A stretch of DNA of 64,000 nt from Antedon mediterranea (lineage: Eukaryota > Echinodermata > Crinoidea > Comatulida > Antedonidae). How positions within the stretch are numbered: position 1 is the stretch's first letter; every line of letters begins with the position of its first letter. The stretch spans positions 17,520,922 through 17,584,921 of the forward strand of contig NC_092678.1 of assembly GCF_964355755.1 (NCBI RefSeq), in the 5' to 3' direction. The notes beneath the pieces were generated by a model. The model saw only the letters and a list, made by a program, of their open reading frames with translations, searched no databases and was not told where the DNA came from. Positions 1 to 64,000 of this stretch are shown here, one piece after another. The position numbers were made by a program, and so were the translations under genes.

Positions 1-99
1 TTAATTAAGTACCGGTACCTAACTAACAAATGCGCTCAAACTCTATACAGGTTACAACTCTACAAAAGAGGACATTTTATTTTTAAACTAGGGTTAAAC

Positions 100-408
100 A
101 TGAAAAAGGTCAATTACTTGAACTCTGAACATTGGAAAAAGGGGTTGTGTCAATGGACACTTGAACTTTACCTCTATACAAGGACGAATGGACAGTGACA
201 ATTTACCATTAAACTCTGGTCAACCGTTTTATTGGGGGGCTCTCAAATTTCGACGAAGTCGAAAATTGAAACTCTCATGTTTTTGTGACCAGAGTTTAAT
301 GGTAAATTGTCACTGTCCATTCGTCCTTGTATAGAGGTAAAGTTCTAGTGTCCATTGACACAACCCCTTTTTCCAATGTTCAGAGTTCAAGTAATTGACC
401 TTTTTCAT
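100..408. repeat. Spaced inverted repeat, 122-bp arms
   Basis: Arms 100-221 and 287-408 are reverse complements with one mismatch that I can find, around a 65-bp spacer. The spacer holds a small hairpin of its own (ttcgac / gtcgaa). Transcription would give a long, nearly perfect hairpin. No target duplication is visible outside the arms, so a fold-back element and a local inverted duplication are both possible. The short open frame across the right arm (355-585) is not considered a gene. Confidence 0.9.
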
Positions 409-666
409 TGTATCAGAGAGTTGAAAAATAAGTTCCCTGAACATTTTATGCGATGTGGTCATCATAAATGTGTAGACCGCATGGCTTTATCACCAACGAG
501 GATGTCACAAGCCGTGGCAACAGATAAGAAGAACAGACGACCGTGTCCACTTTTCAATGTTCAGATCATTTTCGGCCGATTTTGATGTATGGAAGAGATT
601 ATTAATTAGTGGGTTAGGTTCAGCTTATTTAGGTATTGATTGTTTGGAAGTTAGTAGGCTGTTCGT

Positions 667-731
667 TTTTTTTTTTTTGTTTTTTTTGTTTTTTTTTTTT
701 TTTTTTTTTTTTTTTTTGGTTTTTTTTTTTA
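667..731. repeat. Long T homopolymer tract
   Basis: A run of T broken by a few G bases. Overlapping poly-Phe and poly-Lys frames on both strands are artefacts of this tract. Its assembled length is probably unreliable. Confidence 0.9.
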
Positions 732-3327
732 AAATTATTATTGACCCGTTCTGATAACCGTAGAAACACGTCCGGAAAAAAAAAAACACATCGTTCGAAT
801 TCTCTTTGGAGAAAGTATCATACACTCAGCAAACAATGTCTACTTGAATGATTGTAGGAGTACAGTAGACTTCAAGTCTTCAGTTAATCAGTTATTGTAC
901 TGTTATATTGGTGTATCGTACATTCGTTTCTTTATCGTTATAATATACGGTTTATTAATAAACTTTTATGTTTCGCATCCTGCATTACAGCTCTTTTAGA
1001 CCGTTGACAAGTCTAAGCTCCTGAGAGGGAAGGCAGAATGCAATCATAGACATAAATCTCAGAATATTAACTTCAATTTTCCGAACAGTTTGAATTACGA
1101 ACGGCAAAAGGCCTGTACCTACAATTCAAGAGGGTGTGTGTGTTTGTAACGTGTAGGCCCTATACTTAAAATACTAAAGTTGATATACCTGCTGGAGGTA
1201 TTGTTTTTCGTACGAAAACGATCGCTATGCTGTTTTAGTTGTTAAGTGTTTGGTTTGTATTTGTTTCTTAATGGTAATGCCACGTCACATGTACACATCG
1301 ACATGTACACTTTTATAAGCATGAGTTTAATGTGTGAACTTTTTTTTGTAAATTTATTCTATACACTTTTTGTAAAATTATTTCTGTATACTTTTTTTTA
1401 AATAAAAGCTGTACACCTCGTTTTAAGAATGTCTGGCCAATGTACACTGTACACCTTTATAAGAATTAATTATTTTTTTTTTGTTAATTTATTCTGTAAA
1501 TTTTTTGTAAAGTTATTTTTGTACACTTTTTTTATCGAAATAAAATCTGTACACCTTTATTTTCTTAAATTCCAATAATTTGTTAGTGTTATTGTTTAAA
1601 TGATTTGTGAAACTAATTTGTATTGTTTACCGCATGTTACAATATTGATGATTTCCTACAGGTAATGAACCGTTTTAGTGGTTATACTTGTTAACTTTTT
1701 AAGCAACATCACACTCATTTTAACCAGGAGGAGATAAAATGCAAATAAACGATTTTTAAAAAGTAAACATAAATACAATTTTTACAAAATATACCAACTA
1801 CATGGAGGCCTGCAAACTTTACGGGTATAAACAGGTAATAAACTGTACTAGAGAAACACTATATCGACATTAACATACATAATTATAAACAATGAGTTGG
1901 TGTAAACCGAGAAAAACACAGGTTACTGTATAACAATGTAAGACAAACTTTTTATCCCCATTATTAATTGTTTTCTCGTGCCGCTATGCAGACTTTAAAA
2001 AAAAAAAGGGGGGGGGGGGTTTATGGTACATTGAGTATAAATTCTTTAGAGTAATATTCGTGTTTGTTATGAGCTGGTAAGAAAAAAAGTAAAGATATAA
2101 AGGATTTGTGTAAAGATATTACACCTGATGAGTTGAATAATGTGATGTAATAAAATGATGAGTGACTAGCAAAATATATATATCGGTAGATATTTTACAG
2201 TAAGGTACTAGCAGTATGATGCGACGTAATTTGAAACTGCTTTACAATTGGAAACGTTAAACGCGTCTCCTGTGATTTTGTGAAGGAAAAATTTACGTTA
2301 ATATAACTTCGAGACGAAAATGATGTCTTTGTTTCGTTTATTTATTATTTAACTAGTAGCTCAGATTTGTGATTGGTTGATGTTTGTTGCTGCTGTCCGA
2401 TAGTTATCGTGTTGTAACGTATTCTTCATTGACGTCAGCTGTTCTTGAATGAGAAAACCTTTTAAAAATAGTGACATCATGTTTTGTCTAATATTCCCTG
2501 TCGATGATACCTAGCGTCAGTAATAAACCCCTTACTGAGGAATCTTTCATAAAATGGTGCTAGATTAAGGGATGTGAGAGAGCTATAGGTAACCATCAAT
2601 AAGAGAACATTTACAAAGAACCGTTAAAAGGCTACAGAGCGAAGACACAGGCCTGTAAAATTGCTAACGAAACAGCGGAAGATTCATAAAAAAAGTTTTT
2701 AAAAAATAGTCGAAAGATAAACATGTAGAAAAAAAAGTAGGCCTTAGAATAACTAATGGAAATAACCTGTTTGTAAACAAATTTCAATGTTTGGGGTCCG
2801 GTTGAATGTCTAGCTTTTCTGTTTTTCTGTTAAAATGTGTTAAGTGTAAAAAAAATACAATTGGCAACCAAAACGTCTTTCTGCCTTCAAATTATGATCG
2901 ACCTGTGTTTGCAATTATGATAAAAGTAATATTAAATAATACGCAGACATCTGTTATTTCTCACCATTGAATTCAAAATTTATTTACAATACCACTTACA
3001 GTAAAACTACTGTAGATCTACATGGTCTTTATTGTAATAATATTAATCACACATATTTAGATAACTTATCGATACATGTACGAAATATATGTTTGTTATT
3101 ATTAGTGTTATTAGGCCTATAACGTTTCTTTTAATCTACCAGTCCGTTTCCTACGTTACGACATCATTTATCCGTTTCAAGTACCTGTTTCTCTTGAAAT
3201 TACTAACTAAACGGTTAAAACGCTTTAAAGAAAAACTTGCACACTTGTTAAAAACATAAGAAACTGTTACATGTATTTATAACAATTAGAAATACAATAC
3301 AATTTACTTTTAAGAGATTATTTAATT
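732..3327. other. AT-rich intergenic region, no gene seen
   Basis: I see no coding exon, RNA gene or recognisable transposon here. It contains a degenerate tandem repeat (1290-1560) and an A11/G12 homopolymer junction (1997-2019). Confidence 0.6.
1290..1560. repeat. Degenerate two-copy tandem repeat
   Basis: Two roughly 150-bp copies share the order tgtacac-ttttataag, a T run, tttattct, a second T run and aaataaaa-ctgtacacc. The copies are strongly diverged and T-rich. Confidence 0.5.
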
Positions 3328-3545
3328 TTTATCCACACAATGGGAAACAATCACATGAATATTAACGATCAATGTAATTAGGTATAGATCTAAGTGAATT
3401 TCAATACAATAATACAGCTATTTGTTTCGTAAAGTTAATAATTATCCACACAATGACAAACAATCATATTATTATTAACGATCAATGGAATTAGCCCTAT
3501 ATCTAAGTGAATTAACTTCAATACAATAATACAACCATTTGTAGA
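3328..3545. repeat. Two-copy direct repeat, about 113-bp period
   Basis: The block atccacacaatg-acaatca-attaacgatcaatg-aatta-atctaagtgaatt-caatacaataatac occurs at about 3330 and again at about 3443. It lies just downstream of the stop codon of the minus-strand ALKBH2-like gene, so it may be in its 3' flank or UTR. Confidence 0.7.
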
Positions 3546-3675
3546 AATATCATCACAAAAGTAATTTAACTGGTACTACTACACTATATGAGAACAGATC
3601 ATGAACAGTTGATGTTCTTGAGATCTGCAATCACTATTAAAGACTGTTAGGCCTAATGTTTGCGTAAAATTTCTC

Positions 3676-5422
3676 TCATCTTTTAATATCTCTAAACGTA
3701 AGATTTATTCTTGGTAGCTTGATGGATTGATTTTTAGGCAGTGAATGGTACCAGTACTCATTAGTGGGATAATTCATCATTAATAATGTACCGTGTTTAA
3801 GATCAACAGTTACTGGTTCAATTATTCTTTTGGAACTCTTACCTCGCGCATCACCATGTCGAAATCTAAACATACGTGTTTGCCCCAATGATACAGAGGC
3901 GATTGGACTAAAGTGATTCATGTCTTTTTCATCATCTTTGTGTTCGCCAATGTAATCACTGCCAGTAGCATATCTATAGAGTAACGACAAAATACAATAG
4001 AAAATAAAGTATTTTAACATGAGATTAAAAAAAACCCACCCAATTATCCATTGGGGGAGGGAGGATGTATGTAAGTAAAATAACACTTGCATAATAGAAT
4101 TAAAACAAACAAAATAATAAACAAGAATATTTACCGATTGACCAAGACAAAATTGAAGTAATGTCCTGTAACCGTTTTTAAAAGATCGCGGAGATCTTTC
4201 AGGAATGGTGGCCACGGTAAAGCTGGTACTGTATTGCCTGAATATTTGTAAGTTAAGCCCGAATCGCCAAACGAAACCTACAGAGGGGAAAACCATACAT
4301 TACATAGTAATTTAAGAATCTTATTTGGCAAGATGTAAATGAACACGCCCAAATAAAATCATTTACAGTAAAAGAGTAAATTAAACATATAGCTACCCAG
4401 CGGTAAATAAAGAAAAACAAAGGAAACGATATAGGCCTACAAGTAATTAACAAGTCATTAATACAAAACCACGGATAAAATAATAATGGAACTAACCTGT
4501 TTTCTAGGAATATTAAACCACTTTCCGTACACTTTCACCTTTGCAAGATCACCGGTAAAATAGTCAATCTCTTCCTCACATTTTTTAAACAATGTATCGG
4601 CTGTTCCTTTATCAAGAAGTTGAAGGTAATCACAATCTAAATTTTCCCCTGTTATCTTTTGCACAGATAACCCATCAGGGGATAGCAATTGTTGCTCTAA
4701 ATTGAATAAACGTCCTCCGTTATCGTTTTCGTCACCACCACCATCGACGGTAACCGCATTATCATTATCAACCTCTTCAATCATCTTTTGAATTTCACCG
4801 TGTTGTTCAATTAACTTGTACCACTGTCTCTTTGGAAGGTTTATACCTTTTTTGCCGGGTTTAAACTCGCCTCCTTCTTCGGCCTGGTAACAATGGCGAA
4901 TACATACAAACTGCTCTTCTTTCCAGCTACTAACTACCACATGTAGTATGTCCGAAAGTGGGATTCTTACTGCCTCCACCAAGTTAATGTCTCTTTGCAA
5001 GTCGGCTAGGGCTTGAAGAATTAAATCAATATTGGTAAAAAGTTTTTGCCACAGCAGAAATTAATACCTAGAGGTCCAGGTTTGAAGGCACCATTTTCTT
5101 CCGTTTGATAAAATTCTCTAAGGCATACATAAACAACTTCACCCCAGCGCTGGGCCACTACATGGCGTTTTTCAGACAGAAAAATCCGATTCGTTGAAGT
5201 TATTGGAATCTTTGGTTCACCACCGGTCATTTCTGCATAATCCATGGCGCTAATTCCTGAGGCAGAGTGAAATGATTTTTTACTTGTTGACGGCTTCGCT
5301 GCTTTACTCAAATCGTTTGTTTGACCGTTGAAAAATTTTCTAGGATCCAATAACTTCGAGGAGGTAGTCATCGTTGGTACTTTAAAACTGCGATTGAACC
5401 AGGTCCGATATATATGTAACAT
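3676..5422 (-). CDS. ALKBH2-like: PC4-PC4-ALKBH2 fusion protein, three exons, one frame break
   Basis: Predicted DNA-repair enzyme. ALKBH2 is a nuclear Fe(II)/2-oxoglutarate dioxygenase that removes 1-methyladenine and 3-methylcytosine from DNA. Exon 1 is 5422-4497, exon 2 is 4277-4135 (143 bp) and exon 3 is 3973-3676. Intron 1 (phase 0, donor GTTAGT) lies between PRKQ and VSFGD. Intron 2 (donor GTAAAT, acceptor CTATAG) splits the Arg codon of NR|YATG. The join gives the full family order: GKWFNIPRKQVSFGDSGLTY, NFVLVNRYATGSDYIGEHKD (Fe ligands H and D), SPIASVSLG, HGTLLMMNYPTN, WYHSLP (third Fe ligand) and PRINLTFR (2-oxoglutarate Arg). Ahead of it are two PC4/SUB1-like domains, with FYQTEENGAFKPGPLGIN in the first and YQAEEGGEFKPGKKGINLPK in the second; PC4 binds single-stranded DNA. 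The start is ATG 5422, or ATG 5371 (MTTSSKLL). Near 5053 the first PC4 domain loses frame: FLLWQKLFTNIDLILQAL continues in another frame. This is an indel, an assembly error or, less likely, a 56-bp intron. The ALKBH2 assignment is strong; functionality is uncertain. Confidence 0.85.
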
Positions 5423-5577
5423 CTCAGTACGGAAGTAGCTTTTTAACAGTAATTAGCCTAAAGCGATATTAATTGTTTTTCCTGTCAATTGTCTCCCTAC
5501 AACGCGTGCGGATTAAAGCATTGTTAATTGTTTGTTTTCCGGTCAATCGTTTTTCCGTGGCACGTACGAAACACGTT

Positions 5578-6129
5578 TTAGATATCCTCACACAATAACT
5601 TATACAGGTTCTCTGAATTAGTCAAGGTATTTACGAGAAAGTAAACAAAATGTCTATACCGTGGTAATGAATATTCCTCGTACTTATTCAACTCACTATA
5701 CACGGTATCGTCTGTAACATACTCTTTATCCAGAACCTCCCGATAAAAATAATCAATCTGTTCTTCTGGAGATTTTATACAGCAGAAGTCATGATCTTTT
5801 TGACCAGGCCTATCAAATTCGCAACCATAACAAGCCGCTTTACTTAACATCCAACACATGTTTAACACTTGAGAAACAAACACTTCTCTGGCTAAATATT
5901 CCAATTTCAATAAAAATTCTCTCTCCACCTCATCTACGTACGTAAATATACAACTTGCAGCCCGGCTACCCCTCTCAACTCCTTCATCAACACCGGCGGG
6001 TACACCCTCATTGGTCCGCATGTACCGATCACCGATATCGTTACCTGTAACAACAGTCTCCTCATCATCGCTAATAATTATAACTGTATCTACACAGCTA
6101 CCTAACGAAAAATCTATACTTCCAGACAT
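5578..6129 (-). CDS. Hypothetical acidic protein with Cys/His cluster
   Basis: 183 residues from ATG 6129 (MSGSIDFS). The longer reading to 6150 would need a GTG start and is not used. The N-terminal third is acidic (IIISDDEETV), which resembles a SUMO-interaction motif; that is inference. A central cluster, CYGCEFDRPGQKDHDFCC, has the C-x2-C ... H-x2-CC spacing of a possible zinc site. The C-terminal part is helical-looking and rich in Tyr and Glu. It is encoded on the same strand as the PC4-ALKBH2 gene, about 155 bp upstream of that gene's start, so the two could share regulation or be one transposed cassette. No splice signals are needed. I do not recognise the family. Confidence 0.55.
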   Translation of the reverse strand: MSGSIDFSLGSCVDTVIIISDDEETVVTGNDIGDRYMRTNEGVPAGVDEGVERGSRAASCIFTYVDEVEREFLLKLEYLAREVFVSQVLNMCWMLSKAACYGCEFDRPGQKDHDFCCIKSPEEQIDYFYREVLDKEYVTDDTVYSELNKYEEYSLPRYRHFVYFLVNTLTNSENLYKLLCEDI

Positions 6130-6468
6130 AGCGAAATACTGTAACTCCACGTAAAAATAGACGAAACAACTGGAAAGGTCACAAAAAACAGTCCCTCTTC
6201 TTACAATGTCTAAAAAGAAACGGCTCTAAAATATCAAAAACAAAACTATTGTACCAAACAAAAAGAACAATGAACAAAAGAAATTAGGATATACTAAACA
6301 AAGGCAACCTATGCAATGGTAAAACCGCCTAAAAATAACAATAGCAATCCTCAAACAAAGAACTACCTTCACTAATATATTTAAAATACAAATTCATCAC
6401 CAACTACAATTATAACCCCAGGCCAAAACGAAAACCCCGCCAAAATAACAAACCCCCTTCTCTAACAA

Positions 6469-6650
6469 AGAATGACCTTTCGCTAATTAATATTACAATA
6501 ACAGGAAATTAAACAATAGAAAATATAATATATACCCTGGGGATATGACATTCCTTTCCGGTCTGGTACAAAGAATGACCTTTCACTAATTATTATTACA
6601 ATACCTAGAAATTAAACAATAGAAATATGAAATATGCCCTGGGGGTACAT
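6469..6650. repeat. Two-copy direct repeat, about 102-bp period
   Basis: The block aatgacctttc-ctaatta-tattacaata followed by gaaattaaacaatagaaa and a cctggg motif is present at about 6469 and about 6571. It lies upstream of the minus-strand gene at 5578-6129. Confidence 0.7.
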
Positions 6651-7364
6651 TACGGCCTGAAGTCCTACATCTACTACTAGAGAGAGATGTAAAGTGTACA
6701 GCAGAATAAAATAAAAGACCAATAAAAAAGAATAAAATGTTACTTAGTTTTGTGGATTGTCAGTGTTAAGGTAAGATAACACAGTGCTGTGTATTCATAT
6801 ACTACTGTATATTACCGTAAAATCTTCAGTGCTTCTTGTCGAATCCATCGGACACATCAACTCTCGGAATTTTCCCTTTAATATTTCTTTACATGCTGCA
6901 AGGGTAACTCTCGGCTCGCAGACTTCAATTTTATAAACAAGGCAGCAAATGCGACGATGATCCGATTTCCTATTTTTGGTGATGTATAAATAAAAACATG
7001 ATATAGTTATTCACTTAGACCATGTATCAAGAAAAAATAATAAATTTCCTGAAAAAACTGTAATTTATAGCCAAAAATTCAGATTGGCGTTTATGTTTTA
7101 TAACTGAAAACATTTGTTTTTTTTCTTTATATTTTTAGTAGTAAACTTTATTCAAACTACAAATGACCTATTCATTTTTTATGTTTTTTTGTACAATACA
7201 CATGTTATCGAAATATCTTGCTATATATCGACATAGTAATTCGATAACGATGTCTTACCTGAATATACGTTCGTACTTTTAAGTCGATTAATTTGATTAG
7301 ATTTAAGTTATCTTATATCTTATGCGAAATTCATGTTACGAATGAGAGTACGTTTATTGTAATA
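6651..7364. other. AT-rich intergenic region, no gene seen
   Basis: No coding exon, repeat boundary or RNA gene recognised. Confidence 0.5.
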
Positions 7365-7497
7365 CATAATATAAAAATAACGCTTGAAAGAGAACGACGT
7401 TTCGACTCCATCATGGGGTCATTATCAAGTCCATTGATAATGACCCCATGATGGAGTCGAAACGTCGTTCTCTTTTAAGCGTTATTTTTATATTATG
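7365..7497. repeat. 64-bp-arm palindrome, probable Penelope-like remnant
   Basis: Arms 7365-7428 and 7434-7497 are reverse complements with one mismatch and a 5-bp spacer. In one frame of the right arm the plus strand reads DNDPMMESKRRSLLSV and then a stop. From memory, tails of the type D-P-x-MESKRRS end Penelope-like reverse transcriptases of marine animals, so this may be two tail-to-tail 3' ends. That identity is inference; the palindrome itself is directly seen. Confidence 0.7.
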
Positions 7498-8430
7498 AAA
7501 TTCATGTTTTTAAGTTAATTTGATTAAAGTATGTGACCATCGGATCAATAATCAATATCAATGTAAACTTTACACCGACTTGTAGGTTCATGTTTTTTTA
7601 TAATAATTGTATATATTAATAAATTGCACACTTTTGACGATGATCTTAGCTTTAAAAAACCAGGTGAATACTTACAATTCGTTTATGTTGATCAAGTTTT
7701 CAAATGTACTATCTTTGTAATTTTTTAATTCGTTGCCTTGTATCCAACTGCAAAAAAAAATATTTTGAAATAAAAATGAGTAAAATATTCAGTGGTATTA
7801 GGTCATGAAGACATTTCTCATTTGTATGTCTTTAGTGGTTTACCCTGTACGTTACTAACTTGGACGTAACGCATGGACGCTGTAAGTAAATTGACAAATT
7901 ACGACAAAAAAATAGGTCATCCGAACTGTTTCTTGTGATTGGTCAACTCATTTGCGTTTTGCCTACGTCATTGCGTTGCGTCCAAGTGGAAACCTAGATC
8001 TGAAGTAGGCCCTACAGTAGTACATTTTATCCAGCAATTGAGTGTTTGCTACTCGGCAAGGTAAGGCATACTTCTTGTTTTCATTTTTTTCGTCTGTTCA
8101 TTTTAGATATTATATCTAAGCCTATATATATTACTATTATAATTTAAGCTAATTTCATTACAAAACAGACATATTTAACTAAACGTTATGACGTCATACT
8201 GTTATTTAAATATGCAAATAATTATACTTATAACATTTATATCTATCCGTGCTATCACTTAGAATATATTATGAGGCTTCAAGTGGTAAATGGCGGTCAT
8301 TTTGAATGTATGTTAATTAACCCAATTTCTTTTTGGTAAACTTTAGATATGATGTTCATTTGGACCATATAAAGCAAACAAAACCAAACACCATTGTTGT
8401 TGCAATTTGTTCTAATATTGACTTATTAGT
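7498..8430. other. Intergenic region, no gene seen
   Basis: AT-rich sequence without a supportable exon. It ends at the outer edge of the 8.4-13.1 kb inverted-repeat element. Confidence 0.5.
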
Positions 8431-9370
8431 CTAGTAGGAAGGAGGGGTTACCGTGCACCCGCATGATGTATTTTTTTAATGTACATTTTTGTAATCCTGA
8501 ATATATGTAATTAACATTTTTTGATGTTCCCAAGACGAAATACTGTCCCATGGGGTTTTTTGGGGGCCATTTTGGTGGCCATCTTGGATTTATCAAAATC
8601 ATAAATATAGACGGTACTTGACAAAGACTGATCATAGAGGTCTGATTTTGGTCTTAAATTGTTCAGAATATGCACATTTATATGTACTATAATGAAAAGT
8701 TTTTGTTCAAAATGACAGTAAATGCCACTTTTGACCTTTGGCCTTGTTTTTACATAAGGGTCATATCTGGGTAACCCCTGGTCATAAAGATTTTATTTTT
8801 GTCTTAAATTGTTCAGAATATCCATATTTATATTCGCTTTAATGGAACATATTTTTGAAATTTGAAGGCAAATATCATTTTTGACCTTTGACATTATTGC
8901 ATAACGATTTTCGCAATAATTTAGGTTATTTTTGTATTCGACCTATATCTTGACAACGAGTGATCATAGAGGTTTGATTTTGGTCTTATATTGTTCAGAA
9001 TATGCACTTTCCTATGTACTATAATGAAACATTTTCATACAAAATGACCGGAAATACAACTTTTGACCTTTGACCTCGTTTTTACATAAGGGTCATATCT
9101 CGTAAACCAATGGTCATAACGATTTTATTTTTGTTTTAAATTGTTCGGATTATCCATATTTATATAAGATTTAATGAAACATATTTTTGAAAGTTGGCAG
9201 GAAATACAACTTTTGACCTTTTACCTTGTTTCCACCTGAGGGTCATATCTCGGTAACCCCTGGTCATAAAGACTTTATTTTTGTCATAAATTGTTCAGAA
9301 TATCCAGAAGTGAGGACCTCAATTTTTACAGAATTCTTATATAGTAAGAATGTTTCTGTTTTCAAAATAA
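8431..9370 (+). repeat. Left arm of long inverted repeat, with internal sub-repeats
   Basis: Internally it is an array of about five diverged units with periods near 150-180 bp (phrases at about 8640, 8790, 8972, 9120 and 9268). Each unit carries ttgttcagaatat, tttgacctttgac and ggtcatatct-ggtaacc. The outer part includes the gccattttggtggccatctt motif. The short open frame 8426-8635 is repeat sequence and appears again, inverted, at 12917-13126. Confidence 0.8.
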
Positions 9371-9439
9371 AACTATGTATATGTAGGTCTACTTAACTAC
9401 TCATTCAAAACCCATTTATCAAGTTACTGCAATAGATGT

Positions 9440-9638
9440 TCAGTCATCGTCCACCTCAAATTCAATTTCTTGTTCATCATCTTCATACTCTTTCAACTGG
9501 TCGTTTTCTCAACTAGATCAATAAGATGGGCTGAAAGAATAGGACTGCATGACCAGACTGTCCTGTCACCATGCCCTTGTAGTTCATTCATACTAGTGTG
9601 ATATCTTGTTTTAATGATTAAATGACAGTTTGGCAAGC
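9440..9638 (-). pseudogene. Unidentified acidic coding remnant, C-terminal end
   Basis: The minus strand reads GLPNCHLIIKTRYHTSMNEL, then QGHGDRTVWSCSPILSAHLI and DLVEK. After a one-base frame change it continues NDQLKEYEDDEQEIEFEVDD with a final D and a stop. The acidic tail ending at a stop looks like a true C-terminus. It lies about 70 bp inside the left inverted-repeat arm, where the 3' end of a transposase gene would sit, but I do not recognise the family and the transposase idea is only positional inference. Confidence 0.4.
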
Positions 9639-9696
9639 CCTACATCAGGAAATTTCCAAATAAGAGGAAGTGCCTTCATCTAACCCTCTAAGGTCA

Positions 9697-10234
9697 AATG
9701 AATAGAGGACATATTCCTGGTCAACTTCATGATATACAAATTTATGTTTCTGTCAAGCCCCGTCAGACTGAGATTCTGACCGCCGTAAAACGTTTAGAAG
9801 CATGCACTGCTGAGATTAGGACATGGATGGGCTTAAACTTCCTCAAGCTTAATGAAAAGACCGAGGCAATCGTATTTGGAGTGGATTTGCGTGTTCAATT
9901 TAAGATCCTGCTGGTGCTCCGATGCATAAATAGTTGCGCTCTCAAATACCTCTCAGAATGATCGACAATCAATAAGAGAAAGCGAGAACTAAGATCTAGT
10001 CATCAGGTGCTACTGGACATTCAGAGGCGCAAACATAGTTGGGGAGACCGGACTTTCAGTATTGCTGGACCTACAGTAGGTTCTGGAACCACCTATCTTT
10101 GAACATTAAACAAACATCATTATTGAGCACCTTTAAGTCACTACTCAAAACTCACATTTTCTGATATTTTTGGTAGCACCATTAGCAATGACTGTTGGAA
10201 TGGCGCTATATAAATCGAATGATTGATTGATTAG
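9697..10234 (+). pseudogene. 5'-truncated LINE (L2/CR1-like) reverse transcriptase 3' end
   Basis: The frame HDIQIYVSVKPRQTEI ... LEACTAEIRTWMGLNFLKLN ... KTEAIVFG matches the reverse-transcriptase segment after the catalytic DD motif in L2/CR1-type LINEs. After frame breaks come GDRTFSIAGPT, WNHLSLNIKQTS and FKSLLKTHIF plus a stop, the usual end of these ORFs. The copy terminates in tggcgctatataaatcgaatgattgattgatt-like sequence (10201-10232), a typical short-repeat 3' tail. It is broken by frameshifts and lacks everything 5' of the YxDD-proximal region. Confidence 0.75.
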
Positions 10235-10744
10235 TAGCATCTTCTGACCGCTTAGTATTTATTGTATTACTGTACTGAATACTCAGTAAATGGCTGTAGA
10301 CAGGCAGCCCAGATACTGTACATTTGGTTAGATGAGCTAGGTACTGTACCAATATCTGACTATTTAAGTGTGTTAATTGGAGGTCACTTGAAGTCAATGT
10401 AAATGGAAGTCTGCCGGGTACCCCCTGCTGCGTCTATACCGGGGGACACGAAAGGTGCTAACAAATCGGCACCAATTAGATGAGAGAGATACCACCTACT
10501 TTCACCACCATGGGATGCCCATTTGCATCCTATATACCAATATCATATCACTAAACATTTTGTCCTCTGCAATAGGCCCACCAGACACATCCCCCCCCCT
10601 CCGAGGGAGGGCCTACAAATGGTGATAGCATAGCTGAGTGAGGTACCACTCAAAATTTATGCCAAATGAACAAGTTGTGTTCATACAATACTAAATGGGT
10701 AACGACAGACTAATTGTCTGCTGCATCGCAAGTGCCAGACACCC
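10235..10744. other. Spacer between LINE tail and satellite, no gene seen
   Basis: It includes a C-rich stretch near 10592 and a GGTACC / ACC-rich segment. Its last part resembles the 158-bp satellite that follows, but I could not align it as a full unit. Confidence 0.4.
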
Positions 10745-11435
10745 TAAAGTTCGACTAGAGACCCCCCTTCCCACAAATGGCCTAGATTAGATATTGTAGA
10801 TACCACCAGCAGCCAATGTTATATGATTTAGCACATTGTAAGAAATACCAAATGACCTATTACAGACTATCTGTACACTGCCTTGGCCCTGGCAGACCCC
10901 TCTAAAGTTCGACTAGAGACCCCCCTTCCCACAAATGGCCTAGATTAGATAATGTAGATACCACCAGCAGCCAATGTTATATGATTTAGCACATAGTAAG
11001 AAATACCAAATGACCTATTACAGACTATCTGTACACTGCCTTGGCCCTGGCAGACCCCTCTAAAGTTCAACTAACGACCCCCTTCTCCTAACTAGCCTAG
11101 CTTAGATATTGTAGATACCACCAGCAACCAATGTTACAGTATATGATTTAGCACATTGTAAGGAATACCAAATTACCTCTATTACAAACTATCTGTACAC
11201 TGCCTTGGCCCTGGCAGACCCCTCTAAATTTTGACTAGAGACCCTCTTCCTCCAACTAGTCTAGCTTAGATATTGTAGATACCACCAGCAACCAATGTTA
11301 TATGATTTAGCACATTGTAAGGAATACCAACCTATTACAAACTATCTGTACCCTGCCTTGGCCCTGGCAGACCCTCTAAAGTTTGACCATAAGTATACCG
11401 TGCGTAACCTTAGATATTGTAGATACCACCAGCAA
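10745..11435 (+). repeat. Tandem satellite, about 158-bp unit, about 4.3 copies
   Basis: Unit starts (taaagttcgactagagaccc or variants) fall at 10745, 10903, 11061, 11224 and 11377. Each unit contains gatattgtagataccaccag, tatgatttagcaca and tgccttggccctggcaga. Identity falls from the first to the last unit. The array stops directly against the Penelope-like fragment. Confidence 0.9.
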
Positions 11436-11990
11436 TCAAGGCCAACATTAAAAGTCTTTCGGAGATGGCCTTGTGAGAAACACTCATCCACTAAATATAA
11501 AAATTTGGGTCCGATATTGGTCTTTACGTTCTTGCTGTACGGAGGGAGGATTGAACCAAATGATGTTTCTGTTTCGGGTTTTCTTTTGGTTGCTTGTTCA
11601 GGTGTAGCTCATGTTCATATCCACTATTTCTAAGTGCTTCTTGGTACTGAGGTATTGCTGCATTAAACGAATTTTCATCGGATGAGATGTTTGAGAGTCG
11701 TTTATTTATTGCTAGTGGTATATTGCGTAATTGGTGGCCGATGATTACTTTCACGATGTACATATAATGGCGTATTGTTTCGTTTGGTGTATATGGGTGA
11801 AAGGTATCTGTCCTCAGATCGAGTGTTATGTCAAGAATACCATCCACGTGTAAAATACAATTATCCCCTTTTCTTTCCCTAAATTTTCCATTATTTAATG
11901 AAGAATAGAATTTGATTAGAATGTATTTTTGTAGCCGTCTATCAGTACTGTTTCCAAAATAAATTAAGATTATGAAGATGTTGACATTAA
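11436..11990 (-). pseudogene. Penelope-like reverse transcriptase C-terminal fragment
   Basis: The minus strand reads GILDITLDLRTDTFHPYTPN, then HQLRNIPLAINKRLSNISSD, ENSFNAAIPQYQEALRNSGY, and in a second frame NIIWFNPP. In a third frame it reads NVKTNIGPKFLYLVDECFSQ and GHLRKTFN. From memory, this order (P-x-AINKRLS-x-ISS-x-E, then YQEAL-x-x-SGY, then IWFNPP, then NVKTNIG) is the linker between reverse transcriptase and GIY-YIG nuclease in Neptune-type Penelope-like elements. At least two frameshifts make it non-functional. Confidence 0.7.
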
Positions 11991-12354
11991 TTTTGTTATT
12001 GTTTCTTCCAATTGGACAATAAACACATTCTATTGGATAAAAGTTGTTTGCAGACCTAAAAGTAGCCACCTTTAATTATGAATAATTATGTAATGAAACG
12101 TGTTATCAGACACTTTTTTTTATTATTATTTATCAGATACTTTTTTCTAATTTGAGAATTGTTAAGAATTCTCGCATTATATGTAAATTATATTTAAATA
12201 GGGGTCAAAGGTAAAAAATGACATTTATTGTCAGTTTTTGAGGATAAATCATCATTAGAGTGGATAGCATGTATATTCAAAAGTTTTTTATAAAGTCTGT
12301 AATTTTCCCTTTTTCTCAGCATGTTGTTATTTTATTTACATCTTTTAAATTTAT

Positions 12355-13126
12355 TTTTACTTTAAAACAGAAAAAATTCTTACTGTATGTGAATTCTGTG
12401 GAAGGTGTTAAATGTGACAATTGATAGTAACACTTATGATCATTGTTTTAAATAAATATTCATTAGAGTGGATAGAAATATGTATGTTTTGAACAATCTT
12501 AGACAAAAAAAATTTGTTACCGAGATATGGCCCTCAAGTGAAAATAAGGTCAAAAGTTGTATTTCATTAAATGTTATATAAATATGGATATTCTGAACAA
12601 TTTATGACAAAAATAAAGTCTTTATGACCAGGGGTTACCGAGATATGACCCTCTGGTGGAAATAATGTCAAAGGTCAAAAGTGATATTTTCCATCAAATT
12701 TCAAAAATATGTTTCATTAAAGCTAATATAAATATGGATACTCCAAACAATTTAAAACAAAAATAAAATCTTTATGACCAGGGGTTACCAAGATATGACC
12801 CTTATGTAAAAATAAGGTCAAAAGTGGCATTTACGGTCATTTTGAACAAAAACTTTTCATTATAGTACATAGAAAAGTGCATATTCTGAACAATTTAAGA
12901 CCAAAATCAGACCTCTATGATCAGTCTTTGTCAAGTACCGTCTATATTTATGATTTTGATAAATCCAAGATGGCCACCAAAATGGCCCCCAAAAACCCCC
13001 ATGGGACAATATTTCGTCTTGGGAACATCAAAAAATGTTAATTACATATATTCAGGATTACAAAAATGTACATTAAAAAAATACATCATGGGGGTGCACG
13101 GTAACCCCTCCTTCCTACCCTACTAG
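12355..13126 (-). repeat. Right arm of long inverted repeat
   Basis: Reverse complement of the left arm. The inner boundary lies near acagaaaaaattcttactgt, which matches the left-arm sequence near 9330-9360. Fewer internal units remain than in the left arm. Confidence 0.8.
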
Positions 13127-13232
13127 ATACAATGACCTCATGGCAATGTTTTAAAGACGCCGTTGTGTGCTCATATGCGGGTTCATGCCTATGACCAGGG
13201 TGACACTGTGTTAAATATGGCAAACATCATAT

Positions 13233-13679
13233 TTGAAAAAGAAAGCAATGAAATGTTTAGTGAGAGAAAGGAAACTGCATGTGTTGTGTATTGCTTTTAG
13301 ACATAAACAGGTACCTCCGTACGAGAATCGGGTGTCCAACGGACGAGTACCATGTATGTATATCGAAAACAAAGCTATTATAAAATGTATTTTGCAGACT
13401 ATGTCTACGACACATAATCTGTTGTATGGCAAAGTTACTAAAAGAATTAATGAATATGATTCCGATAATTGTACAGAGCATCAAACAACTACATGTGGAT
13501 TATTAAAAATGTTGACAAACATGGCGTTTCATACGTATTATGGTACGTGTACACACTGTATAGAAAACATCGAAACGCGACAACAGAAAAAAGACAATAA
13601 CAGAGACTTGGGACAAGTCTATACAGTATTAACTTACAGTTTTGAAAGTGATGAAGCAAAAGCAGAAAATGCACCTTGA
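13233..13679 (+). other. Open frame in repeat block, doubtful coding
   Basis: 148-codon open frame ending in DEAKAENAP. Related blocks lie at 22000-22224 and 36858-37082. The copies differ by indels that are not multiples of three (for example tatggcaaagttactaaaag against tatgacaag), which argues against coding constraint. No known domain seen. Confidence 0.3.
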
Positions 13680-15195
13680 TCTATGGTAGTTATATCGTTA
13701 TCATATAAATACCTGCAAATATTGAAAAAAAAAGACACACATTTCAAACGGATTGATTTAAAACAATATTAATAATAATACTGTACAACAATACAATAAA
13801 TAGATAACCACTACATTTGTCTGCTATATTTCACAGTACAGTTATTTGTATTCAGCATTTCAGTGGGCAATTTAGACTTCGTTTGGCACTCGAAACAATG
13901 TCAAATGAAAGGCAAGCTAATATTGCCATGAGGAGGTGCAAATCTGAGGGAGAGGGGAAAATGTAATGTGTAAAAACAGATATCACCTCACCTTTATTTA
14001 TAAAATTTGAAAATCAGAAAAAAGGGGAGAATGTAGTGTATTATTTGTTGTTGTTGACAGATGCCTAAACTCTAGAAAATGATAAATTAAGTTTATCTTA
14101 CGGACGGATAACGCTAATAATAACAATTATTAATTCATAGTTATGCTTTATAGCTTTTTGGTTTTTTTTTTTGTGCACTTAGAAGAACTTATTTAAAGTG
14201 CATTTTAAGTATTGTTTTTCTTCTAGATTATTTCAGTCATCACAATAGTTAATGTTTGTTTTATTTGGAGGTTCAGACATAAACACAAAGTACAAATGTA
14301 TATAGTGCACTATGCTGTGTGGAATAAAACTGAAACTGAATGTACGTACCACCACATTAGGTAACCGATGCGCCCTCATTATGACGTTTGTTATAAGAGA
14401 AAGATACAAACCATGTGTTGCGCGTGCGAATAAAGAACAAGTGCAGCTATTCCACCGTACGGAGGGAAAGATAACCAATGCCTCTCATAACAACATTATT
14501 TTTCATTTAATAATATGTACTAATAATGTTAATAACAACTAGATTTGAACTCGTAACTATGGACGAGTTAGGTTATCCGCAGCGAAAATGCCACGTGTAC
14601 GTCATACTTTAGAATATTGCACACAGAAAAACGATTACGCTATTGAAAAAATGTTAGTGTGCTCTCTATTATATGTTACGGCTAAGTATATAGAGTATAC
14701 ACTATATATCTGTATACGTACTACAACCAGTGCAGAATAGGTGAAAATACCGGGACCCGCTTTGTCATCCAATTTTTACCATGATGATGTCATCAAAATG
14801 AAACACGTAGATAGCAATTTTGGAAGGAAATTATCTGAGCAACAACATATCGTGTTGAATAAATTTGGATACGTAGAATACGGAAGCGCGCTCTTTTAAA
14901 TGTCATGAACAATGACGCAAAATATGAAATTACGACTTTTATAATTGAACTGGCCATATGTTGAAGTCACAACATCCGATTCGCATAATTTGTACATGAT
15001 TTCCAGCTTCCAGAAAACGTTTTAATCATGTGTATCACTTTTTATTCTGAGGAGCTATAATAAATTTAAATTTATTGGAATGATGAAAAAAAGTGATCAA
15101 AGTTATTCACGCTTTTGAACATGATGAAGTCATCACAATTTTAAAAATTGTAAATCATGCGAAAGATAATTGATTTACCTACACAATATAAAACA

Positions 15196-15906
15196 AGGCC
15201 AACAGCCATTAAGTCGCGTGCTACAATGCATGGTGATACCGGACCGACAGACAAACAGACCGACATACAGACAGACCGACAGACAGACGGACCGACCGAC
15301 ATAGTGAACTATACTGACCGAAATTACTGAACATGTTTAAAAATGTTGAAATGTTTAAAAACATTTATATTTTTTTTAATTTACACGTGCGTAGCCTGTC
15401 ACTTTTGACGTGCTCGTATAACGTAATTTCGAGTTGAAAAGTAAGTCAAGAAAACAGAAATCGGGCAAAAAAAGTGCGCAATAACATTTAACTTATTTCA
15501 TCGAAAATAAATTTTGAAAATTTTAAGCGCGCGTACGCATGCGTTACATGCGCTACGCACGTTATTGTATTGCCATATGATGATTTATGCCCTGAAATTT
15601 ATGAGTACCAAATTTTATTTAATTGTGATTCATGGTTGTTAAGATATGATTACAAACGTGATTTCGTTAAATCGTGCGTAGACCGCGTAATTTTTTATTG
15701 CGCACCGTGAAAACATAACCACATCGATTCCTGGCCATAAGGAATATTCTGTGAAAAATTGACTTAGCTAGATTAAACTGATATCAAGATAAGGTCATAA
15801 AGCGATAAAACGCATAGTGATACCGGACCGACAGACAGACAGACAGACCGACAGACAGACCGACCGACCAACATAGTGAACTATAGAGTCGCTTCCACGC
15901 GACTAA
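15196..15906. mobile_element. Interspersed repeat with GACA/GACC microsatellites
   Basis: Two microsatellite runs (about 15240-15300 and 15820-15870), each framed by gataccggacc and catagtgaacta, flank about 500 bp that also occurs at 44670-45200. GTCGCGTG at 15213 and CACGCGAC ending at 15903 form short inverted termini flanked by TAA on both sides. The related sequence at about 38580 lacks this whole block. The exact ends are unsure, because the 44570 copy shares sequence outside the putative terminus. Confidence 0.5.
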
Positions 15907-16437
15907 AAATGGTGAGAAATGGAATATGGATAAGTGGAAATGCGTTCTATTAAATGTGAGGAGCTATGACAAAAGAGACAAAAATCCTATATTTTATATT
16001 CGAGTGGCCATACGATGACGTCACAATGTCTAGTTAGCCATATTGATACATGATCCGATATCAACAACTCATCTACTTCCAGAATATGTAAAAAAATAAA
16101 CTTCACCATGTAGTTTAAAAACTATGACTGTTTAAAAAAAGGCATAATTATGACGATTTATTTTACTTTTTCAGCAAAAACGAGCGCAAATTGTCCAATT
16201 CGACGTGCTCGTATGACGTGATTTTAAGTCGAAATTGTTTGAAAGCTGGTAAAATTACTAGAAAATGCTGGAAAAACATAAATCACGCGAAAAAAATTAC
16301 ATTTACTAATAATGATAATAATAATTATACGAATAGAGCAAAGGGTAAAAAATAAAATAATATGACAATAAGTGTGGTTATCTTACAACGAAAATATACT
16401 ATTTTCAAAAGTATGATAAACAAGAGAAAGCACTAAC

Positions 16438-16509
16438 AGTGTTGTCAATGATTTCAAACCATCAAAGACGTTTTCTGGTAATGTAGTTATTTGGTTATCG
16501 CCCAAATCC
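16438..16509 (-). CDS. LRR exon 9 (72 bp), last one found
   Basis: Encodes DLGDNQITTLPENVFDGLKS plus LTTL. The donor is GTTAGT. No further LRR, LRRCT or membrane exon was recognised downstream, although its donor is good, so the 3' end of the gene is either lost or unrecognised. Confidence 0.8.
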
Positions 16510-19500
16510 CTGAAAAACGTGAAAAAATTCTGTAATTAAGTATATATACAGTACCAAAGGATAGTTCGATAAAAACAAATTATTATTTAAATTTCGAAAT
16601 ACAAACAAAATATAAAAACACATCCCTATCTATATTGTGCCAACAGAGGCCATAAACAGCTTCTATATATAAATTTACGTAAGGGCAAAATTCGGTAAAT
16701 CGCGCCTTACTTCTAGAATTTTTACTCGATGGTATATAAAGTTGGTTCGTACTTTCGGTACTGATTTTAACCACCTGATGTAACCCTGTTTACTAATTAA
16801 ATTAAGTTAGATAATTAGTTATTGACGATTATTCGGTAAATCGCGCCTTACTTCTAGAATTTTTACTCGATGGTATATAAAGTTGGTTCGTACTTTCGGT
16901 ACTGATTTTAACCACCTGATGTAACCCTGTTTACTAATTAAATTAAGTTAGATAATTAGTTATTGACGATTAAAACGAATTTAGGTTCAACGATTTGCCC
17001 CAAATAGGGGTGTTTTCCGATCGTGGTATACACTGTCTAATGGATGTCCATCTTGAAAAATACCCGCCACAAAAATGCGAGGAGGCTTCGCATTTTCCTA
17101 TCTCCTCCTACGATAATTGTTTTTAATAGCTGAAAACCGGTTGAACAGTTCGAGTACAGCATCATAATGTTGAAGATTTTCTTTAAAAAATACTATTTTG
17201 ATACATTTAATATACGTTTTTACAAATGTATTGATTTGTGATGAATGGAACATTCCAAATTATTTGGTTTAACAATACAGGTATATATTTAGATTTATGG
17301 GCCCCCTTGGAGAATAAACATAAATAGTATTGCAATGCTGTACAATACTGTGTTAAGGTATTAACCACTTTTGATCGCAATTTGAATGGCAAATTTCTTA
17401 CTGTGAGGGTTGGTACTGTTAGATGTAATATAAAAATATATACAAATAAACTTTATTACTGTGAATGTGGGTAGGCCCTACTGTTAGATTATAAACATAT
17501 AATATACAAATAAACATTCCAAATTATTTGGTTTAACCATAGAGGTATAGATTTAGATTTATGGGCCCCCTTGGAGAATAAACATAAATAGTATTGCAAT
17601 GCTGTACAATACTGTTAAGGTATTAACCACTTTTGATCCCAATTTGAATCGCAAATTTCTTACTGTGAGTGTTGGTACTGTTAGATGTAATATAAAAATA
17701 TATACAAATAAATTTTATTACTGTGAGTGTGGGTAGGCCCTACTGTTAGATTATAAACATATAATATACAAATAAATAAACGTTATTACTGACAGTTGCT
17801 TCTCAACGTTTGTATTAATTAATAATTTAAAATTATATAAACGTCGTAGTGGTGTATCGTTACATGTACTTTACTATTTCAATCGACTATGACAGTGAGA
17901 GTTTTAACAAAGTACCGTATTAAATCGTAAATGTTTTACTGTATTTAGTGGTATATTATTTATAGGCCTATAAAACATTAAAAACAATATTTCGTTACTG
18001 AGTGGATAAGAATATATTTTAAAATGTTTCCTCTTTGTACCTATCTTCTTCCCCCATCCCTCAACCCTTAATGTTACATACAAAACACAAATTGGGTTTG
18101 TTTAAATGAGTCCAAATAAAAAAATTTGACTCATTTTGTTTCTCTCTCGGAAGTAATTCCCAGGGTGCTAATTTTGGTTGACTACATAAATCATTGTGTA
18201 TATTTATTCGTTTCTGTAAACGACAATGTATTATAGTCCTGCGGTACGTACATTTGAAATCTCCATTTTTTTATCGCTGGAAATACTGTGTATTCGAGAA
18301 CCATCTGTGGGCACGACCTAGATGGTACGCGAGCGAAGCGAGCGTGCCATCTAGTATATCTAATTAGGCGTGTCACTCCAGCAGTGAAGCCAGTACAGGG
18401 TATATACAAGGACATAATAATATTTGTTTAATGTTACTTTTGCTCGTATTATCATTAGTTGAATGTTTTAGCTGTTTTTCTTTAACTGCTTTTACATGAT
18501 ATAACTATGTTTTATCTGGATTTACTGTAATCATGTTGTAATTTCTTTAATATCTACGATACAATACAACAGTTAAAAGTATTATAAACAAGTGAAACAT
18601 TCGAACACATTTGCTGGTAATGTTGTTATTTGGTTATTGGCCAACCACCTGAAAATTGTGAAAAATGTAATAAATAATAAACAGTACCAAGGGATATGAT
18701 GATAAAACATTATCTATTTTATATATAATTTAGAAAAACAAACAAAACATAACAATAAATATCTTATTGTGCCAGCAGAGGTCAAGTCCAATTAGGCGTG
18801 TCACTCCAGAAGTGAAACCATTACAAGGTATATACAAGGACATACTAATACTTGTTTAATGTTACTTTAGCTCGTATTATCATTATTTGCATGTTTTAGC
18901 TGTTTTTCATTAACTTCTTCTACATGATATAATTATGTTTTATCTATATTTTACTGTAATCATGTTGTACTTTCCATATCATATGATGACATAGATCAAT
19001 ATCTACGATACAATACAACCGTTAAATGACGATGATCTATGTGTTCTGCTATATTTTTACGTTTTGTTATGGCCGCCTATGGTGATACAGTAACTGAATT
19101 AAATAGTCTTGAGTTCGCATAAACAATGCCAAAATAGAAAAACTCAAAAAGAGCAAAAAGAAAGATATTAAATTTGAACGTATTACGCATGAAACAGACA
19201 TATTTCATTGAAGTATTAATTCCTAAAATAAAATAATTGTTTTTATGAGGAAAAGAGTTAAACTGACGTTTTCATGAGAGGAAGATATATAATATTTGTT
19301 CCTCATGCAAAATAAGCTTATTACAACACTATTACACTAAAGCATAAAGTTACACTTAACTGTGCTTTAAAATAAATATAATTTAAAGCATTACACAGTA
19401 TAGGCCAATAGTTCACCCGATAACAATTTCTGATTTGTCCAAATTTTTTTTTTTTAAATCTGACAAATATAAACATGAAGAAATAAAAAACAATGTCGTT

Positions 19501-22500
19501 AATATACATCAGACTTAAGAATAATGACATCAATTTTCGATAATCATAAGGACGAGTTCTCTCATTTGTGCCCATGGAATTGATATTTCCTAAGTTCACC
19601 TAACTACGGAGGAATAACGCATTTATATTTATATAATGACTACATTAATCATAATATTTAATGATGCTGTGTTATCGAATTTTCTATGTTACTGGAGAAA
19701 TCGGGATACAGTACCGATAATCAGGTGTGTTAGACCAGAATACGTTACTCCGGCTTAAAATGGAGGTATTTGCTTTAACCACGTTCTGAAATGTGTCTGT
19801 AAGATTATGTTAGGCAAAAACAACACCTTGTATGCCTGAGCAGCCTGGTCTAGAGACCTATGTATTGCCTTCGCTAAATCCTTTCTTAAACTTGTTCCCA
19901 CTTATACCTTCTGGAGGAATGTTATCCATAGTAACCCTAATATACTGCTGATTGGATTCGTCATTTTATAATTGTAACACAATGTGTCATAAGAACTGTT
20001 CGTTATACCTTGGTAGTATGTGGTGCAATTAATTAAAGAATTGTAAATATTTTAAACAAAGTGCAACACAGTGTGACGTATTGTCTGCTACAATATCTAA
20101 TGATTACACATTTTTAATAATTACGTAATTTCTCATTTAATAAAACACTTATAATAACAAATTACCGTATTAAACGTACAAATCAAAGTATAAAAACAAT
20201 AAGTATATACAGTACCAACGGAAATTACGATAAAAAAAATATATATTTTATTAATTTCGAAATACAAAGAAAAAATAACAAAATGTCTATATTGTGCCAA
20301 CATAGGCCAAAAAGACTTATGTCCAATTAGGCGTGTCACTCTGACAGTGAAACAATTACAAGGTATAATTGATATAATACTAATTTAATGTTACTTTATC
20401 TCGTATTATCATTTCATGTTTTAGCTGTTTTTCACCTGTCCTTGCATGATTATAACAATGTTTTATCTAGATTGACTGTAATCATGTTGTACTTTCCATA
20501 TCATATGATTTCTCGTATTATCATTATTTGCATGTTTTAGCTGTTTTTCATATGATTTCTAGATGTATTTCAATATCTACGATACAATACAACCGTTAAA
20601 TGACGATGATCCATGTATTCTGTTATATTTTTATTTTTCATTATGGCCGCCGATGGTGCTACAGTAACTGAATTAAAGAGACAAAACAATGCCAAAATAG
20701 AAAAACTCAAAAAGAGCAAAAAGAAAGATATTACATTTGAACGTATTACACATGAAACAGACATATTTCATAGAAGTATTAATTCCTAAAACAAAATAAT
20801 TGTTTTTATGTTTAACTCTATGCCTCATAGAGTTAAACTGACGTTTTCATGAGAGGAAGATAATTATATACTATTTGTTCCACGTGCACAATAAGCTTAT
20901 AAAACTATTGCAGATTATACGTGAATCGGACCGGTGACGAGTCGGTGACAAACCGAACGGATCATCCAGGAGTTCTGAAACGTCTGGCCAAGTGCGCTCT
21001 CTTTGCGCAGTATTATACGGAGGCGTGTCTATTTTTGTTTTCGTATCTAATTTTGGCTTTAAAAACATGTCAGCCCAAAACATTCGCTACCCCTGGATCC
21101 GCCCCGTCGGAATATTGTCGATATAAAATGATGGAGGTTCAGACGTTCTGTGGTACATTTAAATTGTATTATTTGTATTCCCTCTTTAAACTTCATCTTA
21201 ATTTCAATATAATAATATCAATTAAGTAATATTGTTTACTTAGAAGTGTGCCAGTTATTCAGCACTGAAGAAAACAAAATCAGAAAAATGTAAACACATG
21301 TTACCAGGTTTTTTAAAACATTAATAAAGCTAAGTGTGTTAATTAATGACATGTAAAGCACATTTTAGCATGAGGAAGTGAAAATATGGAGGGAAAGAAA
21401 ACATAAAGTGTAGACACAGATATCACCTCACAAGCAATCTATTGCTGACCCAGTGTGAAGCCAGAAATCAAGAGTTGTTCCTGCTCCCCAATTATTGTGG
21501 TCCCTTTATTTATAAAACTTGAAAAGCAGAAAAAAGAGGAGGAGGTGTATGTTTGTTTGTTGGCAGATGCCTATAACGCTGGTTCAGATTTTAAGTTAAG
21601 TTTATCTTACTGACGGATAACGCAAATAATGTACGTACCACAACATTAGGTAACCGATACGTCACCATTATGACACGTTTGAATAAAGAACAAGTGTATT
21701 CCACTGTACGGAAGGATAGCTACCCGATGCCTCTCATAATAATATTATTTTTCATTCAATAACATATACTAATAATGATAATAATAATTTACTTTAAAAC
21801 AAACGAAAGGTTGTAGTCAAGAGGCAGGAAACTGCAGGTGTTGTTTATTGCCTTTAGACATAAACAGGTACCACCGTACGAGAATCGGGTGTCCAACGGA
21901 CGAGTACCATGTGTGTATATCGGGAACAAAGCTATTATAAAGTGTACCGATTTTACAGACTATGTCTACGACACATAATCTGTTGTATGACAAGAATTAA
22001 TGAATGAGTCCGATAATTGTACAGAGCATCAAACAACTACATGTGGATTTTTAAACATTTTGACAAACATGGCGTTTCATACGTATGGTACGTGTACACA
22101 CTGTATAGAAAACATCGAAACGCGACAACAGAAAAAAGACAATAACAGAGACTTGGGACAAGTCTATACAGTATTAACATACAGTATTGAAAGTGATGAA
22201 GCAAAAGCAGAAAATGCACCTTGATCTATGGTAGTTATAGCGTTATGATATAAATACCTGCAAATATTGAAAAAAAAGACACACATTTCAAATTATTAAT
22301 AATAATACTGTATAACAATACAATAAATAGATAACCACTACATTTGTTTGCTATATTTCACAGTACAGTTATTTGTATTCAGCATTTCAGTGGGCGATTT
22401 AGACTTCGTTTGACACTCGAAACAATGTCAAATGAAAGGCAAGCTAATATTGCCATGAGGAGGTGCAAATCTGAGGGAGAGGGGAAAATGTAATGTGTAC

Positions 22501-25500
22501 AAACAGATATCACCTCACCTTTATTTATAAAAGTTGAAAATTAGAAAAAAGGGGAGAATGTAGTGTATTATTTTTTGTTGTTGCCAGATGCCTAAACTCT
22601 AGAAAATGATAAATTAAGTTTATCTTACGGACGGATAACGTTAATAATAACAATTATTAATTCATAATTATGCTTTATAGCTTTTTGAGGTTTTTTTTCG
22701 TGCACTTAGAAGAACTTATTTAAAGTGCATTTTAAGTATTGTTTTTCTTCTAGATTATTTCAGTCATCACAATAGTTAATGTTTGTTTTATGTGGAGGTT
22801 CAGACTTAAACACAAAGTACAAATGTATAAAGTGCACTAGCAGTGAAAACATTACAGGGTAGGCCTATATACAAGGACATAAAAATATTTGTTTAATGTT
22901 ACTTTAGCTCGTATTATCATTAGTTGCATGTTTTAGCTGTTTTTCTTTAACTGCTTTTACATGATATAAAGATATTACATTTGATCGTATTACACATGAA
23001 ACAGACATATTCCGTAGAAGTATTAATTCCTAAAATAAAATAATTGTTTTTATGAGGCATAGCGTTAAACTGACGTTTTCATGAGAGGAAGATATATAAT
23101 ATTTGTTCCTCGTGCACAATAAGCTTATTACAACACTATTACACTAAAGCATAAAGTTACACTTAACTGTGCCTTAACACCGTTTAATAGTTCACCCGAT
23201 ACAAAATTCTGATTTGTCCAAATTTCTTTAAAAAAAAATCTGACAAATATAAACATGAAGAAATAAAAAGCAATGTCATAAGGACGAGTTCTCGAACGAT
23301 TCTCTCATGCTCATTGCTATTAAACCGGACGGAGGGATAGGTAACCGATGCCTCTCTTAATGACATTATTTTTTATTTAATAACATTTACTAGTTTAGTT
23401 GGTTTAGTGATCAATAAAAATCAAACAAAAACAGGCATATTATACTATTTTAGTTTTGGATGAATATTCTGTCTTTGCAAAGAGTAAAAATGAAATGATG
23501 TGACAAAATGTGTGGTTACATTACAAAGAAAATATACTATTTTCAAAAGTATGATAAACAATAGAAAGCACTCACAGCCCTGTCAATGATGTCAAACCAT
23601 CAAACACGTTTTCTGATATTGTAGTTATTTTGTTACTGCCCAACCCTCTGAAAATTGTGAAAAAATGCATTAAATAAGTATATATACAGTACCAAAGGAT
23701 AATACGATAAAAAAAAATTATTTTTTAATTTGTAAATACAAAAAAAATATAACAACAAATATCTTATTGTGCAAACAGAGGCCAAAAAAAGCTTATGTCT
23801 ATTAGGCGTGTCACTCCAGCAGTGAAAACATTACAGGGTAGGCCTATATACAAGGACATAAAAATATTTGTTTAATGTTACTTTAGCTCGTATTATCATT
23901 AGTTGCATGTTTTAGCTGTTTTTCTTTAACTGCTTTTACATGATATAACTATGTTTTATCTAGATTTACTGTAAATATGTTGTAATTTCTTTAATATCTA
24001 CGATACAATACAACCGTTAAATGACGATGATCCATGTATTCTGCTATATTTTTATTTTTCATTATGGCCGCCGATATTGCTACAGTAACTGAATTAAATA
24101 GTCTTGAGTTCGCATAAACAATATCAAAATAGAAAAAATCAAAAAGAGCAAAACGAAAGATATTACATTTGATCGTATTACACATGAAACAGACATATTC
24201 CGTAGAAATATTAATTCCTAAAATAAAATAATTGTTTTTATGAGGCATAGCGTTAAACTGACGTTTTCATGAGAGGAAGATATATAATATTTGTTCCTCG
24301 TGCACAATAAGCTTATTACAACACTATTACACTAAAGCATAAAGTTACACTTAACTGTGCCTTAACACCGTTTAATAGTTCACCCGATACAAAATTCCGA
24401 TTTGTCCAAATTTCTTTTAAAAAAAATCTGACAAATATAAACATGAAGAAATAAAAAGCAATGTCATTAATATACATCATGAGACTTATGAATAATGACA
24501 TCAATTTTCGATAATCATAAGGACGAGTTCTCGAATGATTCTCTCATTTGTGCCCATGGAATTGATATTTCCTAAGTTCACCTATCTACGGAGGAATAGA
24601 TGCCTCAAATAATAACGTTTTCATGAGAGGATGATATATAAAATTTGTTCCCCGTCAACACTATTTCAAATCACATGAATCAAAACAATATGTCGAGTGT
24701 GCCTATTCCTTCTTGTTCTTATTCCTCTTGAGAGGAAGATATATAATATTTGTTCCGCGTGGAAAATAAGCTTATAACACTATTGTAGATTATACGTGAA
24801 TCGAAACAATTATGTCGAGTGTGCCTATTCCTTCTTGTTTTACTGTGGACAACCGCATAGAGAAACTTTAACATTTAACGCCATGCGTCTGGATTGTCTG
24901 TGATTTTAAACGATTGTCAATGCTATCTCGACATATGACAATTATTTAAATTTGGTAATACAGAATCTCAAATGTATCACATGTGGTTCTTGTATCATTA
25001 GGTTAGGAATAAACATTTATAATAATTATATAATTTCTCATTTAATAAAACATACCAGTTATACAACAAACTACGTACAGGAGCTCGAGCTTGTGTTAAA
25101 TTAGTACATATTTTTTATCATTTATATTAAGAATACATTAATCATAATGTTTAATGATGCTGTATTATCGAATTTTAATGTTACTTGAGAAATCGAGATA
25201 AAATACCGATAATCGGGTGTGTTAGACCAGAATACGTTACTCCTGCTTAAAATGGAGGTCTTTGCTTTAACCACGTTCTGAAATGTGCCTGTAAGATTAT
25301 GATAGGCAAAAAAAATACCTTGTATACCTTAGCAACCTGGTGTAGAGACATATGTATTGTCTTCGCTAAATCCTTTCTTAAACTTGTTCCCACTTATACC
25401 TTCTAGAGGAATGTTATCCATAGATATAACCCTAATATACTGCTGATTGGATTCGTCATTTTATAAGTGTAACACAATGTGTCATAAGAACTGTTCGTTA

Positions 25501-28500
25501 TACCATGGTAGTATTTGGTGCAATTAATTAAAGAATTATATGATATGTAAATATTTTACACAAAGTGCAACACAGTGTGACGTATTGTCTGCTACAATAT
25601 CTAATGATTACAGATTTTTAATAATTTTGTAATTTCTCATTTAATAAAACATACCCCTTATAATAAAAAATTACCGTATAAAACGTACAAATCAAAGTAT
25701 AAAAACAATAAGTATATACAGTACCAACGGAAATTACGATAAAAAAGTATCTATTTTATTAATTTCGAAATACAAAGAAAAAATAACAACAAAATACCTA
25801 TATTGTGCCAACAGAGGCCAAAAAGGCCAGTTAGTTACTTTATCTCGTATTATCATTATTTGCATGTTTTAGCTGTTTTTCATTAACTGTCTTTTCATGA
25901 TTATAACAATGTTTTATCTAGATTGACTGTAATCATGTTGTACTTTCCATATCATATGATTTCTAGATATAGATCAATATCTACGATACAATACAACCGT
26001 TAAATGACGATGATCCATGTATTCTGCTTTATTTTTATTTTTCATTATGGCCGCCGATGGTGCTACAGTAACTGAATTAAAGAGTCTTGTTCGCAAACAA
26101 AACCAAAATAGAAAAACTCAAAAAGAGTAAAAGAAAGATATTACGTTTGGACGTATCACACATGAAACAGACATATTCCGTAGAAGTATTAATTCCTAAA
26201 ATAAAATAATTGTTTTTATGAGGCATAGATTTAAACTGACGTTTTCATGAGAAGAAAATATATAATATTTGTTCTACGTGCACAAGAAGCTTATTACAAC
26301 ACTATTGCAGATTATACGTGAATCGGTGACGAGTCGGAGACGAACCGAACGGATCATCCAGAATTTCTGAAAAATCTGGCCAAGTGCGCACACTTTGCGC
26401 AGCATTGTACGGAGGCGTGTCTATATTTGTTTTCGTATCTAATTTTGGCTTTCAAAAATGGTAGCGCAAGGCAATCGCTACCCTTGGATCCGCTCCGTCG
26501 GAATATTTTGATATAAAATGATGGAGGTTCAGACGTTCTGTGGTACATTTAAATTGTATTATTTGTATGTTCCCTGTAAACTTCATCTTAATTTCAAATA
26601 TAATAATATCAATAAAGTAATATTGTTTACTTAGAAGTGTGCCAGTTATTCAGCATTGAAGAATGCAAACTTGGAAAAATGTGACACATGTGACCACGTT
26701 ATTTGAACATTATTAAAGCTAAATGTGTAAATTAATGAGATGTACAGCACATAGAAGGCCAGGAACGTGCGGTAACCAACCGGAGTCGCGAATAGTTACA
26801 CTGTAAATACATCTTTTCACGGTATAGAAGACATCTTCTTAGATAAATAACAAAATATGAGCAAAGCGTAGCCAAATGACGACCATATTATTTTCAGAGG
26901 CCAAGTTACTAAAACATTCATAACTCATTAACGGCGGACAGTCATATGGACATACTTTTTGTATTAAAATGTTCCAGATTAGTTTATCGTAAAGGTTGTG
27001 TTTGACTTGCATGTTTGTACTGTGAGCGAATATCGGTATAACAAACGTCGCTGCCCACACGTAAGTTTCCTCAGAAACTCATTAGGATTATCGGGAACCA
27101 GCAACAGAAATCGGTAAAGAAAATGATTCCTAATTCCTAACAAACAAGCTATTATTGACCCAATGTGAAGGTATAAATCGAGAGACTAGTTGTTTGACGG
27201 GATGTTCATGCTCCCCAAGGTCCATTTATTTATAAAACTTGAAAGCAGAAAAAAGAGGAGAAGGTGTATTTTGTTTGTTGTCAGATGCCTATAACGGTTC
27301 AAATTTTAACTTAAGTTTATCTTACGGACGGATAACGCTAATAATGTACGTACCACCACATTAGGTGACCGATGCGCCCATATTATGACACGTGCGAATA
27401 AAGAACAAGTGCTATTCCACCGTACGGAGGGATAGGTAACCGATGCCTCTCATAACAACATTATTTTTCATTCAATAACATTTAGGAATAATGATAATAA
27501 TAATTTACTGTAAAACAAACGAAAACAAGTAGGCCCATCATTACACACAATACAACTACATACAGGAGCTTGTGTTAAAAAAAAGGTTTATGGATCAGTC
27601 ATAATCAAACAAAATCGGGCATATTATAATATTTTAGTTTTAGATGAATATTCTGTATTTTCAAAGTGTAAAAAATAAAATGAAAAGAAAATGAAAATAT
27701 ATACTATTCAAAAGTATAGTAAACAAGAGAAAGCACTCACAGTAGTGTCAATGATGTCAAACCATCAAACACATTTGCTGGTATTGTAGTTATCTGGTTA
27801 TATGATAAATCCCTGAAAACCGTTAAAAATTCAATACAAAATGTTAGTTTTGGATGAATATTCTGTCTTTGCAAAGGGTAAACAATGACATTATGTGACA
27901 ATAAGTGTGGTTATATTACAACGAAAATATACTATTTTCAAAAGTATGATAAACAAGAGAAATATTTGCTGGTAATGTTGTTATTTGGTTATTGACCAAC
28001 CACCTGAAAATCGTGAAAAATGTAATAAATAATATACAGTACCAATGGATAGTATGATAAAACATTATCTATTTTATTAATTTCGAAAAACAAACAAAAC
28101 ATAATAACAAATATCTAATTGTGCCAGCAGAGGTCAAAACAAGCTTATGTCTAATTTGGCGTGTCACTCTATGAAACCATTACAAGGTATATAGCCTACA
28201 AGGACATAATAATATTTGTTTAATATTACTTTAGCTCGTATTTGTATTTGCATGTTTTAGCTGTTTTTCATTAACTGTTTTTGCATGATATAACTAGGTT
28301 TTATCTGGATTTACTGTAATAATGTCGTACTTTCGATATCATATGATTTCTGGATGTAGTTCAATATCTACGATATACAATACAACCGTTAAATGACGAT
28401 GATCCATGTGTTCTGCTATCTTTTTACTTTTCATTATGGCCACCGATGGTGCTACAGTAACTGAATTAAATAGTCTTGTTCGCCAACAATGCCAAAAACT

Positions 28501-31500
28501 CAAAACAAGCAAAAAGAAAAATATTACATTTGAACGTATCACACATGAAACAGACATATTCCGTAGAAGTATTAATTCCTAATATAAAATAATTGTTTTT
28601 ATGAGGCATAGAGTTAAACTGACGTTTTCATGAGAGGAAGATATATACGATTTGTCCCACGTGCACAATAAGCTTATAAAACTATTGCAGATTATACGTA
28701 GAGTCGGTGACAAACCGAACGGATCATCCAGGATTTCTGAAAAGTCTGGCCAAGTGCGCTCCCTTTGCGCAGTATTATACGAAGGTGTGTCTATTTTTGT
28801 TTTCGTAATCTATAATTTTGGCTTTAAAAAAATGGCACCGCAAAGTAGTCGCTACCCATGGATCCGCCCCGTCGGAATATTTTTATATAAATGATAGAGG
28901 TTCAGGCGTTCTGTGGTACATTTAATTGTATTATTTGTTTCCCTTTAAATTTCATCTTAATTTCAAATAATATTTTATTGATATTATATTATAATATCAA
29001 TAAAGTAATATTGTTTTCTTAGAAGTGTGCCAGTTACTCAGCACTGAAGAAAACAAAATCGGACAAAATTTAAACACATGTGACCACGTTTTTTTAAACA
29101 TTATTAAAGCTAAGTGTGTTAATTATTGAGATGTAAAGCTGATTTTGGCATGAGGAAGTGCAAATATGGAGGGAGGGAAAATATAAAGTGTAGACACAGA
29201 TATCACCACACACGCAAGCTATTACTGAACCAGTGTGAAGGCCGAAATCAAGAGACTAGTTGTTTGACGGGATGTTCCTGCTCCCCAATTTTTGTGAGTC
29301 TTTTATTTATAGAACTTAAAAAGCAGAAAAAAGAGGAGAATGTGTATGTTTTTTGTTGCCAGATGCCTATAACGCTGGTTAAAATTTTAACTTAAGTTTA
29401 TCTTACGGACGGATAACGCTAATAATGTACGTACCACCACATTAGGTAACCGATGCGCCCCCATTATGACACGTGCGAATAAAGAACAAGTGCTATTCCA
29501 CTGTACGGAGGGATAGCTTCCCGATGCCTCTCACTACTCTATTACACTAAAGCATAAAGTTACACTTAAGACCGTTTAATAGTTCACCCGATACAAAATT
29601 CTGATTTGTCCAAATTTCTTTAAAAATAAAAAAAAAATCTGACAAATATAAACATGAAGAAATAAAAAGTAATGTCGTTAATATACATCAGATTTATGAA
29701 TAATGACATCAATTTTCGATAATCATAAGGACGAGTTCTCAAATGATTCTGTCATTGGTGCCGATGGAATTGATATTTCCTAAGTTCACCTAACTACGGA
29801 GGAATAACGATGTTCATGTACGTACCACACTACATTAGATAACAGATGCCTCACATAATGACGTTTTCATGAGAGGAAGATATATCACATTTGTTCCGTG
29901 TGACAAATAAGCTTATTACAACACTATTGCAAATCATATATGAAATGAAACAATATGTCATAGTTCACTACTGTAGTAATGGAGGGATAACGCAAACGTA
30001 TACGTACCACCACACTATATAGATAACAAATGGCTCTTATAATGACGTTTTCTTAGAGGAAGATATATAACATTTGTTCCGCGTGCAAAATAAGCTTATA
30101 ACACTATTGTAGATTATACGTGAATCGAAACAATTATGTCGAGTGTGCCTATTCCTTCTTGTTTTACTGTGGACAACCGCATAGAAAAACTTTAACATTT
30201 AACGCCATGCGTCTGGATTGTCTGTGATTTTAAACGATTGTCAATGTTATCTCGACATATGACAATTATATCAATTTGGTAATACAGAATCTCAAATGTA
30301 TCACATGTGGTTCTTGTATCATTAGGTTAAGAACTGTGCCTTAACACCGTTTAATAGTTCACCCTATATAAAATTCTGATTTGTCCAAATTTCTTTTTTT
30401 TTAAATCTGACAAATATAAACATGAAGAAATAAAATGCAATGTCATTAATATATATCATGAGACTTAAGAATAATGACATCAATTTTCGATAATCATAAG
30501 GATGGAAGCCGATGGAATTGATATTTTCTAAGTTTACCTAACTACGGAGGAATAGATGCCTCAAATAATAACGTTTTCATGAGAGGAAGAATATAAAATG
30601 TGTTCCCCGTCAACACTATTTCAAATCACATGAATCAAAACAATATGTCGAGTGTGCCTATTCCTTCTTGTTCTTATTCCTCTTGAGAGTAAGATATATA
30701 ACATTTGTTCCGCTAGTCAGGTGGCTTAGCGACTAAAACGTTACACGGTGGACAAAAGCACCAAATTTTGCATGAGGCTTCTTTTAGGCGTACTAATTGA
30801 TTTTTGCCTAGGAGCCACCCGATCAGCTTCCGATTTTCTAAGATGGCGGCCAAAATCCAAAATGGCTGCCAGTAAATTGGTATATCATATATCTCTGACT
30901 GTAAAAGTTACAAATAGACAAATAATGTAATGAATCAAGAATTTTTTAGGTCAGTAAAACCGATTCAGGAAATATTATATAAAGTGAGTTCCAAGATGGC
31001 ACCCAAAAATAAAAATGGTAGCCATTGAAATTGAAATACATATAAAAATAATCGTATACAAAATCACAAATAGTCCATTCCTAATGTATTTTAGTCTGCA
31101 AATCAGAAGAAAAGTGCAGGCATTGCATTTTATGAATTTTTTAACCATGCCAGTTATAAAAACCCATGTTATCAAATTTCTAAAGTTTTTCCTTGACCTT
31201 TGACCTCAATTTGAATATTTTAATTCAAAACAAAATAACCATATCTCCGCAACGCTTACATTAAATTATATAATTTTAGTGTCAAATTATTTGGAAGATG
31301 CATATTAATATTCGTCCTAATGGAAACATTTGTCAAAAAATGGCCGGAAGTATGATTTTTGGTATTTTTGACCTTTGACCTACATGTCATATAACTTGGT
31401 AACTAACAGTTGGACAAACTTTAAATAGATCTCAAATTAATCAGAAGATTAATGTTTCTATTCAGTCTAATACAAACTTTTCCAAGAAAATGACCCAGAT

Positions 31501-34500
31501 TCTTGTTATTGACCTTTGACCTGTACTGGTAGTACACATTTCTATATCTCGAAAACTAGTGGTCGTAAACATTTTTTTATGAGAAATTGTTAAAATAAAT
31601 ATATATTTATATGTTTTATAATAAAACAGTTTCTATGAAAATGTAAAAGAATCCTATTTATGATAACTAAATTTGTAATTTGTTAACATCCAATAGTATT
31701 TGTTATGTATTAAAATGTGTTATATTTGTTGATTTTAGGCACTTAACGTAAATTTATCTGAACTATGGATATTTAATGTAAAATTTGTTTTCTTTAATAT
31801 AAAGAAAATGTAATTATCTATCAAATAAGACCATTTAAAAAATATTCTGACAAAAACTTAGTTAGTTACAGGAAAAAAGTGTACTTTTACTTATGTGAAC
31901 AGCGCCCTCAATCTTTATTTCCCAAAAATACCACCTTTTATGTGGTTTCAGAAACTGAACTGGTTATAACTTTTTTTTTATAGATTTTTTTTACAGTTAC
32001 TTGTAATTTACATACCACCCTACCCCCTTAGGACAACTACCCCTTTAGGACAACTACCCCCTGGACAAATACCCCCCGGACAACTACCCCCTTAGGACAA
32101 CAACCCCCTTAGGACAACTACCCCCTGGACAACTACCCCCCGGACAATTACCCCCTAGGAACAATTACCCCCCGGACAATTACCACCCGGACAATTACCC
32201 CCCGGACAATTACCACCCAGAAAACTATCCCTTTAGAACACCCTAACCACCCAGACCATTCAACAACCTGACTCTGCAACAGTGTATAATAGGAATTAAT
32301 AACTATATTTTAATTCGTTACTTTGACGAATTACTATTCATTATTGTAAACAAAAGTAAAAGATTGAACATAAATATAGCCTGGTATAAACTGAAGATCG
32401 TCACACATGATCATAGGATAGTCGAACGTATTATATAGTACTCCCTGTATTTACTGTAAAGACTGGGTTCGCTAATAATAATAATAATTTTTGCGTCAGG
32501 ACAATGCTTCGATAACCACTGGTCTTAAAAGAATTAATATTTGTCTCAAATTTGTCATATATGTATTTTTGTACACTTGAAGAATAATATCACTTTTGAT
32601 ATTTGACCTCAATGTTCACTCACCGAATAAACGTCGATCTTTAAATAAATTCCCCTCAAATAAACGGTGACCATGTCACTCCCATGAAACATCATATGGA
32701 ATAATCGGCGTCTATTTCCATTAGATTATACCCCCTCCCATTGAATAAACAACTTTCTTCCAATAAATGTCCACCTAAAAACCACCTAAACAATAAACAG
32801 CCCAGGCCGTTTTTTCAATAAATACGGTACTTTAAATCTAGCACATCTAGGGTCTAGCGTGCTGTTAAACAGAATAATCGGTTAAAAACGGGTGTTTCGA
32901 AACTAGAGACCCGAGACCAGAGACCAGAGACCCGAGACCCAATACGAAAAGGGAGACCTAAATATACGAAAAGGGAGACCCACGTACGAAAAGGGAGACC
33001 CCACTATACGAAAAGGGAGACCCCACTATACGAAAAGGGAGACCCTAATATACGAAAAGGGAGACCTAAATATACGAAAGGGGAGACCCAATTATACGAA
33101 AGGGAGACCCAAATATACAAAATGGGAGGCCCAAATATACGAAAAGGGAGACCCACTATACGAAAAGGGAGACCCACTATAAGAAAAGGGAGACCCCACT
33201 ATACGAAAAGAGAGACCACACTATACGAAAAGGGAGACCCTAATATACGAAAAAGGAGACCCAAATATAGGTCTCCCTTTTCGTATTGGGTCTCGTTTCA
33301 GGTCTCTGGTCTCGGATCTCTAGTTTCGAAACACCCGTTAAAAACAGATGATTTCATTTTTACAGAAACCGGTCCTATATATTTGTCTACTTTTGGATGG
33401 GGGGGGGGGGGTGAGTTGACCGGGTGGTAGTTGACCGGGGGGTAGTTACCCGGGGGGTAGTTATCCTAAGGGGGTAGTTGTCCTAAGGGGGTGGTTGTCC
33501 GGGGGGTAGTTGTCCGGGGGGTTGTTATCCTAAGGGGGTAGTTGTCCTAAGGGGGTAGTTGTCCGGGGGGTAGTTGTCCGGGGGGTAGTTGTCCTAAGGG
33601 GGTAGTTGTTCGGGTGGTAAACATCCGGGGGGTAACTGTCTAGGGGGTAGGTGTCCTAGAACCTGTACCATGTCTAAAATATGTTTCAATGACCATGATT
33701 AGGCCTACTCCATGTTTTCCTACTTCGTTTGATACCTATATGCGAGTTCTGCAACCAGAATGATATTCCAGTTTAGGCTACTGGCAGCCATGTTGGATTT
33801 TGGCCACCATCTTAACAATGAATGACCTATGTCATGCAACATGTCTCAAATATGTTTCAATGACCATGAATACTTATGTTTTGATAGTTCATTTGCCTAT
33901 ATGTGACTTCTGCAACAAATGAAATCTGATTTTCCAATTCATTGGCGGCCATTTTGGATTTTGGCCGCCATCTTGAAAAATAAATTACGACCAGAGTGGC
34001 TCCTAGGCAAAAATCAATTGGTAGGTCCCAACAAAGCTCCATGCCAAATTTGGTGCATTTGTCCACCGTGTAACGATTTCCTCATTTTTTGTTGTTAAGC
34101 CACCTGACTACGCGTGCAAAATAAGCTTATAACATTATTGTAGATTATACGTGAATCGAAACAATTATGTCGAGTGTGCCTATTCCTTCTTGTTTTACTG
34201 TGGACAACGGCATAGAGAAACATTTAACGCCATGCGTCTGAATTGTCTGTGATTTTAAACGATTGTCAATGCTATCTCGACATATGACAATTATTTCAAT
34301 TTGATAATACGACAGAATCTCAAATGATCACATGTGGTTCTTGTATCATTGGTTAAGAATAAACATTTATAATAATTATATAATTTCTCATTTAATAAAA
34401 CATACCAGTTATACAACAAACTACGTACAGGAGCTCGAGCTTGTGTTAAATTAGTACATATTTTTTATCATTTATATTATGAATACATTAATCATAATGT

Positions 34501-37500
34501 TTAATGATGCTGTATTATCGAATTTGAATGTTACTGGAGAAATCGAGATAGAATACCGATAATCAGGTGTGTTAGACCAGAATACGTTACTCCTGCTTAA
34601 AATGGAGGTCTTTGCTTTCACCACGTTCTGAAATGTGCCTGTAAGATTATGTTAGGCAAAAACAATACCGTGTATACCTAATAGCGGCCTGGTGAGACCT
34701 ATGTATTGCCTTCGCTAAATCCTTTCTTAAACTTGTTCCCACTTATACCTTTTAGAGGAATGTTATCCATAGATATAACCCTAATATACTGCTGATTGGA
34801 TTCCTCATTTCATAATTGTAACACAATGTGTCATAAGAACTGTTCGTTATACCTTGGTAGTATGTGGTGCAATTAATTAAAGAATTATATGATTTGGAAA
34901 TATTTTAAACAAAGTGCAGCACAGTGTGACGTATTGTCTGCTACAATATCTAATGATTACACATTTTTAATAATTATGTAATTTCTCATTTAATAAAACA
35001 CACCAGTTATAATAACAAATTACCGTATTAAACGTACAAATCAAAGTATAAAAACAATAAGTATATACAGTACCAACGGAAATTACGATAAAAACGTATC
35101 TATTTTATTAATTTCGAAATACAAAGAAAAAATAACAAAATGTCTATATTGTGCCAACAGAGGCCAAAAAGGCTTATGCCCAACTAGGCGTGTCACTCTG
35201 ACAGTGAAACAATTACAAGGTATAATTGATATAATACTAATTTAATGTTACTTTATCTCGTATTATCATTTCATGTTTTAGCTGTTTTTCACCTGTCCTT
35301 GCATGATTATAACAATGTTTTATCTAGATTGACTGTAATCATGCTGTACTTTCCATATCATATGATTTCTCGTATTATCATTATTTGTATGTTTTAGCTG
35401 TTTTTCATATGATTTCTAGATGTATTTTTATATCTACGATACAATACAACCGTTAAATGACGATGATCCATGTATTCTGCTATATTTTTATTTTTCATTA
35501 TGGCCGCCGATGGTGCTACAGTAACTGAATTAAAGAGACAAAACAATGCCAAAATAGAAAAACTCAAAAAGAGCAAAAAAAAAGATATTACATTTGAACG
35601 TATTACACATGAAACAGACATATTTCATAGAAGTATTAATTCCTAAAACAAAATAATTGTTTTTATGTTTAACTCTATGCCTCATAGAGTTAAACTGACG
35701 TTTTCATGAGAGGAAGATAATTATATACTATTTGTTCCACGTGCTCAATAAGCTTATAAAACTATTGCAGATTATACGTGAATCGGACCGGTGACGAGTC
35801 GGTGACAAACCGAACGGATCATCCAGGAGTTCTGAAACGTCTGGCCAAGTGCGCTCTCTTTGCGCAGTATTATACGGAGGCGTGTCTATTTTTGTTTTCG
35901 TATCTAATTTTGGCTTTAAAAACATGTCAGCCCAAAACATTCGCTACCCCTGGATCCGCCCCGTCGGAATATTGTCGATATAAAATGATGGAGGTTCAGA
36001 CGTTCTGAGGTACATTTAAATTGTATTATTTGTATTCCCTCTTTAAACTTCATCTTAATTTCAATATAATAATATCAATTAAGTAATATTGTTTACTTAG
36101 AAGTGTGCCAGTTATTCAGCACTGAAGAAAACAAAATCAGAAAAATGTAAACACATGTTACCAGGTTTTTTAAAACATTAATAAAGCTAAGTGTGTTAAT
36201 TAATGACATGTAAAGCACATTTTAGCATGAGGAAGTGAAAATATGGAGGGAAAGAAAACATAAAGTGTAGACACAGATATCACCTCACAAGCAATCTATT
36301 GCTGACCCAGTGTGAAGCCAGAAATCAAGAGTTGTTCCTGCTCCCCAATTATTGTGGTCCCTTTATTTATAAAACTTGAAAAGCAGAAAAAAGAGGAGGA
36401 GGTGTATGTTTGTTTGTTGGCAGATGCCTATAACGCTGGTTCAAATTTTAAGTTAAGTTTATCTTACTGACGGATAACGCAAATAATGTACCTACCACAA
36501 CATTAGGTAACCGATACGTCACCATTATGACACGTGTGAATAAAGAACAAGTGCTATTCCGCTGTACGGAAGGATAGCTACCCGATGCCTCTCATAATAA
36601 TATTATTTTTCATTCAATAACATATACTAATAATGATAATAATAATTTACTTTAAAACAAACGAAAGGTTGTAGTCAAGAGGCAGGAAACTGCAGGTGTT
36701 GTTTATTGCCTTTAGACATAAACAGGTACCACCGTACGAGAATCGGGTGTCCAACGGACGAGTACCATGTGTGTATATCGGGAACAAAGCTATTATAAAG
36801 TGTACAGATTTTACAGACTATGTCTACGACACATAATCTGTTGTATGACAAGAATTAATGAATGAGTCCGATAATTGTACAGAGCATCAAACAACTACAT
36901 GTGGATTATTAAACATTTTGACAAACATGGCGTTTCATACGTATGGTACGTGTACACACTGTATAGAAAACATCGAAACGCGACAACAGAAAAAAGACAA
37001 TAACAGAGACTTGGGACAAGTCTATACAGTATTAACATACAGTATTGAAAGTGATGAAGCAAAAGCAGAAAATGCACCTTGATCTATGGTAGTTATAGCG
37101 TTATGATATAAATACCTGCAAATATTGAAAAAAAAGACACACATTTCAAATTATTAATAATAATACTGTATAACAATACAATAAATAGATAACCACTACA
37201 TTTGTCTGCTATATTTCACAGTACAGTTATTTGTATTCAGCATTTCAGTGGACGATTTAGACTTCGTCTGGCATTTGAAACAATGTGAAATGAAAGGCAG
37301 GCTAATGTTTGCCACGAGGAGGTGCAAATCTGAGGGAGCGGAAAATATAAAGTGTACAATTCCAAACAGATATCACCTCAACTTTATTTATAAAACTTGA
37401 AAATCAGAAAAAAAAGGGGAGAAGGTAGTGTATTATTTGTGGTTGTTGCCAGATGCCTAAACTCTAGAAAATGAAAAATTAAGTTTATCTTACGGACGGA

Positions 37501-40500
37501 TAACGCTAATAATAACAATTATTAATTCATAGTTATGCTTTATAGCTTTTTGAGGTTTTTTTTCGTGCACTTAGAAGAACTTATTTAAAGTGCATTTTAA
37601 GTATTGTTTTTCTTCTAGATTATTTCAGTCATCACAATAGTTAATGTTTGTTTTATTTGGAGGTTCAGACTTAAACACAAAATACAAAAATGTATAAAGT
37701 GCACTATGCTGTGTGAAATAAAACTGAAACTGAATGTACGTACCACCACATTAGCTAACCGATGCGCCCTCATTATGACGTTTTTTATAAGAGAAAGATA
37801 CAAACCATGTGTTGCGCGTGCGAATAAAGAACAAGTGCAGCTATTCCACCGTACGGAGGGAAAGATAACCAATGCCTCTCATAATAACATTATTTTTCAT
37901 TTAATAATATTTACTAATAATGATAATAACAACTAGATTTGAACTATGGACGAGTTAGGTTATCCGCAGCGCAAATGCCACGTGTACGTCAAACTTTAGA
38001 ATATTGCGCACATAAAAACGATTATGCCATTGAAAAAATGTTAGTGTGCTCTCTATTTTGTGTCACGTCTAAGTATATAGAGTATACACTATATATCTGT
38101 ATACGTACTACATACAGTGCAGAATAGGTGAAAATACCAGGACCCGGTTTTTTCAACCAATTTTTACCATGATGATGTCATCAAAATGAAACACGTAGAT
38201 AGCAATTTTGGAAGGAAATTATCTGAGCAACAACATGTCGTGTTGAATAAATTTGGAAACGTAGAATACGGAAGCGCGCTCTTTTAAATGTCATGAACTA
38301 TGACGCAAAATATGAAATTACAACTTTTATAATTGAACTGGCCATATGATGACGTCACAACATCCGATTCGCATAATTTGTACATGATTTCTAGCTTCCA
38401 GAAAACGTTTTAATCATGTGTATCACTTTTTATTCTGAGGAGTTATAATAAATTTAAATTTATTGGAAATGATGAAAACAAGTGATCAAATTTATTCACG
38501 CTTTTGAACATGATGAAGTCATCACAATTTTAAACATTTTAAATCATGCGAAAGATAATTGATTGACCTAGACAATATAAAAAAAATGGTGGGAAAAAAA
38601 ACGAGCGCAAATTGTCCAATTCGACGTGCTCGTATGACTTGATTTTAAGTCGAAATTGTTTGAAAGCTGGTAAAATTACTAGAAACGGCTGGAAAAACAT
38701 AAATCACGCGAAAAAAAATAACATTTACTAATAATGATAATAATAATTATACGAATAGGGCAAAGGGTAAAAAATAAAATAATATGACAATAAGTGTGGT
38801 TATATTACAACGAAAATATACTATTTTCAAAAGTATGATAAACAAGAGAAAGCACTCACAGTGTTGTCAATGATTTCAAACCATCAAAGACGTTTTCTGG
38901 TAATGTAGTTATTTGGTTAAAGGCCACAATCCTGAAAAACGTGAAAAAATTATATAATTAAGTATATATACAGTACCAAAGGATAGTACGATAAAAACAA
39001 ATTATTATTTAAATTTCGAAATACAAACAAAATATAACAACAAATATCTTATTGTGGCAACAGAGGCCATAAACGGCTTATATCTAATAAGGCGTGGCAC
39101 TCCAGCAGTGAAATAATTACAAGGTATATACAAGGACATAATAATACTTGTTTAGTGTTACTTTAGCTCGTATTATCATTATTTGCATGTTTTAGCTGTT
39201 TTTCATTAACTTCTTCTACATGATATATAAATATGTTTTATCTATATTTTACTGTAATCATGTTGTACTATGCATATGATGACATAGATCAATATCTACG
39301 ATACAATACAACCGTTAAATGACGATGATCCATGTGTTCTGCTATATTTTTCGTTATGGCCGCCGATGGTGCTACAGTAACTGAATTAAATAGTCTTGAG
39401 TTCGCATAAACAATGCCAAAATAGAAAAACTCAAAAAGAGCAAAAAGAAAGATATTACATTTGAACGTATTACGCATGAAACAGACATATTTCATTGAAG
39501 TATTAATTCCTAAAATAAAATAATTGTTTTTATGAGGAAAAGAGTTAAACTGACGTTTTCATGAGAGGAAGATAATTATAATATTTGTTCCTCATGCAAA
39601 ATAAGCTTATTACAACACTATTACACTAAAGCACAAAGTTACACTTAACTGTGCTTTAAAATAAACATAATTAAAAGCATTACACAGTATAGGCCTAATA
39701 GTTCACCGAATAAAAATTTCTGATTTGTCCAAATATCTTTAAAAAAAATCTGACAAATATAAACATGAAGAAATAAAAAACAATGTCGTTAATATACATC
39801 AGACTTAAGAATAATGACATCAATTTTCGATAATCATAAGGACGAGTTCTCGAATGATTCTCTCATTTGTGCCGATGGAATTGATATTTCCTAAGTTTAC
39901 CTAACTACGGAGGAATAGATGCCTCAAATAATAACGTTTTCATGAGAGGAAGATATATAGCATTTGTTCCCCGTCAACACTATTTCAAATCCCATGAATC
40001 GAAACAATATGTCGAGTGTGCCTATTCCTTCTTGTTCTTATTCCTCTTGAGAGGAAGATATATAACATTTGTTCCGCGTGCAAAATAAGCTTATAACACT
40101 ATTGTAGATTATACGTGAATCGAAACAATTATGTCGAGTGTGCCGATTCCTTCTTGTTTTACTGTGGACAACCGCATAGAGAAACTTTAACATTAACGCC
40201 ATGCGTCTGGATTGTCTGTGATTTTAAACGATTGTCAATGCTATCTCGACATATGACAATTATTTCAATTTGGTAATACAGAATCTCAAATGTATCACAT
40301 GTGGTTCTTGTATCATTAGGTTAAGAATAAACATTTATAATAATTATATAATTTATCATTTAATAAAACATACCAGTTATACAACAAACTACGTACATGA
40401 GCTCGAGCTTGTGTTAAATTAGTACATATTTTTTATCATTTATATTAAGAATACATTAATCATAATGTTTAATGATGCTGTATTATCGAATTTTAATGTT

Positions 40501-43500
40501 ACTGGAGAAATCGAGATAGAATACCGATAATCAGGTGTGTTAGACCAGAATACGTTACTCCTGCTTAAAATGGAGGTCTTTGCTTTCACCACGTTCTGAA
40601 ATGTGCCTGTAAGATTATGTTAGGCAAAAACAATACCGTGTATACCTAATAGCGGCCTGGTGAGACCTATGTATTGCCTTCGCTAAATCCTTTCTTAAAC
40701 TTGTTCCCACTTATACCTTTTAGAGGAATGTTATCCATAGATATAACCCTAATATACTGCTGATTGGATTCCTCATTTCATAATTGTAACACAATGTGTC
40801 ATAAGAACTGTTCGTTATACCTTGGTAGTATGTGGTGAAATTAATTAAAGAATTATATGATTTGTAAATATTTTAAACAAAGTGCAGCACAGTGTGACGT
40901 ATTGTCTGCTACAATATCTAATGATTACACATTTTTAATAATTGTGTAATTTCTCATTTAATAAAACATACCAGGTTTAATAACAAATTACCGTATTAAA
41001 CGTACAAATCAAAGTATAAAAACAATAAGTATATACAGAACCAACGGAAATTACGATACAAACGTATCTATTTTATTAATTTCGAAATACAAAGAAAAAA
41101 TAACAACAAAATATCTATATTGTGCCGGCCAACAGAGGCCAAAAAAGGCTTATGTCCAATTAGGCGTGTCACTCTGACAGTGAAACAATTACAAGGTATA
41201 ATTGATATAATACTAATTTAATGTTACTTTATCTCGTAGTATCATTATTTGCATGTTTTAGCTGTTTTTCATTAACTGTCTTTGCATGATTATAACAATG
41301 TTTTATCTAGATTGACTGTAATCATGTTGTACTTTCCATATCATGATTTCTAGATGTAGATCAATATCTACGATACAATACAACCGTTAAATGACGATGA
41401 TCCATGTATTCTGCTATATTTTTATTTTTCATTATGGCCGCCGATGGTGCTACAGTAACTGAATTAAAGAGTCTTGTTCGCAAACAATACCAAAATAGAA
41501 AAAATTAAAAAGAGTAAAAGAAAGATATTACGTTTGGACGTATCACACATGAAACAGACATATTCCGTAGAAGTAGTAATTCCTAAAATAAAATAATTGT
41601 TTTTATGAGGCATAGAGTTAAACTGACGTTTTCATGAGAAGAAAATATATAATATTTGTTCTACGTGCACAATAAGCTTATTACAACAATATTGCAGATT
41701 ATACGTACGGTGAATCGGTGACGAGTCGGAGACGAACCGAACGGATCATCCAGGATTTCTGAAAAATCTGGCCTAGTGCGCACACTTTGCGCAGCATTGT
41801 ACGAAGGCGTGTCTATATTTGTTTTCGTATCTAATTTTGGCTTTCAAAAATGGTAGCGCAAAGCAATCGCTAATCCCGGATCCACCCGCCGGAATATTTT
41901 GACATAAAATGATGGAGGTTCAGACGTTCTGTGGTACATTTAATTTGTATTATTTGTATGTTCCTTCTTTAAACTTCATCGTAATTTCAAATATAATAAT
42001 ATCAATAAAGTAGTATTGTTTACTTAGAAGTGTGTAAGTTATCCAGCACTGAAGAAAACAAACTCAATTCAAACTTAATTATTAAAGCTAAGTGTGTTAA
42101 TTAATGAGATGTAAAGCTGATGAGCTGATTTTAGCATGAGGAAGTGAAAATATGGAGGGAGGGGAAAATATAAAATGTAGAGACACAGACATCATCTAAC
42201 AAGCAAGCTATTACTGACCCAATGTGAAGGCAGATATCAAGAATTGTTTGACGGGATGTTCCTGCTCCCAAATTATTGTGGTCCCTTTATTTATAAATTT
42301 GAAAAGCAGAACAAAGAGGAGAAGGTGTATTTTTGTTTGTTGCCAGATGCCTATAACTCTAGTTCAAATTTTAAGTTAAGTTTATCTTACGGACGGATAA
42401 CGCTAATAATGTACGTACCACCATATTAGGTAACCGATACGCCTCAATTATGACGTTAGTAGAGGAAGATACAAACCATTTGTTGGGCGTGCGAATAAAG
42501 AACAAGTGATATTCCACCGTACTGAAGGAAAGATGACCAATGCCTCTCATAATAACATTATTTTTCTTTTAATAGCATTTACTATTAATGATAATAATAA
42601 TTTACTTTAAAACAAACGAATAACAAGTAGGCCTATAATTACACACAATACAACTACATACAGGAGCTTTGCGTTAAAATAAAGGTTTAGGGATCAATCA
42701 TAATCAAACAAAAACCGGCATGTTATATTATTTTATTTTTAGATAAATATTCTATCTTTTCAAAGAGTAAAACATGATGTGACAATAAGTGTGGTTATAT
42801 TACAACGAAAATATACTATTTTCAAAAGTATGATAAACAAGAGAAAGCACTCACAGTTCTGCCAATGATGTCAAGCCATGAAACACATTTGCTGGTAATG
42901 TTGTTATTTGGTTACTGTACAAATACCTGAAAACCGTGAAAAAATGGAATCAATAATTATATATACAGTACCAAAGGATAGTACGATAACAAAATATCTA
43001 TTGTATTAATTTTTAAATACAAACAAAAAATAACAACATATATCAGCTATATTGTGCCAACTGAGGCCAAATAGGTTTCTGTCCGGTGAGGCGTGTCTAT
43101 TTTTGTTTTCGTATCTAATTTTGGCTTTAAAAACATGTCAGCCCAAAACAATCGCTACCCCTGGATCCGCTTCCGTCGGAATATTTTTGATATACAATGA
43201 TAGAGGTTCAGACGTTCTGTGGTACATTTAAATTGTATTATTTGTATGTTCCCTTTAAATGTCATCTTAATTTCAAATATAACAAATCAATAAAGTATTA
43301 TTGTTTACTTAGAAGTGTGCCATTAAATGACGTTGATCCATCATGTAATATCCTATATTTTTATTATTTTTCATTATGGCCGCCGGTGGTGCTACATTAA
43401 CTGAATTAAAGAGTCTTGTTCGCAAACATTACCAAAATAGAGAAACTCAAAAAGAGCAAAGAGAAAGATATTACATTTGAACGTATACACATGAAATATT

Positions 43501-46500
43501 CTGTAGAAGTATTAATTCCTAAAACAAAATCATTTTTTTTATGAGGCATAGAGTTAAACTGAGAAGAAACTATATAATATTTGTTCCACGTGCACAATAA
43601 GCTTATTACAACACTATTGCAGATTTTGTGAATCAGTGCCGAGTCGGTGACAAACCAAACGGATCATCCAGGATTTCTGGAAAAATCTGGCCAATTGCGC
43701 ATCCTTTGCGCAGCATTGTACGGAGGCCTGTCTATTTTTGTTTTCGTATCTAATTTTGGCTTTAAAAACATGTCAGCCCAAAGCAATCGCTACCCCTGGA
43801 TCCGCCCCGTCGGAATATTGTTGATATAAAATGATAGAGGTTCAGACGTTCTGTGGTACATTTAAATTGTATTATTTGTATGTTCCCTCTTTAAACTTCA
43901 TCTTAATTTCAAATAGAATAACATCAATAAATTAATATTGTTTACTTAGAAGTATGCCAGTTATTCAGCACTAAAGAAAACAAAATCAGAAAAAAATTAA
44001 ACACATGCGACAACGTTTTTTTAACATTATTAACGCTAAATGTGTTAATTAATGAGATTAATTAGTTAATTAATGCTGATTTTAGCATGAGGAAGTGAAA
44101 ATATGGAGGGAGGGGAAAATATAAAATGTAGAGACACAGATATCAGCTAACAAGCAAGCTATTACTGACCCAATGTGAAGGCAGAAATCAAGAGTTGTTT
44201 GACGGGATGTTCCTGCTCCCAAATTATTGTGGCAAAAATAGAAAAACTAATAGAAAAGCAAAAAGGAAGATAGTACGCCTGAACGTAGTATACATGGAAC
44301 AGACAGATACCGTACAAGTGTTCATTTATAAAGGGTCAAACTGTGCCTGGAAATAAACATAATTACTGAACCATGGCCGGTTGAATGACAACATTATTTC
44401 CACCATATACAATTTTTATACGGAACTAACGAATTTGACAAAAACAAATATGACGAATATAAACACGAACAAAGGAAAACAAAATACATCAGATTTATGA
44501 ATAACGACGTTAATTTCCGATAATTATAATTAATTAAATCTCAATTTTATAGAAATCAAACAAGGCCATATAGATGCCTGCAGTCGCGTGCTCAAGTTTG
44601 TGTTTACCAACCGACCGCCCAACCGACCGACCGACCGACCGACCAACCGACCGAAATTGCTGAACATGTTTAAAAATGTTGAAAATGTTTAAAAACATTT
44701 ATTTTTTTTAATTTACACGTGCGTTGCCTGTCACTTTTGACGTGCTCGTATAACGTAATTTCGAGTTAAAAAGTGAATAAAATATGATGATATTATTAAA
44801 AGAAAGGTTGTAAAACAGAAATCGGACAAAAAGAGTGCATATTAACATTTAACGCGCAATGCGTGTGCAAAAATCTGCGCACTCATGGCAATTTTTTTAA
44901 ACGCTTAAAATTGCCTGAACGTACTCTTATATAGTCGAAAATCAATTTTGACAATTTTGAAAAGGTTAAGTGCGCGTACGCATGCGTTACATGCGCTACG
45001 CACGTAATTGTATTGCCATGATGATTTATGCCCTGAAATTTATGAGTACCAACTTTTATTTAATTGTGATTTATGCTTGTAAAGGTATGATGACAAACGT
45101 GATTTCATTAAATCGTGCGTAGACCGCGTAATTTTTGATTACGCACCGTGAAAACATAAAAACAAAGATTCCTGGCCATAAGGAATATACTGTGAAAACT
45201 TGACTGTGTAAATAGGTTAACTGCACACTACAAAGTTGTGGATGAGAGTTTTGTGTAATGGATATGTATCCAGCCTCTCACAGTTGAGATCGCAGATTCA
45301 ATTCCCGCATTGGATCTTACTTTTTTCATCATCCTTATTATTATTTTTTTAAATATTTTACTATTATTATTCATTATTATAATTAATAATATTTTATTTT
45401 AAATTTTACTTTTTTACTATGAAGCTAACATTACGTTAAGTCTGCTCAGTACCAGATCGCCGGCGTTTGAAAATTGTCTCCTTTCTCTTAAGCCAGTATA
45501 ATTCTTCTACATAATTTTCTATGATTTATTTGTGTGTGTTAGTGCTGTATTTGATTTGGCTAATTGCACTACAACTTTGTGAATGTGAGTATTATTTTAC
45601 CCTGACCATTCAAAATGTAAACACAATTATATGATGAGTCAGCTGAGCTTTCGTGGTCTGAGCTTTCGTGACACCCGTATGTCAGCGGACAAAATTGTGA
45701 CCATAAAATAATTTATCTGCATTGTACTGTTAGTGTGTATTACGTGTCAGTGAAAATTAAAGAGGGTCGATAATGGTGCAAACATTAAAATATTAAAATT
45801 AAAATACAAAGTTTATCAATTGAGTACGTAGAACTAAAGATCCGAAGCCTAGTTGGTTGGAACTTGTTCCGCCAGAGATGGTTCCTGTCAAGTTAAAACT
45901 ATTAAACACGTCACAGGTATGGCGTTGAAAAATGTGGAAGACGCGTCAAACTTCGAAGGAAAAAATTCAACTCTCCAATGCCATCTGTTATTTTTGGTAA
46001 AGCTCACTCACTCAAAAACAAGTTTTTGGCTGCAAATGCCAGTATTCGAATACAGGGACAGTTGCCTTATGACGCTCACTGAAACTTGGCTAAATGAATC
46101 TGTTTCGGATCATGTATCAACAAATTATTCTTGTAATCTGGAATTATTAACAGTTGCTCTTCGTCCCTTTTACTTGACAGGTTCTAGTCACCATTATCTA
46201 GGACTATGTGGTGCAATTAATTAAAGAATTATATGATTTGTAAATATTTTAGACAAAGTTCAACACAGTGTGACGTATTGTCTGCTACAATATCTAATGA
46301 TTACACATTTTTAATAATTATGTAATTTCTCATTTAATAAAACATACCACTTAATAATAGCAAATTACCGTATTAAACGTACAAATCAAAGTATAAAAAC
46401 AATAAGTATATACAGTACCAACGGAAATTACGATAAAAAAGTATCTATTTTATTAATTTCGAAATACAAAGAAAAAATAACAACAAAATATCTATATTGT

Positions 46501-49500
46501 GCCAACAGAGGCCAAAAAGGCTTATGTCCAGTTAGGCGTGTCACTCTGACAGTGAAACAATTACAAGGTATAATTGATATAATACTAATTTAATGTTACT
46601 TTATCTCGTATTATCATTATTTGCATGTTTTAGCTGTTTTTCATTAACTGTCTTTGCATGATTATAACAATGTTTTATCTAGATTGACTGTAATACGGTT
46701 GTACTTTCCATATCATATGATTTCTAGATGTAGATCAATATCTACGATACAATACAACCGTTAAATGACGATGATCCATGTATTCTGCTATATTTTTATA
46801 TTTCCCTATGGCCGCCGATGGTGCTACAGTAACTGAATTAAAGAGTCTTGTTCGCAAACAATACCAAAATAGAAAACTCAAAAAGAGTAAAAGAAAGATA
46901 TTACGTTTGGACGTATCACACATGAAACAGACATATTCCGTAGAAGTATTAATTCCTAAAATAAAATAATTGTTTTTATGAGGCATAGAGTTAAACTGAC
47001 GTTTTCATGAGAAGAAAATATATAAGATTTGTTCTACGTGCACAAGAAGCTTATTACAACACTATTGCAGATTATACGTGAAACGGTGACGAGTCGGAGA
47101 CGAACCGAACGGATCATCCAGAATTTCTAAAAAATCTGGCTAAGTGCGCACACTTTGCGCAGCATTGTACAGAGGCGTGTCTATTTTTGTTTTCGTATCT
47201 AATTTTGGCTTTCAAAAATGGTAGCGCAAAGCAATCGCTACCCCTGGATCCGCTCCGTCGGAATATTGTTGATATAAAATGATGGAGGTTAAGACGTTCT
47301 GTGGTACATGTAAATTGTATTATTTGTATGTTCCCTGTAAACTTCATCTTAATTTCAAATATAATAATATCAATAAAGTAATATTGTTTACTTAGAAGTG
47401 TGCCAGTTATCCAGCATTGAAGAAAACAAAATCGGACAAAATTTAACGCATGTGACCACTTTTTTTTAAACATTATTAAAGCTAATTGTGGTAATTATTG
47501 AGATGTAAAGCACATTGGCTGATTTTAGCATGAGGAAGTATTATGGAGGGAGGGGAAACATAAAGTGTAGACACAGATATCACCTCACACGCAAGCTATT
47601 ACTGAACCAGTGTGAAGGCAGAAATCAAGAGACTAGTTGTTTGACGGGATGTTCCTGCTCCCCAATTATTGTGATCCCTTTATTTATAGAACTTGAAAAG
47701 CAGAAAAAAGAGGAGAAGGTGTATGTTTGTTTATTGCCAGATGCCTATAACGCTGGTTCAAATTTTAACTTAAGTTTATCTTATGGACGGATAACGCTAA
47801 TATTGTACGTACCACCACATTAGGTAACCGATGCGCCCCCATTAACACATGCGAATAAAGAACAAGTGCTATTCCACTGTACGGAGGGATAGCTACCCGG
47901 TGCCTCTCATAATAATATTATTTTACATTCAATAACATATACTAATAATGATAATAATAATTTACTCTAAAAACAAACGAATACCAGTATGCCTATCACT
48001 ACACACAATACAACTACATACAGGAGCTTGTGTTAAAATAAAGGTTTAGTGATCAATCATAATCAAACAAAAAGAGGAAAATTATATTATTTGAGTTTTG
48101 GATGAATATTTTGTCTTTGGAAAGGATAAAAAATGATGTGACAATAAGTGTGGTTATACAACGAAAATACTATTTTCAAAAGTATGATAAACAAGAGAAA
48201 GCACTCACAGGTTTGTCAATGATGTCAAACCATCAAACACGTTTGCTGGTATTGTAGTCATTTGATTACTGGACAAGTACCTGAAAGTAGTGAAAAAAAA
48301 GCAACACATAATTAAATGTATAGTATGCATACCAAGGGATGGTACGATCAAGAATTATTGTATTAATTAACTAGCAGTGTTAGAAAATTAATAATAATAC
48401 CAGTTGATGTTACTTTCGCCCTTATATCTTTACTTACATGTATATACATTATTACTGCTTTTGCTTTATTTATGTTTTACCGAAAAATACTGTAATCGTG
48501 TTGTAATTACCGTATTAATATGATTCGTGGATTGGATCAATAGTTTTATTACAAACACCCATATTATTAAATGATGACGATCCATGTATTGAATACATGG
48601 ATCGTCATCATTTAATAATATGGGTGTTTGTAACAATTCTGCTATTTTATATTTCATTATGGCATAATTAACGTATTATATACATGGAACAGACAGATAC
48701 CGTACACGTGTTAATTTCTAAAGTGTTAAACTGTGCCTGGAAATAAACATAATTACTGAACCCTGGTTGAATGACATAATTTTCACCTGATACAATTTTC
48801 TGCGGAACAAACGAATTTGACAAAACAAATCTGACGAATATAACCACTAACTAACGGGTACTCCGAGAGTACAAACCTCTGACTACTGTAAAATTCCCCT
48901 ACATAAAATGTCCCTGGAAAAATAAATTAAATTAGTTTTTATTAGTTCTAAGTGTAAATAGGTTAAATGCACACTACAAAGTTGTGGATGAGAGTTTGGT
49001 GTAATGGATATGTATCCAGCCTCTCACAGTTGAGATCGCACATTCAATTCCCGCATTGGATCTTACTTTTTTCATCATCCTTATTATTATTTTTTTTAAT
49101 ATTTTACTATTATTATTCATTATTATAATTAATAATATTTTATTTTAAATTTTACTTTTTTACTACGAAGCTAACATTACGTTAAGTCTGCTCAGTACCA
49201 GATCGCCGGCGTTTGAAAATTGTCTCCTTTCTTTTAAGCCAGTATAATTCTTCTACATAATTTTCTATGATTTATTTGTGTGTGTTAGTGCTGTATTGAT
49301 TTGGCTAATTGCACTACAACTTTGTGAATGTGAGTATTATTTTACCCTGACCATTCAAAATGTAAACACAATTATATGATGAGTCATTGATTTTGGTTAG
49401 AATATGATAAAAACTGTGAGCTCTAGGCAGTAAAATAGTTTTTTGTTAGATGTGACCTTGACCTACGACCTTTCCCCCTCAAAATCGAACTCGTCCGAGC

Positions 49501-52500
49501 TTTTGGAAAATAGGTCATTGTGTCCAAATTTGGCCATATACGGATGAAAAATGTGGCCTCCAGGCTGTTCACATGATTCTCTCATTCAAGCCGATGAAAT
49601 AGATACATCATAAGTTCACCTTACTACGGAAAGATACGTACCACACTACATTAGATAACAGGTTCCTCTCATAATAAGGTGTTCATAAGAGGAAGATATG
49701 AACAAAATATTTAATAATATTGTTCCGCGTGCGTACAATAAACTTTTTACAACATTATTGCAGATTATACGTGAATGTCGAGCATTTCTTTCCGCGTAGA
49801 CAAGTATGTAGAGAAACTTGAACATTCTTGAACAATCTTGAAGTTGACATCGGATTGGATAATTGTAAGGATGAGTTTCCAGAATCTGGTTAAAATCGCA
49901 TTTTACAAAATGCAACGTTAGGCAAACGTTTTTACCTTCGGATTGAGGAAAGAAAGCGAAATCAGTGTCTACAAGAAATATCAGGGTCCAAAACAATATC
50001 AACACGGAAGCGACAGCAGTATTCATCGTATTCAAGCTAAGTACAGTACAACAAATAATCACTATAGGTCAGCAGTCACATTTGACAATTGCGGAAAACC
50101 TGACCACAAACAACATTGCAGAACAATATCGAGTACGAGTACCCGACCCAGTAGATATTCTATATATAATATATTGTTAATTTCCGGGTGAAATTGTTTC
50201 TTTTTTTGTGTTTTTGCATGATTTGTATATGGATGTACTAACCGAAATAAAGAAAATGAATGGGTGAATAGTGTACCGTCATTTTACAAGTTATATTATT
50301 GGCCTAATACAACATCATGGTATTTAGAAACAGTTAAACAATTAACAATGATTTACTTACAATTGTAAAGCTTTTACATTTTTACCAGTAAGGACAAAAA
50401 TGAGAATAAACACTTACAGTGTAACCAATGATGTCAAACCAACAAATGTATTTTCATACAATGTAGTAATGTTGTTACTTTTTAAATTCCTTAAAAATAA
50501 AAACGTGAATACTTGGTAAAATAACAGTTCACGAGTTGAGGTTTTCTTCGTTCGGGAAAACAGTTACAGTTTGGTGTGTATGTTAGCGGAAAAAATAGTG
50601 ACCGTAAAATAATGTATCTGTATTGTACATGTACTGTTAGTGTGTATTACATATCAGTGAAAAATAAAGAGGGTCGATAACGGTACAAACGTTAATATGG
50701 TATTACAATTAAAATACAAAGTTTATCGATAGAGTACGTAGAACTAAAGATCTGAAGCCTAGTTGGTCGGAACTTGTTCCGGCAGAAATGGTTCCTGATC
50801 AACTTAAAACTAATAAACACGTCACAGGAGGAAGCGTTGAAAAATGTGAAAGACGCGTCAAACTTCGAAGGAAAATATTCAACTCGCCAATGCCATCTGT
50901 TATTTTTGGTAATGCTCACTCACTTAAAAACAAGTTTAGTGAATTGACTGCAAATGGCAGTATTCGAATACAGGGACAGTTGCCTTATGGCGCTCACTGA
51001 AACTTGGCTAAAAGAATCTGTGTCGGATCTTGGATCAACAAATTTTTCTTGTAATCTGGAATTATTAACAGTTGCTCTTCGTTCCTTTTACTCGCCAAGG
51101 GAATTCTAGCAGGTTCTATAGTAATCTTTATCTATAGGCCTATACACCCGAAAGAATATTTCAAAGTAACTTGTGCTAAAGTCGCTGAGATAGACACATA
51201 AGCTACAAATCTCCAGATTCAATAAAGCTAGGTGATTTCCACAAAGGATCCCATAAAGAGCTTACAAAGGTAATTCCACACCTTTATCAATATGTAAACG
51301 TTGCTTGATAATTATGTGCTATGGATATGTTAAAAATGCTTATACAGCTAAAAGATGTCCAAACATTGAGCGGTCAGATCACAAAATGATACAACATGAT
51401 CCCAAGCTATAGTTTACGAACGAAGGAAGCCTCAAAATGAATTATGATACGCACATATCTTAGTGCCTTTAATTATGATATTCATTAGGCCTACATTGGC
51501 CTGGGTTTACTCACTGTGAACTGTAGTGCTGTTTTTTTTTTATTCTTCAGTTCGATTCTTCCTGTATAGTATTGTTTTATTTATTTAATCTATAGAAGGT
51601 TTATAACCATACGAACGTTAGACTATTGTAAAAAAAAAAATGTTCGATAAACTAAATCATTGGATTTTTGTCTAGATTTGGTAGTTTTTTTAGGTTTACG
51701 AATTAATTTTTCCTTTTGTTAAGGGGGATTGATCGGCTGAATGGGTAATAATTTGTATGATTTAGCTTTGTAATTTATTTGTTATAGGTATAGTCTCTGG
51801 TCTATGTAGCAAGGGCAATATTCTACAATTCAGACTCCACTCAATGAAATTAAGCAAATCTTGTATAGGAATTAATGTTAGATGGTGTGAGATAAAACGA
51901 GAAAATAGACTATGTCAAGTTTGTAACAGGAATGAAATTGAAGATGAGTACCACTTTCTGTTAATGTGTTAATACAACTTAAATTTATCGTTTGATTTCT
52001 TTTGCAAAATACACTAAATTAGGAAAAACATATTTTATATTGTATCCGCTTAAATAATAAAGAATAAATCAAAATTGTTCACGGTCATACCACCATTATA
52101 ACGCTTTACAAACAAACACTTAATCCTTTCCACGTATTAATACTATAGTTTACTAATATTACAATAATTATATTGTAAGACATCAGCAAGTTACCCTGAA
52201 CGTCATGGTATTTAGAAACAGTTAAACCTGCCCTAATTGTATAATCACAATTAACATGATTTACTGACAATTGTAAAAAGCAACCTCAAATTAAATAAAA
52301 TCTTTATTCTTTCCATATATAGAAAATGTACATGGGAAAAATGTTTTCCTCGACAGAAAAATATGGTACGTACTGTAGTACGTCAAGAATAGGTTGTTCG
52401 TTTATATAATCACTAATCTAAGACGGAAAGATAACATTTTAATATATCTTAAAGGCAATTGATAAATAATCAATCCCTTACTATAAGAAGAAACGTAGCA

Positions 52501-55500
52501 AAAGTGTGTAATTTATTTGTTATAGAATAGAAAAAAATAGTACATTTTTAGACTCAAACCAGCACAGCTGATGTAATCTTAGGGTAGCCTACAATAATTA
52601 AAAGTACACGTATAACTAAACGATAAAGAAAGAAACCTTTCCACGTATTCATGATAATATAGTGTATTAATATTACAATAGGCCTATATTGTAAGATACA
52701 GTATAACCACGTAATACATTAGACGTCATGGTATTTAGACTAAACCTACACTTAAATGTATAATAATCACAATTAACATGATTATACTTACAATTGTAAA
52801 GCTTTTACATTTTTACCAGTAAGGAAAAAATGAGAATAAACACTTACAGTGTAATCAATGATGTCAACCCAACAAATGCATTTTCATGCAATGTATTAAT
52901 GTTGTTACTTCTTAAATCCCTTCAAAATAAAAACATGAATACTTGGTAAATAACAGATCACGAATTGAGGTTTTCTTCTTTGGGGAAAATATTTACAGTT
53001 TGGTGTGTATGTCAGCGGACAAAATAGTGACCGTAAAATAATGTATCTGTATTGTAACTGTTAGTGTGTATTACGTGTCAGTGAAAATTAAAGAGGGTCG
53101 ATAACGGTACAAACGTTAAAAATTAATATTATTAAAATTAATATACAAAGTTTATCGATCAAGTACGTATCAAGTTCAAACTATCAAACACGTCACAGGA
53201 AGCGTGGACAAATGTCGAAGACGTGTCAAACTTCGAAGGAAAAAAAATTAAACCTTCCTATGTCATCTGTTATTTTTGGTAATGCTCACTCACTCAAAAA
53301 TAAGTTTAGTGAATTGGCTGCAAATGCCAGTATTCGAATACAAAGACAGTTTCCTTATGGCGCTCACTGAAATTTGGCTAAATGAATCTGTTTCTTATCA
53401 TGGATCAACAAATTGTTCTTGTAATCTGGAATTATTATCAGTTGCTCGTCGTCCCTTTTACTTGAAAAGGGAATTCTAACAGGTTCTAGTCATCATTATC
53501 TATATACACCCGAAAGCAGACTTCAAAGTAGCTTGCGCTAAAGTCGTTGAGATAGATAGACAACTAAGCTGCAAATCACCAGATTCAATAAAGCTGTTAC
53601 TATGTGACTTTAACAAAGGATCCTATGAAGAGCTTGCAAACGTAATTCCAAACCTGTACCTTCATCATTATGTAAACGTCGCTACGAGAGAAGGCACTAT
53701 ACTTGATATGCGCTATGGATATGTTAAAAATGCTTATACAGCAAAGATATGTCTAAGCATTGGGCGGTCAGATCACGAAATGATACAACATGATCCCAAG
53801 CTATAATTTACGAACATAGGATCGGAAGCCTCAAAATTAATATGATACGCACATATCCTAGTGCCTTTAATTGTGATATTCATTAGGCCTACATAAGGCC
53901 AGGGTTAGCCCACTGTGCAACTGTAGTGCTGTTTTTTGTTTGTTTATTCTTTAGTTCGATTCTTCCAGCATAGTATTGTTTTATTTATTTAATCTATAGA
54001 AGGGGGGATTGGTCGGCTGAATGTTAATAATTTGTATTATTTAGCTTTGTAATTTATTTGTTATAGGTATAATCTCTGGTCTATGAGCAAGTGCAAATAT
54101 TCTACAATTCAGAATCGACTCAATGAAATTAAGCAAATTTTGTTTAGGAATTAATGTTAGATGGTGTGAGATAAAACGAGAAAATGTCAAGTTTATAACA
54201 TGAAATGAAATTGAAGATGAGTACCACTTTTTGTTAATAATTATGTTAATACAACTTAAATTTATCGTTTGATTTCTTTTGCAAAATACACTAAATAAGG
54301 AAAAACATATTTTATGTTGTATCCGCTTTAATAATAAAAAATAAATCAAAGAATTTGTTATTGTTCGCAGTCATACCACCATTATAACGCTTTAACAAAT
54401 ATTTTAACCTTTCCACGTATTAATGATTTAGTGTCTAATATTACAGTATATTGTAAGACATCAGCACGTTACCCTGAACGTCATGGTATTTGGAAACAGT
54501 TAAACCTACCCTAAATGTATAATCACAATTAACATGATTTACTGACAATTGTAAACAGCAACCTCAAATTAAATAAAATCTTTATTCGTTCCATATATAG
54601 AAAATGTACATGGAAAAAATGTTTTCCTCGACAGAAAAATATGGTACGTACTGCATGCAGTACGTCAAGAATAGGTTGTTCGTTTATATAATCACTAATC
54701 TAAGACGGAAAGATAATATTTTAATATATCTTAAAGGCAATTGATAAATAATCAATCCCTTACTATAAGCAGAAACGTAGCAAGAGTGTGTAACTTATTT
54801 GTTATAGAATAGAGAAAAATAGTACATTTTTAGACTTAAACCAGCACAGCTGATGTAATCTTAAGGTAGCCTACAATAATTAGGCTTTTACATTTTTACC
54901 AGTAAGGAAAAAATGAAAATAAACACTTACAGTGTAACCAATGACGTCAAACCGACAAATGCATTTTCATGCAATGTAGTAATGTCGTTACTGCTTAAAT
55001 CCCTTCAAAATAAAAACATGAATACTTGGTAAAAAAACAGTTCACGAGATGAGGTTTTCTTCTCTGTGGAAAATAGTTACAGTTTGGTATGTATGTCAGC
55101 GGACAAAATAGTGACCGTAAAATAATGTATCTGTATTGTACTGTTAGTGTGTATTACATGTCAGTGAAAATTAAAGAGGGTCAATAACAGTACAAACGTT
55201 ATAATATTATTCAATTTAAAATGCAAAGTGTTTTCGATTGAGTACGTTAGGAACAGCTCGTCAATTTATATGATCGCTAAACACTACAGGAAAAACGTTT
55301 CTTAAATGGAGAGATATATCAAACCTTTAATAAATCTTAAAGGCAATTGATCAATAATCAATTCCTATACCATAATCAGAAATTTTGCAGCAGCGTTAAT
55401 AAAAGATAAACGTTTTCTCCAACAATTTTCAAGGAGAGTCAGCTAAAGTTAAGAATACTTTGTATGGTTTAAGCTTTGTACAGTAAGTGATTTGTATAGG

Positions 55501-56833
55501 TAGCCTCTATAAAAGAGAAAAATAGTACATATCTGGACTCAAACCAACACAGCTGATTTAATCTGAAGGTATACAATAAATGAAGTATAACAAAACAAAT
55601 AAAGCGAGCAATTTATACAGAAAATCGATGTTATCTGTATAGCAAACAGTGCTCGTTGAAAAGTTTGGCTAGCTCAACTAAAGATTAATAAAACATCTCA
55701 CAAATTGATTCAATGACGTAAGCAAAGACTTAACACTGAAAAAAGGTAACATGATTTTTTTTTAAATCATGAATAAACCAAGTACCAACATAATATAGAT
55801 ATGTTTTCAAACAAATATTTCTTTTTACTTAATGTCATATTATTTATGTTGTGATTCTCTGTGTTTAGATAAGGATGCTTTAGACCAGGTCCGCCTAATA
55901 TTATTAGCCAATAAAAATCGTATAATTTTTGGAGGGAAAATGTTATCCTCCTCAGAAGCCTAAAATGTGCATGTCCAGTATAAAAGTAGAATGTAATAGA
56001 TATTAAAGAAGAAGAGAGAATAAGATCAAAGTAGATAAACGGAAAGATGATAAAGAAAATATTAAGGCTTGACTGGTAGTGGTAGAAAGATGTATTAATC
56101 GAGTTACAAGGAATAAAAGTTCTAGTTGAGTTAAATATACTTTTTGTATGAGTTATCATTCAGTGACAGCTGTGTACGTCGCGTGGAGTTATATACGCCT
56201 GAGAAAACTCGGAACCAACTAAAATAAATTCACTACACTTAATCTTTAATTAAACATTGTACAAAATACAGTTCGTTACTGATTATCAAATTGATGAACG
56301 CAGGAAGTCTCAACATTAATATGATTCGCACAACTTAATGCCTTTAATTCTAATATTCATTACATTATGTGTAACTATATACTATGCTGGGTTTTAAATT
56401 GAGGTATTTTAGTTCGAGTCACCCACTATGGTATTGTTTTATTTATTGTTAGTGTCGATAGTGAGAGGCATTTTTGGAAGCACATTGCTGACATATCAAT
56501 CAATACGGAACTTACGTACGGAAACATTCTTGGTTAAATCTGTATGTTCTTGGGGATTATTCTTAATTAGGCCTACATTAAATAATCCTACTTTTCCATC
56601 GTATCATTTTCATTTCTATAATTTGTACCAGTACACTCGTCTTTTACCGTAATTCAGCGATTTATGTAGGCCTACAGATTTCACTTTGCACTAAACAGAT
56701 TTTTGGATGATACTTACAAATATGTTATTGGTTGATGATTATTGTAGTTCCTTACTGATTCCTCCTCGGCAGTAATAATATAATTCCGACAACTTAAGTA
56801 GCTAAATGTACACTCGCAGCCAGTTGGACATAT
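16438..56833 (-). CDS. Leucine-rich-repeat protein gene, one LRR per 72-bp exon (partial)
   Basis: Split gene reading from right to left. An LRRNT exon (56833-56718) is followed by nine 72-bp exons ending at 16438. Every intron is phase 2: each exon ends in CT or TT, and the next begins with the third base of that Leu codon. Joined, they encode an N-terminal Cys cap and nine 24-residue LRRs with pattern L-x-x-L-x-x-N-x-I-x-T-L-P-x-N-x-F-x-G-L-x-S-L. Donors are GTAAGT, GTGAGT or GTTAGT; acceptors follow ttttcag-like tracts. Single-LRR 72-bp phase-2 exons are the known layout of LGR-type (glycoprotein-hormone and relaxin) receptors, and LRR proteins of this consensus act outside the cell in ligand or microbe recognition; which applies here is not shown. 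Introns of 2-11 kb consist of duplicated repeats. No signal-peptide exon, LRRCT, membrane span or 7TM exon was found. Confidence 0.8.
16690..16971. repeat. Exact 141-bp tandem duplication
   Basis: Copies 16690-16830 and 16831-16971, both starting attcggtaaatcgcgcctta, appear identical base for base, so the duplication is very recent or an assembly artefact. It lies in the intron just upstream of LRR exon 9. Confidence 0.9.
17249..17776. repeat. 264-bp tandem duplication
   Basis: Copies start at 17249 and 17513 (aacattccaaattatttggt) and share gggcccccttggagaata and gtgggtaggccctactgt. A few substitutions and small indels separate them. Within the intron between the truncated LRR exon at 18601 and LRR exon 9. 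Confidence 0.85.
18318..18354. repeat. Short GC-rich hairpin
   Basis: ctagatggtacgc pairs with gcgtgccatctag (one G-T or mismatch position) around gagcgaagcga. It stands out in very AT-rich DNA and resembles the gcgagcgaagcgagcg palindromes common in invertebrate repeats. Confidence 0.7.
18601..18648 (-). pseudogene. Truncated LRR exon, 3' part deleted
   Basis: The acceptor and WLANNQITTLPANVF remain, then the frame enters intron-like sequence and a stop. The deletion starts at nearly the same place as in the truncated exon at 27964-28003, so the two may descend from one truncated ancestor. This one extends a few bases further. Confidence 0.75.
19640..22838. repeat. Recent duplicate block, left copy
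   Basis: Matches 34487-37705 in the same orientation with a nearly constant offset of about 14857-14858 bp from about 20330 to 22800, with only scattered differences. It carries the small ORF at 20643. The copies part after tataaagtgcacta. Confidence 0.85.
20643..20789 (+). CDS. Recurrent 48-aa basic small ORF, intact copy
   Basis: Encodes MAADGATVTELKRQNNAKIE, then KLKKSKKKDITFERITHETD, then IFHRSINS. The Lys-rich middle could be a coiled coil or nucleic-acid-binding helix. The start has A at -3 and G at +4. It runs antisense inside introns of the LRR gene. About ten copies of the block exist and three keep this frame open. No known family. Confidence 0.35.
   Translation: MAADGATVTELKRQNNAKIEKLKKSKKKDITFERITHETDIFHRSINS
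22842..24600. repeat. Direct repeat, about 976-bp period
   Basis: agcagtgaaaacattacagg starts both 22842 and about 23818, followed by the same ggcctatatacaagg block. The first copy is internally deleted: it jumps from acatgatataa to agatattacatttgatcg, so it lacks the small ORF present in the second copy. Confidence 0.75.
23576..23647 (-). CDS. LRR exon 8 (72 bp)
   Basis: Encodes GLGSNKITTISENVFDGLTS plus LTGL. The exon begins with A rather than G, which still completes Leu (CT|A). The donor is GTGAGT. Confidence 0.8.
26755..27140. other. Unique segment inside the duplicated array
   Basis: Other copies of this block have gtaaagcacattttagcatg followed by a gatatcacctcac stretch here. This copy instead has about 385 bp not seen elsewhere in the window. 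Its minus strand has an open frame (27060-26839) with KVCPYDCPPLMSYECF and a hydrophobic end, VVIWLRFAHILLFI. It lies between LRR exons 7 and 8. I cannot tell an insertion from an original sequence lost in the other copies. Confidence 0.4.
27741..27812 (-). CDS. LRR exon 7 (72 bp)
   Basis: Encodes DLSYNQITTIPANVFDGLTS plus LTLL. The donor is GTGAGT; the acceptor is ...cggttttcag. The intron separating it from LRR exon 6 is about 11 kb because the 3.4-kb transposon and extra repeat copies lie between them. Confidence 0.85.
27964..28003 (-). pseudogene. Truncated LRR exon, 3' part deleted
   Basis: The acceptor and WLVNNQITTLPAN are intact. The sequence then runs directly into intron repeat (atttctcttgtttatcat), removing F-x-GL-x-SL and the donor. 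It cannot splice forward. It sits only 191 bp upstream of intact exon 7 in a local direct repeat of the intron flank (27640-27730 and 27845-27962). Confidence 0.75.
28436..28582 (+). CDS. Recurrent 48-aa small ORF, diverged intact copy
   Basis: Encodes MATDGATVTELNSLVRQQCQ, then KLKTSKKKNITFERITHETD, then IFRRSINS. It differs from the 20643 copy across the middle yet keeps the same length, frame and C-terminus. Other copies (19069, 24064, 39356) have a stop after TELNSLEFA; 26047 and 41434 stop or shift at the Lys-rich part; 43376 is also decayed. Confidence 0.4.
   Translation: MATDGATVTELNSLVRQQCQKLKTSKKKNITFERITHETDIFRRSINS
32013..32230. repeat. Minisatellite, ggacaactaccccc type, left arm
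   Basis: About 12-14 units of 12-18 bp such as ggacaactacccccttag and ggacaattaccccc. The reverse complement of the same unit forms the array at about 33405-33660, symmetrically inside the transposon. Confidence 0.85.
32890..33336. mobile_element. 447-bp nested MITE with 9-bp target duplication
   Basis: Termini GGGTGTTTCGAAACTAGAGA and TCTAGTTTCGAAACACCC; the inverted repeat continues through gacccgagaccagagacc. GTTAAAAAC is directly repeated on both sides (32881-32889 and 33337-33345). The 9-bp duplication and long inverted repeats suggest a Mutator-like MITE (inference). The whole centre is a minisatellite. Confidence 0.8.
32940..33270. repeat. Minisatellite, 18-20-bp unit
   Basis: About 17 copies of atacgaaaagggagaccc with variable spacers (aaat, cact, aat). 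One copy of the inverse unit, ggtctcccttttcgtat, lies at 33271-33287. The open frame 33122-33430 is a by-product of this repeat. Confidence 0.9.
33405..33660. repeat. Minisatellite, gggggtagttgtcc type, right arm
   Basis: Units ggggggtagttgtccg and taagggggtagttgtcc, the inverse complement of the left array. Preceded by a G run near 33401-33412. The strand asymmetry (G-rich on plus) would favour quadruplex formation. Confidence 0.85.
34487..37705. repeat. Recent duplicate block, right copy
   Basis: Partner of 19640-22838. From 37200 it continues instead into sequence matching 13860-15190, so the array was built by more than one overlapping duplication. Confidence 0.85.
35500..35646 (+). CDS. 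Recurrent 48-aa small ORF, duplicate of 20643 copy
   Basis: Same predicted protein as at 20643; the DNA differs by at least one synonymous A/G change in the Lys run. It is part of the recent block duplication, so it is not independent evidence of constraint. Confidence 0.35.
   Translation: MAADGATVTELKRQNNAKIEKLKKSKKKDITFERITHETDIFHRSINS
38860..38931 (-). CDS. LRR exon 6 (72 bp)
   Basis: Encodes IVAFNQITTLPENVFDGLKS plus LTTL. The donor is GTGAGT. From NQ onward the protein is identical to LRR exon 9 at 16438-16509; they differ in the first few residues (IVAF against DLGD), which sit on the concave face of an LRR. The two exons lie in a shared duplicated block. Confidence 0.85.
42855..42926 (-). 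CDS. LRR exon 5 (72 bp)
   Basis: Encodes YLYSNQITTLPANVFHGLTS plus LAEL. The donor is GTGAGT; the acceptor is ...ggttttcag. His replaces the usual Asp of FDGL. Confidence 0.85.
44612..44653. repeat. GACC microsatellite
   Basis: gaccgaccgaccgacc-type run in a copy of the interspersed repeat also present at 15.2-15.9 kb. Confidence 0.85.
45207..45641 (+). mobile_element. tRNA-derived SINE, copy 1
   Basis: A 435-bp unit also present at 48953-49386. Near the 5' end it has a Pol III box A-like motif (ttgtgtaatgg) and, about 45 bp later, a box B-like motif (gattcaattcc), the spacing of a tRNA. The body is TA-rich with ttattattatt runs. The ends match between copies (gtgtaaataggttaa ... ttatatgatgagtca), defining the unit. 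Confidence 0.65.
45640..46200 (+). pseudogene. LINE 5' end and endonuclease fragment
   Basis: Contains SVIFG-like, AHSLKNKF, then in another frame FEYRDSCLMTLTETWLNESV, the start of an AP-type LINE endonuclease (TETWL holds the catalytic Glu region). Stops and frame changes throughout. It joins array repeat sequence at about 46200. Confidence 0.65.
46808..46969 (+). pseudogene. Frame-shifted copy of the recurrent small ORF
   Basis: Starts MAADGATVTELKSLVRKQYQ, then loses two A bases in the Lys-rich part, so the second half is read in another frame (KILRLDVSHMKQTYSVEVLI then PKIK). The open length is 53 codons. Decayed rather than functional is more likely. Confidence 0.35.
48209..48280 (-). 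CDS. LRR exon 4 (72 bp)
   Basis: Encodes YLSSNQMTTIPANVFDGLTS plus LTNL. The donor is GTGAGT, unlike the GTAAGT of exons 1-3. First member of the FDGL subfamily; the intron flank gagaaagcactcac recurs in all later exons. Confidence 0.85.
48549..48633. repeat. Perfect palindrome, 42-bp arms, 1-bp spacer
   Basis: 48549-48590 (ttacaaacacccatattatt ... tccatgtatt) and 48592-48633 are exact reverse complements around one G. The left half matches part of the small-ORF block of the array (aatgatgacgatccatgtatt), so one strand of that block was copied back in reverse. Confidence 0.95.
48953..49386 (+). mobile_element. tRNA-derived SINE, copy 2
   Basis: Nearly identical to 45207-45641. Here box A reads tggtgtaatgg, an exact fit to TRGYNNANNNG, and box B reads cattcaattcc. 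It lies between LRR exon 4 and LRR exon 3; the other copy lies between LRR exons 5 and 4. The flanking sequences differ, so these are two insertions rather than one duplicated block. Confidence 0.7.
49387..50400. other. Intron sequence of LRR gene, no exon seen
   Basis: It begins with a gtgaccttgacctacgacc interspersed-repeat fragment (49450-49560). Part of the rest is diverged array sequence (tacgtaccacactacatta). Overlapping frames at 49646-50191 have no recognisable domain. Confidence 0.5.
50418..50489 (-). CDS. LRR exon 3 (72 bp)
   Basis: Encodes NLKSNNITTLYENTFVGLTS plus LVTL. The donor is GTAAGT; the acceptor is ...tttttaag. Last member of the VGL subfamily. Confidence 0.85.
50570..51420 (+). 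pseudogene. LINE 5' end and endonuclease fragment
   Basis: Reads MPSVIFGNAHSLKNKFSELT, shifts frame, then EYRDSCLMALTETWL; further on come remnants of the ...VIPHLYQYVNVA... segment and sgqitk in place of the SDH motif. Same element and arrangement as at 53040-53810, one cassette away. Confidence 0.65.
51826..51970 (+). pseudogene. LINE C-terminal Cys-motif fragment
   Basis: Reads FRLHSMKLSKSCIGINVRWC, then EIKRENRLCQVCNRNEIEDE, then YHFLLMC and a stop. The C-x2-C ... IEDE-x-HFLL-x-C pattern closes many LINE reverse-transcriptase ORFs. Together with the endonuclease fragment upstream it suggests one LINE with its reverse-transcriptase core deleted. Confidence 0.65.
52848..52919 (-). CDS. LRR exon 2 (72 bp)
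   Basis: Encodes DLRSNNINTLHENAFVGLTS plus LITL. The donor is GTAAGT. Nearly the same as LRR exon 1, with intron flanks (aataaacacttacagtgta on the plus strand) also conserved, so exon and intron were duplicated together. Confidence 0.85.
53040..53810 (+). pseudogene. LINE endonuclease fragment, best-preserved copy
   Basis: After SVIFGNAHSLKNKFSELA comes a long readable frame: YIHPKADFKVACAKVVEIDR, then SIKLLLCDFNKGSYEELANV, NVATREGTILDMRYGYVKNA, and SIGRSDHEMIQHDPKL with a stop. CDFN (for GDFN) and SDH are the catalytic signatures of AP endonucleases; the Gly-to-Cys change and upstream frame breaks show it is dead. Confidence 0.7.
54096..54240 (+). pseudogene. LINE C-terminal Cys-motif fragment, second copy
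   Basis: Same as 51826-51970, one cassette over, but the first Cys pair is lost (gtcaagtttataacatgaaatg), so it is more decayed. Confidence 0.6.
54931..55002 (-). CDS. LRR exon 1 (72 bp)
   Basis: Encodes DLSSNDITTLHENAFVGLTS plus LVTL, whose last Leu is shared with the next exon. The acceptor is ...attttgaag and the donor GTAAGT. HENAFVGL marks the N-terminal LRR subfamily shared with the next two exons. Confidence 0.85.
56718..56833 (-). CDS. LRRNT cap exon
   Basis: 116 bp between acceptor ...cttaacacag and donor GTAAGT. It reads ICPTGCECTFSYLSCRN, an LRRNT signature of four Cys (C-x3-C-x-C-x6-C), then YIITAEEESVRNYNN and HQPITYL, the lead-in to the first repeat. It ends in phase 2 (TT|), and the first base of the next exon (G) completes Leu. 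Its upstream boundary is in phase 0. The preceding exon, expected to carry a signal peptide, was not identified within the following 5 kb. Confidence 0.8.
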
Positions 56834-58240
56834 CTGTGTTAAGAATAATTTTTCTGTACAAAAAAAATTGTGAAATTAGCTAGTAACTAGTTTAATTCAA
56901 ATGGACAGTAAAACCCTAAATATAGCAATAGAAATGTGTTAACAATGTTTGTGATTTAACTATTAATGGTATGGTACTTGGCTCTTGAGTAGTATTGGAA
57001 GTTGTTTAAAGGTATAGGTGTATCTTTGGTATAGTCTACGTTCCGCAACCTTTTTTGACAGTGACCCCATGATCTTATTTTGTGAATTTTCGTGACCCAA
57101 CATTGCGTATTTGTGGGGCCTGTGTCAAAGCGAATTTTGTTAAATGACACCCTAGATGGCTGAAAATGAATGGTACTCTCGCACATAAAAATCATGATAG
57201 ATGGCACCTCTAGTTAGTCGGAAATGACACTCTTTATAATGGCGCGCTCGCAATTGGCATGAACGGTCGTAGCCTATTTTTTTCCGCCGGTAAACACATT
57301 TGCGTGCAATGCTAACGTCAAGGGGTTCTCCCGAACCTTAAAGATTTCCCCTGGCTAGGGCCGCCTGAAAAACATCACTATGAGTGTAATTTGGGATGGA
57401 CCTGTTTATATTGTTCTTTCTATTATTCTAATGTTCATTGTAAAAGTTCCCACCGCCGGTACATCAAAGTTCGCAGTTTTTCAGTCAAGTTACACACTCC
57501 TTTGCAAAGTACAAACAAAATAGCGTCGTAAAACCAGTTGGTATGTTAATAAATCCACCTCCTAAAAGGGGATTCCTCACTTGTATATTAACAACGAACT
57601 ATGCGTCAAAAGCGTCCATTGCCCCGTCGTCGATTCCCAATTGTGTGTTCGCTACAGACTCGCTGCGCGTCAACCTGTTGATGTAAAATGTAATCAGTCT
57701 TGTAGATTCTACAAAACTAAGAATATTTGACATATAGGCCAATATCAGTGTATAATTGATAACAAGTTTCAGTATCGGAGACAAATTGGCGACCCATATC
57801 AATTACCGGGATAAAGTAACTTTGCATTATAGTTATTTGGAAACCTCATACCAGTAAGTTTGTGAATTTCTTCCAATTTATCAATTGTTTTTGTAGAGGG
57901 TGCTCCAATTGATCAATTGTTTTTGCAGAGGGTGCTTTAAGATTTTATGTTGAACAGGGAGCGTTTGTTTGCCTAGATTATGATTAATTAATTAAAGATG
58001 TATTGTCCCCCAAAAAATGAAAAATAAAGATGAAAAAAATCAAATTTTGAATAGACCGTTTTGTAGTTAACATAAAGTTATTCACTTCCACCGAAAAAAA
58101 ATCCGAAAAAAATATTGATTTCGCTTATAAAAAAATCAAAGTAAGTTTACCATTTTTTCGAACTCATCGGTTCAGAAATTAGGCCGGTAGAGCTAACTCA
58201 TACATATGCATGATATGTTAATGAGCATCCACACAGCAGA
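56834..58240. other. Upstream of LRRNT exon, no exon identified
   Basis: A signal-peptide exon for the LRR gene is expected in or beyond this region but was not recognised. The segment near 57045 (ttccgcaaccttttttgaca) resembles ends of hAT-type MITEs, without a matching second end. Confidence 0.4.
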
Positions 58241-58254
58241 GATCTGATCTAACA

Positions 58255-59245
58255 ATGGACGATGCACGTTGTATGTACAACAACACCACCAGAGATCGAC
58301 TGTGGGTTTCCCTGGCCTAATCGTATAAATATGTAAAGCTGAGCTGTTAATTTGTCGGTAAGTAGGCCTAGACGGTTATTTTAAATATAATAATATATAT
58401 AACGCAATAATAACAGGAAGGTAAATTAATTAACTTAGCCTGGGATTTTTTCAGTTCAGGGCTAGGCTAGGCCTAGAATAATTAATACATGCTGCTGCAT
58501 ATTACTAGGCTAGTAAGTAGTAGCAAGTAGACTGTGACAATCGGGTCCCTGCAGAAGAAGGCCCTATACATTGTACTCTTCATAGACTGGCCTAGGCTAT
58601 ATGCCATCAATCTTAGCTACATTCCGAAAATACAGCCAGCTTGCTGTACCATATATATTTACAGTTGAAGCTTGTTTAACTAATTTTTATAATAAAAATA
58701 AAACAAACATTTTTCAGGGAAAATGGTTGCAATACAAGCCTGAAATTGAGAACCTTCCAGCAGCACTGTACAAGTAGACAGAGGGGAAAAGCCAGCTTAG
58801 CCATTTTACAACACAAACAAATGTTCTCTGTACTGTAGTAAGTCAAATATTTATTTTCTCTTTTTATAAGTTATAACATTATAAGTAATGTGTTTTAATT
58901 ACCATAGAAAGGTAGTATACTTATTTGCCTATGTCACAGTAAGCAATTTCACTAGCCCAATTTTGCACTAAATATGCATGATCTATTTTTTCCAGATTTT
59001 CATACTTTGCTTTTACTTTTTTTAAAGACATTGAGCTGATGAAGACTGGAACAGAGGTCACCCAAAGACAACAATGATAGACTCTGTATGATTGGATATT
59101 GCAGGAAAAATATTTGTGACTCTCCTGCTGCATTAGGCCAATATGTTCTTGTCCAGCTTGTAAAATATTGTATAATTTTTTTTGTATTATATGTACAGTA
59201 TATTATTTTGTAAACATAACATTCAATAAATAAAAAAAAAACTAC
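58255..59245 (+). ncRNA. Candidate small spliced transcript
   Basis: Consistent splice signals are present: donor tttgtcg|GTAAGT at 58358, acceptor ...acatttttcag before 58718, donor ctgta|GTAAGT at 58838, acceptor ...ttttttccag before 58996, and AATAAA at 59225 followed by an A run. The middle exon is 120 bp (ENGCNTSLKLRTFQQHCTSR in one frame), but joining to exon 3 creates a stop, and the ATG at 58255 gives only 21 codons. A non-coding RNA or a decayed gene is therefore likelier than a protein gene. Confidence 0.25.
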
Positions 59246-60064
59246 TACAACAGTACACAGGATAAATTCTTCAAATTTACTTACACTTCATAATTTTACT
59301 GTTAATATTACAGTGCAAAAGGAGTTAATAAAATATATATATACAGTATATCTTATTGAATTCCTGTGTCAATTTGTCTACTAATTATCAATGTGTTGAT
59401 TGTGGCAGTAATTACGACAGCTATAGTCTTCTGAGATCGCTCACATTCATTACAAAGTGTCATTTTAATAGTAAGAAACGTTTCAATAAATTGTGAATGT
59501 TGCCACTGTACGATACATTTTATGTTTCTCACTACTTGCTCTTATTGTTCAATCAATCAACCTAAAAAAAAAAGAAATTTGTGTCAAAATATCTGCATAA
59601 AATGTTTATTTGCGGAATGTTAATTTGAACCTATTGCATTTGATACAGAAAATATTTTTAAAATATTGCATCAGTAAAACATTCAAAACAATATTTAGAT
59701 TTTCTTTTTTTTTTAATTTTCACTGCCGAATAGATAGTTGAAATCTTTAAAAATTAAACCAATTCATCATGATTAAAACAAAAATACATCCCTTCTGGTG
59801 GTGGTCTACTGTAGCCCTAGCTAGCAGTGTATTGCCTAGGCCTACTACACTCTACTTCTAGAGACAGAAGTAGTCGGCAGTTAGGCTACTCGAGACTGTC
59901 AGTGCTAGGCCTAGGCTAGTAGTAGTAGTAGTAGACTAGTAGTACAGTAGCAGCAAATTCGGGCCTAGCTAGGCCTCTCCTGTTAGCGAAACAAAAACTC
60001 ACCTAAATGAATAAGATTCAACATCAAAGTTACCAACTGTAATTCTAACTTAGCATTCTGCTAG

Positions 60065-60276
60065 CTATAGTTTTCGTGTTTTCTTAGAGATTCGTCTCGC
60101 ATCACTACTCGACTCTCTCGCACGCATGCATTGCCATCGTTGTTGGCTGTTGATTTGGAAAGCATCATCATCCACACGATCAAAGATAGTGTAGTAGGAA
60201 GATGTTACACTTCGGTCAAAAATTAGAGAACCGCTCGAGATAGGGCGCCTCTCACGACTAGTAGGGATAGACGAAT
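60065..60276 (-). CDS. Candidate terminal coding exon, unidentified
   Basis: A 212-bp stretch after a good acceptor (ctcatgtttcag). It reads SSIPTSRERRPISSGSLIFD, then RSVTSSYYTIFDRVDDDAFQ, INSQQRWQCMRARESSSDAR and RISKKTRKL plus a stop. Its GC content and use of acidic, basic and Ser residues look more like a real protein than the AT-rich chance frames nearby. No upstream exon or family recognised. Confidence 0.35.
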
Positions 60277-60559
60277 CTGAAACATGAGAAGCGCAATGGC
60301 AAAGCCCAATGAAAATGGTGTTTTCGGCAATAAATTGTAAAAATAAGCCACAAAAAACAAACAAAAACTTCTTTTTTGTCTTTATTATACAAAGTTAAAA
60401 ATTAATATGATGTTTTCATACTGTTTTTGGATCTTTTTAATTGTTAATACATTTATTTGGAGTGAGTTTTGTCATGACATGACTGTAAACACTGAGCTAG
60501 GATCAGGAGGAGGCTTACGCGCGCCTGTAGACGCATTCATGAATGGATGCTGGTCATCT

Positions 60560-60598
60560 CGTACCCAAACCAACCCGTACCCAAACCAACCCGTACCC
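60560..60598. repeat. 16-bp tandem repeat, 2.4 copies
   Basis: cgtacccaaaccaacc repeated exactly, then a partial third copy. Confidence 0.9.
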
Positions 60599-60652
60599 AT
60601 AAAAACTCTTACCTATCTTGGTAAACCCCAGTTAAGTCTGAAGTCATAATGC

Positions 60653-62351
60653 AAATTTTACAGTATACAGTATTGTAAACAATATATGATTTATGAATAA
60701 ATTATAGCAATTCTTCTGCAATTTCTATAAACTCTAGGGGTAGAATCTGTAAATTCGTTTCTATAGAAATTATCTGTTTCTATAGATTAACATAGAATTC
60801 TAAAACTTCTATAGATAGAACATTTTTTGTAAGGGTAGTATATTGAAAGGGGGTAAAGTAGGCCTCCCAACGGATATTTTTTCCTTGATATAACCTTACC
60901 AATAATGAACTCATTCGCTTATAATTAATATTATCAATAATGTTAGGCGTTAATCAGGGCATATACAATTACGATGAATGCACAAAAGTTCGGAGTGTTA
61001 CAAGCATAATATAATAATTCATTACAGTATTATTAAATTATTAAAATTAATAGATAACAATAATTGGGGTTTTTTTTCAGTAAAAAAACATACTCGTAGT
61101 CCTAAATTCCTATAATGTTCAAGCCTACTGGTACCGTATTCAGTTTATGCAGATCGACTATTTGTTTAATATTATTGATTATAATAATATTGATTGATTG
61201 ACTGTTTATTGATTACATGCCATACTACCTATTCTCTTTTATTACCCTTAGAAATAAACCATACGTAATGGATTAGTATATAGGCATACACATTGTAGGC
61301 CTATTTACCACTAGGCTCCTAATATATTTATTCACGCTGATGAAGAAGTGTTTCTAAAGCTAGGTATTACATTTTCTATCTATGTACAATGATAAACAAT
61401 TAAATGTAAGTAATTTTAAAAAGTTCAATTGATTTGCAAATAAAAACATTACAATAAAAGAAATAAAATACGGGTAGATAAATTCCAGGTACCTAAACAA
61501 TTCCAGGTAATTGAAACACAAATTTGTATTCCAAAACATATAAATATGATTCATTTGCACTTTCTATAAAGATAACATTACATTTTATATGTTAATTCGT
61601 ATTAAATCTTAATTTTACAATCATATTATTCTACTGTTTTTTTTTATTCACGTTTGACTTCGTCGTGAGCGGTTGTGTTTATTCGGACCTCTCTCTAGGC
61701 CTCAAAAGTACTCTGGAAGTCTAGGCTATACCGGGGCAAACAGAATTTTTAACCACTTCGCATTGGTGGCTCAGGGGCACTCCCTAAGCCTAAGTAAAAC
61801 AACGAAACCAATTGGTGGATTAATGGCCTTTTAATTGCGGTTTACTCTTCGCATCGTAGTACTTCAACTACACAACGAAGCCATTTGGTGGATAATCAAC
61901 GATTTATTAGTCTACGGTATCAGCAAGGTAAGCGTATTGACTTCTCACACCTGAAACCAGGAAAAAATGTACACAACCAAAGATTAACATTTTCCGACGA
62001 AGCCTTTTGGTGGATAACTTTTCTGTTATTTTATCGGATGAATCGTTTTTTGATGTTTCTATTTTCACTTTTAACATTAACTGTATCGGTATTTTATATA
62101 CCATTGGGTTGCTGAATTCTTGGAATTCCATTTGATTGAATTGTGGATACGCTTACAATTGTATTTTGTAACGTGGACGGATACAGACGTGCTCAACACG
62201 AGCTATTTTTCGAGCGACGCGATATTTTTGCTGGACAGATACGGCATACAAGTAACCTTCCAATATGACTTTTAGTATGACTTCCTTTATTATTCATGCA
62301 TCAGTGCTTGTTCTTTTGATTAACAATGTGAAACATTTTCAACTTGTTGAC
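60653..62351. other. Intergenic region, no gene seen
   Basis: AT-rich. Between about 61750 and 62015 a motif close to acgaagccatttggtggat occurs four times at irregular spacing, probably a degraded repeat. The open frame 61885-62115 runs through it and is not supported as a gene. Confidence 0.5.
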
Positions 62352-62557
62352 TGTCACAGTATTGACATGATATACTATCTGCTGCCACCTACAGTTATGA
62401 CTCAACCAATAAATTATTTGCTGCCACCTATTGGGGGTTGACCTTTGGGGCTGAATAAAGGCACTTCGATATGGTTAATGCTACATGTGTGTGAGTCTGT
62501 TTATTACTGGGTTTGAATCTAATAAAGCATTCACCATCAAGCACATACATCACGACA
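62352..62557 (+). mobile_element. 5' LTR of Ty3/Gypsy-like retrotransposon
   Basis: Begins TGTCACAG and ends CACGACA, giving TGTC...GACA inverted tips, directly followed by the primer site. It has a repeated ctgccacct motif and two AATAAA signals (about 62453 and 62521). The left end is inferred, because the 3' LTR lies beyond the window. Confidence 0.6.
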
Positions 62558-62575
62558 TGGTGTCAGAATAGAGGT
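62558..62575 (+). other. Primer-binding site, tRNA-Leu-like
   Basis: tggtgtcagaa begins immediately after the LTR CA and is complementary to the 3' end of animal tRNA-Leu (…TGACACCA), a primer used by several Gypsy lineages. Confidence 0.65.
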
Positions 62576-62661
62576 TATAAAGAACGCACAGGTGAATTCA
62601 TTAATTGTGATTTTCGGAAAACAACGGAAAAATATAGACTTATAATAATCTACAACGCAGG

Positions 62662-64000
62662 ATGGCTGAATTAACAGGCATACCTATTCCATCCATCGAC
62701 TGGAAGACAACAAATTTGCCCGAAGCTCTACGTAAGTTCAAACGGACGTGCGAATTTATTTTTAATGGACCACTATCAGAAAAAGATGAGGTAATAAAAG
62801 TACAATACCTAATGTTATGGGTTGGCGACACAGGTCGAGACATCCGTGATGGCTGGGGTTTATCAGACGAACACAAGCAACAGCTTGCCCCACACTGGAC
62901 TGGATTTGATAATTATGTAAAACCTAAGTCAAACTTCAGAGTAGCTCGTTTCAGATTAAGGGCACTCAAACAAGAAGAACAAGAAACAGTAGATGCTTTC
63001 ATTACAAAGGCAAAACTGATTGCTGATGAATGTGAATTTACAGACAAACAGGAACAGTTACTAGACACATTAATTGCAGGCCTATATAATGATACTATAC
63101 GGCGCAAATTGATAGCACAAGACAAGGACATGACACTAGACGGTGCATTGAAAATTGTACGTGCATATGAAGGCACAAAAAGACAAATGGATGACATTGA
63201 AGGTACCAAGGCGATACAAGCTGTGAAATACAAGAGACAACCCAGACAAAAACCCAAATACAACACACACCATTGCTTGAACTGTGGTGAACAGCATGAA
63301 AGAAATGACACATGCCCTGCTGCGAATGAACACTGCTTTTACTGTAAGAAAGCAGCCCACAGAAGCAAGGTTTGCTTCAAAAAGAAAAAGGACTCTACTT
63401 TCAAGAAACAGTATAATAAGAAAAGAGTCAATCAACTGGGAGAAACAACACCACATCACGACGAAGATGACACAGGTAACAGTTTTGTACTTGATTCTCT
63501 TGAAAACAATGTGAATGCAGTGAAGACAGACACTCAAGCTTACGCCAATATTCAAATGACTGGCGACACCAATAGAACTGTTCGATGTAAACTCGACAGT
63601 GGTGCGGAAGTCAATGTTATGCCGATGCGAATATTCAGACAGCTATTTCCATCACAGACAGATGAGATGAACAAGCCTATGAATTTACATAGATCTAATG
63701 CAAAGCTAATTGCATATGGTGACAACAGCATAATAGCATATGGCACAAAGATGATCAAATGTACACACGGTAATACAACGAAAAAACTTTACTTTTACAT
63801 TACGGAGGATGACGGCAAGACAATGCTTAGTCTCAACACGTGCCTCGACTTAAAGCTAATTACACTAAACTGCATAGATACATGCATAAAGTGTCACAAG
63901 AAAAGTGATATATCTGAAATCACTTCATCCATAAGATTTGGACAAAACGGCGACGCCAAAGAAGACCTACTGTCACAATACAAGTCATGTTTCCAGGGAG
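62662..64000 (+). CDS. gag-pol: Gag-protease (start of gag-pol) of LTR retrotransposon, open at window end
   Basis: ATG 62662 (MAELTGIPIPSIDWK) opens a frame of 446 codons with no stop before the window edge. Residues 1-190 are Gag-like, with the RFRLRALKQEE-type capsid segment. Two zinc knuckles follow: C-x2-C-x3-H-x5-C at residue 205 and the canonical C-x2-C-x4-H-x4-C at residue 225. An aspartic protease has LDSGAEVNVMP with the active Asp at residue 312. The end (DLLSQYKSCFQG) is the usual linker just before reverse transcriptase. Gag and protease share one frame. This is a Ty3/Gypsy-type element, possibly of the Mag/SURL group judging by the double knuckle (inference). The intact frame suggests a young insertion. 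Confidence 0.9.
   Translation, partial: MAELTGIPIPSIDWKTTNLPEALRKFKRTCEFIFNGPLSEKDEVIKVQYLMLWVGDTGRDIRDGWGLSDEHKQQLAPHWTGFDNYVKPKSNFRVARFRLRALKQEEQETVDAFITKAKLIADECEFTDKQEQLLDTLIAGLYNDTIRRKLIAQDKDMTLDGALKIVRAYEGTKRQMDDIEGTKAIQAVKYKRQPRQKPKYNTHHCLNCGEQHERNDTCPAANEHCFYCKKAAHRSKVCFKKKKDSTFKKQYNKKRVNQLGETTPHHDEDDTGNSFVLDSLENNVNAVKTDTQAYANIQMTGDTNRTVRCKLDSGAEVNVMPMRIFRQLFPSQTDEMNKPMNLHRSNAKLIAYGDNSIIAYGTKMIKCTHGNTTKKLYFYITEDDGKTMLSLNTCLDLKLITLNCIDTCIKCHKKSDISEITSSIRFGQNGDAKEDLLSQYKSCFQG

Follow-up and report, generated by a model that had tools for sequence, protein, structure and literature searches.

The window (the whole stretch of 64,000 nucleotides analyzed here, from the feather star Antedon mediterranea) carries on its minus strand an LRRNT exon, 13 LRR exons of two types (A1-A10 and B1-B3), and a hinge exon; a single LRRNT marks the 5′ end of the series, and a single A10 and a single hinge close it at the 3′ end. 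An earlier note had described the LRRNT exon and nine 72-bp exons; all ten lie at the place and on the strand claimed, with AG/GT borders and phase-2 junctions. Its inventory was incomplete, as B1-B3, A10, and the hinge exon had been overlooked, and the earlier observation is thus real and larger than stated. The features are listed below in the order in which the minus strand is read (P0246 being an annotated Antedon GPCR and P0121 another Antedon protein, both treated further on).

56833-56718 (-), LRRNT exon, CX3CXCX6C, 116 bp, only strong LRRNT match in the window
54931..55002 (-), LRR exon A1, 72 bp, phase 2
52848..52919 (-), LRR exon A2, 72 bp, phase 2
50418..50489 (-), LRR exon A3, 72 bp, phase 2
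48209..48280 (-), LRR exon A4, 72 bp, phase 2
42855..42926 (-), LRR exon A5, 72 bp, phase 2
38860..38931 (-), LRR exon A6, 72 bp, phase 2
37115-37041 (-), LRR exon B1, 75 bp, phase 2, absent from the earlier note
27964..28003 (-), truncated A-type exon copy without donor
27741..27812 (-), LRR exon A7, 72 bp, phase 2
27136-27031 (-), TM6-TM7 relic of a 7TM exon, frame-broken, 90% over 21 residues to P0246
23576..23647 (-), LRR exon A8, 72 bp, phase 2
22257-22183 (-), LRR exon B2, 75 bp, absent from the earlier note
18593..18648 (-), truncated A-type exon copy without donor
16438..16509 (-), LRR exon A9, 72 bp, donor GTTAGT
13712-13638 (-), LRR exon B3, 75 bp, 85% over 26 aa to P0246
7747-7676 (-), LRR exon A10, 72 bp, divergent, last LRR, 79% over 24 aa to P0246
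6969-6795 (-), hinge exon, all four hinge cysteines present, degenerate TM1, stop at 6797-6795
2027-5389 (-), PC4 and ALKBH2-like gene, frame break near 5050

Exon array and its surroundings

Each A exon comprises 23 full codons, preceded by a single base of one split codon and followed by two bases of the next; phase 2 holds at every junction of the array, and AG/GT borders are found throughout. Joined together, the LRRNT and the 13 LRR exons give 353 amino acids without a stop, and this protein matches Pfam LRR_8 at E=1.5e-105. In the truncated A copies near 28003 and 18648, the 3′ half and the donor are gone. A six-frame HMM scan returned 15 matches at E<=3.7e-4, namely the 13 intact and two truncated exons. 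Every one of them is on the minus strand, and the next best match lay on the plus strand at E=0.8. The 13 intact exons sat in the training set of the HMM and their own scores are in-sample, so the scan demonstrates strand bias and completeness, not independent detection. The matches of B3 and A10 to an annotated Antedon GPCR (85% and 79%), on the other hand, support the exons independently.

Splice sites were graded by a crude score built on the general splice consensus. By this score the acceptors of A4-A6, A8, A9, and B1-B3 are good and pyrimidine-rich, the AAG acceptors of A1-A3 are poor, and the A9 donor GTTAGT is weak. A stronger-looking acceptor lies about 20 nt upstream of that of the LRRNT exon, and its use could add KLFLTQ. 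A crude scan of the window secured no signal-peptide exon; the candidate at 61990-61951 is weak and was set aside, having a poor donor and an intron that would span 5 kb. An equally crude pattern scan of the window, in which the 5′ end of the gene was not located, gave no LDLa-like match. Nothing convincing emerged from the pattern scan for an LRRCT, in whose place the GPCR hinge stands.

A gene with PC4 and ALKBH2-like (2OG-Fe(II) oxygenase) domains neighbors the array on its left, likewise on the minus strand. It is closest to Antedon mediterranea proteins, with P0121 at 96.8% over 189 residues (88%, 98%, and 76% in the other aligned pieces), a likeness that by itself points to Antedon or a near feather-star relative as the source of the window. 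It belongs to a multi-copy family, because related Antedon proteins sit on several contigs.

Several other elements were seen in the window. Minisatellites occupy 32020-33656, where an array of 15-64 bp units and its reverse complement flank an array of 22-bp units. Inverted repeat copies (8427-9306 and 12553-13125, up to 94% alike) lie within the B3-A10 intron, and a 158-bp tandem repeat is present in 4.1 copies at 10736-11387. A long plus-strand ORF at 62638-64000, open at the window end, has no Pfam match and is presumably a retroelement gag-protease, judging by its motifs. Related plus-strand fragments are repeated in the introns (45677-46179, 50578-51097, and 53163-53465); they resemble part of a LINE endonuclease, and no Pfam match was found for 45853-46221.

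Family placement and the 3′ end

The family of the locus cannot be read from its LRRs. When the search of the joined protein proposed by the earlier note was run, it gave a strong LRR match, yet the LRR part scored as high or higher against non-LGR LRR proteins. The best 120 of 945 matches are of mixed identity, with unnamed LRR proteins (presumably bacterial) at the top, and LRRTM, the IGF acid-labile subunit, and LRRC15 outrank LGR4 for the LRR part. Because of this mixture and this ranking, a family assignment from LRR sequence alone was rejected.

A query limited to the B2-A9-B3-A10 stretch was more telling. It matched 11 proteins among 225 candidates, of which the top four are unnamed LRR proteins and only two are named, P0245 and P0246, both ‘GRL101-like’ GPCRs of Antedon mediterranea. 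Their domain order (B-LRR, A10-LRR, hinge, and 7TM) is that of B3, A10, and the hinge here, and identity to P0246 amounts to 85% for B3, 79% for A10, and 60% for the hinge. Pfam finds 7tm_1 in both. Solved structures were compared with P0246 alone of the two, and RXFP1 (165 bits) came out ahead of FSHR (97) and LGR4 (47), with a match over P0246 residues 22-392 that covers the LRR, hinge, and 7TM. Because its best solved relative is thus relaxin receptor 1, P0246 is placed with the type C LGRs. The P0246 model starts just ahead of its B exon, and LRR exons upstream of that point may have escaped an ORF-level view there too. The LGR link drawn by the earlier note therefore stands insofar as the Antedon relatives are LRR-GPCRs, whereas the exon layout on which it had relied does not by itself identify LGRs.

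The locus shares with type C LGRs an LRRNT-capped array with one LRR per phase-2 exon and a cysteine hinge after the last LRR, whose four cysteines align with those of P0245 and P0246. Of a rhodopsin-type 7TM, the 64-kb window yielded only a frame-broken relic, and because an intact one was sought there and not found, the locus does not qualify as an intact LGR. It is best described as a putative type-C-LGR-derived ectodomain, enlarged by duplicated exon-plus-intron blocks.

The hinge exon joins A10 in phase 2 with a continuous frame, behind a weak acceptor with a poor pyrimidine tract. What follows the hinge is degenerate: the best 19-residue hydropathy of TM1 is 0.48, as against 2.6 in both relatives. 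With P0246 the locus shares 18/31 hinge residues but only 6/23 in TM1 (Fisher p=0.027), and with P0245 17/31 and 7/23 (p=0.10), whereas the two intact relatives share 24/31 and 17/23 with each other. No AATAAA or ATTAAA occurs within about 3 kb past the hinge stop.

The TM6-TM7 relic sits in the A7-A8 intron and begins at the edge of a duplicated block (a breakpoint). Because of this relic, at least one other 7TM end must once have been inside the array. The 7TM parts of P0245 and P0246, used as queries, recovered no 7TM exon from the window besides the relic, all other matches having E>=0.055, and minus-strand positions 1-6800 gave no match at E<=10. For background, the best E was 0.36-4.1 in ten shuffles of the window and 0.61 in the reversed window. 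Given the shuffles, the weak match at 60576-60403 (E=0.055) was not accepted as a relic. The match at 8080-8030 (-) to the second extracellular loop of P0245 (E=0.12) is near background and was not taken as one either, though it is possibly a second 7TM relic. That the product is one intact receptor is not supported by a window that yielded no 7TM exon and has a degenerate TM1 and a broken TM6-TM7 relic within the array.

Duplication and variation among the repeats

Self-comparison of the window reveals same-orientation duplications at several scales. The largest pair 19622-22839 with 34464-37706 (96.6% over 3250), 23477-25824 with 38760-41145 (90.8% over 2406), and 13242-15196 with 36655-38585 (92.3% over 1972), and shorter duplicated units lie around A1-A3. 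These same-orientation blocks bear out the earlier proposal that the duplicated unit is exon plus intron, at times an A-B pair. The uniform phase 2 and the two truncated copies likewise agree with its idea that LRRs can be gained or lost in frame. Such units are consistent with unequal crossing-over. Some intron modules outnumber the exons; one 112-nt module has ten copies, of which, by their coordinates, three adjoin an intact A exon, two a truncated one, and five no A exon at all. Exonless cassette intron modules lie at about 20616, 26020, 35473, 41407, and 46781, and such modules suggest either exon loss or a second type of intron module.

Differences between the copies are piled onto few codons, in keeping with the diversified recognition face that the earlier note had envisaged. 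As concave we counted the x positions of xxLxLxx (codons 1, 3, 4, 22, and 23 of the exon), a choice made after the exon sequences had been seen and an assignment to the concave face that we take from known LRR structure. Amino-acid variability in A4-A9 is 0.76 at these codons and 0.19 elsewhere, and 14 of 33,649 codon permutations are as extreme; the count is the same for A1-A9 (14/33,649), whereas A1-A3 alone give 2,381/33,649 (p=0.07). The concentration of variation on the recognition face is firm.

Whether it exceeds neutrality depends on the measure. Pooled pairwise pN/pS is 2.03 for concave and 0.37 for other codons, the pairs being non-independent. Under conservative minimal-step counting, the concave codons have 18 nonsynonymous and 5 synonymous changes (rate ratio 1.31, p=0.81), so that concave dN/dS>1 is not significant by this method, and the other codons have 8 and 7 (ratio 0.34, a borderline p=0.057). 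When A1-A3 are added to the pool, the N/S contrast reaches p=0.063.

Near-intron sequence (about 57 nt per side) served as a second yardstick. Pairs with flanks less than 20% different were kept, that is, 9 of the 36 A1-A9 pairs, a filter that dropped the pairs with A4 or A7. All six pairs among A5, A6, A8, and A9 reach p<=0.0015, whereas the A1-A3 pairs (p=0.42, 0.15, and 0.035) have little or no excess. With 150-nt flanks and three disjoint pairs, concave and flank sites differ at 5/15 versus 15/295 in A6/A9 (p=0.0013), 8/15 versus 36/290 in A5/A8 (p=0.0003), and 3/15 versus 16/149 in A2/A3 (p=0.24; upstream flank, the downstream one, with 40/145 different, being omitted as poorly alignable); combined, p=1.4e-5. 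All six exon differences of A6/A9 fall within codons 1-4, and 0/402 flank windows are equally dense. Flank windows varying as much as codons 1-4 number 23/321 in A5/A8, 10/211 in A5/A9, and 82/309 in A2/A3. Overall, the variation exceeds the neutral level moderately, and in one pair strongly.

Interpretation and comparison with known systems

With a probability of about 0.5, we read the locus as the descendant of a type-C LRR-GPCR with duplicated LRR exons and a diversifying face, which has lost its 7TM half and likely encodes a membrane-less LRR protein. Its starting point would have been a type-C (relaxin-receptor/GRL101-like) LRR-GPCR in the feather star lineage, whose one-LRR-per-exon, all-phase-2 layout would let segmental exon-plus-intron duplications lengthen the ectodomain with the frame unbroken. 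An LRRNT, at least 13 LRRs, and a hinge would be the outcome. While the copies would hold the LRR framework, their concave (xxLxLxx) codons would shift and the binding surface diversify. The 7TM half would have been lost, the hinge exon now reading into a stop. The present product would most likely be membrane-less and probably secreted, a form favored because TM1 is less well preserved than the LRR and hinge parts. The exons, their frame and splice borders, the homology, the duplication, and the concentration of variation are shown by the sequence, whereas it is presumed that the array is transcribed as a single unit and that its product is secreted and binds a ligand.

The main rival is a decaying relic, which we consider possible though not probable. 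Tandem LRR-GPCR genes, or a lengthened one, would have lost the 7TM part, the LRR exons would have stayed intact only through their shortness and recent duplication, and the differences at concave codons would be older selection frozen in dead copies. The degenerate TM1 with its stop, the frame-broken TM6-TM7 relic within the array, the two truncated copies, the weak A9 donor, and the weak hinge acceptor all agree with decay. Neutral simulation cuts both ways, as A1-A9 would all be intact with a probability of 0.17 at 3% divergence per lineage but of 0.0025 at 10%, both divergences being assumed values. Against decay speak the framework codons, which look constrained (pooled pN/pS 0.37, borderline by minimal-step counting), and the better preservation of the hinge relative to TM1.

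Rather unlikely is a row of several tandem LRR-GPCR genes, with the B exons and the TM relic as former gene ends. B is the penultimate LRR in P0245 and P0246, whereas B1 and B2 are internal to the array here, and the relic sits between A7 and A8, in line with such a row; LRRNT, A10, and hinge are each left in a single copy, however, so that the internal copies no longer possess ends of their own. A functional LRR-GPCR with its 7TM exon beyond the left end of the window, reached by hinge-exon skipping or an alternative 3′ exon, seems improbable. The intact GRL101-like P0246 and P0121 are probably on one Antedon mediterranea contig, which would suit this arrangement, but hinge and 7TM are contiguous in the relatives’ proteins, the hinge exon here meets a stop, and positions 1-6800 lack a minus-strand 7TM match (E<=10). 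Equally doubtful is a VLR-like feather-star recognition system derived from a hormone-receptor gene, in which LRR ectodomains cut off from the 7TM would gain and lose single-LRR exon cassettes, perhaps combined by splicing, and diversify their concave faces, to give varied soluble binders in an animal that lacks antibodies. Although much of the region is repeated DNA, a chance or simple noncoding repeat can be dismissed in view of the LRR_8 match and the exon-by-exon match to annotated Antedon GPCRs.

The nearest relatives of our preferred reading, a truncated and diversified type-C receptor, are P0245 and P0246, which have the same order of B-LRR, A10-LRR, and hinge (CC..C..C), but an intact 7TM and about 2-4 LRRs per model, as against 13 LRR exons and no 7TM here. 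Type C LGRs (RXFP1/2 and GRL101) similarly combine an LRR ectodomain with a hinge, P0246 being closest to RXFP1 among the solved structures. GRL101 has several LDLa modules at its N terminus. According to the accessible part of PMC11863921, type C LGRs carry N-terminal LDLa modules; here the crude scan of the window found no LDLa, the 7TM is absent, and the LRR exons are tandemly multiplied and concave-variable.

Judged by the accessible parts of the papers cited below, brown algal LRR-ROCO genes shuffle 72-bp phase-2 exons of a single LRR, and their concave sites are positively selected (PMC11378527). The likeness extends to one LRR per exon (though three exons are 75 bp here) and to variable concave sites, and as far as sequence can say, our locus would work like those shuffled exons. 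The algal proteins are ROC-COR GTPases, whereas ours is an animal ectodomain with an LRRNT and a GPCR hinge whose relatives carry a 7TM. Tetrahymena LRR genes follow the same array logic, with equal-length phase-2 exons and growth proposed to occur by unequal crossing-over (PMC6564038), but differ in their 90-bp exons and their number (thousands of genes in a ciliate). The agnathan VLRs and crab VLR2 (PMC10045472) would work alike in stacking LRRs onto an LRRNT with a variable recognition face, and differ in that our window pattern scan found no convincing LRRCT.

As for function, a recognition role may be proposed by analogy, with the nearest support coming from the snail Biomphalaria sudanica, where SudRes2, an expansion of GRL101-like LRR-GPCRs whose ectodomains are diverse, has been linked to schistosome resistance (PMC12297450). 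SudRes2 differs in that entire paralogous genes, equipped with LDL and C-type lectin domains, make up the cluster, and LRR exon arrays are not mentioned for it in the accessible part of that paper. Veenstra (2021) reported a single GRL101 gene for crinoids and, although the search was extensive, no further LGRs, using for Antedon mediterranea transcriptomes only (PMC8286064, accessible part). Judging by titles and abstract openings, we found no published account of a crinoid LRR-exon array.

The locus would represent a feather-star relative of the type-C LGRs whose ectodomain, multiplied and variable on its recognition face, goes unseen in ORF views. Were it expressed, it would give animals an example of the diversification by exon cassettes that brown algae show, and, as hinted by SudRes2 in the snail, it would tie diversified recognition to a family of hormone receptors.
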